64,000 nt of DNA from Bretschneidera sinensis (taxonomy: Eukaryota > Streptophyta > Magnoliopsida > Brassicales > Akaniaceae). The DNA lies in NCBI GenBank assembly GCA_023935145.1, contig CM043698.1, positions 69,610,501 to 69,674,500 on the forward strand, read 5' to 3'. Positions 1 to 64,000 of the stretch are shown here, in pieces; positions within the stretch are counted from its first letter, which is position 1; every line of letters starts with the position of its first letter. A model generated the notes under the pieces. That model was not told the DNA's origin. It searched no databases and saw nothing but the letters and a program-made list of their open reading frames with translations. Made by a program: the position numbers and the translations under genes.

Positions 1-1180
1 TTACCTATTCAAGTATTGTCCCGATTAGATCATCAGAAGGTGTATTCCTGAGCATGACCAATCTAATGTCATCGCCTTTTGTCATGATCATGCCTGTGGA
101 GGTCATTTCAGTGCTAAAAAGACCGCTGCAAAGATTTTGCAGTGTGGATTTTATTGGCCTACCCTGTTCCGAGACTCTCACATCTATTGTGTATCTTGTG
201 AGCGTTGCCAAAAGCTAGGGAGTCTTTCTAGGAGGAATATGATGCCCCTCAACCCTATTATGATTGTTGAGATTTTTGACGTGTAGGGCATTGATTTTAT
301 GGGACCGTTCCCAAACTCCTTTGGCTACTTATACATTCTAGTTGTTGTGGAATATCTGTCCAAGTGGGTGGAGACCGTTGCGTGCAAGACCAATGACCAC
401 AGAGTTGTGGTCCAGTTTTTGAAGGACACTATTTTTGCTCGATTTAGTACGCCTCGAGCAATCATAAGTGATGGAGGTAAGCACTTTTGCAACCGGATTT
501 TTGAGCAGTTGATGAAGAAGTATTTCATCACACACAAGGTTGCCACCCCATATCACCCGCAGACGAGTGGACAAGTGGAAATTTCTAATCGCGAGATCAA
601 ACACATTTTAGAGAAAACTGTGAACCCTAGTAGAAAGGATTGGTCTCTGCGATTGACTGATGCACTGTGGGCATATCAGATAGCCTTCAAGATGCTAATT
701 GGCATGTCTCCCTATCGTATTGTGTATGGAAAGGCATGTCACCTTCTGGTTGAATTAGAGCATAGAGCCTATTGGGCTATCAAGCAGTTGAACTTCAATC
801 TTTCGAAGGCTGGCACACAAAGGAAGCTCCAACTCAATGAATTAGAGGAGCTACGGAATGATACATACGATTGTGCACGGTCCTATAAGGCACAAATAAA
901 GAAGACTCATGACCAACACATTTTGAGACGAGCTTTTGAACCGGGTCAAAAGGTTCTTCTTTACAATTCACACTTGCATCTTTTTCCAAGCAAGCTCAAA
1001 TCTCGTTGGACAGGCCCATTTATTATTCAGTCGGTTTTTCCTTATAGGGCCATCGAGATTGAGGATCCAAAGAATGGTAACACTTTCAAGGTAAATGGAC
1101 AGAGGCTAAAACCATTCTTGGAGTTGAGGAGTCCAGATATTGAGACGATATTGTTGGAGGATCCTATTTACTCAGATTGA
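1..1180 (+). pseudogene. Integrase end of pol, element A
   Basis: The frame covers the zinc-binding H2C2 region (a His pair, then CVSCERCQ near position 210-230), the catalytic core ([20 protein letters not shown]; then an HPQTSGQVE segment with the catalytic Glu) and the C-terminal RWTGPFII domain, ending at a stop at 1178-1180. Integrase inserts the cDNA copy into host DNA. Two in-frame stops, TAG at 26-28 and TAG at 284-286, break it. The second replaces the Trp that precedes GIDF in relatives. From 299 onward the frame is open for 293 residues. The N-terminal pol domains lie outside the window. Confidence 0.9.
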
Positions 1181-1807
1181 ATATCGTCCACTAGGGAGAG
1201 TCTGGCTGAATACTTTAAACTTAGCGCTCATGGGAGGCACCCTACAGCTTATCTTTTTTGTTTGTTTATTATTTTACATATTTATGATTAATGTGTGTTT
1301 CCAATATTTTTTGTTTTCCAGTCTTTATTTTTCAGGGACAACACGTACTTCAGTTCAAGTTTGGGGGTATGCTATGAGCCATACCAGTCCAGATAGTTCT
1401 CCATATCCCAGGTCAGCTCTTTCCATATTATTCACACATTAGGGTCAATGTGTCATTTAAGTTTAGGGGTATGGGAGACACGTTACACACACTTTGTCCT
1501 AATTTATTATTGTTTTTTCTTCGTGAAGATAAATGCATGTTCATGTTCGTCTGAAAATTTTGGTTGATCTGAAAATTTGTGATGTGATTTCATTGGTGAG
1601 TTTAAAACTTTGAACACATGATCTGATGATGGAGTTTAAACTTTAGTTACTTACTTTAGGCATTTGAGAATTCACATGTTTGAGCCAATCTAACACATGC
1701 ATTAGCACATATTTATGTGAGGGTGACATGTGATGTTAATGTGTATATTTCTTATCTTAACTGAAACGGGATGACTTATGGGATTAGCACTTGGGCATTT
1801 AAAAAAA

Positions 1808-1991
1808 TGATCATCATCAATAAACTTTCCATTATGTAACTGGACCTCTTGCCTCAGTAAGCAGTGAGTGTTCACGTAAAAAGGTGGGAATTTTATTCAT
1901 AATGATCATTGCGAAACTTTCCGCTGAGTAACTGGACCTCTTGCCTCAGTAAGCAGTGAGTGTTCATGTCAAAAGGTGGAAATTTTGCTTG
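1808..1991 (+). repeat. 92-bp tandem duplication in element A
   Basis: Two head-to-tail copies with a 92-bp period. Both contain AAACTTTCC (1822 and 1914) followed by TAACTGGACCTCTTGCCTCA and an AAAAGGTGG stretch. The copies are highly similar. Confidence 0.85.
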
Positions 1992-2527
1992 GTAGCATTA
2001 AAGGCAGTTTAGTTTCGTAGCCTTTTTTACTCGAGTTAGTAAGTCCTTAGGGGTGTCTTTACACTTAATGCCCTAAAACCATCTGGTTTGGGAGTCATTG
2101 ACTCAACACTTGTTACATGGGTCAATTAAAAAGCTTAGGGGAACTAAACATAGCAGAGCCTTATTAAAAAAAAAGAAATAAAATAAAACTATGCCATCGT
2201 TGTTCATTCTATTGAGAAATTCTGTGAATCTTGAGATGTGGAAACATTGTACATTGAACTTATTTGGAAACCTCATTAGTATATGCTAATTCACTTTACA
2301 TTGATTCGAGCTTGTGATGTCTTAGCATGCCTCTTGTAAGTAATTAGGTTTTAAACTCTTATTCATTGTGAAAATAGGTTAGATTTTTTAAGTTTGCTAA
2401 TGAACGAATTTCATGATTTTGAGTGCTCCTTAAATTTTTGGATACCGTGAGTATTGAACTTATCTTTATGATTCTTTGTTTTTCATTTAGTTTTTTTATT
2501 TTGTTTTGCTAAGGGACTAGCAAAATA

Positions 2528-2543
2528 TAAGTTTGGGGGTATT
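2528..2543 (+). other. Polypurine tract, element A
   Basis: AAGTTTGGGGGTATT directly precedes the 3' LTR start TGATGAG. This is the expected place for plus-strand DNA priming. Confidence 0.75.
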
Positions 2544-2720
2544 TGATGAGTCTTAAATATTGCATATTTAAGCCCTTAAATTATATGTGTTAAGCTCTTA
2601 GTTTGTATTATTTCCCTTTATTTTATGTCTTTTCTGTGTTTTGTGTATTTTTATAGGTTTGTGGAGAAAATGAAGCATTTCGGGAGATCAAGCTTCAAGA
2701 GCAAAAGTTGAGGATGCCTT

Positions 2721-2874
2721 GTGCGATCGATCGCACGAGATATACGATCGAGCGCACCTACCTACGAACGAGTGCATGGTCAACATCCCATATCGAAATA
2801 TTTGCAGTTCAGTGCATCTGCGATCGATCGTAACAGACATGCGATCGATCGCACAATTATGCGATCGATCGCAC
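2721..2874. repeat. Palindrome array GCGATCGATCGC in LTR of A
   Basis: Perfect 16-bp palindrome GTGCGATCGATCGCAC at 2721-2736; variants at 2743-2757 and about 2764-2775; CGATCGATCG at 2821-2830; GCGATCGATCGCAC at 2841-2854 and 2861-2874. The last three are spaced 20 bp apart. The array ends about 55 bp upstream of the TATA box, so it lies in U3. Confidence 0.95.
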
Positions 2875-2928
2875 TCAGGGAAGTATCCTACATCGAATAT
2901 GAAACCTATAGTGCTTCGAGACTCCCCC

Positions 2929-2936
2929 TATATAAA
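2929..2936 (+). promoter_or_regulatory. TATA box of LTR A
   Basis: TATATAAA in the context CCCCCTATATAAACACC, preceded by the palindrome array. It is the best core-promoter match in this LTR. Confidence 0.7.
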
Positions 2937-3740
2937 CACCATCTGACTTCATCATTCGGTGTGCAATTCCTGGGCCATTTGGTGGACGTCTGCTAGCATT
3001 CTGGTGGATCCCGAAGGTTTGGCTACCACGAGGGGAAGCACCTCCCAACAGCAAGTAGAATTTCTCCCTTGTATAGTAAATATTTCTTTTCATTTTGTTT
3101 TGTTTAGTTTAAATGTTTAGCACTTTTATTATGAACTGTAGTTTCGTAACTATGAGTGGCTAGAATCTTTAGCTAAGGTTGAAGAAGAAACCTCGCTGTT
3201 GTTTGGCATATTAGTTTCAGTTTTGTTTCTAACATTTTAGTATAAATGTTCTGTCAATTATTTGAGTAGAATCTTATGATTGATTGTGTTTAGATTGTTA
3301 TGTTGGATATTCTTTATGTTTCATCTGATGGATACATCGAATCGTTTTCGATGAAATTGGATTTCCTTTGTAATTTGTTAAAAGTGGATACATTGGATGC
3401 TTTTGGTTCAATCAGGATTTTCGTTGTTTTTTGTCTTAAGTTGGATTCATAGAATGTTTTGATAGGCTATTGTTAGAACATTGAGATATATGCTTAACTT
3501 CAGTGGGGTGGATTCAGAAAACCTTAGTCTTTTTATCATTTGCTTTAAAAAAACAATTTAGTTTAAGTTTATATTTCTTTTGCAAAAAAATACAAGTCAA
3601 AATTCGGAACTAGGTTAAGATAAGGTTAGTTTAGATGAAATTACATTTTCACAACGCAATTCCCTATGGATTCGACCTCGCACTTGCACAACACTATATT
3701 GCAAACGACTCATACGCTTGCGAGAAATTTAAAACTCACA

Positions 3741-4382
3741 ACAATGTTCATCATGGTAAGCACTAGACTAGACATTGCTCATGCGATGAGTGTTCTCTGC
3801 AGGTTTATGAGTAATCTCAAAAAAGAGCATTGGCTTGGGATGAAGTGGTTGCTAAGGTACTTAAAGGGAAGCATAGATGTGGGGCTGGTTTATGAGAAGA
3901 GGGGTAAATCCATCTGTCTTGAAGGTTATGCAGATTCGGACTATGGAGCAGACCGAGATAAGAGAATATTGATTACCTCCTATTTCTTCAACTTAAACGA
4001 ATGTTGTATAAGTTGGAAGTATCAGTTGCAGCTGGTGGTAGCACTCTCAACAACCGAGGCTGAGTACATAGAGGCTACGGAAGCCATAAAGGAGGTTATG
4101 TGGTGCAAAGGGTTGTTGAAAGAGTTGAAGGTCTTGAAAGAGCAGGTAGTGGTGCATTCGGATAGCCAAAGTGCGTTGCATTTGTGCAAGAATCTGGTGT
4201 TCCATGAAAGGACAAAGCATATGGATGTTCGGTACCATTTCATTCAGGAAAATGTTACAAAAGGATGCATTCATGTGGACAAGGTGGCCACAGAAGAAAA
4301 TCCTGCAGATTTAGGTACTAAAGTTCTACCTCTAAGTAAGTTCAATCATTGCCTTGAACTTCTTAGGATTGGAGTCGGTTGA
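3741..4382 (+). pseudogene. Copia RT C-terminus and RNase H, element F
   Basis: The open frame runs from the fusion point to a stop at 4380-4382. It holds the STRLDIAHAMSVLCRFMSN segment (end of RT), then RNase H with LEGYADSDYGADRD, VALSTTEAEYIEA and VHSDSQSALHLCKN, and a C-terminal segment resembling the NPAD(L)xTK signature. RNase H degrades the RNA strand during reverse transcription. An upstream ATG at 3666 lies inside the LTR of A and is fortuitous. The frame has no internal stop but lacks gag, protease, integrase and most of RT, so it is a fragment. Confidence 0.85.
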
Positions 4383-4521
4383 TATGGTGACTCAAGTTGA
4401 ACTAGGATACTGAGTTCTCTGCACAACGGGTTCGGGTTTAATCGCTTAGACAAAGGTAGAGATTGTTGATATCTGTCTACGAATTAAACAGGAGTTGGAA
4501 TCGTCATCAGGTCATGGGTAG

Positions 4522-4660
4522 GAGCCACGGCCCAGCCTTGGGCGCCGCAGCCCATAGAAAGTCCAGGAAATCACAACCACCATGTGCGCCGCGACTCAAG
4601 GTATACACCCCGTGGCACAGCCCTGTGCGTCGCGGCACAGGCCACCCAAGCCGCGGCCTC
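4522..4660. repeat. GC-rich palindromic patch in LTR of F
   Basis: A run of related GC-rich motifs: GGGCGCCGCAGCCC, GTGCGCCGCGAC, CCCTGTGCGTCGCGGCACAG and AAGCCGCGGCC. Several are self-complementary (for example GCCGCGGC). It sits about 200-340 bp upstream of the TATA box, in U3. The palindromes are less regular than in A or G. Confidence 0.6.
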
Positions 4661-4861
4661 CAGAGTGGCAGCAACTCTCCCACCTTCCAAGCGGCAGCTT
4701 GAAGGCACACCTGAAGGCAATTGTCAACAATCTTCTCCTAGTGCGTGAAGCTTGATCAAAACGCACAGGATCACTTAGAATTGTTGAAGGGCTATGATTG
4801 ATTTGTCCTCAAGATCTAAGGGTTGAGATTGACTTCAAGATTGGTTCAAGAAGTGGTGCAC

Positions 4862-4870
4862 TATATAAAG
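4862..4870 (+). promoter_or_regulatory. TATA box of LTR F
   Basis: TATATAAAG in the context GTGCACTATATAAAGGGTC. Confidence 0.7.
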
Positions 4871-5327
4871 GGTCACCCAGCTTCAATCACAACAACAAGT
4901 GAGTCATAACGTCATCATATGTGAGATCAAATGTAAGAGTGCAAAGACACAAACACAAGAGAGACTCATTGGATAGGCTGGTTGTTTAGAGAGAGAGTAG
5001 TATAGATTGGGTATTCAAGGGCCTTGTAAGTGGAATTTTCTTGAGAAAAATTCCAGGGAAACTCAAGTCCTTATTACTTTATTTTTCTCTTCTTTCGTTC
5101 TTCAAGAACAAGAGGTTTCTTGAAGAGGTGTTGTTGTAACTTGTAAGAACTCATTGATTTAGTGCAGAGGGCTCGGAGGAGCTCACGGGGACGTAGGAAC
5201 ATTGCCGAACCTCGATAACAATTAGTGTGTCCTTTCTTTGATTGGTTTGTTTCTGTTCATTACAAGTCATTCTAGACTTGGGTGTTTGGAAGATCACCAC
5301 CTAGGCATCTTGAGGTGATTTCCAACA

Positions 5328-6654
5328 TGATATATGATACAACATAAAGAACTCATTCAAACACTTCAATTCTTTACCCTTTCAATTAGGTAGTTCACGA
5401 AAATGGGGACATCTCCCATTTAAATAAATTAGATCCTCTCTTTACCCCTTATCGAGCGAGGTCTCCACTTCTAAGAACAAGGATCTCCTCTCTACCCTTT
5501 ACCAAGCAGAGTTATAACATTTAACACACTAGTACTTCCTCCCTACCGCTTACCGGATGGAATTTACATAACCACTAATTAAATCCATTCATTCCACATT
5601 ACACAATAACAACAAAAGTAATACAACAAATACAAAGCATTCTTGGTAATATAACATTTCAAGACACATTTCATGAACTACTTGTATTCAACATCCCCCA
5701 AATGTATAGATTTTTAATACACAAGTATTGTCTACATGTTTCTCATGCTCTTTAAATCTTTTATTTTATAATATGTAAAATGCTTAAGTCCTTACTAACA
5801 TATACAGTATAATCTAAGCTTTTAATTTCATTCAAGATTTTCATGCTTACTAAGAGTAAGACGATACTCACCTTAGAGGCTAAGCCTTCACTCTCGAATC
5901 ACCTCATTGCCCTTAGAAAAATCCTCAAACACACCTAAAGAATTCATTGATTAAAATTAACCTCCAAGGTGTATACAATAACACACTAATACTCGAGTTA
6001 GGAAATCAAGATCAACTATTTAATTCATCTAATTATCCTTAAGTACTTGTGACATGAAATAAAAATGAGAAATTTGATGTAAAAATCTGAAAACAAGGTT
6101 GCACAGTCGACTGTCTTACCTGTACGGTCGATTGTGAGACTTCCAGAGAGTTTCACAGTCGACTATTTAACTTCACAGTTGAATGTGGGACCTCTAGAGA
6201 GTTTCACAATCGACTGTTTAACTACACAGTCAACTATGGGCTCTCAGAAAGAAAAGAAAATTTGACTATTTAATTTGCACAGTCGACTGTATTAAGGTCC
6301 CGAACTCTCAGCCTCTTCCATAATCGATTGTGCAATCACAACAATCGACTTTCCTAAGGTCTGAAGCTTAGAAATGGGCGAAAATCTAACTTTTTCCTTT
6401 TGAAAACCAAATCAAACCTTCATAAAATTTCAAACACTTTTGAAATACAAGTTTTTCAAGACCTAAATCGATTTCCTACATTACACATAGCAAATCTTTC
6501 AAGTTAGAATCTTCAAATCCACAACCAAGCACAAAATTATTTTCTTCAAACCAAAAAACCTAACCTTTTCTTAAAATCTTTCTTGAACACAATTTAAATA
6601 AAAAATCTTGAAACAAAACTTAAAGAATCTTGAGAGATATGAAAATGAGACAAC
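5328..6654 (-). repeat. 3' LTR of B, outer portion
   Basis: Collinear with about 26,408-27,655 of the other LTR: shared tracts include GATATATGA, the TACCCTTTACC-type repeats, the CACAGTCGACTGT array and the AATCTTGAGAGATA stretch. It stops at 6,654, where solo LTR C was inserted, and resumes at 20,686. Confidence 0.85.
6101..6352. repeat. CACAGTCGACTGTG palindrome array, 3' LTR of B
   Basis: GCACAGTCGACTGT at 6101-6114, then degenerate copies (TACGGTCGATTGTG, TTCACAGTCGACTAT, TTCACAATCGACTGT, CACAGTCAACTAT, GCACAGTCGACTGT at about 6278-6290, ATAATCGATTGTGC). Spacers are about 15-40 bp. Many variants differ at the central CpG. Confidence 0.9.
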
Positions 6655-7426
6655 TGTAACGACCCATCCCGAGTGGGCCTTACTCGAAACAGCTCTATTA
6701 TCTTTTAGCACTAAGCACCTTGACTCAAGATGCAACCATGTAATACTCATCAAGAATACAAACATCCTATCAAACTTCAAAAATTTAAATATCACATTTT
6801 TACACATCCAAACAATCTTTACAATACAAGAGAGTCAAAGATTTTATAATTTTCAAAAGATGCAAATGAAAGAAAACTCCCCCACTTAAGTAAGCCTTAA
6901 AAACTTTCTTTTACAATGACTAAACCAAGACCAATAGCTTAGATTCTTAACAAAGACCCAAAAGACAAGGATGCCGTAGACGAAAGCTTTATTTAGGAAA
7001 TCCTTCAACTTTCACTATCAAACTCCCGGTATTACCTGAAATGTTAGAAAATAAAAGGGTGAGCTAAAAAGCTCAGTGAGAAACACATTACTAAAAGTAA
7101 TTGTTTTAAAAGTTTTGTTCTTTATTTTTCAAATCTTAACTTAATATATATTTCTTTCTAAGTACGAAAAATAATACAACTTATAAATATAAACTTTTCA
7201 ACTTACTTTTCTCATTTCTTATTACTAACGAAGTAGTCATTATAAGTATTCCATATTTCTTCAATAAATCAGAAAGTATGTAGTTCTTATCACTTATATA
7301 TTATATGATCAATCTTTTGAGAGTAAATGAAAAATCTCAAACTTTTTCATACTACAACCATCAACATTTCATAACCTTAACTGAACCAAATACATCCAAC
7401 ACCTTTCATTAGGCGAATCACATCAC

Positions 7427-7640
7427 ATGCTCTTCATGGGCTAATTGCAACAAGTGTCCTTTAATGGACTAATCACAACATATGCCCCTCATGGGCCAAA
7501 ATCACTTGTGCCTCTCATAGGCCAATCAAAGTCATCAATTATATACCAATCATTCATTATGCAATGTAATGCAATGTAATGCAATGCAACTTCACTTCTT
7601 TCATCACTTCAAAGTTCATCCCTCTCATGGGGCTAATCAT
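7427..7640. repeat. Hairpin-like minisatellite in solo LTR C
   Basis: Repeats of TGCCCCTCATGGGCCAA type: CTCTTCATGGGCTAAT, CCTTTAATGGACTAAT, CCCCTCATGGGCCAAA, CCTCTCATAGGCCAAT, CCTCTCATGGGGCTAAT. The period is about 26-33 bp over the first four. Each core (GCCC..GGGC) is self-complementary. Confidence 0.75.
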
Positions 7641-7679
7641 AAACAACGGGGACGTCTCTCATCATAAACAACTAGATCT

Positions 7680-8918
7680 TGATTACTTCCAAAATAGTAA
7701 TGCGGTTGTTGTAGTACGGCTTTGGGGTGTTGATTCCACAGGAAAACAAGTTAACTATAAAGAAATATGTAAACCTTAGTATGAGACGATATAATTAAAA
7801 TAAGTAAAGAATCTGAAATTGATGATGAAGTAATTGTGTAGGTTATAAAATACGATAGAGGGACAACAAGGATCTAGGAATCCTCCCAAGGTTCGTTGCC
7901 CTAATCCTAACTTGATTCAGTTGTTTTTATCTCAATTGCACATTTCACATCCCAAACATGCAATCGGCAAATATTCAATGAGAACATAAATAAACCCTAA
8001 TATGATCGTAATAAAATACTTCTTATTTCCGATTTATGCACATATTATCTATCCTATAGGTTTATCAAGAAACGACAATATATCTTTGTCGATAATATTG
8101 CAGTAATGGACAAACCTAAAGGCTAGATTTATCGGACTCAATTATTCCCAATAATCTTGACATAAGAGAAGCATGACTAAAATTATATCAAGGAAAAAAG
8201 ATACAATCACCGGAATAGATAAAATCTTATAATTAGATAAAGAAGTAAATCATGACAATGTTTAACAATAAATTCTTATTACAACTGAACCAAATAAGGG
8301 TAGATAGGGACAACTACACCTAAGAATTCATCCCTTCGCCTTGCTAGGAAGTTAGTTAGCCATGGTGTTCATGGCTAAACACTTTTTTGGATGAGTTGCT
8401 GCTTTGAGTTTTCTTGCTTTTCTTCTCAGCCAAGATCCCCTTTCTCTTAAACCCCAAGTATCCTATTTATAGTACAAGAGTCCAAGGGTGTTTTTGGGTT
8501 TATTCTAATGTTTAAAAACCCTAATTAAAGTCTAACTCAGAGATGCAAATCCATGTGCGTGCTGCGGTGCTGCTGGGGAGCACCGCGGTGCTAGGCATAT
8601 TCTGGATTGGGCGAGCTTCTGGGCACTACAATGCTGTAGAGGAGCACCGCGATGCTGGCCTCTTTACTGATTTTCTTTATGCTTTGCCTCTCCGCAGCCA
8701 CTCCTATGCTTCATCGTGCATGGAACCTTGGTGCTTTTAAACAATGATCGCTTTTTCTCCTCTTTGGACTCAAAATACCTGAAATTGTACTGGAATAAGT
8801 TTGTGATCCAATAATATTCCTTAAGAGTTATTAACACACAAGAGTGCAATATAGACCGAAAAGAATCATAAAATGCTAACAATTAAACATCGTTGAGGTG
8901 CATTTTTGGCTCTTATCA
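7680..8918 (-). repeat. 3' LTR of element G
   Basis: 1,239 bp, 45 bp shorter than the 5' LTR, mostly because one spacer-plus-palindrome unit is lost from the array at 8,554-8,660. Minus-strand TATA (TATAAATA) at 8,464-8,471. Confidence 0.95.
8554..8660. repeat. AGCACCGCGGTGCT palindrome array, 3' LTR of G
   Basis: Copies include GTGCTGCGGTGCTG, GGAGCACCGCGGTGCTAG, GGGCACTACAATGCTG (all CpGs changed to TpG/CpA relative to the other LTR) and GGAGCACCGCGATGCTGG. It lies upstream of the minus-strand TATA box at 8,464-8,471, in U3. Confidence 0.9.
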
Positions 8919-10501
8919 GAACCTCCAACTAGCTTATTGCTAGTCTCTAGCAATTCAAGTGGAAACAAGAGATGAATTCCATGGTGGGAGTCAAAAACAA
9001 AGTAAAGCGCTACTAGTGTTAACCAAGAGTAATTCACTTTTGTCTCAAACATTGCACACAACATACAACACATAGGATCATTAAATATCACTCAAATCCA
9101 AAAATAATCCAAACATTGATCTTGCATTCGTTATCGACTCTTAACATCCATCTTACCATAATCCAATAATCTGTACACTTGGATGATTTTATGCATCACA
9201 TTCATGAATACAAGTCTTGGTCTCTAAAAACATAACAAATTGTGTGACATCATATTGTAGAAAAATCATATTACATTGGATCAATAGGTCTTTAATAAGC
9301 TTGTAATGTTAGGCTAAGGTAAAGGTTAAGAAAGGATGGAAAGGATTTACAAGTAAAAGAACTCAATCTCTTAGCTTTAAACATAACCACTTTTAAGCAC
9401 TAGATAACCTTACTTTAACATCCAACTTTTTCAACCATTTTTCGAGCATTTTTCTCAAATCACCACTTTTCTTTTCTTTTCTTCTTTCTTTGCCATAATC
9501 CACTTTTCTTTTTCTTTTGTATTTTGGCATAAGACCATTCACCTCTTTTCTTTTTTTTTTAAGGCTTCTTTTCTTTTCCATAACCCCCAACTTATCTCAT
9601 TTAGTGTACTTAGGTTATGGTTTCCATATTTCCATCCTTACTCCTTTTAAGTGCTTCTCAATAAATATGTATAGCTAAGTTCTTTGAAGAGAAAGGTAAG
9701 GATAAAATATTCTCTTTAGGCTCATAAGGGTGAGTAAATGGGCTATTTGAAAGAAACAATGCTCAAATTGGTGACTAGTGGTAAATATAGCAATGGTAGG
9801 TTTTGACAGGCTCAAACAGTCCAAAATGGCCTATATCATTTCCTAAGTAGTGTGCATTCTAGGAATTCGCCTCAAGTGGTTATTAAGTAAGTTCTGGAGC
9901 TTGCCAAGACCGTAAAAATATTCACGAAATAATCACACATAAAAATTTTCTAAGTGCTTAAGATTAATCATACAATCTTACCACAAACTAGAGTCACTAA
10001 CCAAATCAAGGTTGACACTTAAAGTATTTTCGAATTGAAACAAAATTTAACTTCTTCTAAATGCTGTATGTTATCTCAATTAAGCTAATATCATTGACAT
10101 GTGAATTGCATCCAAGGCAAACACAAATCATGCTTAAAACATAAGGTAAGGGAAGGTAACACCAAACAATTTAAAGAAATGTGTTTCCTCCACCCCCAAC
10201 TTAAATTTTTCATTTTCCTTAATGTTTAAAGAGAAAGTAAAGAAAAACTCCCTTTTGTGAGCACGAGTGCATAGGTTCTGGACAATGTGTACTACCAGGT
10301 GAAGTGCTTGCCATTCTTCTTACTGAAATTCCAATCTACAACATAGAACAAGACAACAAAAAGAAAACAACTTTGGTGTACCCTTAAGATTCTCACCATA
10401 TGTTAGGTTAGTACAGAAAATAAAATAAAAAGAAATAAAGGAGGAAAGTAAAAATAACCAAAATGAAAACACACTAAACAAACAAAATAAAGGACCTAAA
10501 A
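8919..10501 (-). other. 3' noncoding region of element G
   Basis: Between the env-position ORF and the 3' LTR. No credible gene; a short K/R-rich reading frame at 9,393-9,590 is only a purine-rich low-complexity tract. Two extra polypurine-like motifs (minus strand AAGTTGGGGGT near 10,187-10,197 and 9,586-9,594) resemble the tract at the LTR edge (AGTTGGAGGTTC, 8,919-8,930). Confidence 0.65.
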
Positions 10502-11662
10502 CTAATCCTCTAAATTTTCATCCTCCTCTTTATCCTCTTCATTCTCTTCACCTTCTTCAGGAGTGGGATCAAAAAATGAACCCGGATAGGGTGGCATAGT
10601 AGGGAAGTGATCTATATTACAACCAGTAACGGAGGTAAGGTGGTGGCATATCTGACCAAAAGAAGAGTAGACCCCGGCTTGATAATCGACCTGCTGAGCC
10701 AAGAATCTGTCTTGCCGAGCCAATATTTTGTCTTGACGATCTATCCTATCAAGCAACAATTTCTGATGCTCATCAAAACGACTCTCTAGATGCTTAAGGC
10801 GCTCGACAATAGTGAAAGCCCTTGAGGAAGAAGGATGGTGACTATAGGCTGCTCCCTCTCCCAGAATTGGCGGCCTTGAGGCTTTAATCTATGCTAACAA
10901 GCTATCATCAATGGGTCTTTTGGGTTCCTGGGCCTCTTCATCAGGGCTGTATTGGACTCCAGCTCGGATGCATAATTAGGTTATTAAAGAAGGAAAATAT
11001 AATCAGAGCTTTTGTCTAATACTGTGTTTGATTGAATCATGTATGACTTGGCCGACATCGATAGTCATTCCCATTAAAATTGCATAGGCTAACACAGCTC
11101 GCTCAACAGTTAAGGCACTATAAGGTAAAGCAGGCATCATCCTCTGACATATAAAATATTGCCAAGCCCTAGCAGTGGCATTGAGAGAAGTACCGAGCAA
11201 AGTGACAGGGAGATCACCCGTCATTTTCCATGTAGTGCCCAGAATACAAAAGGTAGTGCAAATCTCTTCATAATTGATGGTGGACATATATAAACTATAC
11301 TCACTATGCTTAATGTCAGGTAATCCATAGAAGTTATTAATGGATGTGCTGCTAAAAGAGACTATTTGTCCTCTCACTCTCATTTCACCATTTCTATGCT
11401 CGGGCGCATTTGCGTAAAATTCTCTAACCAAATTTGGGAGGGAGTGAGAAGGTTGTCTTGTAAATGTGCCCCAACTCCTATCTAGAATCATTCTAAATAA
11501 GGTCGGATTTCCCTTCTCGGTGATGTTGAATCCTCTTTTAGGAATGGGTTTTTGACTTTGCAACATACTAATATATCTCTCACTTGCTTCAAAACTCAAA
11601 AATTTTGTCTCATCATACTATTTTTGTGGTCTCCCCCTGGGTCTCTTGGTCTTAGGTGCCAT
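10502..11662 (-). pseudogene. Athila extra 3' ORF (env position), AT-hook/coiled-coil protein
   Basis: One minus-strand frame from ATG (11,660-11,662) to a stop at 10,502, about 386 codons, interrupted by four stops (near 11,618, 11,003, 10,976 and 10,890) but no frameshift. The N-terminus is basic, with KRPRGRPQK, a close match to an AT-hook. The middle (about residues 22-218) resembles the plant transposon-associated domain found in Athila-type extra ORFs. Then follow a coiled-coil-like stretch (ERLKHLESRFDEHQKLLLDR) and an acidic tail (EEGEENEEDKEEDE). I see no signal peptide or membrane helix, so an envelope role is not supported. It lies 0.7 kb after the pol stop and has its own TATA box at 12,022-12,029. 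Function unknown; DNA or chromatin binding is an inference. Confidence 0.75.
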
Positions 11663-12021
11663 GGAAATCAAATTTTTAGAACACTAGACTTAAAGCAAAA
11701 TATAACCACTAAATAGCACAAATGCATAATAAAATGGAAGAAATTGGTCTTACTTGATGTCCATGGTGGAGAGAAGAAAGACTATCTACCTCTTGAAGTG
11801 TTCTTGATGAACCCAATGGTCTTCTTATAACCAAGCTTTAGAGAGAGAGTACTAGCAAAATCAGTAACAAAAGTGAGCAATTTAGTAAGAAATGATGTAT
11901 AAACAAGAAAGTTTTGAGTGCAAGTGATTGAGCAAGTAAGGATGTGTTTCAAAATGGAAAGAGGAGGTAGTGTACTGCTGGTTTTGTGAAAGAAGAAATA
12001 AGGAAGAAAGCTGTAAAATGA

Positions 12022-12029
12022 CTTTTATA
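12022..12029 (-). promoter_or_regulatory. Candidate internal TATA box for the extra ORF of G
   Basis: Minus-strand TATAAAAG in the context GCACTATAAAAGTC, 360 bp upstream of the ORF ATG and just downstream (sense direction) of a degenerate copy of the LTR palindrome array. Confidence 0.5.
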
Positions 12030-12051
12030 GTGCAGAATTAGGGTTAGGTAG

Positions 12052-12174
12052 GTGCTGGGCTCGAGCTAGCACCGTGTAGTGTGTTGCAGTGTTGGGCCTG
12101 GCATTGTGCGCTGCGGTACTGGACTTGGTGCAACTAATCCTGGTACTGGGCACCGTGGTGCACATTGGTGCCCA
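12052..12174. repeat. Internal degenerate copy of G's LTR palindrome array
   Basis: Contains GTGCGCTGCGGTACTGG and CTGGGCACCGTGGTGC, matching GCGCTGCGGTGCTG and CTGGGCACCGCGGTGC of the LTR array, plus partial copies (TAGCACCGTGTAGTG, GTTGCAGTGTTGGGC). It is GC-rich in an AT-rich noncoding interval between pol and the extra ORF. Confidence 0.75.
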
Positions 12175-12347
12175 AAAATTCTGTTCTTGGTTGCCAACAG
12201 AAAAATAAAATAAAGTTAAAAAGTAAATCTGAAAAATTAAATTAAACTAAAAGAAAAAACTAACAATTGAGATTGAATAAAATGTAATTAAAAACAAAAT
12301 AAATAAATCAAAAGAAAAATAAATGAAAACGTGCCTGTGTGGTAAAG

Positions 12348-13500
12348 TTAAGGGAAATAGACCGGATCCATAAGTGGAATGTCTTCCACCTCCGGATCTG
12401 GCCTATTGATTAAGATCTTAAGGCACTGACCATTCACTTTAAAAATTCGACCGTCCTTAATGTCCTCAATTTCCACCACTCCATTTTCAAAAACATGTTT
12501 TACTATGAAAGGACCGGTCCATCTTGACCGAAGTTTTCCTGGATGCTTATGGAGTCTAGAATCGTATAAGAACACCCGATCATTGGGTCTAAATGTTTTC
12601 CTCAAAATATTTTTATCATGGAATGCTTTCATCTTGGTCTTATAAATTCTAAAGTTCTCATAAGCATCGTTTCTTAATTCCTCTAACTCGGTCAGTTGAT
12701 ACTTCCTAAGCTTACCTGCCTCTCCTATGTCAAAATTAAAAGACTTGATGGCCCAATAAGTTCTATGCTCGAGCTCCACGGGTAAGTGGCAAGGCTTTCC
12801 AAAAACAAGCCTATAAGGTGACATGCCTAAGGGTTTTTTAAAAGTAGTACAGTAGGCCCAAAGTGCATCAACAAGTCTCAAAGACCAATCCTTGCGATCT
12901 GAGTTAACCATTTTTTCTAAAATTTGTTTAATTTTCTTATTAGCGAGCTCTCCTTGTCCACTAGTCTGAGGATGATAGGCAGTAGAAATTTTATGTAACA
13001 CCCCATATTTTCACATTAAAGCTTCAAAAGAACGGTTGCAAAAATGTGTACCTCGATCACTAATTATAGCACATGGTATACCAAATCGAGATAACACATT
13101 TTCTTTAAGAAATTTGATTACCATTCTATTATCATTGCTTCGGCAAGCTGCTGCCTCTACCCACTCAGATACATAATCTATTGCCACAATGATATATTGG
13201 TATCTAAAGGAAGGAGGAAAGGGTCCCAAAAAATCGATGCCCCAACAATCAAAGATTTCAATTACTAAAATAGGGTTTAAAGACATCATATTTTGACGGG
13301 ACACAGCTCTTAACTTTTGACACCTTTCACATGAGTGACAGTAGGTGTTTGTATCTTTAAACAAGGAAGGCCAGTAAAATTTTGCAGCGGTAAGTGGCCT
13401 CCACAAGCTTGGGAGCGACCAAATTCCAAGACACTTTCAATCTCTTCATTAAGGATGCAACACCTTAGAATTTAGTCAGAGAAATACTTAAAAAGATAGG
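12348..13500 (-). pseudogene. Integrase domain of pol, element G
   Basis: Minus strand. The zinc-binding region (YCHSCERCQKLRA) is followed by the core ([37 protein letters not shown] with the catalytic Glu) and the C-terminal [12 protein letters not shown] domain, ending at 12,348. One stop (TAA near 13,011) interrupts the core between HFCNRSFEALM and the HPQ segment; the zinc-binding region is partly decayed upstream of 13,406. The long C-terminal extension is collinear with that of element A. Confidence 0.9.
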
Positions 13501-13507
13501 GGTCATC

Positions 13508-15330
13508 CTAATAGAAATTACATACCTCGTATAAGAATTTCCTCTCGTCTTGAGCGCTCCAATCCATTGGTATCTCACCTGTAGCCAAATAATTTACGAT
13601 GTGAGCAAACCATAGTGGAGAAGAAATGGATAGTAATTGCTCATCGGGAAAATCATCCTTGATTGGCATTTCATCACAAGTGTCCTCAACAGTAAGTCTC
13701 GAAAGATGATCAACCACTACATTCTCCACTACTTTTTTGTCTTTGATGGTGATGTCGAATTCTTGTAGGAGGAGGATCCATTGTATTAGCCGTGCTTTAG
13801 CATTCTTCTTTGTAAGAAGGTACTTGAGGGTTGCATGATCTGTAAAAATAAGAATAGGGGAACCAATTAAATAAGCATGAAATTTGTCTAAATCAAAAAC
13901 TACAGCTAGTGATTCTTTTTCAATTGTGGAGTAATTCATTTGAGCACTATTTAAAGTTTTACTAGCATCGTAAATGACAAATGGTTTTCCCTCTCTTCGC
14001 TATCCAAGAACAGCACCTACAGTGTAGTCACTAGCATCACACATGATTTCAAAAGGCAAAATCTAATCCGGAGACTGCATTATAGGTGTGGAAGTAAGCT
14101 TACCGATCAGTATTTGGAATGCTTCTTGACAAGCTCATGTCTATTCAAGGGGAGTGTCTTTAACTAGGAGGGCACATAGTGGTCTAGATATATTTGAAAA
14201 TTTTTGTATGAACCTCCTATAAAAACCAGCATGACCAAGGAAAGACCTCACATCCTTTATTGTCTTAGGTATAGGCAATTTAGAGATTAATTCAATCTTA
14301 GATTGATCAACCTCTATTCCTTTAGAAGAGACAATATACCCTAAGACAATGCCGGATGGTACCATGAAATGACATTTCTCCCAATTTAAAACTAATTCTT
14401 TTTCCTCACAGCGAATTAATACTCTTTCTAAATTCATTAAGCATGCTTCAAATGAAGATTTAAAAATAGTTAGGTCATCCATAAAAACCTTCATGTAACT
14501 TTCAACCATGTGATTAAAAATACTCATCATGCAGCGTTGAAAAGTAGCAGGGGGCATTATATAATCCAAATGGCATTCTGCGAAAAGCATAGGTGCCAAA
14601 AGGACAAGTAAAAGTGGTATTTTCTTGGTCTTCTAATACAATTTCTATTTGATAATAACCATAAGAACCATCCAGAAAACAGTAAAAGGGATGACCAGCT
14701 ACACACTCAAGAATTTGATCAATAAAAGGGAGTGGGAAGTGGTCTTTTCGGGTGGTAGCATTTAATTTTCTATAATCGATGCACATACACCACCCGGTCA
14801 CAAGTTTGGTAGGGACTAGCTCTCTTAGGTCATTCTTTACTACTATGACTCCGAACTTTTTAGGGACGACTTGTATAGGACTTACCCATTTACTATCAAT
14901 TATAGGATATATAATACCCGCATCTAATAGTTTCAGCACTTCATTTTTCACTACTTTTTTCATAGTGGGGTTAAGCCTACGTTGAGAGTCTCTACGAGGA
15001 CTAGCTCCTTCATCCAAATTTATTTTATGGGAGCAGATTAGGGGACTAATTCCCTTTAAATCAGCCATGCTCCAACCTAGGGCTGATTTGTGTGCATTCA
15101 AAGTTTGAAGTAATTTCTTACCTTGGGTCTCAGATAATTCAGAAGAAATAATAACAAGAAAGGTATCACCTAGACCGAGAAAAGCATGCTTTAAGCCCTT
15201 AGGTAGCAGCTTTAGTTCAACCTTAAGTGTTTCAGGGGACTTTTGTCTTGCTTCTTTCGGGCAGCTCCTCAAACCTTGGTTCCCATGCCCAATTGCTATA
15301 ATCTTGAGATTTGTCAAAAACAGCACAAAT
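13508..15330 (-). pseudogene. Reverse transcriptase and RNase H of element G
   Basis: Minus strand. RT: CIDYRKLNATTRKDHFPLPF, then CPFGTYAFRRMPFGLYNAP, then the active-site box as FMDDL (near 14,475), and the RSFLGHAGFYRRFI connector. RNase [28 protein letters not shown] and VVDHLSRL, ending near 13,508. The frame is split by a frameshift near 14,515-14,600 and by stops between 14,141 and 13,939. RT makes cDNA from the element RNA and RNase H removes the template. Confidence 0.9.
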
Positions 15331-15900
15331 ATTAATCATATAAGCTTTATCATCAAATAAATCTATCTCAGAATTAACAAGAAAATTCTTAAGAGGATCA
15401 TAATCATGAGCTAAGGAAACTCCCTCATTTATGAGTGACTCAATCATGTAAAGCTGGCGATGTTCGTCCTCATCTTCGGGTTGCTTTGCAACATTGAAAA
15501 TATTTACTTCAAGTGTCATGTTGCCAAAAGACAGTTTCATGAGTCCATTCCTACAATTTATTAGAGCATTCGCAGTAGCAAGGAGAAGTCTACCCAAAAT
15601 CAAAGGGATTTTAGAGTTAGTGTCAACAGCAGAAGTAGTATCAAGAATTAAGAAATCAACTGGATAGTAAAATTTATCAATTTGAATCAAGACATCCTCT
15701 ACCACACCCCGGGGTACTTTGACTGAACAGTCAGCCAATTGCAATACCACACCGGTTGGTTTGATTTCTCCTAACCCCAGCTGTAAGTAAATGGAGAATG
15801 GCATCAGGTTTACACTAGCTCCTAATCTAGCAAGGCTTGTCCGATCTCATGATTTCCAATGCTGCAAGTAATGGTAAGACAGCCCGGATATTTGTATTTT
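15331..15900 (-). pseudogene. Aspartic protease region of element G
   Basis: Minus strand, following gag. The active-site motif reads ALLD-stop-GASVNLMPFS: the stop (TAG at 15,822-15,824) replaces the residue between the catalytic Asp and Gly, where Athila relatives usually have Leu. The remainder (IYLQLGLGEIKPTG to LILGRLLLATA) is open. The protease cleaves the gag-pol polyprotein. Confidence 0.8.
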
Positions 15901-17718
15901 CGGGGGATTCTTTGCTTAATTAACGCACTAACTTGCTCAGTTAGGAATGTCGTTTTCTTGACATGGTGCTTCCTCTTAATGGTGCATAAATCCTTGAGAA
16001 CTTTTGCATAGGTAGGGACTTGTTTAATCACATGCAAAAGAGGAAGATTAAGTTTCACTTGCCTTAAGTTCTCAAGGATTTCATTATTTATTTCCAGATA
16101 TTTTTTGGATTTTAAGGCTTGGGGGAATGGTGCCTTAACAGGATTTTTGGTCACTTCAGGGTCTTTAAGCAACTCAGCTTCACTATTAGTTTGACCCTTT
16201 TCCACATCCTCGGATTTATTTATTAGTGGGATGTGCAGTGACTTGCCACTTCGAGTCACAATGGCATTTACATCTTTCAAATTTTCTTGTGCCATATGTT
16301 GACCGTGAGGTACAGACTGAGCTTGGGAAGGAAACTTACCTCGCTCAATCACACTTAAGGAGCCTATTAATTTAGACAATTGGCTCCTTATTTCTTTGTT
16401 CTCCTTAACCACCTGTGTAATTAATGCCTCACACCTCTGGTTTGTTTTACCTTATACTTCTATGAAAACATGTAAGGTGTCTTCTAGAGAGTTCCTAGAG
16501 GATAAGGGTGCATGATAAGGTGCTAGGTATGATTTAGGGGGCTGTACATGCTGCTGGTTTTCAGATTTCCAGCTGAAGTTGGGATGATTTCGCCATTCCG
16601 GATTGTAAGTGTAAGAGAAGAGTGCTTGAGACTTCTTGTACAGTCCTAAGGCATTACATTATTCCTCATACAACCCTCTCATGTCAACAATTATGGGGCA
16701 ATCTTGAGCAGGGTGATCAATCCCACCACACACAAAACATGGTTCTAAAGGTTCGGCTTGATTAACCATGTGTGTTGGTTTTTTTCATTTTCAGTGCCTC
16801 TAACTCCCTAGTAAGCATCTCGACCTTAGCCTTAAGATTATCCTCTTCCCTAAGATGGTAGATTCCTCCACCACTAGGTTTTCCTATAGGTCGTGACCTA
16901 TTTGTGCTTTCAGTAGCACTAGGTCCAGTCCATGTGTGAGCTTTTTCAGCAAGCTCGTTGAAGTACTCAAAAGTCTCATCAGGGTCTTTTTGCAGAAATT
17001 CACCATTGTACATCATCTCGATAAATTGGCACTCTTTATAGGTAAGACCCTTATAGAAATAGCTCACTAAGCGCTAATTTTCATACCCATGATGTGGACA
17101 CATACTTAACAGCTCTTTAAATATCTCCCAAGACTGATACAAAGTCTCGTTTTCCTTTTGTGCAAAGGTGGAGATTTGTCTTTTCAATGCATTAGTTTTA
17201 TATTGAGGGAAGTATTTGTTAAAAAAGACTTGGGTTATATCATTCCATTACCCAATAGATCGTGGTCTCAACGAGTATAACCAACTCTTAGCTTTATCCT
17301 TCAAAGAGAAAGGAAAAAACTTGAGTCTCACGATATCATTGGTTGCATCTTGACTACGGAAAGTCGCAACTACTTCCTCAAATTCTCTAATGTGCACATA
17401 TAGGTTTTCGTTTTCCAGGCCATGAAAAGTGGGGAGTAATTGTATCATCCCCGGTTTAAAGTCTTGATGACGGGTGTTGGCTGGAAACATAATACACGAT
17501 GGTGTGGCTGTCCGACTAGGATGTAGGTAGTCTTTAAGTGTCCTAGCAACATTTTCATTAGGGTTTTCAGCCATGTTAATAAAGTTTTCTAAATTTTCTG
17601 TGGGGTGAACACTAGAGTTCGATCTAGGTGAGGTTTCACTAACAGATGTGGAAGGGAAAGGTATCTCTATTTCAGGTCCCTTAATGAATCTCCCTCGCAA
17701 ATCTCTCTGTCTAAGCAT
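15901..17718 (-). pseudogene. gag of element G
   Basis: Minus strand, starting near ATG 17,718, about 130 bp after the primer-binding site. The capsid-like region includes FHGLENENLYVHIREFEEV and FFPFSLKDKAKSWLYSL, then YFPQYKTNALKRQISTFAQ and FIEMMYNGEFLQKDPDETF. A CCHC zinc knuckle (CFVCGGIDHPAQDC, near 16,700-16,740) follows. Stops near 17,248, 17,068 and 16,660 break the frame. Gag forms the particle that packages element RNA. Confidence 0.85.
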
Positions 17719-17842
17719 GCACCAACTGATTTTAAAAGAAATAAATAGAACGTAACAAAATAAAGGAAAAAATCAGAATATAAAGGAAAGATAGTGTCGT
17801 CTTGTCTTAGAGTTGACAAACTTCCTTATGAGTAAGCGCATT

Positions 17843-17860
17843 TCCCCGGTAACGGCACCA
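17843..17860 (-). other. Primer-binding site of G (tRNA-Asp type)
   Basis: Minus-strand TGGTGCCGTTACCGGGGA, 5 nt after the 5' LTR. It differs at two positions from TGGCGCCGTTGCCGGGGA, the complement of the plant tRNA-Asp 3' end commonly used by Athila elements. Both changes are C-to-T or G-to-A. Confidence 0.9.
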
Positions 17861-18649
17861 AAATTTGATTACGCCCGAAACAGTAACGCTGTTGTTGTAG
17901 CATGGCTTTGGGGTGTCGATTCCACAGGGAAACAAGTTAACTATAAAGAAAGATGTAAACCTTAATATGAGACGATATAATTAAAATAAGTAAATAATCT
18001 AAAATTGATGATGAAGTAATTGTGTAAGTTGTAAAATACGATAGAGGGACAACAAGGATCCAGGAATCCTCCCTAGGTTCGTTGCCCTAATCCTAACTTG
18101 ATTTAGTTGTTTTTATCTCGATTGCACGTTTCACATCCCAAACATGCAATCGACAAATATTCAATGAGAACATGTATAAACCCTAATATAATTGTAATGA
18201 AATACTTCTTATTTCCAATTTATGCACATATAATCTATCCTATAGGTTTATCAAGAAACGACAATATATCTTTGTCGAAAATATTGCAGTAATGGACAAA
18301 CCTAAAGGCTAGATTTACTGAACTCAATTATAGCCAATAATCTTAACATAAGAGAAGTATGACTAAAGTTATATCAAGGAAAAAAGATACAATCACCGGA
18401 ATAGATAAAATCTTATAATTAGATAAAGAAGTAAATCATGACAATGTTTGATAATAAATTCTTATTACAACTTAACCAAATAAGGGTAGATAGGGACAAC
18501 TACACCTAAGGATTCATCCCTTCACCTTGCTAGGAAGTTAGTTAGCCATGGTGTTCATGGCTAAACACTTTTGTGGATGAGCTGCTGCTTTGAGTTTTCT
18601 AGCTTTTCTTCTCAGCCAAGATCCCCTTTTTCTTAAACATCAAGTATCC

Positions 18650-18657
18650 TATTTATA
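18650..18657 (-). promoter_or_regulatory. TATA box of 5' LTR of G
   Basis: Minus-strand TATAAATA in TACTATAAATAGG, about 85 bp downstream (sense) of the palindrome array. Confidence 0.7.
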
Positions 18658-18740
18658 GTACAAGAGTCCAAGGGTGTTTTTGGCTTTATTCTAATGTTTA
18701 AAAATCCTAATTAAAGTCTAACTCAGAGATACAAATCTGT

Positions 18741-18890
18741 GTGCGCGCTGCGGTGCTGTTGGGGAGCACCGCAGTGCTAGGCATATTCTGGATTGGGCGA
18801 GCTTCTGGGCACCGCGGTGCTGGCTGGTTATTCACAATGAGCGAGTTTCTGGGCACCGCGGTGCTGCTGAGGAGCACCGCGGTGCTGGCC
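18741..18890. repeat. AGCACCGCGGTGCT palindrome array, 5' LTR of G
   Basis: Units GCGCTGCGGTGCTG, GGAGCACCGCAGTGCTAG, GGGCACCGCGGTGCTGG, GGGCACCGCGGTGCTG and the perfect 14-bp palindrome AGCACCGCGGTGCT at 18,872-18,885. Two units share the longer flank GCGAG(C/T)TTCTGGGCACC, evidence of internal duplication. Confidence 0.95.
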
Positions 18891-19149
18891 TTTTTGCTGA
18901 TTTTCTTCATGCTTTGCCTCTCCGCAGCCACTCCCATGCTTCGTCGTGCATGGAACCTTGGTGCTTTTAAACAACAATCGCTTCTTCTCCTCTTTGGACT
19001 CAAACTACCTGAAATTATACTGGAATAAGTTAGTGATCCAATAATATTCCTTAAGAGTTATCAACACACAAGAGTGCAATATAGACCGAGAGGAATCATA
19101 AAATGCTAACAATTAAACATCGTTGAGGTGCATTTTATGGCTCTTATCA

Positions 19150-19325
19150 GATCTCCTCCCTACCCTTTACCGGGTAGAAACTTGGATCTTCTTCCAATCC
19201 TTTGCCAGGTGGAGTCCTTACAATTAGTAACTTGGATCTCCTCTCTACCCCTTGCCGGGTGGAGTCCTTACATTTAAACTAATAGGATCCCTCCTTACCC
19301 CTTACTGGGTGGAGTCCCAACAATT
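19150..19325. repeat. ~50-bp minisatellite in solo LTR C
   Basis: Four copies of GGATCTCCTCYCTACCCYTTRCCGGGTGGAGTCC type, with variable ~15-bp tails. Related single copies occur at 5,430-5,570 and 26,510-26,590 in the LTRs of B. The core CTACCCTTTACCGGGTAG folds on itself. G inserted in the first copy (GATCT). Confidence 0.8.
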
Positions 19326-19837
19326 ACATAATTATTCTATTCAGTTCACATTATCACAATATCAACAAAAAAAAAATTCATAACATGTGCAAAGCATTCA
19401 CAAAATTATAGTTTCTTATGTATAAGTTCAATAAATCAAATACATCGTAACATCTTTCAAACAAATAAATTTCAACATACTAATCTTATTATGAGTGTCT
19501 CTTACTCCTTTAATATTTTGTCTATAATAGGTATATATATATATATATATATATATAAAGCTTTAAATTTCATTTAATATTCTTACACTTACTGGAAGTA
19601 AGGTGATACTCACCTCTTTGCACTAAGTTTAATCCCAACTCACTTCCTTTCCTCTTGATTAAACTCCAAAATATCCCAGCAACACAACAAATATTTATCA
19701 TAACCCAACATAGGTAATTAGAATTTAATCACTTCAAATCAAAGGCCTACAACTTTCAACTAACCCATTATGTCATCCTCTAACACTTAGGATTGAAAAG
19801 GACAAGAGTTGAAAACCTAAAAACTAAAAATAAGGCT

Positions 19838-19992
19838 ACATAGTCTACAGTTTTCATCATACAGTTGACTGTGAAGTCCTTTGGAAGACAACACAGTCGA
19901 CCATCCAAATACACAATTGATTGTGTTGTTGACATGAAGCTTTTGTCCCTCGCACAGTCAACTGTGAAATTTGGACAATCAATTGTCCTGAG
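19838..19992. repeat. CACAGTCGACTGTG palindrome array in solo LTR C
   Basis: Degenerate copies: ATAGTCTACAGTT, ACAGTTGACTGTG, CACAGTCGACCAT, ACAATTGATTGTG, CACAGTCAACTGTG, ACAATCAATTGTC. Same motif as in B, with most central CpGs lost. Confidence 0.85.
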
Positions 19993-20685
19993 GGCTAAAG
20001 CCCAAAAACAACACGAAAACTCCCTCTTTTTCTTCCCAAAACCCATAGATCTTCCATAAAACTTCACATCCTTTAAAACCAAAGTTCCCTCAAGCTTAAA
20101 GTTGAATATTTTACAATACCCACATCAATTTTTTTACTTAAAACTCTTGAAACACTCAAATCAAGCATAAACCCATTTTTTAGAACCAAAACTTGTTTTT
20201 CATCAAAGATTCTTCAAAAACCCTATTTCAAGAATTCCAATCTTCAATCTAATGAACATACCTAACAAAATAAAACAATTCTTACCTTCCTTATGGGTTT
20301 TTTCCTTCTTTTTTTTCCTCCATTTTTCCTTTTTTTTTCATTCTTCTTCTTTTTTCTCTCTTTCTCTCCTCTCTTTCGGTGGTTCTAGAGAATTCCAGCA
20401 CATTGTGCTGGTTTTTCTCCCCCTCCACTCATATTTATAGAATAAACTCTCTTATTTGCATACCAAGCCTCCAACTCTTCTTTTCTTTTAAAATTCACTC
20501 CAAAACTCTTTAAAATCCCAACTCTTACCTAGCTTTCCTTATTACCTTTCATGGAAAAAAAAAATTATTCCTCCAAAACTTATGCTTAATTACAATATAG
20601 ATTTACTTAAATACATCGAAAATTTCCCAAAAAAAAATTCCATAAATTAAAATAGTCTAATTAAAATATCGGGTCTTACAATAAC

Positions 20686-21017
20686 TTACTTGAGATCTTT
20701 GCACATGAACTCTCCAAAATCAAAGGAAAAAGAGAAAAGAAAAGGCTAGGCTTTGTCTTGAAAGGAAAAAGAGGAGTTGAAAATGAATATCTATCTCATC
20801 CTTTTTATATTTATACTACACACAAAAATAAAATGACTAGGTTACACCTTGCCCCCTTAAAACCTTGTAACATTATAATTAGACCCCAAATTAAACTTTT
20901 TTTTCTCACAACTCCCTAACCAATTAACTCATAACTAATTATTAATGTCTAAAAAATACACACAATAAATTTAATAGGCCACTAAAATAATTAAATCAAA
21001 AGAAGACAAGCTCTACA
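20686..21017 (-). repeat. 3' LTR of B, inner portion
   Basis: Matches about 27,656-27,984 of the 5' LTR (CTTTGCACATGAACTCTCCAAAATCAAAGG region, minus-strand TATA, terminal CTCTACA). It directly adjoins the B internal region. Confidence 0.85.
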
Positions 21018-22240
21018 ATTCTCTCATTCTAACAAAAACTTTGCTCTTGAAATTTAACTGACCTGAGCTCGTGAACAAGAAAGTGTATTGACTTTTCATA
21101 TCTGTTTCACTTTCCCAAGTAGCCTCTTCAACTCCTCTATTCCTTCAAAGTACTTTCACCAAAGGAATGACCTTGTTATGTAAGGCTCACTCCTTAGTGT
21201 CTAAAATTTTTACCGATGCCTCTACATAAGAGATCTTTTTGGACTTCCATGGATTGGGATAGAATAACATGTTATTCATCTGGTATATACTTGCGCAACA
21301 TTGACACATGAAAAACATCATGTAACTAGGCAAGTTCTGAGGGTAAGGCTATCCGATATTCCACGAGCCCAATTCTTTCAATGATTTCATAAGGTCTGAT
21401 GTAGCGAGGACTCAACTTCCCTTTTCTCCCAAATCTCAACACTCTTTTCCATGGAGAAACTTTAAAATGAACTTGATCACCCGCTTGGAATTCTAATAGT
21501 CTTCTTCTCTTATTTGCGTAACCCTTTTTGTCTACTTTGAGCTCTCTTTAGGTGTTCTTGTATTCGTCTGATCCTTTCAATAGTCAACTCTACTATTTTT
21601 GGGCCAAAAACCTTTCTCTCGCCTATTTCTTCCCACTACACCGGATTTCTACATTGTCTACCATAAAGCACCTCAAAGGAGGCCATTCTGATACTTGTGT
21701 GAAAATTGTTATTGCAAGACAAATCCATAAGAGGTAAGTACGCATCCCAATTACCCGTAAAACTCATAATATAAGCTCGTAGAATATCTTCTAAAGTTCG
21801 AATTGTCCTCTCGGATTGACCATCTATTTGAGGATGAAAAGCAGTGCTGAAATGCAACTGGGTACCCATAGCCTATTGGAATCCCTTCCAAAACTGCAAT
21901 GTGAATCGTGCATCTCAATTTGACACAATACTTAACGACACTCCATGAAGTTTCACAATTTTTGCCACATATAACTTTGCTAATCTCTCAGGAAACCATG
22001 CTATCTTAATTGGGAAAAAATGTGTTGACTTTTATAACCAATCAATGATAACCCAAATAATATTGAAACCTCTTTGTGTACGATCCCGACCACCAGAGAT
22101 TTTGACATCTTGTTGTTCCCTAAGTGCATGGAATAAACAGTATGAGGAACTTCCTTCAGAATTTCCTTCTTCAACTCTAAATCATTAGGTACATAAGTTC
22201 AACTTCCCATCATTAGTATGTCGTATTCTCTCACCAAGAA
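21018..22240 (-). pseudogene. Integrase and chromodomain of B
   Basis: Minus strand, many stops and frameshifts. The integrase core is recognisable (STAFHPQIDGQSERTIRTLE at about 21,800-21,855; RMASFEVLYGRQCRNP near 21,640). The downstream end near 21,060-21,130 reads EEATWESETDMKSQYTF, the last part of a chromodomain. In chromoviruses this domain, fused to integrase, biases insertion toward particular chromatin. Too decayed to be active. Confidence 0.8.
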
Positions 22241-22249
22241 GTTTGTTCA

Positions 22250-23650
22250 TCAACTTTCTAAAACTTCTTTCTTTATTGAAACTAATGTCGCATCTTTACT
22301 CTGAGCATCTAGGAGATTATCCACCATAGGTGATTTCACTAGCCTATTAGCTATTAGTCCCCCACCGGTATTCACTTCTAGTCTCACTTCCAATCTCCTT
22401 AATTTCTCTACTAGTTCCAAACTGTAGGTTTTCAAAGTTGTTAACTTACTACTAGATTTCCGACTTAAAGCATCTGCCACCACATTAGCCAACCCAGGAT
22501 GATAGTTTATAGTACAGTCATAATCACTGATTAGTTCCATCCATCATCTCTATCTTCAGTTTAACTTCCTTTGGATGGTTAAGTACTTAAGGCTCTTGTG
22601 ATCCATGAATATCTCACAACTAGCTCCATAGAGGTGTTGTCTCCAAATTTTTAGTGCAAAAACTAATGCTGCTAAGTCCAAATCATGGGTGGGGTAATTC
22701 TTCTCATGATTCTTCAACTTCCGAGACGTATAAGCCATGAACTTCCCATGTTACATTAAGACACAACCAAAACCCTAATGTGATGCATCTATGTAGACCA
22801 TAAACCCTTAGTAATTGATGGAAGGATTAACACCGGTGTCGTTGTCAACTTTTCCTTTAACAATAGGAAACTCCTTTCAAACTCATCCGATTATATAAAC
22901 TTCTCTCTCTTTCTCGTCAACTTAGTTAAAGGAATTGCAATAAGTGAAAAATCTTTAATAAATCTCTGATAATAGCCTTCTAATTCCAAGAAACTCCTCA
23001 CTTCGGTCACATTCGTAAGTCTCTCCCAACCTAAAATTGCTATGACCTTTTGGGGATCTACTGCCACACGTGCTTCCGAAACTAGGTGTCCCAAAAATGC
23101 TACTTCATTTAACCAAAACTTACACTTACTGAACTTGGCATAAAGCTTCTCCTTTCTAAGAGTTCCCAATATAACTTCCAAATGTCTAACATACTCCTCT
23201 TCACTCTTCGAATACACTAGAATATCATCGATGAGGACTACAACAAATTTATCCAAAAAGAGGTTGAATACTCTATTCATCAAATTCATAAAAACTACGA
23301 GGGCATTCGTCAAACCAAAGGCCATAACTAAGAACTCATAATGGCCATAGCATGTTCGAAAAACAATTTTTGGTACATCTGAATCCTTGATTCAGAACTG
23401 ATGGTATCCCGACCTCAAGTTTATCTTGGAAAATACTTTTTCCCTTTGCAGTTGTTCAAATATATCATCAATCCTTGGCGAAGGGTACTTGTTACGTATT
23501 GTAATCTTGTTCAATTGCCTATAATCAATATATAGCCTCAAAGTCTCGTCCTTATTCTTGACAAACAAAATTGGAGCCCCCCAAGGTGATATACTAGAAC
23601 GAACAAATTGCTTATCTAATAATTCCTACAATTAAACTTGGAGTTCCTTC
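22250..23650 (-). pseudogene. Reverse transcriptase and RNase H of B
   Basis: Minus strand. The clearest RT block is at 22,891-23,325: [17 protein letters not shown], active site [13 protein letters not shown], then AFLGHLVS. RNase H follows with [26 protein letters not shown] and NVVADALSRK (about 22,480). Several frameshifts and stops separate the pieces. Confidence 0.85.
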
Positions 23651-23667
23651 AATTCTATCGATGCCAT

Positions 23668-24290
23668 TCAATAAGGGGCCATCGAAATGGGAGTGGAACC
23701 AAGGGTTAGGTCAATAGAGAATTTGACTTCCTTACTGGGTGGCAAACCAGGTAATTCCTCAGGAAAAACATCCAAGAAGTTCTTGACTATAAGTATTCCT
23801 TCTATCTTCACAGTTTCCTCATTAGAATTGATTACATAAGCTAGATAATCCTCACACCCTTTCTTCAATAGCTTCCTAGCTAAAATAACAAAGATAATAC
23901 AATGAGAAAGTATTTTATGCTCATATTGAAAGGTAAACTCCTCTTCTCCCGGAATTTGAAAGATCACCATCTTCTTAAAGCAATCCACCCAAGCATAATA
24001 TGCGGCTAACCAATCCATACCCAAAATCAATTCAAAGTCTTCCATCTCTAAAGGCAACAAATTCACCATAAATTTTCTATCTCCAATTTTCAAGGTACAA
24101 TCCCGATACACCCATTTAATTTCTATGTTTTCTCCTGTGGGAGTCTCAATAATCAAATTGTTATCCAAATGTACTTTAGATGCGTCAACAAATAGCATAA
24201 ATGAAGTAGATACAAATGAATGAGTTATTCCATAATCAATCAATATTCTAGCATTTCTATCGAAAATAGAAACCATACCAGTCACAACAT
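23668..24290 (-). pseudogene. Protease region of B
   Basis: Minus strand, a 205-codon open stretch. The active site reads ILIDYGITHSFVS where the family has D-S-G-A-T-H-S-F, so Ser and Ala are replaced. The downstream LILGMDWLAAYYAWVDC motif is typical of Tekay-like proteases. Also holds the start of RT (LPPSKEVKFSIDL). Confidence 0.8.
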
Positions 24291-24336
24291 CGAGCGTAGC
24301 CTGGGCATCTTGCTGGGAAATGGTATAGACACAACC

Positions 24337-25796
24337 CTAACCTTGCTGATTTTGACTTCGATTTCCTCTCCCCACTATAGCCCCTTGACCTTGAGTCCCA
24401 CTTCTACCACCTCCAAATCCACTGCTTTGACTCGGTTGGTCTTTACCAAGACCCCCAATAGTACTAACATTGCCGGATGATTTGAACTTCAACCAACACT
24501 TTGAGCCTACATGGCCACTCTGACAACAGATAAAGCATACCCTACTCAATATTAAGGTAGTTTTGGGTAAAATGACCCACTTGACCACATTGGAAACAAG
24601 CACTAGAACTTGATCTTGAGACCACACTACCTCTTCTACCGTAAGTACCCGTTCTTCTGCTCTAAGTGTCCATTGGTATCGACTGTCTTACAACTCTTTA
24701 ATTTTTTCCTATCGAACTCTGAACAACTGATACCGCCGGTCTACCCTGTTGATTTTGATTCATCACGAAAGGTTTACTCCCCACACTTTGTCCTCCTTAA
24801 GTAACTAATCTATTTCTCTGAGGAGGGTGGCTATCATGGATTCCAAATCCATAACCACTATCCCTAACACCCTTCGACCTACCTCTCTTTTTCTTTTCAC
24901 GTCGTCCTTTCCACTCCATCACGTCTTTTTCTGGCCACAACACTTTATCCACTAACCTCGCATAACTGGGAAGTTCCAAACAGGAGAGTCGAGAGCAAAT
25001 ATCATAGTTCAAACCATTAAGAAATCATTTGCATTTCTTTTCCTCTGTATTCACCATCTTAGGGACAAACCTAGATAATGCAATGAACCTCCCATCATAC
25101 TGAGTCACTGACATGCTATACTGCTTCAAGTGAATGAAATCTTTCTCTAACTGGGATTTAACAATTTTAGGAAAATGCTTCTCAAAGAATACTTGCTTAA
25201 ACCATTCCCGATCCAAGGGTTGATCCATATCTCTACTCAATCTAGGTAAGATATCTTCCCACCAATTTGATGCTTCTCCTTATAACTTGAATGATGTAAA
25301 GGCCACTTTCTGCACTTCAATAACGGGTAATACTCTAAAAAGGCGTTCCATCTTCTTGATCCATTCCTCTATGTCCAAGGGATTAGCAGCACTGTTGAAA
25401 CTTGGTGGTGTCAACTTATTAAACTCCCCCTATCTCCCGTCTCAGATCTTACTCCCTAACTCGAACACCATGCTCTTCAGGAGTCCTTATTAGACCTTCA
25501 GATAACTCGGGAGCTTTTCTATCTTTCCTTTTTAACTGACGCTCCAATTCCCCATTTCTTCCCAATGCTTAGGTTATGGCTTCTCATAACTCATCCCTCT
25601 TTACTGAAGTATCATTAGCAATCCTAATAGTAGCACTAGTTGCACTACCAACATATTCTTATTCAGGGGCCTCAAGTTCCACATCACTCTCAACCCTACG
25701 CAAAGAGAGTCATCCACGCCCCCGGGTTAGGGAATTACCCCTTCATCGGGCACGTCCTGTACCCTTATCTCTACCTCTATTCCGTCCATGTGGCAT
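24337..25796 (-). pseudogene. gag of B
   Basis: Minus strand from ATG at 25,796 (MPHGRNRGRDKG), about 80 bp after the primer-binding site. The capsid-like region (FFEKHFPKIVKSQLEKDF) is at 25,025-25,240 and a CCHC zinc knuckle (CFICCQSGHVGSKC) near 24,490-24,530. Multiple stops and frameshifts, for example one early stop within 20 codons of the ATG. Confidence 0.8.
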
Positions 25797-25874
25797 CCTC
25801 GAACCCTACACGGAAGAATATATTTAGAAACGCCAACACTAGACCTAGAAAGTCTATAGAATCTTAAACCTAAA

Positions 25875-25886
25875 GCTCTTATACCA
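25875..25886 (-). other. Primer-binding site of B (tRNA-iMet type)
   Basis: Minus-strand TGGTATAAGAGC, one change from TGGTATCAGAGC, the complement of initiator tRNA-Met. It lies 4 nt inside the 5' LTR edge. Confidence 0.85.
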
Positions 25887-27121
25887 AAAATGTAATGACC
25901 TATCTCAAAAGGGCCCTACTCGAGGCGACATCCTTGCTTTTCAGAAATGAGTACCTGGAAAATTATAATATGAATAAAGTCTAACACAGACATAGGATAA
26001 TATATGTATATCATAGTAAGTAAATACAACTTCGATCCATAACTCAATCCTTTAACTTTACAAAAATGATGTCTCATGAAACATAAGCTTCAAAATATAC
26101 AACTTTGTACAAAATACTGGACTACTATTTCAAAAAGGATTGGATGAGGATGTCAGCACATAGACCCACCTAGAGACTTCTCTTCATTGCTTCTTCACTT
26201 ACGATTCAAGGTCCTTGAATAATCTTCCTGAAATAGTAAGAGGGAGGGGGTGAGCTAAAAAGCTCAACGAGTAATCAAAGAAATCCATTTATAAAACCCA
26301 TTGCGGGTAGTTTAGTACATAATCATATTTTATAGGATTATCTCTTAATACAGTATATATATAGCAATTCATAAGACTCATGGATTATGAACATACAACT
26401 CAAGCATGATATATGAGACAATGTAAAGCACTCATTCTATCACTTCAATCCTTTACCCTTTCAATCGGGAAGTTCACAAAAATTGGAACGTCTCAAATTC
26501 AAATAAATTAGATCCTATCTCTACCCTTTACCAGGCAAGGTCTCCACTTCCAAGAACAAGGATCTCCTCCCTACCTCTTATCGGATGGAGTTTACATAAC
26601 CACTAAATAAATTCATTCTTTCCACATTACACAATAACAACAGAAGTAATACAACAAATAAAAAGCATTGTTGGTAATATAACCTTTCAATACACATTTC
26701 ATGAACTAATTATATTCAACATGCCCCAAACATATATATTTTTAATACATAAGTATTATCTACATGCTTCTCATGCGCCTTAAATCTTTTATTTTATAAT
26801 ACATAAAATGTTTAAGTTCTTACTAATGTGTATAATCTAAGCTTTTAATTTCATTCAAGATTCTCATGTTTACTAAGAGTAATATGATAGTCACCATGGA
26901 GGCTAAGCTTTCACTCTCGAATCACCTCCTTGCCCTTAGAACGATCCTCAAACACACCTAAAGAATTCATTGATTAAAATCAACCTCCGAGGTGTATACA
27001 ATTACACACTAATACTCGAGTTAAGAAATCAAGATCAACTATTTAACTCATCTAATTATCCTTAAGGACTTGTGACATGAAAAAAAATGAGAAATTTGAT
27101 GTAAAAATATGAAAAAGGGTT

Positions 27122-27353
27122 GCACAGTCGACTGTCTTACCCGCACACTCGACCGTGAGACTTTTAGAGAGTTTCAAAGTCGACTGTAGGACCTCCAGGG
27201 AGTTTCACAGTCGACTGTTTAACAACACGGTCAACTATGATCTCTTGGAAAGAAAAGCACAGTCGACTATCTAATTTGCATAGTCGATTGTGTTAAGGAC
27301 CTGAAGTCTCTGCCTCTTTCATAGTCGACTGTGCAATCATGACAGTCGACTAT
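27122..27353. repeat. CACAGTCGACTGTG palindrome array, 5' LTR of B
   Basis: GCACAGTCGACTGT, GCACACTCGACCGTGAG, AAAGTCGACTGT, TTCACAGTCGACTGT, ACACGGTCAACTATG, GCACAGTCGACTAT, GCATAGTCGATTGTG, ATAGTCGACTGTGC and GACAGTCGACTATC. More copies keep the central TCGA here than in the 3' LTR. Confidence 0.9.
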
Positions 27354-27770
27354 CCTGAAGCTTAGAAATGGGCGAAAATCTTATTTTTTCCTTTTGAAAA
27401 CCAAATCAAACCTTCATAAAATTTCAAACCCTTTTTAAATACAAATTTTCCAAGAGCTTAAATCAATTTTCTACATTACCCATAGCAAATCTTTCTAGTT
27501 AGAATCTTCAAATCCACAACTAAGCACAAAACACTTTTCTTCAAACCAAAAACCCAACTTTTTCTTAAATTCTTTCTTTGAACACAATTTAAATCCAAAA
27601 TGTTGAAACAAAACTTAAAGAATCTCGAGAGATACGAAAGGAAGACAACTTACCTGCAATCTTTGTCCTTGAACTCACCAAAATCAAAGGAAAAAAGAGA
27701 AAAGAGAAAGTTTGGTTTTGTTTAGGAAAAAGAGAAGAGTTGAAAATGAAGAACTCTCTCATCCTTTTTC

Positions 27771-27778
27771 TATTTATA
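27771..27778 (-). promoter_or_regulatory. TATA box of LTR B
   Basis: Minus-strand TATAAATA in AGTATAAATAGAAAAAGG, about 210 bp inside the LTR. Confidence 0.65.
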
Positions 27779-27984
27779 CTACTCACCAAAATAAAGTGGC
27801 CAGGTTACACCCTGCCCCCTTAAAACCTCTTAACATTCTAATTAGACCCCAAATTAAACTTTCTTCTCACAAGTTCCCAACCAATTAACTCACCACTAAT
27901 TACTAAGGTCTCAAAAATACCCACACAACATTTAAATTTAATAGGCCACTAAAATAATTAAATTAAAAGGGGTCAGGCTCTACA

Positions 27985-29550
27985 ATTTTGATAGAGTATC
28001 CTTTGATTTTAATACATTTCCCAATTTTTTCTAATTATAACCTGCCGTTGAAAAAAAAAACTCCACAAAAATTCAATCCCATTTATTTGAAGCCTATCCT
28101 GTAGTCTCCACAGCACCACTCAACTTGACTATATTTGCATTTCATTAATAACTCGAGCATAAAAGTATATCTAACACAATTTCACCAAACCAAACATAAA
28201 TAAAGCATATATTCTACATGATTTTAGCATGACCAAACATACATTAGCATTTAACTAGTTTAATGTGTTATGCTTCATATAAACACCCTAACTATACTAC
28301 GTACCAGTTCCTAATTTAGAAATCAACTTCAAAGATTAAATGCACAAAATAATTTCATAACTTTCTTTAGGTGATCAAGGCAGATCTGTCCTTTCTGAAT
28401 TATATATTAATTTGTAATCATCCAATGTTATTTTTGCCTTAATTTCTTTTATTATATTTCACTTTAACATCAGAAGCTACTTTTAATTTACGCATACTTT
28501 TACCCCTAAACCCACATGATTAACTAAATTCACATATCCATGTCCTTTTTTCCCAAAACAGCCACTTGATGCCTAGGATAAACCTAAATTTCCTTTTGAT
28601 CATATTATATTTTAATATCAACCATAACCTTATAATAAGAATTTATTAAATTCCAAAAAATTCAGCATACTAAATAATCAAAACTTGCCTGCTAAAAATT
28701 TATAATAAGAATATATAGAATACCCAATTACCCACAAAATTCAGCATGTATATCTAACTTAACATATATTAGTTTACTGCTTGCCCAACTTACATTTCTA
28801 TTTTTTCTTTCATTGGACCAACCGTCATTACCAAACAATTTCCAACTATTCAAGCATGAAATTGACGACACAGTTTATCATTCCTCAATTCATTCAAGAA
28901 CCAAATAATTCAATATGCAATCATTCTAGAAACCGATGATACTGTAAGCATTAAAAAGAAATATTAGCTTTTATACATAATTACTCAAAACCATAAAATA
29001 CAAATTAACCAAGGTTGGTAATGCCTATATGCCATAGTTTACTTTTCCATTTGAAACATGCAGCCAAAATTTAATTATCATGATAGTCGCATTGCTTCCA
29101 AATGAAAGAAAATTTTGCCAGTCCCGATTTTGCTAGGTGGTTCTTATAGTGTTAGCTTGAAGGATTTGCGAAGGAGATTGCTCACACTAGATTAATTAAG
29201 AACTGTATATATATGTAGAAGAGTGTTCCGAAGAATGGGGTTTACCGAAATTTTATTGAGACTGACTATGATCTATGAGGGCTGAAACTCGTGGGCAGCA
29301 GCTGGATGTAGAAGAGCCTAGAAGGTCCCCACGCGAAACCGGATGGCTGATCACGTGTAGGTGAGGAAAGATCTTGCTGGAGCCGAGCAGGAATTTCGCC
29401 AAAACAGGAGTAATTGTAAACGTATATATTCTTATTGTAAATTATATTAAGAAATTATAGTCTATTATAAATAAAAAAAATTATAATTTTATTAGGACCC
29501 TCTGATGTATATATCTTCTACTACTACTATAACATTAAGCAGTAAGGAAT
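27985..29550. other. AT-rich intergenic DNA
   Basis: No gene recognised. A short, less AT-rich patch at about 29,270-29,400 has no usable reading frame and could be an untranslated exon; this is not supported further. Confidence 0.4.
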
Positions 29551-29760
29551 CAGTAAACATAAACTTAATTTCTCTTTCAAGTCTCTTCATAATATCAAAG
29601 CAGTAAGATCATCCTAAAACACTGTTCTCTCTAAACTCTAAAAACTTAAGCAATCAGTAAATATAAATCTAATTTCTCTTTCAAGTCTCTTCATAATATA
29701 AGAGCAGTAAGATCATCCTAAAACACTGCTCTTCTTAAATCTTAAAAGCTATGGAAAACA
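29551..29760 (+). repeat. 104-bp tandem duplication, decayed copia LTR/PBS-like
   Basis: CAGTAAACATAAACTTAATT (29,551) and CAGTAAATATAAATCTAATT (29,655) start two copies. Each ends with a stretch like TTCATAATATCAAAGCAGTAAGATC, which resembles a copia LTR end followed by a worn TGGTATCAGAGC primer site. The retroelement link is tentative. Confidence 0.5.
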
Positions 29761-30351
29761 CTGCTCTCTTGTCTTCTTTTTTTCCCTTCACCAAAATCCA
29801 TCTTCTGCAAAATATTCCTAATGTAAATTATGGTAGGAATATATACAATTACAGTAATCAACGAATTTTTTGCCGAGAATACAAAAAGAGAAGAAGAAGA
29901 AGAGTGTTACACACATTGACCTGGATACTCGCAATTATGGAAGATATACAAAGGCAACTACAAATGAACAATGAATTGAGTCTCAATTGGACGAGGAAGG
30001 CAATTTTTGTTGTAATAACCTTGTTGTAAGGAGCATTCCGAACTCGAATCAGAGAATATCAATACAATTTTTCTTCAATCACCATCTACATGTTCTTGCT
30101 CTTCTCCCTTACCCTAATAAAGAGAGAGTCAAAAGATGAGGGAGAGAAAAGGAAAATTGAGAGAGAGAAGATGAAGGATAATGGTTGCCGATGTTGGTTG
30201 GGATCGTGCCAAGATTTTTGGGATGGTTGCCGGCAGTCTCAGGGAAAGAGATTGGTTTTGACCAGAGGATTTTGGGGATAAGGAATCGTGTGCTAGGTTT
30301 ATATCAAGTTTAGTTAAAATACTAAACCTTGAGCTAAATTTATAGCTATAT

Positions 30352-30440
30352 GAAAGTAGCTCAATGGTTAAGTCTTTATTTCATTTGATGGTTTGAGCCT
30401 CCATCTTGAAATTTATTTTATTATATTTTTTTGCCTAATT
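30352..30440 (+). mobile_element. Possible tRNA-derived SINE
   Basis: TAGCTCAATGGTTAAG resembles a Pol III A box and GGTTTGAGCCTCC a B box, about 30 bp apart, followed by a T-rich tail. No clear target duplication was found. Confidence 0.45.
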
Positions 30441-31204
30441 GTTCTTAAAGAAAATATATACTATAATCTCACCTCCAAAATTAGTTTGGCACAAATCTCA
30501 AAAATTAAAATCTCACCTCTAAAATTAGTTTAGCACAAATCTAAAAAAATTACAATATATGCATGATATGTATAATGATAACACATAAGAAATGATTCAA
30601 ATGCCCCTATATAAAATTTGGGTTTCATGTTATGGGTCGAGGGAGTAGAAAAAGAGAGTAAGAGCTGCCTTATATCAACAACCACCTGAAATCATCTTCC
30701 ATTGATCTTTTGGTGTACTTATGGAAGTCAAATTTACTATTTGGAGCAAAATGAGCCTGCATTAATTAATTATTGTTATAATTAGGCTTGATTTCGATAT
30801 GAAATTAACCATTTTAATTTAGATTAATGCATAAAAGAGTAAAGAACTGACATTAATGAATCCACTTCGCATAATCAGATAGTCATCTTGGTTATTAAAG
30901 CAAAAAAAATATCTAAAAAAGGGCACCTGCAGCCATTTATTGTTTTGGGTCAAGCCCAAGACTCATAAGAGTATAATCTGTTCCTTTTCTTTGGCCCATC
31001 TTGACAGTGGGTTTAGACCTTAAGTTTCATAAAAGTTAAAATAATGAAATCAGGAAGAGTGCATTGGATTGTAGAAAATTTTATAATTTTTTCCAAAAAA
31101 AAAATTTGAGTTTTTAAATAAAAAAATCTCTAAGGAATTTTTGACAATCAAATACGCGTAAAAAAATTTATTGTCACCAAAGCAATAAAAGGTCAATAAT
31201 ACCA
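30441..31204. other. Intergenic DNA, nothing recognised
   Basis: AT-rich, no gene. A short direct repeat (AAATCTCACCTCYAAAATTAGTTTRGCACAAATCT) occurs at about 30,465 and 30,508. Confidence 0.4.
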
Positions 31205-31446
31205 AATGAAAAATTATTAAGTAAAATAGTCATATCACATCATTTATAGGATTATTCAATAATAATTGTTTACGGTGAATTATTAATCCACGTTATTTAT
31301 ATCTTACAGCGAATTTCACTCGTTAAATTCATAATATGGTGGTAATATTATTAGATTATATGAATTAATAATCTAATGTGTACAATTATTAAATTATCGT
31401 ACCTAAGACGTGATATGATTATTCATATTTAATAATTTTTCATATT
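31205..31446. mobile_element. MITE-like inverted-repeat element
   Basis: The arms AATGAAAAATTATTAAGTAA...CATATCAC (31,205-31,238) and GTGATATG...TTAATAATTTTTCATATT (31,410-31,446) are near-complementary over about 35 bp. The interior is AT-rich and noncoding. No clear target duplication. Confidence 0.6.
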
Positions 31447-32269
31447 GAACCTGATTAGCACGTGAACGTGCTAAAACTTAAAAAGACTTTCAATCTATAT
31501 GAAGCCAGATGGGGTTGATAAACCACTATGGCACAGAACGAACAAAGGAAGTCTAATAGGTAAACCTAAACCTTGAAGGATCTGCGCTACAAACATCATC
31601 TTACTTAATCAATTATTTAAAGAACACTTGAATCCTGTCTTAGAACAAAAAAAAAAGTTCAATCTTTCTTTCTTCTTCTTATGCTTCTTTTTTTCTTTTT
31701 TCTTTTTCTATTTATAGGAACTTCATTATGTCAATAAAAGAAAAGAAATTTAGAATGATTAGACCAAACAATGAAAAATAACCTTTTTCATTTTCTCTAA
31801 CCCATAATCTCTGGTTTGAGCAAGATTTATTTTCTAAGATATGTTTATACAATAACAAGAGATTTACCAATTAAGTTGACTGAAATCCACCAAAAACAAA
31901 AAATTTCAATTAAATTGACATGATTATAAGTAGAATTTACCATTAGTAAATTGATATTCCAATGATTTTCTGTCCAGTTCCCATGCTTTCAATTTCTTCA
32001 TCTATGTATCATGCAAAATACACTTTATTAAAATTTATTTTTCGAAAAAAAAAGAAAATGTAAAATAACAAGTGAAAAAAGGGACCCCGAAAATCATTCT
32101 GCATCTCCAAATATGATGCATTCTTTTGAAATCGATGCATGTTCTAAATCTTATATGTGAGCATTTCCTTTTCAGTCTCCAAGAGTATATTTCTTTAAAT
32201 AAGTTCTAAAGAAAATATAAGGAAAGAAAAACAAAATCATATATAGTAGTAGCCACATACTTTGGCCAT

Positions 32270-33345
32270 TGCTCTACTGTAGAGAACATAAAAGACAGTA
32301 AGCCCAAATATGAAGATGTGGAGTTGGTGCACCCCCGTCTGCGATACCAATGGTACTTTGCCCTACCATCCACAAACAAATAATAATTTATACATATCAT
32401 ATATAAGTAACAAATTGTATGCAATTTTATTGTAACTACACATTGAACGAATAATATTTGTGTTGAGATTTTTTCCAGCAATTGAGGATTAATGTCGAAA
32501 TTAAAGGATGTTAAATCATTCGTATTATTGATGTGACACTAATCGATTAAGATTTTAATTTTTTTATTATTGAAAATTTATTAATGAATGTCATGTCACT
32601 CATAATATTGACGTGAAACTGATCAATCGAGATATTGATATTTCAATCTTGAAGATCGATCAATGAATATCACATCACCTATAAAATTATCGTGATGTTG
32701 ATTAATAGAGACAATAATTTTTCAATCATCGAAGATCAATCAATGAATGTCATGTTACCCATAATGCTGACATAATACATTGATCGTAACATTGATCCCT
32801 GAAAATCGATCGATGAATGTCACATCTTGATGGCATGATACTAATCAGTCGAAAGTATTGATTTCTCAATTATTGAAAACAAATCAAACTGGATTTATAT
32901 AACATGGTACTATATCATATTAATAATTGTGTCCCTAACATCTCTGAAACAGTAATCATCTCCACCCCTTGGAGCAAGAGCTCTGCACCATATAACATCC
33001 TCTTTAGCATTCCACAATAATTTCCTTCTATCATTGCCATCTTCTTTATTGTCATATTGATAATCCTCCTTCTAACATGGAAGCATGATATCACCTGCTT
33101 TGACAGGGATACAAATCTTGGACACTGGTTTTGTACCCATTGTAATTAGTGGAGATATAAAACCCAGTAGCATCAACTCTGCATAATCATCAAAACATGA
33201 TTAATTAACCTAGTAAATTTTATTATATATATGCTAAAATATTGAAATTAATTATGAGAGAACAGAGACAAACCAACTTTAATCTTCTCTAGAGTCTCAG
33301 TCATGGCCTCTTTATGCCGCTTTTAGAAGCAGTCGTTAGGGAAAC
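32270..33345 (-). pseudogene. MLO: MLO-family gene fragment (decayed, three exons)
   Basis: MLO proteins are plant seven-transmembrane proteins, some of which are powdery-mildew susceptibility factors. Three minus-strand exon pieces are collinear with the N-terminal part. Near 33,288-33,345: KRHKEAMTETLEKIK. At about 32,945-33,196, after a TTATGCAG acceptor: [32 protein letters not shown], then RRKLLWN and GGDDYCF. At about 32,285-32,365, after a GGATGGTAG acceptor: GKVPLVSQTGVHQLHIFIF, ending at a GTATGT donor. An in-frame TAG follows MLPC, the first donor is abnormal (AAAGTTGG), and no start exon or later exons were found. The intron between the last two pieces holds a minisatellite. A weakly similar stretch near 32,090-32,190 may be a further worn exon. 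Confidence 0.8.
32512..32890. repeat. ~80-bp minisatellite in an MLO-pseudogene intron
   Basis: About five diverged units of the type CATAATATTGACGTGAWACT-GATCAATCGAGATATTGAT-TTTCAATC-GAAGATCGATCAATGAATGTCA. Unit starts are near 32,515, 32,599, 32,679, 32,761 and 32,826; the fourth is shortened. Confidence 0.8.
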
Positions 33346-34217
33346 AAAAAATGAAAAAAAAAAAAAAAAGCATATACCAATTTAATCAATACCAGAATAT
33401 TCAGAACCAAAAATTATTAGGTTCCACTTGGCTTAGCATTACAAAGGATTTTAGAACCTGTTTAGCCCCATTGTAGTTTTAGTTTTTGGTTGCGGTTTTT
33501 GAAACAAATTTTGAAAAAACACTTGTGGAGGGAAAATATTATTTTTGTAAAAATTGCTACAATAATTGCAAATTGGTTTAGACGTAAAATTAAGTGTGTT
33601 TTTGGTACAAAAATTCATTTTTTAAAAAACCAATTTTCAACTTATAATTCTTCCTCAAAAAAGAGTGTTTGACATAACTCATGTTTTTTAAAAACATAAA
33701 CCATTATAGAAACTGTGTCAAACAGTTAATTTCTAAAAGCAAAAATTTGCTCACTAAAAAACGTTTTTTAAAAAATCAAAAACTGAAAAATAGATTATAC
33801 AAAACTGAATTTTTATTAATTTTTTGGTTTGACAATTTGTTTTAACAAACCTTTTACCAAACACTAATAACTTTAACTAGAGTTGCATGCAATTGTAACC
33901 GTGAGCTTAACTCAACATTGTATATACCCAAGTAAAAGTAATACTCTTGTTTCGATCCTAGTTATCATTTAAAAAAAAAAAAAAACAAAATAACTCTAGA
34001 GTTGCAAGTACTTTAATTAGCATATTAAAGTAGCTGGCCTTTCAAAAAAAAAGAAAGTAGCTGGAAATGAAAAACTGCTAAAGGTTCACTTTTCCAAGAG
34101 AACGAATCCGATGCTCAATAAAGATTGAGATAATGAAAAAAACAGCATAAACAGGGCCAACAACCCATGTTGGTGTTTCCTTCAGTGAACTATATCCTGC
34201 AATTGCCATTGCTTAAT
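33346..34217. other. AT-rich DNA with a possible worn MITE
   Basis: No gene. 33,450-33,870 is T/A-rich with GTTTGAC, TTTTTTAAAAA and ACCAAACACTAATAA motifs that resemble plant MITE ends, but the arms could not be paired convincingly. Confidence 0.35.
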
Positions 34218-34612
34218 TTTCAGAGTAGCTTGCATGAAGATTTTCGCAAATAAACTATATCATCAAATCATCAAGTCAAATTTGTATTATAATACAATAG
34301 ATTTACAATGACATACGTTCCTTGAAGATATACATAGAAAGTTAACCCCAAAAAAAAAAATATTCACCAAAGAAAAGACACTAACGACTAAAAAAATACT
34401 TAAGACTAACCGACTCTAAGATGCATCGCGCTTACATATCAGTAATACCACATGCCATTTAATGATTTTATATTTCTACTTTCTAACTGTATCAATGAAT
34501 CGGTAAATAATCCAAGAACAGATATGCATTACAAACATGACATAAAATAAATAAATTGTAATCAACACAAAAGTTAGTGTCACCAATATAATCAAGTTAA
34601 GGGAGATTTAAG
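34218..34612. repeat. Segmental duplicate, copy 1
   Basis: Noncoding. Collinear with 35,940-36,296; shared blocks include GACTCTAAGATGCA, CTTACATATCAGT, CATTTAATGATTTTA, CAGATATGCATTACAAACA and AAATAAATAAATTGTAATCA. Confidence 0.85.
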
Positions 34613-34900
34613 ACATGACCTGCCAAGAACATTAATGACCCTAAACATAACCAAATGATCAACCCAAAATTTGACAACTAACTCTAAATGTTAACATCTA
34701 AGCAATCATAACTAAGTGGTTCTTTGGTGTGTTACCTAGCATAGAAGAGTCATTTGGAAACCTCTATTTCCATATCAGATGAATAATCACAAGACAATGC
34801 ATCGAAAGCATCAGAGGTAAACAGATTCATATTCACCACACATGATATACAAAGGAAAAAGGAAAATACGAATGATGATCATCATTATTGATCCTGACAA

Positions 34901-35508
34901 CAGTGTTTTCATGGGCGTTCCTGGGACTCGCCTTGGGCGCGCCTAGAGGCGAGGTGAAGCAAAAACGCCCCGGGGCGCCTGAAGTTAGGCATTTCTTTCT
35001 GAGAGCGTTTGATGTTTTGCTTGGGGCGCAAAAATTACTCCCCGGGCGCCTGGGCGTACTCCCCGTGAAGTTTTTTTTTAAATCTTAAAATTTAGGGAAA
35101 AAATGCAAGTTAAAAGCTCAAACCCATGACTTAATGAGTGTCATAGATATTAACCACTAAACTAGTGTTTTTGTTGTGATATTATTACACTTCATAAATA
35201 TATAATACATGTTATCTAGTTTAATAATAATTACAAACTATTTAATTAATTACTTACAGTTACAACAATATAGAAATATAAGTTATACTTCATATAATTT
35301 ATATATAAATATTATTAATATTTATAAAATTATAATTATCATATTATAGAGAGTTAGTAAAGTATTAAACTTTGATAGAAATTAATTAATTAAAATTATT
35401 GTTATTTTTTATTATTCTAATTAATTAATATTATTTTATTAAAATTTTGAAACACTCTAACGTATTCAAATGACTTACGCTCCAACACCTTTACCTATGA
35501 AAACACTG
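34901..35508. mobile_element. Non-autonomous hAT-like DNA element
   Basis: Terminal inverted repeats CAGTGTTTTCAT (34,901) and ATGAAAACACTG (ending 35,508). Flanks CCTGACAA and (C)CCCGACAA fit an 8-bp target duplication with one mismatch and one extra C. The left 200 bp are GC-rich (GGGCGCGCCTAGAGGCG, GCCCCGGGGCGCC); the rest is AT-rich. No transposase frame. Confidence 0.75.
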
Positions 35509-35939
35509 CCCCGACAATGAACTAACGCAATGCACATCACAACACTTAAGAATGCTTATCATGTTTTGATAACCAATACGCAAACAAAATTTGATGCAAA
35601 TCAAATCAAATCTATCATTCATGTAAGCATTCATATTTTAATGAACCCAATTGTACTATAAGTATCTATCATGTCTTATAAACTTTAGAGCATCATATTC
35701 CATGAAACAAAAAAGATATATGGCAAACAAGGTTCAGTTGTCATCATTTAGTAAAGTATTAAACACATAATAAGTCTAGTAGTTGTAGTTTGTCAAGACA
35801 CGCAAGACAAGACAAGGAGTTGACAAAGCACAATTCTCTTTTTCTTTCCTTTAAAACATCAGACATATCAAGGCAGATAGCAAGAGTCCTATTAAAGCCT
35901 AAAAAAATTAAATATCTAAGAATTCAAATGATCACTATA

Positions 35940-36296
35940 TTTTTTACAGTAACTATGATAGAAGATTTTTGCACAAACAATATCATCAAATCACAAAGTC
36001 AAATTCTTATTATAACACATATAGTGGATTTGCCTACAATGACATATTTTGTTTGAAGATACATTGATTAAAAAAATGCCTAAGACTAACTGACTCTAAG
36101 ATGCACCGAACTTACATATCAGTCATACCACATCATTTAATGATTTTAGATTTTCTCTTTCTAATTTTATCAATGAATCAGAAGATACACATCCAATCAT
36201 AGATATGCATTACAAACAAGTAGGACAAAAAATAAATAAATTGTAATCAACACAAATAAAGAATGGATCAATATAATCAAGCCAATGGAGCTTTAA
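35940..36296. repeat. Segmental duplicate, copy 2
   Basis: Second copy of 34,218-34,612, in the same orientation, about 1.7 kb downstream, with numerous substitutions and small indels. The hAT-like element lies between the copies. Confidence 0.85.
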
Positions 36297-36770
36297 ACGT
36301 TTGGCTTTAATCTTTTCAAGTTTCAAATGTTTTGAAACATCTCTTATTTTATAGAACAAATATTTTACTTTTCTAGATGGTTTTTTCTAATTATTTTATA
36401 GGATAAAATATTTTACAATTACAATTTTTTTTAAATATTTTTGAGTCAAGGAGTACCAAACAGTTTTTGTTCTCGTTTTCAATGAAATTGTGTTTTGGGA
36501 AGAGAATAGATATACATCCAAACTTATCTTTGGCTTTTGCCTTAAAATCTTATATATTTTTTTTAACTGGGTAGAACATAAAATCTTTGTAATCTTATGG
36601 CACAAACTAATTGGGTAACGCATTCACGCTAGAGAATCGTATATGTTCATTTCTTTTGTTGTGTTTTATTAACATGTACACAAATGAGTAGTTGGCATGA
36701 ACTAACCCAACTGAATTTAAGCCCCCAATTCTGGCCAAGGCCCAGGACGTTTTGGGCACTATACAAAATC
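36297..36770. other. Intergenic DNA, nothing recognised
   Basis: AT-rich, no gene or clear repeat. Confidence 0.4.
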
Positions 36771-37565
36771 TAGTGGTGGCAACCCGAAATAAACTAGGTC
36801 TTGCCAGCACAGCCCACACCAACGTGGCGTGCCGTGCCTGGCACGATCCAAGTGAATAGGATCGTGTTGGACCTAGTTTTTGAGATCCATTAAACAGCGC
36901 AGCGCTAGGCCCAACATGACAGGAGGTACGGCCCATAACATTTAATTTTCCTTTCTTCTCGCCGAATACTACTCCCAGCGGCTAGTGCCTACCCCACACT
37001 CCACGGTCCCGCTCCCACACTCCACCCAAAGCCAACTCACTCATCATCCCCAAGACCGCAATGGCTAGTGCCTACTGCCTTGTAACTCCTAACCCGCAAG
37101 TATAAACTGTAAAAGGTTTAAAAAATAATAATAATATTTTGTCTTTTTAATTTTTAAAATTTTTAAGTTATTTTTAATATTTTATCTATTTGTAAATCAT
37201 TTAATTTTTTTGTTTATTTTATATATTGTTGTTTTTGTAAATTATTTATTTGAAAGATTTTTTGAACTTGTAATTTTTAAGTCATTTGTTTATGTTGTTT
37301 TTGTTCAATTTCTAAGTTATTCATAATATTTAACTTCATCAATAAAATGATTGTTTTTTTATATAATTATAAGTATTCAATTCAATATTTATAAGTTTTT
37401 TTACTATTTAAAAAAAAGAAATCAATATATACCTATAAGGCTCATGGACCAGCACGACACAACACGAAAAAAAAAAAAGAGACACGACATGACATGACAC
37501 GAAAGCACGGTGGGTCGCCTTGTGTGGCACATAGACCTACATGACCCGACCCATTGCCACCCCTA
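36771..37565. mobile_element. Non-autonomous hAT element
   Basis: Ends TAGTGGTGGCAACCCG (36,771) and CATTGCCACCCCTA (37,565) are inverted repeats. Flanks ACAAAATC and ACAAATCT fit an 8-bp target duplication with a small change. Subterminal GCACGAC/GACACGAC/CATGACA repeats near the right end suit hAT transposase binding. No transposase frame. Confidence 0.8.
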
Positions 37566-37683
37566 ACAAATCTAAATGCCTATTAAGTTGAGAAAAACAT
37601 TTTTTATATTTATTTTCTTAACAATTTTTTCAATTATTTGTACATTCTTAACATAATTTGAAAACCAACTCTTCTTTTATTTT

Positions 37684-37835
37684 CAAAGTGATTGTCAACT
37701 TAATCAAAAGGCAAGATTTCACATTGAATGCCCACTACTTATGTTTCCCTTTGTTTTTCAAAGTGATTCTCACCTGAATCAATTGGTTGGATTGCACATT
37801 GAATGCCCACTACTTATGTTTCCCTTTTCTTAGGA
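37684..37835 (+). repeat. 75-bp tandem duplication
   Basis: CAAAGTGATT at 37,684 and 37,759 starts two copies ending in CCCACTACTTATGTTTCCCTT. Confidence 0.85.
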
Positions 37836-39568
37836 GCATAAGAATGCCTATTTCAACAGGTTGTCGAATCACATACAGAGGTTTCCTACACGAGAAATTT
37901 GCAGAAGGAAACAATGAAGCACTTTCATATCCAAGGACAAGAACAGATGACGAAAGCAAGCGTCATAAAGGAACCGAGAGAACAAATTTTTGAGGAGCAC
38001 AGATATGGGCATTATAGAACATTTATTTGAAATTTTATTACAATTTAAATCATAAAACAAAGAGGGAGCCTAATTTCAATGGTTTTAAAAAAATTTGGAA
38101 CAAAATTGGGTGTCTACACTTCCTCTAGGAGAGAGAGAGAGAGGCCAACCAAAGCTAGAGAAGCAGCACTGACAGAATATGTAACAGGTTGGTCAATACT
38201 CAACAACAAAATCTATCTGAAATCAAATTTGGTTTGAAAAGCCACAAAACCAACGGACAAGTGCTACGTGAAAGAGGAAGATGATAACATGTCAAACCAA
38301 CTAAGTAAAGTCGTAATCTCATAACTAATCGAGGAAGAATAAAACTAACAGAAAAACCATATCGAGCGCATAAAGTACCTTGCGCTAAAGCAAGATAAAA
38401 GCGTATTGGTCCAGAACAAAACAAGAAAAAAAAAAAGTGTTCGCACAAAATTTTGTAAGCATATGAGAATTCTTACAAGGTGTTGATCTGCAAAACCTAT
38501 CACTGAATTCCTATAGCTCCTGTGTCAAACAACGAAAGCAGTAGCCTTAAGCATGGAATAAGTCAAACAACTACACAATGGTGAAACAAAAAGTAGGAGA
38601 GTGAAGACATTTAGTACACAATAAAATCACCGAAAGATTTTTATCTTAGTGACATACCAACAAAGATCGATCCACTAGTAACTTTGTGGTGCTCCATCTA
38701 TAGGAAAGCATTCTGGGAATCAAAATATAGGCATGCCAAGCTGTTTCACAAACTTTTAGGAGTTTCTATTATGTAAGAATCAGTTAGACGGTTACAACCA
38801 TCAGTCCCACCGTACCAATGCAACGCATTGATGACGAATCTCTCATAATCTACCCCTGAATAAGGTGGTAACTTCAACTTAATACAAAACTTTTCCTCAA
38901 TTCCAGGGAGAGGCTTGGGATAAAAAAAAGTCTAAATGGCATAGAAATGCAACTCATAATCATATTCATAGCAGTTGATACAAAAATCCAAATTAGCCTG
39001 TCCAAAGTAGCGAAGATTGAGCCAGCTACAAAATCTTCTCACTAGAAGTCTTCATTGTGACTTCTTTGCTCAGGGCACCAACAAACACACAAAAATCTCT
39101 ACCAAAATTATTATTAACTCTCATTGGCATCCATTTGGCATCTCAAACCAAAATTAAATCATCTTTTATTCTTTTTACATCAAGTGTTTATACTAAATGC
39201 TATCAAGCTTCAATCACAATGAGTCCAGTAACAGGATCAGGAGGATCAGAAAAAGTTAATAGAAAAACAATAAAGAGGCAAGTTAGGTGGATGGTTTGAA
39301 ATTTGTATTTCCAGCCATCTGATGGAGATAATTCTCAGGCAAGCTTATATAACTGAGTTCTACAATCAAAAGCCTTAAGATTAAAAAACGCACAGAGTTA
39401 AAAATGAGAAAAGTTTGTTTTTAGTACGAACATAACCATTCCAACTGAAGCATCATCTGGACACAACTGCTATTGACATACGACCATAGTTCAATGATTT
39501 AAACGTTTAAGAGTTGATAACTATTTAATTAACATCAGGTTGCACATGAAATATCAATCATAAGTTTC
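37836..39568. other. Intergenic DNA with an unidentified coding-like relic
   Basis: No established gene. On the minus strand at about 38,735-39,010 a frame reads KLKLPPYSGVDYERFVINAL and nearby peptide-like sequence with one stop. It is faintly reminiscent of F-box-associated domains but I cannot assign it. The rest is AT-rich. Confidence 0.3.
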
Positions 39569-39788
39569 TGTGGGAAAACACGTGTAATTCTAGGAGTGTT
39601 GTGTAGATATTTTTAAATTTGAATTTAAATAGAACCTTGTATATAGGAGTTATCCTAGGAATTAGTTGTGTAACTAATATTCTGATTTCAAATCTGATTG
39701 TTATCAGGTTAGGTTTATCCCTTTAAATAGGGGTACCTTGTACACTTTACGATGAATGAATGAAACATTCAGTTTCTCCAATTCTACA
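39569..39788 (+). repeat. 5' LTR of copia E
   Basis: About 220 bp, nearly identical to 44,360-44,578. A/T-rich, with inverted motifs (TAATTCTAGGA and TCCTAGGAATTA) and a TTTAAATAGG stretch that may serve as TATA element. Confidence 0.97.
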
Positions 39789-39800
39789 TGGTATCAGAGC
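39789..39800 (+). other. Primer-binding site of copia E
   Basis: TGGTATCAGAGC directly after the 5' LTR, a perfect initiator tRNA-Met complement. Confidence 0.95.
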
Positions 39801-39866
39801 TGAACTGATCCCTATCAAAAAAAAAATTGAGAGAAAACCAGAGAGTCCCTATCACAACCAAACACC

Positions 39867-42800
39867 ATGTCTGATCTTTCAGGTGAAAACACTTCCAAAA
39901 GCCCTGAAACAAACCCCTCACTACAAATCACCTCACAAAAGCTGAATGGCCAGAACTATCTACCATGGTCCCGATCTGTCACCATGTTTGTCTGAGGTCG
40001 AGGGAGATACGGCTATCTCTCGGGCACCACTACAGCCCCGCCAGAATCAGATCCTTCATACCCTACTTGGGAGGCCGAAAACTCCATATTGATGGCCTGG
40101 TTGATCAACTCTATGGAACCAGATATAGGTCGATTATATCTGTTTCTTCCTACTGCCAAAGCCATATGGGAAGCCGCTGCCGAAACTTACTCTGATGCTG
40201 GTAATGCTGCACAGCTGTTTGAGGTTACTCAACGGATTCGCCGAATCAGACAAGGAGAGCTCTCAGTCACTCAATACTACAGCATTCTCAAAGGTCTGTG
40301 GCAAGAGGCTGATCAATATCGACAGGCGAAATGGGAGTGTGTTGCTGACAGTACGCTGTACAGCAAGATGCTTGAACAAGAGCGCATCTTTGAGTTTCTG
40401 ACTGGCCTCAACCTAGACTTAGACGATGTGCGAGGACGAATAATTGGAAAAGAACCCCTGCCTTCCATTCCCCAAGTCTTTGCTGCTATTCGCCGGGAAG
40501 AAAGCTGCCGATTCGTGATGATGGGGGGAAATCAGCCCACTCTACCTATCGATAAATCTGCGCTGGCTACTGACTCTGCTCTAACAACTCAGCAGCGTTA
40601 CAATCGAAGGAGTGACAACAGACGCCCTTGGTGTGACCATTGTCACAAAGTCGGTCATACCAAAGAAACCTGTTGGAAGCTGCATGGAAAACCAGCGCAC
40701 CTGAAGAACAATAAGCCAGCCGAGAGCAATAATCGTGCTCTTCATGTCACTGAAGACACCCAGTCCGTTCATTCAAGCTCGCAAACTGGTTCTCAAGACT
40801 CAGTCATCTCCAAGGAGCAATGGAATCTTCTTCAGGACCTGATTCGGAAGACCAAATTGCCAGCTGCATCCACTCCTAATCCATCTTGCTCCTTAGCAGG
40901 TATGACAAACAACTCTCGCGTACCTTGGATAATAGATTCAGGAGCGTCTGACCACATGACTGGTTTATCTAATCTGTTTATCTCCTATTCTCCTTTTCCG
41001 GGTTATATCAAAGTGAGAATAGCCGATGGATCTCTATCAGCCATAGCAGGAAAAGGAAAAATTCCTATCTCTCAAAATCTTGCTCTCAATTTTGTGTTAC
41101 ATGTTCCCAATCTTACCTGTAATTTGTTTTCTGTGAGCAAATTTACTAAAGACCAAAACTGTGTTGCTAACTTTTATCCTACCTATTGTGAGTTTCAGGA
41201 CTTGATCTCGGGTAAGAGGATTGGCAGTGCTAGGTTGGAGAATGGTCTGTATTATTTTGAAGAAGGATCAAGCTTAGGTAGACAAGTTCAAGTCGCAAAT
41301 AAAGCCTCCACTTCTCTTGAAGAAGATAACATCATGTTATGGCACCGTAAATTAGGACATCCCAGTTTTCGTTATTTAGCAAAATTGTTTTCTGTTTTAT
41401 TTTCTAATAAAGATCCTTCTCTATTTCAATGTGAGATTTGTGAACTTGCAAAACATCACAGAGCACTTTTTCGCTCAAAAATTTATGAAAAATTTTTGTC
41501 TTTCAATCTTATTCATAGTGATCTTTGGGGTCCATCCCGTGTTTCAAATATTTCGGGTACAAGATGGTTTATATCTTTTATTGATGATCATACTCGTTTA
41601 ACATGGATATATCTCTTAAAAGACAAATCTGAAACGTTTCAGTGCTTTCAAAATTTTTATAACATGATTAAAACCCAATTTGGTGTTTCTATTCAACTCT
41701 TTCGAACGGATAATAGTCGTGAATATTTCTCTAATGTACTTGGCAATTTCTTATCTGAAAAAGGAGTCATTCATCAATCCTCATGTGTCGATAGTCCTCA
41801 ACAAAATGGTCTCGCCGAAAGAAAAAATCGGCATCTCTTAGAAGTGGCTAGGGCATTAATGTTCACTTATCAAGTTCCAAAATATCTTTGGGGGGAAGCT
41901 GTTTTGACTGCTGCATACTTAATTAATCGTATACCATCTAAAGTTCTTAATTTTCAAACACCTATTCAAATATTTCAAAAATTCTATCCAAATACAAAGT
42001 TATTACATTCTTTACCCCTAAAAACATTTGGTTGTCAAGCCTTTGTCCATATTCACAGTCAATTTCGAAGCAAACTTGACCCTAAGGCCATTAAGTGTGT
42101 ATTTTTGGGCTACTCTCCTACTCAAAAAGGATATAAGTGTTTTGATCCAATCTCTAAAAAATTCTTTGTGTCAGTTGATGTCACTTTTTTTGAAAATCTT
42201 CCTTATTTCTCCAAAACTAATCTTCAGGGGGAGCTAAGCTCACAATTCGAATCAGAAGCTGAATTTTGGGAATCAGAATCAGCAGAATCAGTTCCAAATA
42301 TCTCTCCGCTTCAAAATTCAAATGAGTCCCACATCTCTCCAAATATCTCTCCAGTTCAAAATTTGAATGACACCCAAACTTCTCCATCTATCTCTCTAAA
42401 CCCAAACTCAAATTCAGATCTTTCAGTTCCTCAAAAAAATCAGCAAACTGAAAATTTACAAAATCCTAGGAACGCGGCAGATATTTCTCCAAAAACTCCA
42501 AAACATCATGTCCCAATCCCGGTGCTAGAAAATCGCAAAGAGGGGGAGGAGTCTAACTGCCCTGAACTTCGTGTCTATATAAGGCGGAAAAATCCTAACA
42601 GGATAATGCAGACCGTTCAGCCCATACCAATACTGCCCTATCCTTTAGCCAAGATTAAGGATTCAAACGCAAAAGGTAATGATCTAAATCTACCCATAGC
42701 AACCAGAAAAGGAGTAAGAACCTGCACACAACATCCCATTGCTAAATACACATCATATCACAGATTATCTCCTGCCTATTTGTCCTTTGCTCTCAATCTG

Positions 42801-44351
42801 GCTTCTGTAGAAATACCCGGGAATATTGAAGAAGCTTTGGGGAAACAAGAGTGGTGTGTGGCTGTAATGGAGGAGATGAAGGCATTGGAAAAAACTGGAA
42901 ACTGGGAGATTGTTAAATCGATAGAAGGCAAGGTTCCTGTTGGCTGTAAGTGGGTTTTCACTCTCAAATACAAGGCTGATGGATCGATTGACCATTACAA
43001 AGCACGGCTGGTTGCCAAAGGGTACACACAGACTTACATCATCGACTACCAAGAGACCTTTGCACCCGTAGCAAAGATGAACACAATCAGAGTGATCATG
43101 TCCATAGCTGCAAATCAAGATTGGCCACTCCACCAGCTTGACGTAAAAAATGCTTTTCTCAATGGAGAGCTAGTAGAAGAGGTCTATATGTCACTCCCCC
43201 CAGGATTTGAGAAACACTACGGAAAGGACAGCGTATGCCGATTAAAAAGATCACTATACGGTCTGAAGCAATCACCAAGGGCCTGGTTTGACAGATTTTC
43301 AAGAGCAATCAAAGGTTTCGGGTTTGCACAAAGTCAAGCTGATCACACACTGTTTCTGAAGTATTCGGCAGGGAGAATCACTGTGTTAATCGTATATGTT
43401 GACGACATAATAGTGACAGGTAATGACAGTAAAGGTGTTCAGGAGGTTAAGGAGTATCTTGGGAAGGAATTCGAAATCAAAGATCTTGGACATTTGAAGT
43501 ATTTCTTAGGGATGGAAGTAGCAAGATCAAAATCGGGTATTGCAGTCACGCAAAGGAAGTATACACTAGATCTACTCAAGGAGGTCGGAATGCTAGGATG
43601 CAGGCCTAGTGAGGTTCCCATTGAACCAAACTTCAAACTGCAAGTTAGTGGAGACAAGAAACAGACCAATAAGGAGAGATATCAACGACTAGTCAGGAAA
43701 CTCATTTATCTATCCCACACTAGACCCGATATCGCCTTCTCGGTTAGTGTGGTCAGTCAACACATGCATTCTCCAACAAATGAACATCTGGAAGCTGTGT
43801 ATAAGATTTTAAGGTATTTGAAGAGAACACCTGGTAGAGGATTGCTTTTTACTAATAAGCACCCATTGAAGATTGAAGCTTATACAGATTCAGATTAGGC
43901 TAGATGTATCAATGACAGGAGGTCAACGACGGGTTTCTGTACATATGTGGCAGGTAATCTGGTCACTTGGCGAAGTAAAAAGCAAACTGTTGTGGCGCAA
44001 AGCAGTGCTGAGGCAGAATTCAGGACTGCAGCTCAAGGTATATGTGAACTGTTGTGGCTTAAAAAACTAGTCGAAGAAATGGGTATCAAGGTTGAAGGAC
44101 CTATGAAGCTTTACTGCGACAACAAGGCAACAATTAACATTTGTCACAATCCTGTTCAACATGACAGGACGAAACATGTTGAAATTGATAGACATTTCAT
44201 TAAGGAGAAGTTAGAAGAAGGAGTTGTCTGTATGCCTTACATCCCTACAAAGGAACAGCTAGCTGATTTGTTTACAAAAGGGTTGCAGAAACAGACATTC
44301 GAAGACTTAGTGAGCAAGCTGGGTCTTTACGATGTGTACGAACCAGCTTGA
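39867..44351 (+). pseudogene. gag-pol polyprotein of copia E, two nonsense codons
   Basis: One frame of 1,494 codons from ATG 39,867 to the stop at 44,351, with only two in-frame stops: TGA at 39,993-39,995 (codon 43) and TAG at 43,896-43,898 (codon 1344). Relatives would have Arg and Trp there, so each could be a single G:C-to-A:T change. Domains in order: gag (LNGQNYLPWSRSV near residue 35); CCHC knuckle CDHCHKVGHTKETC (about 256-270); protease IIDSGASDHM (about 357); LWHRKLGH pre-integrase (about 491); integrase with HSDLWG, FRTDNSREY and NGLAERKNR (about 550-650); RT with QLDVKNAFLNGE and VYVDDIIVTG (about 1025-1190); RNase H with SSAEAEFRT and YCDNKATINI (about 1335-1470). Copia order is integrase before RT, as seen. 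Confidence 0.95.
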
Positions 44352-44359
44352 GGGGGAGT
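44351..44359 (+). other. Polypurine tract of copia E
   Basis: GAGGGGGAG directly before the 3' LTR, overlapping the pol stop codon. Confidence 0.85.
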
Positions 44360-44578
44360 GTGGGAAAACACGTGTAATTCTAGGAGTGCTGTGTAGATAT
44401 TTTTAAATTTGAATTTAAATAGAACCTTGTATATAGGAGTTATCCTAGGAATTAGTTGTGTAACTAATATTCTGATTTCAAATCTGATTGTTATCAAGTT
44501 AGGTTTATCCCTTTAAATAGGGGTACCTTGTACACTTTACGATGAATGAATGAAACATTCAGTTTCTCCAATTCTACA
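44360..44578 (+). repeat. 3' LTR of copia E
   Basis: About 219 bp, TGTGGG...TCTACA, followed by the GTTTC target duplication. Confidence 0.97.
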
Positions 44579-44799
44579 GTTTCTAATAGTCAAACATTGT
44601 TATTAAGTTTACTGATTTATAAAGACCGGTCTGGTTAGCCACAGGGGCATGAGAACAATCAACTTGCAGTTCCTTTCATAATCAATCATCTATTCATAAA
44701 AAGAATGTCTTCCTCCATCTGAAGTTCAAACCGCCGCCGGACTGAAACTAAAAACAACAAGCATGCTAAAATCTATAACCGGCCTTCAAATGAGTCATA

Positions 44800-45060
44800 G
44801 TAAAACTAGACATCTACTAATACGCTGCCATTAAGGTTCTAAATTTCCATGTCAAGATCAAGCTTAAGGTTCTAAGTGAGTTAATAGTAAAACTAGACAT
44901 GCTAACCTGTGCCTTTTGGCCATAGTGGTTATCTCTAGGTCCGGAGACCTGGGTTAGATTCCTCTTCCAGCCAATTACCCAAAAAAAGAGAAGAAAATAA
45001 AAACTAGACATGCCACTAATGTGCTGGTAGTAAGGTTCTAAATTTACATGTCAAGATGAA
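44800..45060. repeat. Tandem duplication interrupted by a SINE
   Basis: Unit 1 (about 44,800-44,885) and unit 2 (about 44,886-45,060 without the SINE) share TAGTAAAACTAGACAT, the CACTAAT.(C/T)GCTG segment and TAAGGTTCTAAATTT(C/A)CATG. Unit 2 is split by the SINE. Confidence 0.75.
44903..44999 (+). mobile_element. Short tRNA-derived SINE with 14-bp target duplication
   Basis: A 97-bp insert flanked by perfect AAAACTAGACATGC copies (44,889-44,902 and 45,000-45,013). Inside are a TGGCCATAGTGGTTA A-box-like and a GGGTTAGATTCC B-box-like segment, ending in an A-rich tail (CCCAAAAAAAGAGAAGAAAATA). Confidence 0.85.
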
Positions 45061-45622
45061 CCTTATACCAACCAAGCAACAAAATCAAACCCCATTAATT
45101 GCTTCAAGATTAAGTGACAGCACTTTGAAGCCCATGCCCTAAGTAGACATTAATTGTGGTGATCTAAAGGGCCAAAATTAAAATAAACATTCGAGACGAG
45201 ATATTGGTTAGCACTTAGCATTGACAAATGTCCCACAATAACATCAAGACTCAACACTAAAGAAATAAATAGCAAGTACTATAAATTTCAAGCAATCACA
45301 TACATAATCTCGCCTCTTTATTACGAGTCGCAACCTCTCTCATAATTCATAGTAACAAGTATTAATCAGAATATTGCTAGATATCTGTAAAAATATACTC
45401 AAAATCCTGCATTAATTATATGGAGCAAGAGTTGTGCTAGTTCAACTACATCATTGAGTATATGCATATATTCTGTTTCAAAAACAAATTTCAATGCAAG
45501 AGGAACACTACCCCGTATCAGTAAATCAACGGAAACACCCTATTTAAGTCAAGAAAAGCAAATGCACCAGCAAGAACCCTCAGGAACATAACAACAAACA
45601 CGTGGTATACATAAAGCACCCA

Positions 45623-45975
45623 TCAACCGTAACAGATCTCCTTCAACCTCTTTGCAGCCGATTCATCAACCGAATACTGCAATCACCAAAACATCCAAAT
45701 GGGTCCCTAAATCCACGGAACAAAAACACAAAAGAAGCCTATAAATACACCACATACATCCACATTTTATGTATATTTACCTTGTTGAGGACCCAGATGG
45801 AATGGTTATAGGCTCTGTGGAAAAGCTCGTCGAGGGCTTTGGTGTCGTTAGCATCAACTTCTCTGTAGTTGACGAAATTTTCGCGAGCGTACTTTGCGTA
45901 GTAAGGCCTCGTATCCTTTGGCAAATGCTTCACAAGCCTTAGTACGGCGCCGTATACTCTCATCGCTTTCTCCAT
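45623..45975 (-). CDS. LYR-motif protein, LYRM9-like (two exons)
   Basis: Exon 1 is 45,781-45,975 (ATG at 45,973-45,975, 65 codons, ends AAG|GTAAATATA). Exon 2 is 45,623-45,676 (acceptor TACTGCAG-like, CTGCAG|TATTCG; 17 codons plus TGA). The predicted protein is 82 residues, the usual size for the family. It reads MEKAMRVYGAVLRLVKHLPK, then YYAKYARENFVNYREVD, ending NKYSVDESAAKRLKEICYG. This is collinear with LYRM9-type proteins: basic amphipathic LYR helix, HLPK turn, Tyr/Arg-rich second helix. LYR proteins act in mitochondria as small adaptors for assembly or Fe-S-linked proteins; the role of the plant LYRM9-like member is not firmly known. Frame, length and splice sites are intact. This is the only apparently functional host gene in the window. 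Confidence 0.88.
45736..45760. repeat. 25-bp direct repeat, intron copy
   Basis: Begins AGCCTATAAATACACC; identical to 46,057-46,081. This copy lies inside the LYRM9-like intron. Confidence 0.85.
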
Positions 45976-46056
45976 TTCTTCTCCAAGTGAGGGATCAAAG
46001 CCTTTGTCGTTTGATGTGCTCTCACGTCACGCTCTGATTTCTCACCTTCCGATCAA

Positions 46057-46081
46057 AGCCTATAAATACACCACATACATC
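46057..46081. repeat. 25-bp direct repeat, upstream copy
   Basis: Identical to 45,736-45,760; lies about 85-105 bp upstream of the LYRM9-like ATG. Nearby short repeats (GATCAAAGCC at about 45,991 and 46,051; CTGATTTCTCA at about 46,034 and 46,090) suggest local template switching. Confidence 0.85.
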
Positions 46082-46099
46082 TGCACCTACTGATTTCTC

Positions 46100-47799
46100 A
46101 CTGTTTTTTGGGATAGGCCTGCTTCTTTCGGTTTCTCGCAGTGGTCTTGTTACTTTTAAAAGCAATCAAGGGTAATTCACGTGTTATATCAATTTTGTTC
46201 TTTATAAAATCCCTGTTACGAGTAACTTTTGAGTTTTGTGATAAAGTGTTTCATTTCGATGGTAAGAATATCATTAGTTTTTTCCTCTGTTTTTTTTTTG
46301 TCAAGAAAGAGATAGACCTATCCACTAGTCCACAAATGCCGTAAAAATTATAAAATAAAACATGTAAATTATTTTTTCATATAGATTGAAACTCTTTAAT
46401 ATTTAAGATTTAATAAAACTTTTTTATAATCTAAATCTATATGTATTATAAGTTATATTTTATAATATTTATGATAAAAAAATCACTCTCAATTCACCAC
46501 CTCAAAAAGCAAATGTTAATTTTTTGAATGAGAAGATATACTGAATATCGGTCAAATGATATGATTAATTTTATTATAGTGATTTAATTGTATAAGTTAA
46601 AATACATATAAATCAAAATAGCTTCTTAATGCAAATACTTAAGACTGCCTTTGTCATTTAATTTTATATATCTTCACGTTGATTTCATGGATTAATGTCG
46701 TTTAAATTTTAATGGCATGAACTTTACTATGTTCAATTTGAACATCGATCATTTAGTTAAAAAGGTGGTGATACCACAAAATCGAAAAAATTCATTAATA
46801 ATCATGAATAAATTGAGTAATAATTTCAGTATTTAAATTTTTTTTAAAACAATTACTTTACTATTTAATTTTTTTATGATTATTAATAAAAAAAATTAAA
46901 TTTTTTTTTAACTCTGGTAAAACCGTGAAATCACCGCAACAGTAAAAAAATGTAAGACAGAAATGTCTAGCAATGACATTTGTTAAAGCACATATCACTT
47001 TCTATGACATTAATTAAATCACTGGACGTCAATAATGCATGCAATATTGCATTTCACAAGTTTCAATCCCCCTTGGTCCTTTTCCTTCATTGAATGATGT
47101 ATCCAGCAAATTAGCTTAAATTCTTTAATCTCAAATCATAGTTTTTATTGGAGGGTAACGAACTTGAATAAATAATGGAATTTCGTATTCTTTTTCTTTT
47201 TTGATTTGTTTTGGTTGAAATTGGATAAAGTAAGATTTTAAAAGTTTTATCTTGCAGTATTTTATACTCTATTTTATTACAAAAAATATCTCTTATCGCT
47301 TGTTGATGTAAAAATTTTATTTTCGAATCACAAACGTAAATTCTGTGCATCCTATTTATTTATTTTCTACGCTATTCTTAACATGCCTCACCGAAATGAT
47401 AACTTATATTTCCGAAACTGGCAAACTTCTCCGGTTAAAATTAAAGTGTTAATTAAGTGCATAACATTTACAGACATTCTCTTGGTGACTCCTCAGCTCA
47501 GTTAATTTTATATTTCTAGAATTTGTTTATTCATTATTGTACGTTCTGTTCGTTTAAGTTTAACCAATTTTTGTGATGCAAAATTGAACATCCATATCAT
47601 TCCATTTTACTAAGCACGTGTAAGCTGCCAGACCCAGATAACGTTAAAACTCCACGTCCCACAATTGCCACAGTCCATGCAAATTAGTAGTGAATAGTGA
47701 CAGTAATATTTTCTTTGTCAAATATCCAAGCAAGAAAACGAAAGAGTGAAAGAAAATCAAAAAGCAAGAAAGTAGTAATTACTTAGAGCCACCAGTTCC
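46100..47799. other. AT-rich intergenic DNA
   Basis: No gene or clear mobile element recognised. Very A/T-rich between 46,340 and 46,920. Confidence 0.4.
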
Positions 47800-48075
47800 T
47801 GTTAGAAAAGAGAACAAGTTCACAAATTAAAAGACAAAAAAGCATGAGACAAGAGTGAAGGAATTCTTTTTCTTTTTTTTTTACCTTTCTTTCTTGCACT
47901 TACCTTTCAGACAATATAAGAAGCGCACACAAGAGAAACATATATGACTCCTTCGTTTCCTTCTTAACTGTAATAAATAACAAAATAAAACTCCACTAAT
48001 ATAAGACTTCAGTTGAGAAACCAAAGGACCCAATTAAAATTTCTTTATATGTTTTGATTTGTTCAGTTTCCAACA
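47800..48075 (-). repeat. 3' LTR of copia I
   Basis: 276 bp with TGTTGGAAA / TTTCTAACA ends next to the polypurine tract. Confidence 0.8.
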
Positions 48076-48080
48076 CCCCT

Positions 48081-51000
48081 TCAAATCAAAACTGTCCTCA
48101 TGCCAAGTATGTCTCTCAACTTCATGAAAATTTCACCTAATAATGGCTTAGTAAATATATCTGCTATTTGTTCAGTTGTGTGGCAATACTGAAGCTCGAT
48201 TGTCTTCTGCTTTAAATAATCTCTAAGAAAATGGAATAGTATCAATATGTTTGCTCCTCCCATGTTGCACTAGATTTTTTGCTAGCATTATAGCTAATTT
48301 ATTATCCACGTAAATCACTGTGGATTCTTCTTGTGGATGTTCTAGTTCCTTCAAGAGATTTCTTAGCCATATAGCTTCACATATAGTAGATGAAGCTGCC
48401 ACATACTCTGCCTCACAGGTAGACAATGCTACAATTCCTTGTTTCTTGGATGTCCAAGAAAATGTTGTAGAACCAAGATAGAACACATAGCCAGTAGTAC
48501 TTTTCCTCTCATCTTGGTCACCTCCCCAATCACTATTTGAATAACCAACTAATTTTGCTTGATCACCGTAGGCATATAATAAGCTAAGATTCAGAGTACC
48601 TTTGATATACCTCAGGATCCTTTTTACAGCTAACCAATGAGTCTCCATGTATTGACTCACAAGTCTAACTCCATAGACAATATCTGGCCTTGTGATCGTC
48701 AAATACCTTAGACTTCCAACCAAACTCTTATAGAGAGTTGGTTCAATAACTCATCCATCTCCTTCTTGTGACCACTTTGTGCTTATTGCAACTAGGATAT
48801 TCACAAAGTTGCAACTATCCATCTTGAATTTCTCTAAAATCTCCCTCATGTATTTCTTTTGGGATATGAAAATACCATCATCTTGTTGCTTCACTTCAAG
48901 ACCAAGAAAGTAGGACATCAACCCATTGTCTGTCATCTCAAACTCCTTAAACATTGATTGCTTGAATTCCTTGAACATGTCATTACTATTTCCTACGTAT
49001 AACAGATCATCAACATATAAGCAAATGATTAGAAATTCACCACGTTGATTTTCTTTAAGTAGACAGCATGCTCATATAGACATTTAGTGAAGCCATTTTG
49101 ATGAAGGTAACTATCGATGCGTGCGTTCCAAGCTCTTGGTGCCTGCTTCAAGCCATATAACGCCTTTTTCAGGCAGCACACCTTACTTTCTTCTTCTTCC
49201 TTTATGAAGCCTTCCGGTTGTTGTACGTACACTTCTTCTTCAAGAATGCCATTTAGAAAGGCTGACTTGACATCAAGTTGATATATCTTCCAATTGTGAT
49301 GAGCTACAAGTGCGATCAACAATCTCACTGTGTTAAATCTTGCAACTGGTGCAAAAACCTATTCATAGTCGATGTTATACTTTTGTTTGTAGCCTTTAGC
49401 TACTAGTCTTGCCTTGTATCGAGAGATTTCAGCTTCTGCAGTGTATTTGATCTTGTACACCCATTTGACACCAATAGCATTTTGGTTTGATGGGAGTGAG
49501 TAGCATGGGGCACGTGGAATCCTGTGTGAATCAGCAAGGACCACCTTGCAAGGCTAGTGTCATTTTTTTGAATAGCATGTATCTCTTCCTTCATTGCTGA
49601 TTACCAACAATCTTCTACTATGGCTTCTTAGAAGGTGAGAGGCTCATGATCAACATATAGACAGAAAAGATTAGTCTCTCTATCGTTCGTCTGCTCATAG
49701 ATTTTCCTGAGACTTCTCATCTTGATAATACCTTGATTTGTGGAGGATCTATTGCCACTACCTCCCATAGAAGATGTAGAGCCCCCATGTGCTGCTGACG
49801 GTGTGGTAGGCTGAGAAGATGGTCGTGGGGTACTTAGTGAAACTTCTATTGAGAGCTCTTCAGGCTCATCCAACACTCGCTGTTCTTTGGTCTTCTCTTC
49901 ATCGCTCCAGCTCCACACTTTTTCTTCATCAAAGATAATGTCTCTACTAACCACTAATTTCTTTGTTAGTGGGTTGTAGAGCTTGTATGCCTTTGACTCC
50001 TCGCTATATCCGAGAAAGATACATTTCTCACCACAGTCAGCAAGCTTCTTCCTCTTGGATTCAGGAACTTGAGCATATGCAACACACCCAAAAAAATTTA
50101 GGTATGCAACACTTGATTTGTAGTCGCTCCGTGCCACTTGAGGTGTCATATTCTTGACACTTTTGGTAGGACATCAGTTTAGAAGATAAGTTGAGCATGC
50201 CACAGCTTTTGCAGAAGTGTTTTGGCAATTTTTTTCCTTAAGTATAGTTCTAGTCATATTAAGAATGGTTACGGTTCTTTCTTTCGGTGATCTTGTTTTG
50301 CTGTGGTATGTAAGCAACAGTGAATTGATGCTTTATCCCTTGTTCCCTGCAATACTTATCAAATTCTTTTGAGGTGTATTCACCACCTTGGTCAGAGTGG
50401 AAAGTTATAATCTTGTGACCACTTTGATTTTCAGCAATAGCTTTAAAATTCTTGAATACAATAAAAGCAGCTGACTTTTCTTTAAGAAAATATACCCAAA
50501 GTTTTCTGTTGAAGTCATCAATGAAGGTAATAAAATATCTATTACCTCCTAAGGATATGGGCTCTATTGGTCCACATATGTCAGTGTGAACCAATTGTAA
50601 TGGTGTCGTTGCTCTCCATGATTTGTCACTGGGAAAAGGGAGTCGTGCCTGCTTGCCAAGTATACATCCTTCACAAACGTTGCTCGATGACTCAACCATT
50701 GGTAACCCATGCACCATGCCAGATGATAGTAGCTTTAGGCCGCTGAAATGTAGATAACCAAAACGAAGATGCCACTTCTATGACTCACTTTCCTTGAGTC
50801 CATAGAAGCACTTCTCGGACTTTATGTTGAGTTGTAATGGGAACATACGATTACTTGTCATTGGAACATGAGCCATAATCCTTCCACACATATCTCTCAA
50901 AATGAAAGAGTAATCCTTCGTCTCTATTTTGTATCCCTTCTCGAGCAGCTGCCCAATGTTGAGAATATTGTTTTTCATGTTAGGTACATAATAAACATCA

Positions 51001-51155
51001 GATATGTAACCTTTCTTACCGTCCTTTTGGTAGATTTTTATCTTCCCTTTGCCTTCAATTGCGAGTTTGGAGGAATCTCACAAGTTCACATTTCCGTGAA
51101 CTCCTTCTGTGAGTTCTACAAACAGATCTTTCTTCCCACACATGTGATTACTTAC
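48081..51155 (-). pseudogene. Partial pol of copia I
   Basis: Minus strand, in order: end of protease (ELTEGVHGNVNL, GKGKIKIYQKDGKK), pre-integrase region (near 50,800-50,980), integrase (CEGCILGKQARLPF; HTDICGPIEPISLGGNRYF; FHSDQGGEYTS; PQQNKITERKNR at about 50,290), RT (VKWVYKIKYT; QLDVKSAFLNGILEEEVYVQ at about 49,280), RNase H (VGYSNSDWGGDQDERKS; VALSTCEAEYVAA; VDNKLAIMLAKN) to a stop at 48,081. Several stops and frameshifts (near 50,258, 49,620, 49,360, 49,000, 48,750 and 48,230). It resembles Tnt1/Tork-type copia polyproteins. Confidence 0.9.
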
Positions 51156-51875
51156 ACGTAATTTAAGATTTCAACAGTTCCATTTCTAAAAACCCTAGCT
51201 CATAATTCATACGGCTTGTGTTATTCCAAGTTGGCAAATCTACTATCACTCAATTTTCTCTTTAAATTCCAATACAAGCCCCAAAATTTTCTCTCCATAT
51301 TTTCTCGTCTTCCAAATAGTAACCCTAAGCAAGCGAAACCCATTCATCCACTTACCCAAAATGATGGACATTTGGTCATGGATATGTGAGCTTCCCAACT
51401 CCGACGAGTGGGCCGAGTCAGACTCACCGTTATTCTTTGAGCTCGTTTGTTCTTCACAGAGTCAGGAGGAGTCAACTCGGTCTATTCAACTCAAAGCTTA
51501 GCGGACCTCAGGGTCCAACTCGGAGGCATCGGTGACCTTCAAGGTATGTTTACAGGGCTTTTACCTTTCAAAAGCCCAAAAGATGCTTTGGGTCTCTAAC
51601 ATGTGTCCTCTCTCTGCTGAGAAACCATTCCTCCCGGTGTTACTCAAGTTGCTCCAAGAAATCATCATGCACTCACCCACAATGCATGATAGCATGTGCC
51701 CCAAGTCCCAGCTCCAAAAACTCAAACCCAACCCAGTTGCGTGGATCATGGATTCTTACTCGCCCGAATCACTCTCAAGCTTCTTCAACCTAGTCTTCCT
51801 CACGCACTTGTTTTGGTTGTGCGTATGTGACACACCAACCGAAATGGGCTTTTTGTACTTTCGATCCATGCTAGG

Positions 51876-52314
51876 TGTCATGACCCGCGTGAGACCTGTG
51901 TGTTCGAGGGTTTCCTAGTACACTTTGAGATTATAATGTACAGCATTGTATTGCACGTGCATTGTGGGGTAGTACCTTGTACTTCCGTACTACACTTGTA
52001 GTACACTTGTACTACACTTTTAGTACTGTCAGATTGTGACACTTGGCAAAATGTTAGCCATAGATATAAGGGAGCTCTCCCTATATAAAGGGTTTTCCCC
52101 TTCACTTGTAAATCATTCATTCATTCAAGCAATAGCAAGCTCTCTAGCTTTGTCTCATATTCTCTCTCTTGTGTTGGCTATTTTCTTTGAGTGGGTCTAG
52201 CTTCGAGGGTGGTTCTCTTGAGTAGCCAAGAGGAAGGCTGACTTAGGCATTCTAATGAGGTGTTTCCGAGCTTAAGGCCGAATGGTTAGCGACTTAAGCT
52301 TGTAGTCCGTGACA
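51876..52314 (+). repeat. 5' LTR of D
   Basis: TGTCATGACCCGCG...GTCCGTGACA, 439 bp. TATATAAA at 52,082-52,089; palindromic GTAC cluster at 51,971-52,028. Confidence 0.95.
51971..52028. repeat. GTAC palindrome cluster, 5' LTR of D
   Basis: TGTAGTACACTTGTACTACA at 51,997-52,016 is a perfect inverted repeat (8-bp arms, 4-bp loop), flanked by AGTACCTTGTACTTCCGTAC and TTAGTACT. It lies about 55-110 bp upstream of the TATA box. The copy in the 3' LTR is at 58,291-58,350. Confidence 0.85.
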
Positions 52315-52316
52315 AG

Positions 52317-52328
52317 TGGTATCAGAGC
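52317..52328 (+). other. Primer-binding site of D
   Basis: TGGTATCAGAGC, 2 nt after the 5' LTR; perfect initiator tRNA-Met complement. Confidence 0.95.
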
Positions 52329-52356
52329 TAAAGTTTAACGAGACTTTTGAGAAGAG

Positions 52357-53708
52357 ATGGTAACCGTTTCCGATGCTAGCAACCTAGCTCATGATGGTCA
52401 TGAAACCCAAGGGAGGGCAGCCAAGAAGGCTAGTTCGAAGGATATGATGTCAAGCATGGATGCTCGCTTGACCAATGTGGAGTTAGTCATGGGGGAAATA
52501 TGGGAGAGGTTCGAGGATACCGATGGTAGCATCGAGGAGCTAAACTCCATAAGGGAGGATCTCCAAGGAGCGATGCAAGGTGCCTTCAACGAGGCCGTAG
52601 ACGTGCTCACACAGAAGAACAACACCCTTGAGGCCATGGTTGTGTCCATGCGGGAAGGGATAGAAGAGCTCAAGCGGGAGCTTTTAGCTTGCAAAGCAGT
52701 CGTCGGAGGTGGCATGCTTGCTATAACACTTAGTCATAGGGTGGATGTGCCGAAGCCAAAGGAGTTCAAAGGCATCCGAGTGGCAAAAGATGTGGATAAC
52801 TTTTTGTGGGGGATGGAGCAATATTTTCGAAGGATGAACATCATGGAGGAAGTAACCAAGGTAAATACAACCTCTATGTATCTTTTTGATATTGCTTTAT
52901 TATGGTGGCAACGTAGGTGTGCGGGTGCTGCCATTGTTACTGGGAAGAATTCCAAAGAGAATTTCGCTAACAGTTATATCCGGAGTATGCGGAAGATGAG
53001 GTACGAGCCACACTGCGAAGGCTCACTCAACGTGGGCATGTACGGGAGTATGTGCGGGAGTTTTCAGAACTCGTGCTCTAAATTTTTGATCTTGAAGAGA
53101 GGGAGGCTCTCTTCTCCTTCATGGATGGCCTCAAACCATGGGCCAAGCAAGAGTTGCAAAGAAATGGTGTCCAAGACCTCACCCGAGCCATGTTCGTGGC
53201 GAAATCTTTGGTGGAGTTCAAGAGACAAGAGAAATTCGACTCCTCCAAGAATAAGAGCAAATGTGGGGGAGACAGAGACAAGCATCAGAAGGGTGGTCCG
53301 GGGAAATCACCCATTCACGAGTGGAAGTACGCCAAAGAAGGGGACAGAAAGAATGAGTCATTAGCATGCTTCTTATGTGAAGGTCCTTATCGAGTACAGG
53401 ATTGCCCAAAACGAACCAAGATCTCTGCCATTGCCAGAAAAGATGGGGAAACGGAGAGAGATACCCTCAAGCTTGGCTCCATCATGCTTAGCTTGATCGA
53501 AGCTAAAAGGTTTGGCAAGCGGAAGAGGCTCATATTTACAGACATCATGGTGGCTGGCACCAAGGTTAGTGCTCTTGTAGACACTGGGGCTTCCGATCTC
53601 TTTGTATCTGAGGAAATGTCCAAAAGATTACACCTCAAGTTGGAGAAAGGCAACAGATGGATAAAGATAGTCAATTCTAAAGAAGTCCCGATAATAAGGA
53701 TAGCATAA
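52357..53708 (+). pseudogene. gag and protease of D
   Basis: Starts at ATG 52,357. Residues about 25-110 form a coiled-coil-like region (MDARLTNVELVMGEIWERFE; GIEELKRELLACK), followed by the capsid-like PKPKEFKGIRVAKDVDNFLW and TSMYLFDIALLWWQRRC. A frameshift near 52,950-53,120 moves the frame. The continuation (MDGLKPWAKQELQRNGVQDL) leads to a zinc-knuckle relic CFLCEGPYRVQDC, in which the expected His is Tyr, and a protease with ALVDTGASDLFVS near 53,570. Ends at a stop at 53,706-53,708. Confidence 0.88.
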
Positions 53709-53941
53709 GGGGTGGAGCTACAACTGGGAGATTGAAAAGGCAAAGAAACTCTTGAGGTAATCCCACTTAATGATTATGATTTGTAATTAGGTTAAATTTC
53801 CTTGATTGGATTAATGCCTTGCTAGTACCATTTGCCGATTGTTTATGCATCTGTGATTCTCGATGCTAATGTCTCGTGCTGGTAAGAGAAGACTCTAGCT
53901 AAGTTAGCCGAGTTTTATCGTCAATCCAACTAGCCAAGGAG

Positions 53942-55280
53942 GTGAGAAGGGATGAAGTCATCTACCTGGCCACCTTGAAACTGGAAGAGGTTCTAAAGTC
54001 CAAGGAAGAGACTCTTCTTGAGGTACTTGAGCTGTTAGAGTCATCTGTTTATGTGATGCCCCCGGAATTGCCCAAGAAACTCTCACCTAAGAGAGAGGTG
54101 GATCATAAGATCGAGTTGGTATCTACTACCCAACCACCAGCCAAGGCTCTATACCGAATGTCGCCTCCCCAGCTTGAAGAATTAAGGAGACAACTTAAGG
54201 AGTTGGTTGATGCGGGATTTGTGCGACCTTCCAAGGCACCCTATGGAGCATTGGTTTTGTTCCAACAGAAGCACGATGGTTTGATGAGGATGTGTATCGA
54301 TTATAGAGCCCTTAACAAGCTCATGGTGAAGAACAAGCTCCCATCCCACTCATTGCAGACTATATCAGATGGTTGACCAAGCTAGATTTAAGATCGGGGT
54401 ACTACCAAGTCCAGATAGCCTAGAGGGTGAGCCAAAGACAACGTGTGTCACACACTATGGTTCTTACAAGTTTCTTGTGATGCCTTTTGGACTCACCAAT
54501 GCTCCAGCAACTTTCTGCACTTTAATGAATAAGGTACTCCAACCCTTCCTAGATCGCTTAGTGGTTGTTTACCTTGACGATATTGTTATCTATAGTCAAT
54601 CTCTAGAGGAGCATGTGGGGCACTTGAGACAGGTATTCCAAGTTTTGAGAGAGAATGAGCTCTATATAAAGAAAAAGAAGTGCTCATTCGCTCAACATGA
54701 GGTACCATTCTTTGGCCACATAGTAGGTGGAGGAAAGATTCGGATGGATGAGGGCAAGATTCAGGCCATTGTTGATTGGCAGCCACCGACCAAAGTTACT
54801 GAGTTGAGATCATTCCTTAGGTTGGTGAACTATTATCTGTGTTTTATCAGAGGCTACTCAACCATCACCACACCCTTGACAGATATGCTCAAGAAGGGAA
54901 GAGTGTGGGAATGAAGTTCAGTATGTCACGGGCCTTTGAGCAGCTGAAATGAGCAATCACAGAAGAGCCGGTCCTAGGCCTACCAAATCACAACAAGCCT
55001 TATGAGGTCCACACGGATTCATCCAACTTTGCTATTGGAGGGGTCTTGATGCAAGATGGTCATCCAATTGCTTTTGAGAACCGAAAGCTCAATGAGACCG
55101 AGCGACGGTACACGGTTCAAGAGAAAGAGATGATAGCCATGGTTCATTGCTTGCACATATGGAGAAACTAGTTTTTGGGGTCTAAGTTTGTGGTAAAGAC
55201 CGACAATATGGCCACAAGCTACTTTCAGACTCAAAAGAAGCTCTCTCCCAAGCAAACCCGATGGCAAGATTTCCTTGCCG
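53942..55280 (+). pseudogene. Reverse transcriptase and RNase H of D
   Basis: RT: DAGFVRPSKAPYGALVLFQQ and [18 protein letters not shown], then a frameshift near 54,370, then [17 protein letters not shown], active site [12 protein letters not shown] (about 54,570) and [17 protein letters not shown]. RNase H (about 55,010-55,280): VHTDSSNFAIGGVLMQDGHP, YTVQEKEMIAMVHCL (near 55,110-55,155), a stop in place of a residue after HIWRN, then FVVKTDNMATSYF. It then runs into the first duplicated unit. Confidence 0.88.
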
Positions 55281-56620
55281 AGTTTGATTTTGTGTTGGAG
55301 TATAAGCAAGGGAAAACCAACATAGTAGCGGATGCATTAAGCTGAAAGGTAGAGTTTGTTGCCATTAACCGACCACAATGGTCTTTGACGGATCGCATTA
55401 AGGAGGGATTGTCCTATGACCCGACCGCCAACTCTTTGATAGAGTATACCACAAAGGGGAAGACAAGAAGGTTCTGGCTCGAGGGAGACTTGCTCTATAC
55501 CAAGGGGAATCGATTATATGTGCCATTTCATGAGAAGTTATGGAAGGAGGTGATGCAAGAGTGCCACGATTCAAGGTGGGCTGGTCACCCAAGTGTACAC
55601 CGCACCCTAGCACTTGTGGAGGAGCGCTACTACTGGCCACACTTGAGAGATGACATTGAGACCTATGTGAAGACTTATCTTATGTGTCAACAAAACAAAG
55701 TAGAGCAAAAGTCACTTGGGGGTCTGTTAGAGCCGTTGCCAATTCCAGAGCATCCATGGGAGAGTCTCTCCATGGATTTCATTATAGGGCTACCCAAAAG
55801 TGATGGATTTGGAAGCATCATGGTTTTGGTGGACCGGTTTTCGAAGTATGGGACTTTCATTTCTGCTACCAAAGAGTGTCCAGCAGAAGAGGCAGCCCAG
55901 TTATTTCTCAAGCATGTGGTAAAGTATTGGGGTGTACCACAGTCTATTATTAGTGATCAGGATGGACAGTTCACGGGATGGTTCTGGACAGAATTGTTCA
56001 AGTTGCTTGGATCGGATCTAAACTTCTCCACTAGTGTCCACCCCCAAATTGACGGACAGATTAAGAGGGTGAATGCTTTGTTAGAGATATACCTCCGATA
56101 CTATATGAGTCCCTCGCAACAAGATTGGCCAAAGTTACTAGATGTGGCTCAGTTTTCCTATAATTTGCAAATGAGTAAGGCCACCAACCAAAGTACCTTC
56201 GAGATTGTGATGGGACGACAGCCTCTCACTTGAGTACTATTCCTGTAGGATACACGGGGTCAACTCCAATAGCCTATAAGTTTGCTAAGGTGCGGCAAGA
56301 GTAAACCGACTTAGCTCGAGTTTGCCTAAACAAGGTAGCCAAGCGTTCAAAGAAGTGGGCTGATTGTAAGAGACGAGGGTGCAGTACCAAGTGGGAGATT
56401 TTGTGCTTGTGAAGCTATATTTGGTACTTCACACTAAGGGGATCCATAAAGCATTGGTGCGCAAACATAAGGGGCTTTTCAGAGTTCTTCAGAGGGTAGG
56501 CAATGTGGCCTACAAAATTGAGCTACCATCCAAGCTCAAGGTGCACCCGGTCTTCCATGTGAGTATGTTGAAACCATTCTATGAAGACCAAGATGATCCA
56601 GATCGAGGTGAGTCACAGCG
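55281..56620 (+). pseudogene. Integrase region of D, tandem copy 1
   Basis: A 1,340-bp unit running from the RNase H end (FDFVLEYKQGKTNIVADALS, then a stop) through the whole integrase: zinc-binding CHDSRWAGHPSVHRTLALVE...CQQNKVEQK, core WESLSMDFIIGLPKSDGF, SIISDQDGQFTGWFWTELFK, HPQIDGQIKRVNALLE, to the C-terminal part with GNVAYKIELPSKLKVHPVFH. In this copy the core is open for 282 codons, then a 1-nt loss after GRQPLT shifts the frame. Expected catalytic acidic residues are present in the first two positions; the Glu position reads Lys (GQIKRVN versus GQIERVN in copy 2). Confidence 0.9.
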
Positions 56621-57960
56621 AGTTTGATTTTGTGTTGGAGTATAAGCCAGAGAAGACCAACACAGTAGCGGATACATTAAGCCAAAAGGTAGAGTTTGTT
56701 GCTATTAACCGACTACAGGGGTCTTTGGCGGATCGTATTAAGGAGGGATTGTCCCATGACCCGACCGCCAACTCTTTGATAGAGTATACCACAAAGGGAA
56801 AGACAAGAAGGTTCTAGCTAGAGGGAGACTTGCTCTATACCAAGGGGAATTGGTTATATGTGCCACTTCATGGAAAGTTATGGAAGGAGGTGATGCAAGA
56901 GTGCCACGATTCAAAGTGGGCTAGTCACCCAGGTGTACACCGCACCCTAGCACTTATGGAGGAACATTACTACTGTCCACACTTGAGAGATGACATTGAG
57001 ACCTATATGAACACTTGTATTGTGTGTCAACAAGACAAAGTAGAGCAAAAGTTACTTGGGAGTCTGTTGGAGCTGTTGCCAATTTCGAAGCGTCCATGGG
57101 AGAGTCTCTCCATGGATTTCATTATGGGGCTACCCAAAAGTGATGGATTTAGGAGCATCATGGTTTTGGTGGACCGATTCTCGAAGTATAGGACTTTCAT
57201 TTCGGCTACCAAATAGTGTCCAGCAGAGGAGGCAGCCCAGTTATTTCTCAAGCATGTGGTAAAGTATTGGGGTGTACCACAGTCTATTATTAATGATCAG
57301 GATGGACAGTTCACGGGATGGTTCTAGACAGAATTATTCAAGTTGCTTGGATCGAATCTAAACTTCACCACTAGTATCCACCCCCAAATTGACGGACAGA
57401 TTGAGAGGGTGAATGCTTTGTTGGAGACATACCTCCGATACTATGTGAGTGCCTCGCAACGAGATTGGCCGAAGTTACTAGATGTGGCTCAGTTTTCCTA
57501 TAATTTGCAAAGAAGTAAGGCCACCAACCAAAGTGCCTTCGAGATTGTGATGGGACGACAGCCACTCACTCTGAGTACTATTGATGTAGGATACACGGGG
57601 TCAACTCCAGTAGCTTATAAGTTTGCCAAGGCACGGCAAGAGCAAACCGACTTGGCTCGAGTTTGCCTAAACAAGGCAGCTAAAAGTTCCAAGAAGTGGG
57701 CTGATTGTAAGAGATGGGGGTGCAGTACCAAGTGGGGGATTTTGTGCTTGTAAAGCTACATTTGGTACTTCGCACTAAGGGGATCAATAAAGCATTGGTG
57801 CGCAGATATAAGGGGCTTTTCAGAGTTCTTCGGAGGGTAGGCAATGTGGCCTACAAAATTGAGCTACCATCCAAGCTCAAAGTGCACCCGGTCTTCCATG
57901 TGAGTATGTTGAAACCATTCCATGAGACCAAGTTGATCCGGATCGAGGTGAGTCACAGCG
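56621..57960 (+). pseudogene. Integrase region of D, tandem copy 2
   Basis: A direct repeat of 55,281-56,620 with the same 1,340-bp period, joined at CGAG (…CACAGCG|AGTTTGATT). It has its own stops (TAG near 56,816, 57,214 and 57,326) but retains the third catalytic position as Glu (GQIERVNALLETYLRYY) and continues past the GRQPLTL point where copy 1 shifts. The copies differ by several percent, somewhat less than or similar to the LTRs. Confidence 0.92.
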
Positions 57961-58159
57961 AGCCCCTATAGGAGTTAGGGTCTCCTATGACCAAGACATT
58001 GAGAGCATACTGGTCGACCGAGTTTTGAGATGGAAGAACTATAAGCCGAGGCAAGAGTACTTGATACGATGGAAGGGACAACCCGATACTGAGACTAATT
58101 GGGAACCAGCTGAGGCTTTGTGGTAATTTCAGAGAAAGATCGATCAGTTTCATGCCTAG
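57961..58159 (+). pseudogene. Chromodomain of D
   Basis: Reads GVRVSYDQDIESILVDRVLR, then WKNYKPRQEYLIRWKGQPDT and NWEPAEALW, then a TAA where relatives have Gln, and FQRKIDQFHA to the stop at 58,157-58,159. The aromatic positions of the fold (Y/W in EYLIRWKG, W in NWEP) are kept. Chromodomains tether chromovirus integrase to chromatin. Confidence 0.9.
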
Positions 58160-58185
58160 AATGCGACGAGGGCATCGCCAGATTG

Positions 58186-58197
58186 AGTGGGGGAGAA
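58186..58197 (+). other. Polypurine tract of D
   Basis: AGTGGGGGAGAA directly before the 3' LTR. Confidence 0.85.
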
Positions 58198-58636
58198 TGT
58201 CAAGACCCGCGTGAGACCCGTGTGTTCGAGGGTTTCCTAGTACACTTTGTGATTATAATGTACAACATTGTGCTACACATGCACTGTGGGGTAGTACCTT
58301 GTACTTTCGTACTACACTTGTAGTACACTTGTACTACACGTTTAGTACCGTAGGATTGTGACACTTGGTAAGATATTAGCCATAGATGTAAGAGAGCTCT
58401 CCCTATATAAAAGGTCTTCCCACTCACTTGCAAATCATTCATTCATTCAAGCAATAGCAAACTCTTTAGCTTTATCTCATATTCTCTCTCTTGTGTTGGC
58501 TATTTTCTTTGAGTAGGTCTAGCTTTGAGGACAGTTCTCTTGAGTAGCTAAGAGGAAGGCTGACTTAGGCATTCCAATGAGGTGTTTCCGAGCCTAAGGC
58601 TATATGTTTAGCGACTTAAGCTTGCAGCCCGTGACA
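58198..58636 (+). repeat. 3' LTR of D
   Basis: TGTCAAGACCCGCG...GCCCGTGACA, 439 bp; TATATAAA at 58,404-58,411; perfect GTAC inverted repeat at 58,319-58,338, identical to that in the 5' LTR despite about 9% divergence elsewhere. Confidence 0.95.
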
Positions 58637-59699
58637 CTAGGCCCCAACCTCGAAGCTTTGACATGCAACCACGCACTTGTGCTGAAAACGTTTCTAATTT
58701 CAGTGGGTGTAGATGTTGAGTTATGCTTTATTCGTACCTTAGGCTATATATTAGCAAAATGGTTGATTTCAAAGGAAACTCGGGTTGGATTACAACGTTA
58801 AACCCCTTGCCACGTCAGCATTTAGGGTTTTCTTATACAACAAAAGCTCATGGATTTTGGATTTTAAAAGGTTACGTACCAATTTTGGCAATGAAACTCA
58901 TAAACTCCAATGATCATAAAACTAAGTTTCCTATTTTGGAAACTAAAGAGATAGTACTAAGATATGCTTTGGCGCATCAACAACTTGAGGCAGTTATTCA
59001 GTTGGAATATTCAGTTAAATTCTATGATGGGTATATTCAAGTGAACACCCGTGTCAACAATCTACAGCTCCACGTGGTAAAATTAGGATTTAATCAAAAT
59101 GATAACGTGGATTATATGCAAGAAATGTATTTTCCATCTCAGATTCAAGTTTGGATCGGACTAGATATCGGGTCAACTTATGTGGCAGGGTTAAGTTTGG
59201 GTCGATCAACATATAATGAAGAAAGAGAAGTTGAAATACAAAGATTAATGAAGTGTAGTTTTGGCAAATCAAAGATTTCACATGTGAAAGCAAGGGCAAA
59301 AATGTCTACAAGGAAAAAGATGAAAAATTGGAAGTGTGATCAAGATGCAAAAGGAAACACAGTAATTTTCGATGTGGTTTTATGTGATAAATCGACTGAT
59401 CGTGAATTAATCACATGGAAATTTAATGGTGGTGATGATGATAATGACTTTAAGAATAGATATATGGGGGCAAAAAGGTCATTTACCAAAAGTGGTGGGT
59501 TGGTTTTTGCTGGAGATGAGTATTTCAAGAAGTGGGGTAGAGACTTAGTAAAGAGATGGGAGGGAGTGTATTGAAATGGAGAATTGGAGGGCAAGTTTGG
59601 TTAAGTGATTGGCCTAATAATGTGAAGAGTGAATATTATGAGACAAGGTGTGTGGAATGGTGTGATAAGATTGATTTGCCTTTAATTCTTGTGAAATAA

Positions 59700-60870
59700 A
59701 GTACGGAAGGTGATTTTTTTTTTTTTTTTGTAGATATAAGTGATGTTTATTGAATTGAATAAACTAATAACTATATATATCATTTCATGCTCAACAAAAG
59801 ATGTGGGTGAATTTGAGATTGTTGTAATGTTTTCAAAAATATATTAACAAAAATGTTGTGAGACAATCGTAATATTATGTTTGATACATATCTAAAATTA
59901 TTTGTGAATGTATTGTAATTATGTAAAATATCTAAAATATGCATAACAATGATAGTGTCTCTATAGATGAAAAGAGCAACAAAAAATCTTTTTTTTCTGA
60001 TATATAAGAAAATTTCATTAAATCAAAAAGTGTTTTAGAATAATTTTAATAATTATTATTTTTTTTTGATGTTTCAAAACAAAGTTTGTCTGCAACACCC
60101 TAGAAGTAGTTTTGTGAAATCCACGTTCTATATCACAATTTTTGCTACACAATTTATAATTAAGTTTTACCAAATGTAAAGTTTAAATTTTTGCGCTTGA
60201 AAAGACAAATTTTGTCACCTCACCACAATACCAAACGTCTTAATATTACCTGGATGGACGTAAAAACAGCAAAAGTTCGATAATTCAATCAAAAGTTAAT
60301 TTTTTATAAAAAAAAAAAAAAAATTGGTGTGAAGGTTAATTTAGATAAATTCGTTCAAAACAAGGAAAAAAGGACCCAAAAAAAAGCTAAAATTTTCTCA
60401 TTTAATGAAGAAAAACTCAATTATATAATTGTTATCTTCCCTCCATATATATATATTTTTGGATCGTGATTCTCTACATTTGAAAATTGAAATGGAGTCA
60501 AATTTATGGTGAGATTGATTGTCATATGATCGAATGAAGAATATTCAAATCAAATTTGTCAATGTGTCATTTAATCTCACCATGAACTTGACTTCCATTT
60601 CAATTTTTAAATAGATAGGATTATAGTCAATTTTTTTTATAGGAGATTCAATTTGATCTCTCAATATACCAAACAAAGATATTTAACCTAAAAAAGTAAC
60701 CTATATATTTTAATTAAAAAGAGTAATTAAAAGTTTATACTCTATAAAAATAAAAGGCTTAAATGTATTTTGCCCTTTAAAGTTTGGGAGGTCCTTTCAC
60801 TTTAGTCCCTAATGTTTAAATTGTAACAAATTGACACATGACGTTATAAAATCAATGTAATATTTTTTAG
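59700..60870. other. AT-rich intergenic DNA
   Basis: No gene. The stretches near 60,470-60,540 and 60,570-60,640 contain partly inverted AAATTTGTCAATGTGTCATT / AATTTATGGTGAGATTGAT motifs, possibly a worn MITE. Confidence 0.35.
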
Positions 60871-61040
60871 CTAAATTACATAGAAAACTTTCTAGTATGA
60901 CTTAGTTTCATAACAAACCATGAGGTTTATTTTGGTTTATACTAAACTTTGTGGTTGAAACTGTTTGCTTCAGGGTTAACGGTGTTAACTATATCTTCAA
61001 CCTCGGAGTTTGTTATGAAACTGAACAAAACCATAGGGTT
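60871..61040. repeat. Inverted-repeat element with CTAAATTACATAGAAAA start
   Basis: Arms GTTTCATAACAAACCATGAG (60,905) and CTCGGAGTTTGTTATGAAAC (to 61,021) are near-complementary. The start motif recurs at 61,314 and 61,972, the latter followed by GTTTCATAATAAACCCCGAG. Confidence 0.7.
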
Positions 61041-61070
61041 TTTTTTAAATGAAATTTAATATTTTTCTTT

Positions 61071-61305
61071 CAAATTTTAATAGGAGAATTTAAAAATAAA
61101 AGAGTGTTTGGATGGTGAGAAAGTGAGAGAAAATATTATGGACACTTTGTTTGAGGGTTGGCACCCCTTTGGTGTCTTTCAATAAATTTAAAAACCATTT
61201 GTAATTTAAAAACCATCCAAACCAAGTGCCAATATTTTCCCTCACTTTTTCACAATACAAACACTTTTTTTTTCTTTAAATTCTTCTATTGAAATTAAAA
61301 TTTAA
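61071..61305. mobile_element. MITE with ~65-bp terminal inverted repeats
   Basis: Left arm AAATTTTAATAGGAGAATTT...GTTTGGATGGTGAGAAAGTG and right arm CACTTTTTCACAATACAAAC...TTCTATTGAAATTAAAATTT are near-complementary. A half copy (right arm) is at 61,855-61,950. Confidence 0.75.
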
Positions 61306-61390
61306 AAAAAAACTAAATTACATAGAAAACTTGTGGGTTTGTTCAATTTCATGAATTTTTTAAGGATTAAAAGCAGAGAAAGAGAGAGAG

Positions 61391-61600
61391 ATGGGCTGTA
61401 AATTTTTTGGGTTGAATGTGTTATATGACTCTGTAAATAGGGGAGGGGATGTGTGGATTAACAAGAACGGGATCAGGCTCATTAGGCAGCTTGGTGAAGG
61501 TGGATTTGCCTACGTGTGGTCAAGGAGATGGTGACCGATGGCTCTTTAGGCTCTGGTGGTGGTCTTGCAAAGAAAGTGAATGATCTAACTCATCTCTCTG
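61391..61600 (+). pseudogene. STK16-like protein kinase, exon 1 only
   Basis: ATG at 61,391. MGCKFFGLNVLYDSVN carries the Gly2/Cys3 pair typical of N-terminally lipidated STK16-type kinases; then DVWINKNGIRLIRQLGEGGF with the glycine-rich loop GEGGFAYV. A loss of a few bases at about 61,518 shifts the frame (YVWSRRW-stop). The other frame continues VKEMVTDGSLGSGGGLAKKV up to a splice donor (CTCTCTG|GTTAG) at 61,600/61,601. No later kinase exons were found before copia J. It is a truncated, broken gene copy. Confidence 0.75.
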
Positions 61601-62057
61601 GTTAGATTGTTACATTTCGAGTCTTTAATTTTCATGTTCTTTTTTCTATTTTTTAAAATCTTTTTGGTTTGGTTGCTTTGGGAATTTTGTGATCTAGGCT
61701 ATTTTTCTGTGAATCAATTCGGTTATAGTTTTTGCGAGATAAGGAGTGGATTTGTTTTGCCATTGAATTGAATTATTTGAGTATAAACTATGACAACTGT
61801 ATAAGATTTGAAGTTAGCATAATACAAATTTTTTCTCTTGTTAGAATACAATTTGAAGTTTTTCACCGTTCAAACCAAGTGCCTATAATATTTTTCTTCA
61901 CTTTTTTATCATCCAAACATTCTTTTATTTTTAAATTCTTCTATTAAAATTAAAAAAAGGAGCTAAATTACATAGAAAATCATATGGTTTTCCTCAGTTT
62001 CATAATAAACCCCGAGGTTGAAGATAGAGTTAACATTGTTAACCTTGATGTAAATGG
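61601..62057. other. Intron remnant and MITE half-copies
   Basis: It starts as the presumed kinase intron, then a half copy of the MITE at 61,071 (61,855-61,950), then a partial copy of the repeat at 60,871 (61,972-62,050), ending at the copia J breakpoint. Confidence 0.6.
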
Positions 62058-64000
62058 TGCAACGCACTTTAGTAGTCTTGACTACAATGAGACAGTTCCC
62101 CCTGTGAAAGTGAACAAAAGCCCTGATATAGGCTTTCTAGCATCAAGATCACCTACCATATCTGAATCTGTATAACCCTCAAGAACTGGTTCTAAACTTT
62201 CAAAACTCAAACACAACTTGGAAGTACCTTTGAGATATCTCAAGATCCACTTTACTACTTTCAGTGAATTTTACCTAGATTAAACAAAAACCTGCTAACC
62301 ACACCAACATGAGCAATGTCTGGTCGTGTGCAAGCCATAGTATACATTAAGCTACCGACTGCAGAGGAGTAAGGAATTGTTGACATATCTTCTTTTTTTT
62401 CTTTTGTTGATGGACACGATTTCTTGCTCAATTTAAAATGGTTGGCAAGAAGAGTACTGACTGATTTTGAATGCTTTATGTTGAACCTTTCAAGTATTCA
62501 TTCGAAATATCTTTCCTGTGATAACCATAACTTTTAGCTTTTTTATCACGAACAATCTGCATTCCTAAAATCTGTCTCACTGGTCCCAAGTCTTTCATGT
62601 CAAAGGACTTAAACAATTCATCTTTTAACTTACCAATCATCTTAGCATCTTATCCCATAATCAACACACAACAGAAGAATAATAAAGTTATCATCACGGA
62701 ATTTCTTAACATATACAAACGGATCTGTAGTTGTCCTCTGGTAACTATGATCCACCATGAATGAATCAAACTTCTTGTACCACTGTCATGGAGCATGTTA
62801 ATCCATACAAACTCTTCTTCAACCTGCAAACCATGTTCTCTTTCCCTTTCACTTCAAAACCTTATGGTTGAACCATATAAATCTCCTCATACAAATTTCC
62901 ATAAAGAAATGTTGTCTTCACATCTAACTGCTCAAGCTCAAGATTCAAACTAGTCGCCAACCGAGTACAACTCGGATAGAATTAATCTTTACCACTGGAG
63001 ATAAAATTCCATCGAAGTCTATTCCTTTCTTCTTACCGAAACCTTTCACCACCAGTCAAGCCTTGTATTTCATGAGCTTTTCACCATCTTTTTTTAGCTT
63101 GAACACCCACTTGTTCCTCAGTGATTTTTTGCCTTTGGGAAGATAAACCAATTCATAAGTTTTTTTTTTTTTTCCAAAAAACCCATCTCTTCCCTCATTT
63201 CTTTCGTCTAGTAATCTTTTTTTGTATGTGACTGCACTTCTTGGAAGCTCTCCGGCTCCCCCTATTAGTCAGCAAGACATATTCAGAATTAGGGTACCTA
63301 TTTGATGGTTGATGCTCTCTAGCAGACCTTCTCAACTGAGGCCCTACAGTCTCCGGTGCAAGGGGCTACTCTCCTTGTTTAACATGCTTTGTATCATGCA
63401 TAACATCATCATCAATTGTCATTGGCTCCTCATTACCCATATATTCTTCTTCATATATTTGTCCTTCATCTGTGGCACTGTCTGAAAGAGTATGATCTGG
63501 TACAAAGTCTTCAAGTCTGCCTATACCATGCTGTGTCTTCTCATTTTTCTCAATATCAGCCAAAATTTAATTTTCATGGAAGACAACATCTTTGCTTCTG
63601 ATAATCTCATTCTTTTATGGATCCCATAACTTATAACCAAACTTAGCATCCCCATAACCAACAAACATATAAGCAACTACTTTATCATCAAGTTTTTACC
63701 TATTCTTCTTGAGAACGTGTGCAAAAGCTTTGCAACCTAACACCTTCAATTGAGAATAAAAAACATATTTTCCTGTCCAAACTCTTTTTGGAATTTTAAA
63801 ACCCGACTGAATGGATGGAGATCTATTAATAAGGTAGCAAGTTGTATGAACTACTTCACCCCAAAATAGCTTAGGTAGCTTAGCCATTCTGAGCATGCAT
63901 CTAACACTTTCCACAATGGTACAGTTTATCTTCTCAACCACACAATTATGTTGTGGGGTACTAGGAACTGTCATCTTATGCCTAATGCTAAACTATGAAC
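62058..64000 (-). mobile_element. Truncated Ty1/copia element J
   Basis: Minus-strand copia pol that enters from beyond the window. It breaks off inside RNase H (SRLLKCVA) at about 62,058 and joins the MITE-like repeat, so its 3' end and LTR are absent. Confidence 0.85.
62058..64000 (-). pseudogene. Partial pol of copia J
   Basis: Minus strand: integrase C-terminal part (TVPSTPQHNCVVEKINCTIV; FWGEVVHTTCYLINRSPS; KVLGCKAFAHV, 63,696-63,974), a linker (63,366-63,563), decayed RT (about 62,300-63,250) and the start of RNase H (VVKWILRYLKGTSKLCLSF; YTDSDMVGDLDARKPISGLL; a stop in FTGGTVSL). Many stops and frameshifts. Where relatives have an Asn/Gly-Glu-Arg segment, the sequence reads NCVVEKINCTI. 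Confidence 0.85.

Follow-up and report, generated by a model that had tools for sequence, protein, structure and literature searches.

U3 enhancer repeats such as the Tnt1 boxes are repeated activator sites in the promoter region of the LTR. Tnt1 box I is noted for its symmetry in the study of Sirevirus RM boxes (Bousios et al., 2010, PMC2829016), palindromic motifs that these Ty1/copia elements carry ahead of the TATA box and ahead of env and that were termed Sirevirus-specific. According to the accessible part of that study, RM boxes are dyad-symmetric, occur in at least eight copies per element, are conserved amid divergent flanks and mostly have CGG-CCG cores (12 of 13 published boxes); within the LTR they cluster in its upstream half, ahead of the TATA box, and some elements have a second cluster before env. 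The Sirevirus palindromes of Bousios et al. (2016), as cited in the accessible parts of PMC10760457 and PMC5311732, form regulatory clusters of highly variable sequence in the LTR and have been tied to secondary structure and small RNAs. Family-specific motif arrays in non-coding transposon DNA, subject to repeat turnover, are also the targets of VANC proteins in VANDAL elements; in the available text of PMC5735166 and PMC10398659 the motifs are YAGTATTAY and AGTTGTCC/AC, and the binder is identified and encoded by the element. Finally, the SIRC of Arabidopsis are 10-29 bp direct repeats with diverse spacers, some of them palindromic and many matching LTR/Gypsy elements; about 57% lack palindromes, and the accessible part of PMC10342631 describes neither an LTR position nor a spacing rule.

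A sequence-only reading of the window analysed here, a stretch of 64,000 nucleotides from Bretschneidera sinensis, claimed that unrelated LTR families carry their own palindrome arrays and that no named system covers them. The latter was wrong, as RM boxes are of the same kind as far as the available text of PMC2829016 describes them; the former is partly confirmed, and the motifs named for A, B, C, D, F and G lie at the positions claimed. Array A (2721-2873, forward strand) comprises six sites of the TGCGATCGATCGCA type, the first being GTGCGATCGATCGCAC at 2721-2736 and five more reaching to 2873, with TATATAA at 2929. Its Athila-like LTR (2544-3744, forward strand, boundaries by sequence reading) is preceded by pol (1-1180) with an integrase domain (rve, PF00665), and an A relative, L036, aligns with the pol of G. 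Array G (18744-18886, reverse strand; five sites of the AGCACCGCGGTGCT type, TATAAATA at 18657) lies in a gypsy (Athila/Tat-like) LTR at 17865-19151. The second G LTR carries three sites (8558-8656, reverse strand); it is 45 bp shorter and misses sites of the first, and both G arrays have one additional, weaker outlier site farther away. Array C (27123-27354, reverse strand) has nine sites of the CACAGTCGACTGTG type in a chromovirus LTR (25893-27985), and array B (6102-6353, reverse strand) has nine of the same type in a piece of a C-family LTR. Protein domains mark both C (RVP_2, RVT_1, SH3_Tf2-1) and G (RVT_1, RT_RNaseH) as gypsy. A decayed array of five CACAGTCGACTGTG-type sites (19839-19966, reverse strand) lies in an LTR-like stretch at 19150-21020. 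On the forward strand, array F (4524-4698) consists of seven degenerate GCCGCGGC-like sites, counted with at most 2/8 mismatches, in a copia LTR with TATATAA at 4862, and array D alternates TGTAGTAC and GTACTACA at 51968-52026 (LTR 51876-52314, TATATAA at 52082) and again at 58290-58348 in the second LTR (58198-58636). The 220-bp LTR of a young copia element (39569-44578) carries no array.

Palindrome density was compared with chance by counting 12-bp quasi-palindromes in each array segment and in 200 dinucleotide shuffles of it. An excess that no shuffle reached was found for A (5 against a mean of 1.1), B (4 against 0.6), C (6 against 0.7) and G (4 against 0.8), while D (1 against 0.5), F (2 against 0.85) and the decayed array (0 against 0.4) were within chance. 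Over whole LTRs, A (8 against 2.4) and C (9 against 3.0) were again reached by none of 200 shuffles; the B piece (5 against 1.8), G (6 against 2.8) and the second G LTR (4 against 2.5) were reached by 11, 17 and 51 of 200, respectively, and D, F and the left LTR at 19150-21020 showed no excess. Nor was a clear excess seen in six control stretches from pol and elsewhere, whose counts were reached in 6 to 48 of 50 shuffles. With a 14-mer detector, the window yielded four arrays and random stretches totalling 161 kb, taken from contigs C1, C2 and C4-C9, yielded 14 (8/23 stretches positive), as compared with 0, 0, 0, 2 and 0 arrays in five shuffles of the window and the first 20 random stretches, the last three being left unshuffled. 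These counts exclude the 10-mer matches in L053 (GGCGTACGCC, a GC-rich insert) and L058 (GTTCATGAAC) and the 12-mers of L042, and loci L002-L004, chosen for an exact 14-mer match, stand outside the random sample. The arrays are thus real and common. Perfect 14-bp palindromes (7/7 arm matches) anchor arrays in 12/27 cases, words with 6/7 matches in 36/214, with 5/7 in 54/1655 and with 0-4/7 in 2239/152441 (1.5%).

The arrays recur in other family members. All 30 genomic A copies retrieved, 29 of them beyond the window copy, carry 5-7 sites each, and among A copies the position in the LTR is kept; copies in L050 match the A LTR at about 80%. A copy of the C LTR with its array is present in L002, a G relative (L053:5318-6597, 79% identity) retains six decayed sites, and degenerate F-like sites, counted without a shuffle control, occur in four relatives (L037, L045, L038, L004); among the relatives collected, none with an array was found for D. 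Matches to viral contigs (L055-L057, two array patterns; 67, 40 and 69% GC) were judged non-plant and set aside, and one protein scan of a viral contig collection found no plant relatives. A dyad-symmetric repeated motif is evident in A, B/C, G, L049, L051, L059 and L060 and is not clear for D and F; the site cores are ATCGAT/CTCGAG, GTCGAC and CCGCGG. L059 is an RVT_2 copia element that we take to be Sirevirus-like from its features. That motifs differ by lineage, as had been claimed, stands for A, G, F and D and fails for B/C, whose core CAGTCGACTG is common to chromovirus and Sirevirus-like copia elements of the same genome. The flanks of the C LTR gave no match to L049, L051, L059 or L060 at E 0.01, and the C array itself gave short matches to L049 only. 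L049 and L060 are 75.9% identical over 639 bp starting 31-41 bp from their arrays, which beside this alike stretch read GACAGTCGACTGTC and CCCAGTCGACTGGG/T.

The arrays lie shortly upstream of the TATA box in A, G, D, F, L036, L050, L052, L059 and L060. The claim that four of the six window elements share this place stands for A, G, D and F; the C array lies 424-655 bp downstream of its first TATA-like box (27778), and since a second, weaker box (TATAAAAT at 26798) follows about 325 bp past the array, it is uncertain where the C promoter lies. In the B piece, which is missing the LTR start, the second box is the only one present (5770). Arrays in gypsy and copia LTRs are in some elements accompanied by others upstream of gag or env-like ORFs: in L036 and L052 the second array is located in the leader, close to gag, and L059, the only case before env-like ORFs, has an 11-site second array (3269-3583) between RT/RNase H and these ORFs. 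Counted per array, B and C have 9 sites each, L049 and the second L059 array 11 each, the A copies 5-7, G 5 and F 7.

Within the arrays, centre-to-centre distances are most often 20-22 bp, so that most spacers measure 6-8 bp, followed by classes of about 17, 27 and 37 bp; the spacers of 15-40 bp given earlier were incorrect. In B-type arrays, those with the CAGTCGACTG core, 46/49 adjacent distances deviate from a multiple of 10.5 by no more than 1.5 bp (exceptions 38, 25 and 46), about one third being expected under a simple null of uniform distances, with distances within an array not independent because arrays grow by duplication. This count includes L002-L004 and L042; L001, with one site, yields no distance. 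The chromovirus group by itself has distances of 20-21, 31-32, 41-43 and 53 bp. L059 and L060, retrieved once the 10.5-bp rule had been noted and hence a held-out set, gave 22/25 phased distances (null mean 8.6; 0/20000 simulations as high), or 21/24 with core-scan distances for the fourth array. Strict phasing is limited to the B type. A-type arrays also have distances of 16, 18 and 56-57 bp, with 25/34 near multiples of 10.5 (only 3/7 distinct distances), and G (3/4) and F/L037 (7/11) are likewise looser.

The motif is conserved and the spacers are free. Information per position is 1.35 bits inside and 0.22 in the flanks of 53 B-type sites, and 1.73 and 0.17 bits for 46 A-type sites; in eight G sites, mostly duplicates, it is 1.90 and 0.98 bits. 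Sites were selected at no more than four mismatches, which raises the inner values, and L002-L004 are included. The base pair flanking the core is complementary in 73/80 sites, as against 39.6 expected when all sites are shuffled (0/2000 reach), a count that rests on three pair types and includes L002-L004 and L042. One pair farther out the signal falls to 31/80 against 23.1 (57/2000), and still farther it is absent. Shuffles within arrays already yield 71.3/80 (338/2000 reach 73), so the compensatory change is seen between families and is uninformative within arrays: families alter the flanking pair symmetrically. A substitution comparison of the 30 A copies was rejected as proof. CpG transitions ran at 0.072 in sites and 0.123 in spacers, non-CpG transversions were equal (0.013 and 0.012), C>T and G>A changes in sites numbered 44 and 46, and these rates are confounded by composition and repeat alignment.

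Compared with the RM boxes (PMC2829016, accessible part), the arrays share dyad symmetry, multiple copies and conservation amid divergent flanks, and L059 reproduces the layout of an LTR cluster plus one before env-like ORFs. Additionally, the RM box of Tnd-1, ACAATCGATTGT, is found inside sites of L049 and L042. Unlike RM boxes, the arrays described here also occur in Ty3/gypsy elements (A, C, G), are centred on TCGA or CCGCGG, and in L036/L052 have their second array near gag rather than env; the available text makes no mention of a spacing rule or of symmetric change between related elements. The variable LTR clusters of Bousios et al. (2016), which were tied to structure and small RNAs, are alike in place and variability, and the Tnt1 boxes are similar in being repeats in the LTR promoter region. 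As with VANC targets, the arrays lie in non-coding DNA and consist of short motifs particular to a family, though the B-type core is shared across families. New are the arrays found in gypsy elements, namely the Athila-like A and G and the chromovirus C, the CAGTCGACTG core common to Sirevirus-like copia and chromovirus elements, B-type spacing in multiples of about 10.5 bp, and the symmetric change of the flanking pair between families.

What could read such arrays? We consider it fairly probable that each array is a cluster of sites bound by a dimeric, sequence-specific DNA-binding factor, the best supported of the readings offered earlier on account of dyad symmetry, free spacers, B-type phasing and symmetric change; the sequence-only interpretation is in this respect partly supported. 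We infer protein binding, the dimeric nature of the protein and its role: the factor would recognise a pair of inverted half-sites in every site of 10-14 bp and may act on retrotransposon transcription or chromatin state. Neighbouring CAGTCGACTG sites lie on the same helix face, 2, 3, 4 or 5 turns apart, a spacing that would fit bound dimers contacting one another or a common partner. Because chromovirus and Sirevirus-like copia elements share the core while their flanks show no detected similarity, for the B type one trans-acting reader serving both lineages, in the simplest case from the host, is more likely than readers encoded by the individual elements. Less in keeping with the dimeric-factor reading are the looser phasing outside the B type, the restriction of covariation to comparisons between families, the strong RNA folding and the place of the C array past the first TATA-like box.

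Alternatively, though we think this unlikely, the palindromes may form hairpins in RNA or single-stranded DNA, with neighbouring copies at a distance of 20-22 bp pairing into a stem of 14 bp that closes a loop of 6-8 nt; such structures would feed small-RNA silencing or serve packaging or dimerisation of the element RNA. In maize Sireviruses, hairpins were proposed to feed small-RNA silencing, and small-RNA hotspots are reported at palindromes (Bousios et al., 2016, via the accessible parts of PMC10760457 and PMC5311732); moreover, the C array, past the first TATA-like box, and the L036/L052 leader arrays would lie towards the 5' end of the transcript. The folding potential is real, six of eight pieces folding better than shuffled sequence (z: A -3.9, C -5.7, G -4.2, L059 -5.6, L052 -4.2, L049 -8.2) and D (-1.6, 13/200) and F (-1.4, 18/200) not clearly so, but it fails to discriminate between readings and was not retained as proof. 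A hairpin requires complementarity between copies, which palindromes supply anyway, and not one common motif with free spacers, and distances of 31, 42 and 52 bp are explained by helical register and not by loop length.

As a sub-case of the dimeric-factor reading, the factor could be element-encoded, with Athila, Tekay and Sirevirus elements using the products of their additional ORFs (aORFs) to bind their own arrays in a VANC-like anti-silencing system; this appears doubtful. Between its pol and 3' LTR, G encodes a PF20167 (Transposase_32) ORF (11003-11617); in sunflower, nuclear localisation has been predicted for aORFs of Athila (PF20167) and Tekay elements (PMC11728184, accessible part); and the env-like ORFs of L059 adjoin the 11-site array, one with a weak PF20167 match (E 0.0025; 18.2 bits, the cut-off being 45). 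VANC targets offer a precedent as family-specific arrays, yet in the available text of PMC5735166 and PMC10398659 their motifs are not described as palindromic. Furthermore, no similarity to the G ORF family emerged when the L059 ORF was compared with it by profile, the predicted structure of the G ORF is uninformative (AlphaFold mean pLDDT 38.8), and the core common to chromovirus and Sirevirus-like copia elements argues against this origin.

Non-functional expansion of tandem repeats, with palindromes arising by template-switch repair of quasi-palindromes and then copied by slippage, is quite improbable. It is favoured by the variable length of the arrays, which changes in steps of 16-20 bp from one A copy to another and differs by some 45 bp between the G LTRs, and by the tandem periods that TRF assigns to A (20 bp), B (51 bp), C (31 bp) and D (11 bp). 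Against it stand the A and B motifs kept while spacers are free, palindromic words about 30 times likelier to anchor arrays, the same core in unrelated elements, the constant LTR place in A copies and the symmetric difference between families. Palindromes at integration targets were dismissed, as they concern 20 bp around insertion sites and not arrays within LTRs (PMC6911290, accessible part).

Returning to dimeric factors, a more speculative extension, tentative at best, is that one phased-palindrome cis-code runs across Athila, chromovirus and Sirevirus elements and is read by fast-diversifying dimeric factors, host-derived or VANC-like and element-encoded, with families escaping or specialising by changing both half-sites jointly and with aORFs as candidate readers. 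If true, poorly alignable LTR control regions would become a readable code whose motif, spacing and place could be compared across families and plants. A defined bait could then capture the binding factor, and both the reader of the Sirevirus boxes and the role of the aORFs in Athila and Tekay elements would become testable.

The element calls in the window rest on LTR pairs, ORFs and domains, and the lineage names (Athila, chromovirus, Sirevirus) are assigned from Pfam hits together with features typical of each lineage. The palindromic motifs were found where the sequence-only reading had placed them: in A, an Athila-like LTR (2544-3744) 3' of an integrase; in F, a copia 3' end with its LTR; in B, an LTR piece; in G, a gypsy element (LTRs 7679-8920 and 17865-19151); in C, a chromovirus (LTR 25893-27985); and in D (LTRs 51876-52314 and 58198-58636). 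The expectation that they would be denser than in shuffled sequence held in part: in A, B, C and G none of 200 dinucleotide-shuffled versions reached the 12-bp quasi-palindrome count of the real array segment, but no such excess was seen in D, F or a decayed array (19839-19966). Six further stretches, from pol and elsewhere, also gave no clear quasi-palindrome excess over shuffles. The D array is an alternating 8-mer with a tandem period of 11 bp, and that of F a degenerate GC-rich motif. Both D arrays (51968-52026 and 58290-58348) repeat GTAC, the core of SBP/SPL (copper-response) sites, many times per 60 bp; a ~1.34-kb tandem duplication in D (55279-57962, 92.6% alike) spans the integrase region. 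The LTR-like ends of the chromovirus (19150-21020 and 25893-27985) match well over ~340 bp only, the remainder of the left one being far diverged, so what is taken as one element may be recombinant or in fact two. A young copia (39569-44578; 220-bp LTRs 99% identical, a 1300-codon frame without stop) has no palindrome array in its LTR.

The B. sinensis assembly searched comprises 1.21 Gb in 550 contigs. Arrays were detected as 14-mers with at least 6/7 arm pairs and at least four G or C, present in at least three copies, each with at most three mismatches, within 250 bp. This returned four arrays in the window and ten in 20 random 7-kb stretches, against 0, 0, 0, 2 and 0 in shuffled controls of the same 204 kb. 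Three added stretches, an unshuffled part of the sample, gave four more, so the 23 random stretches (161 kb) together hold 14 arrays, spread over eight of them. In the window and first 20 stretches, an array was anchored by 12 of 27 perfectly palindromic 14-mers and 36 of 214 with 6/7 arm matches; where only 0-4 arm positions matched, 2239 of 152441 words did so. At one locus (L053:2814-2990) a GC-rich insert carries GGCGTACGCC-like palindromes; the adjoining stretch resembles copia reverse transcriptase by eye.

Arrays recur in other family members for A, C, G (decayed) and F (degenerate); for D no relative was found among the compared loci. Five to seven sites are kept in 30 of the 30 best-scoring A-family members, window copy included, upstream of TATATAA (TATAAAA in L030), with array length differing among copies in 16-20 bp units. 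The array is retained in a C-family LTR copy (L002) 80% alike across 2251 aligned bases, and an LTR in L053, related to that of G at 79%, retains six decayed sites. Four F relatives (L037, L045, L038, L004) have GCCGCGGC-like sites with at most 2/8 mismatches, scored without a shuffle control. In two Athila relatives a second array of the LTR motif lies in the 5' leader, 1.1-1.2 kb past the TATA box (L036, 5123-5198; L052, 2408-2486, ending ~50 bases ahead of a gag open frame). The preceding sequence resembles a splice acceptor (tttgtttag), judged by eye.

The A site consists of two half-sites TGCG(A/C)TC, and the B-type site of CAGTC·GACTG flanked by a base pair varying from family to family. 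Information per position is 1.73 bits inside and 0.17 outside for 46 A-type sites, and 1.35 and 0.22 for 53 B-type sites, the inside values being inflated by how sites were selected. The flanking pair is A-T in C, B, L002-L004, L042, L049, the left LTR and the second array of L060, C-G in the first L060 array and both arrays of the copia L059, and T-A in L051. In 73 of 80 sites its two bases are complementary, where shuffling partners over all sites predicts 39.6 (0/2000 as high); shuffling within arrays gives 71.3 (338/2000 reach 73), and the symmetry is therefore a family-level property reflecting few independent events. Compensatory change between the arms, a check that had been proposed, is borne out between families. 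The next pair out is weaker (31/80 complementary, 23.1 expected, 57/2000), and the two outermost pairs carry no complementarity signal (15 against 21.2 and 29 against 28.0 expected).

Centre distances are 21, 20, 56, 21 and 20 bp in A; 21, 31, 20, 31, 20, 53, 41 and 21 bp in B; 21, 31, 31, 20, 32, 21, 41 and 21 bp in C; 21, 32, 20 and 41 bp in the decayed array; 21, 43, 44 and 21 bp in G; and 20, 44, 21, 20, 21 and 41 bp in F. For the B-type, 46 of 49 distances, which are not independent inside one array, fall at most 1.5 bp from a multiple of 10.5 (chromovirus group 26/27, others 20/22), against about one third for uniform distances of 15-56 bp. L059 and L060, obtained after the spacing rule had been set down, gave 22/25 against a null mean of 8.6, a count mixing 14-mer-scan and core-scan distances (21/24 by core scan throughout). 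The 20-22 bp step recurs in A-type arrays, next to distances of 16, 18 and 56-57 bp (among 30 A-family copies, 91/146 distances are 20-21 bp and 22/146 are 16 bp), so the two-turn step is common to both types, while full helical phasing is demonstrated for the B-type only.

These distances bear on how the arrays might work. If they acted as hairpins, a 6-8 nt loop would explain the 20-22 bp step, and 6 of 8 pieces fold well, but the distances of 31, 42 and 52 bp are left unexplained and we consider this unlikely. Neutral repeat growth would explain gains and losses of units but not the preference for palindromes, and is more doubtful still. The arrays are rather probably sites of a putative dimeric DNA-binding factor, which would account for the dyad symmetry with free spacers, for the helical register and for half-sites changing in pairs.

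That no named system covers such arrays, as the sequence-only reading had it, does not stand. In L059, a minus-strand copia with GAG-pre-integrase, integrase and RVT_2 ORFs, RVT_2 is followed by an 11-site array, env-like ORFs and an LTR in which a further array precedes TATATAA by ~95-255 bp. The RM boxes of Sireviruses are laid out in the same way, in LTRs before the TATA box and upstream of env (Bousios et al., 2010, PMC2829016), so the arrays are not a new kind. RM boxes were described as peculiar to Sireviruses and missing from classic retrotransposons; the consulted portion of that account does not report the architecture in Ty3/gypsy, a core common to chromovirus and Sirevirus-like copia, the spacing rule or the symmetric change, all of which are present here. 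Among the papers that searches of an open-licence library listed, none was on phased palindromes in gypsy LTRs, judging by titles and abstract openings.

An element-encoded reader of the arrays is a possible candidate, because G carries a PF20167 (Transposase_32) ORF in env position (11003-11617, minus strand, E 1.7e-33, between pol and 3' LTR) and additional ORFs of retrotransposons with predicted nuclear localisation are reported (PMC11728184). The G ORF is an Athila-type 3' additional ORF with six database homologues (54-59% identity). For the B-type, unrelated elements have the core in common, which favours a host factor.
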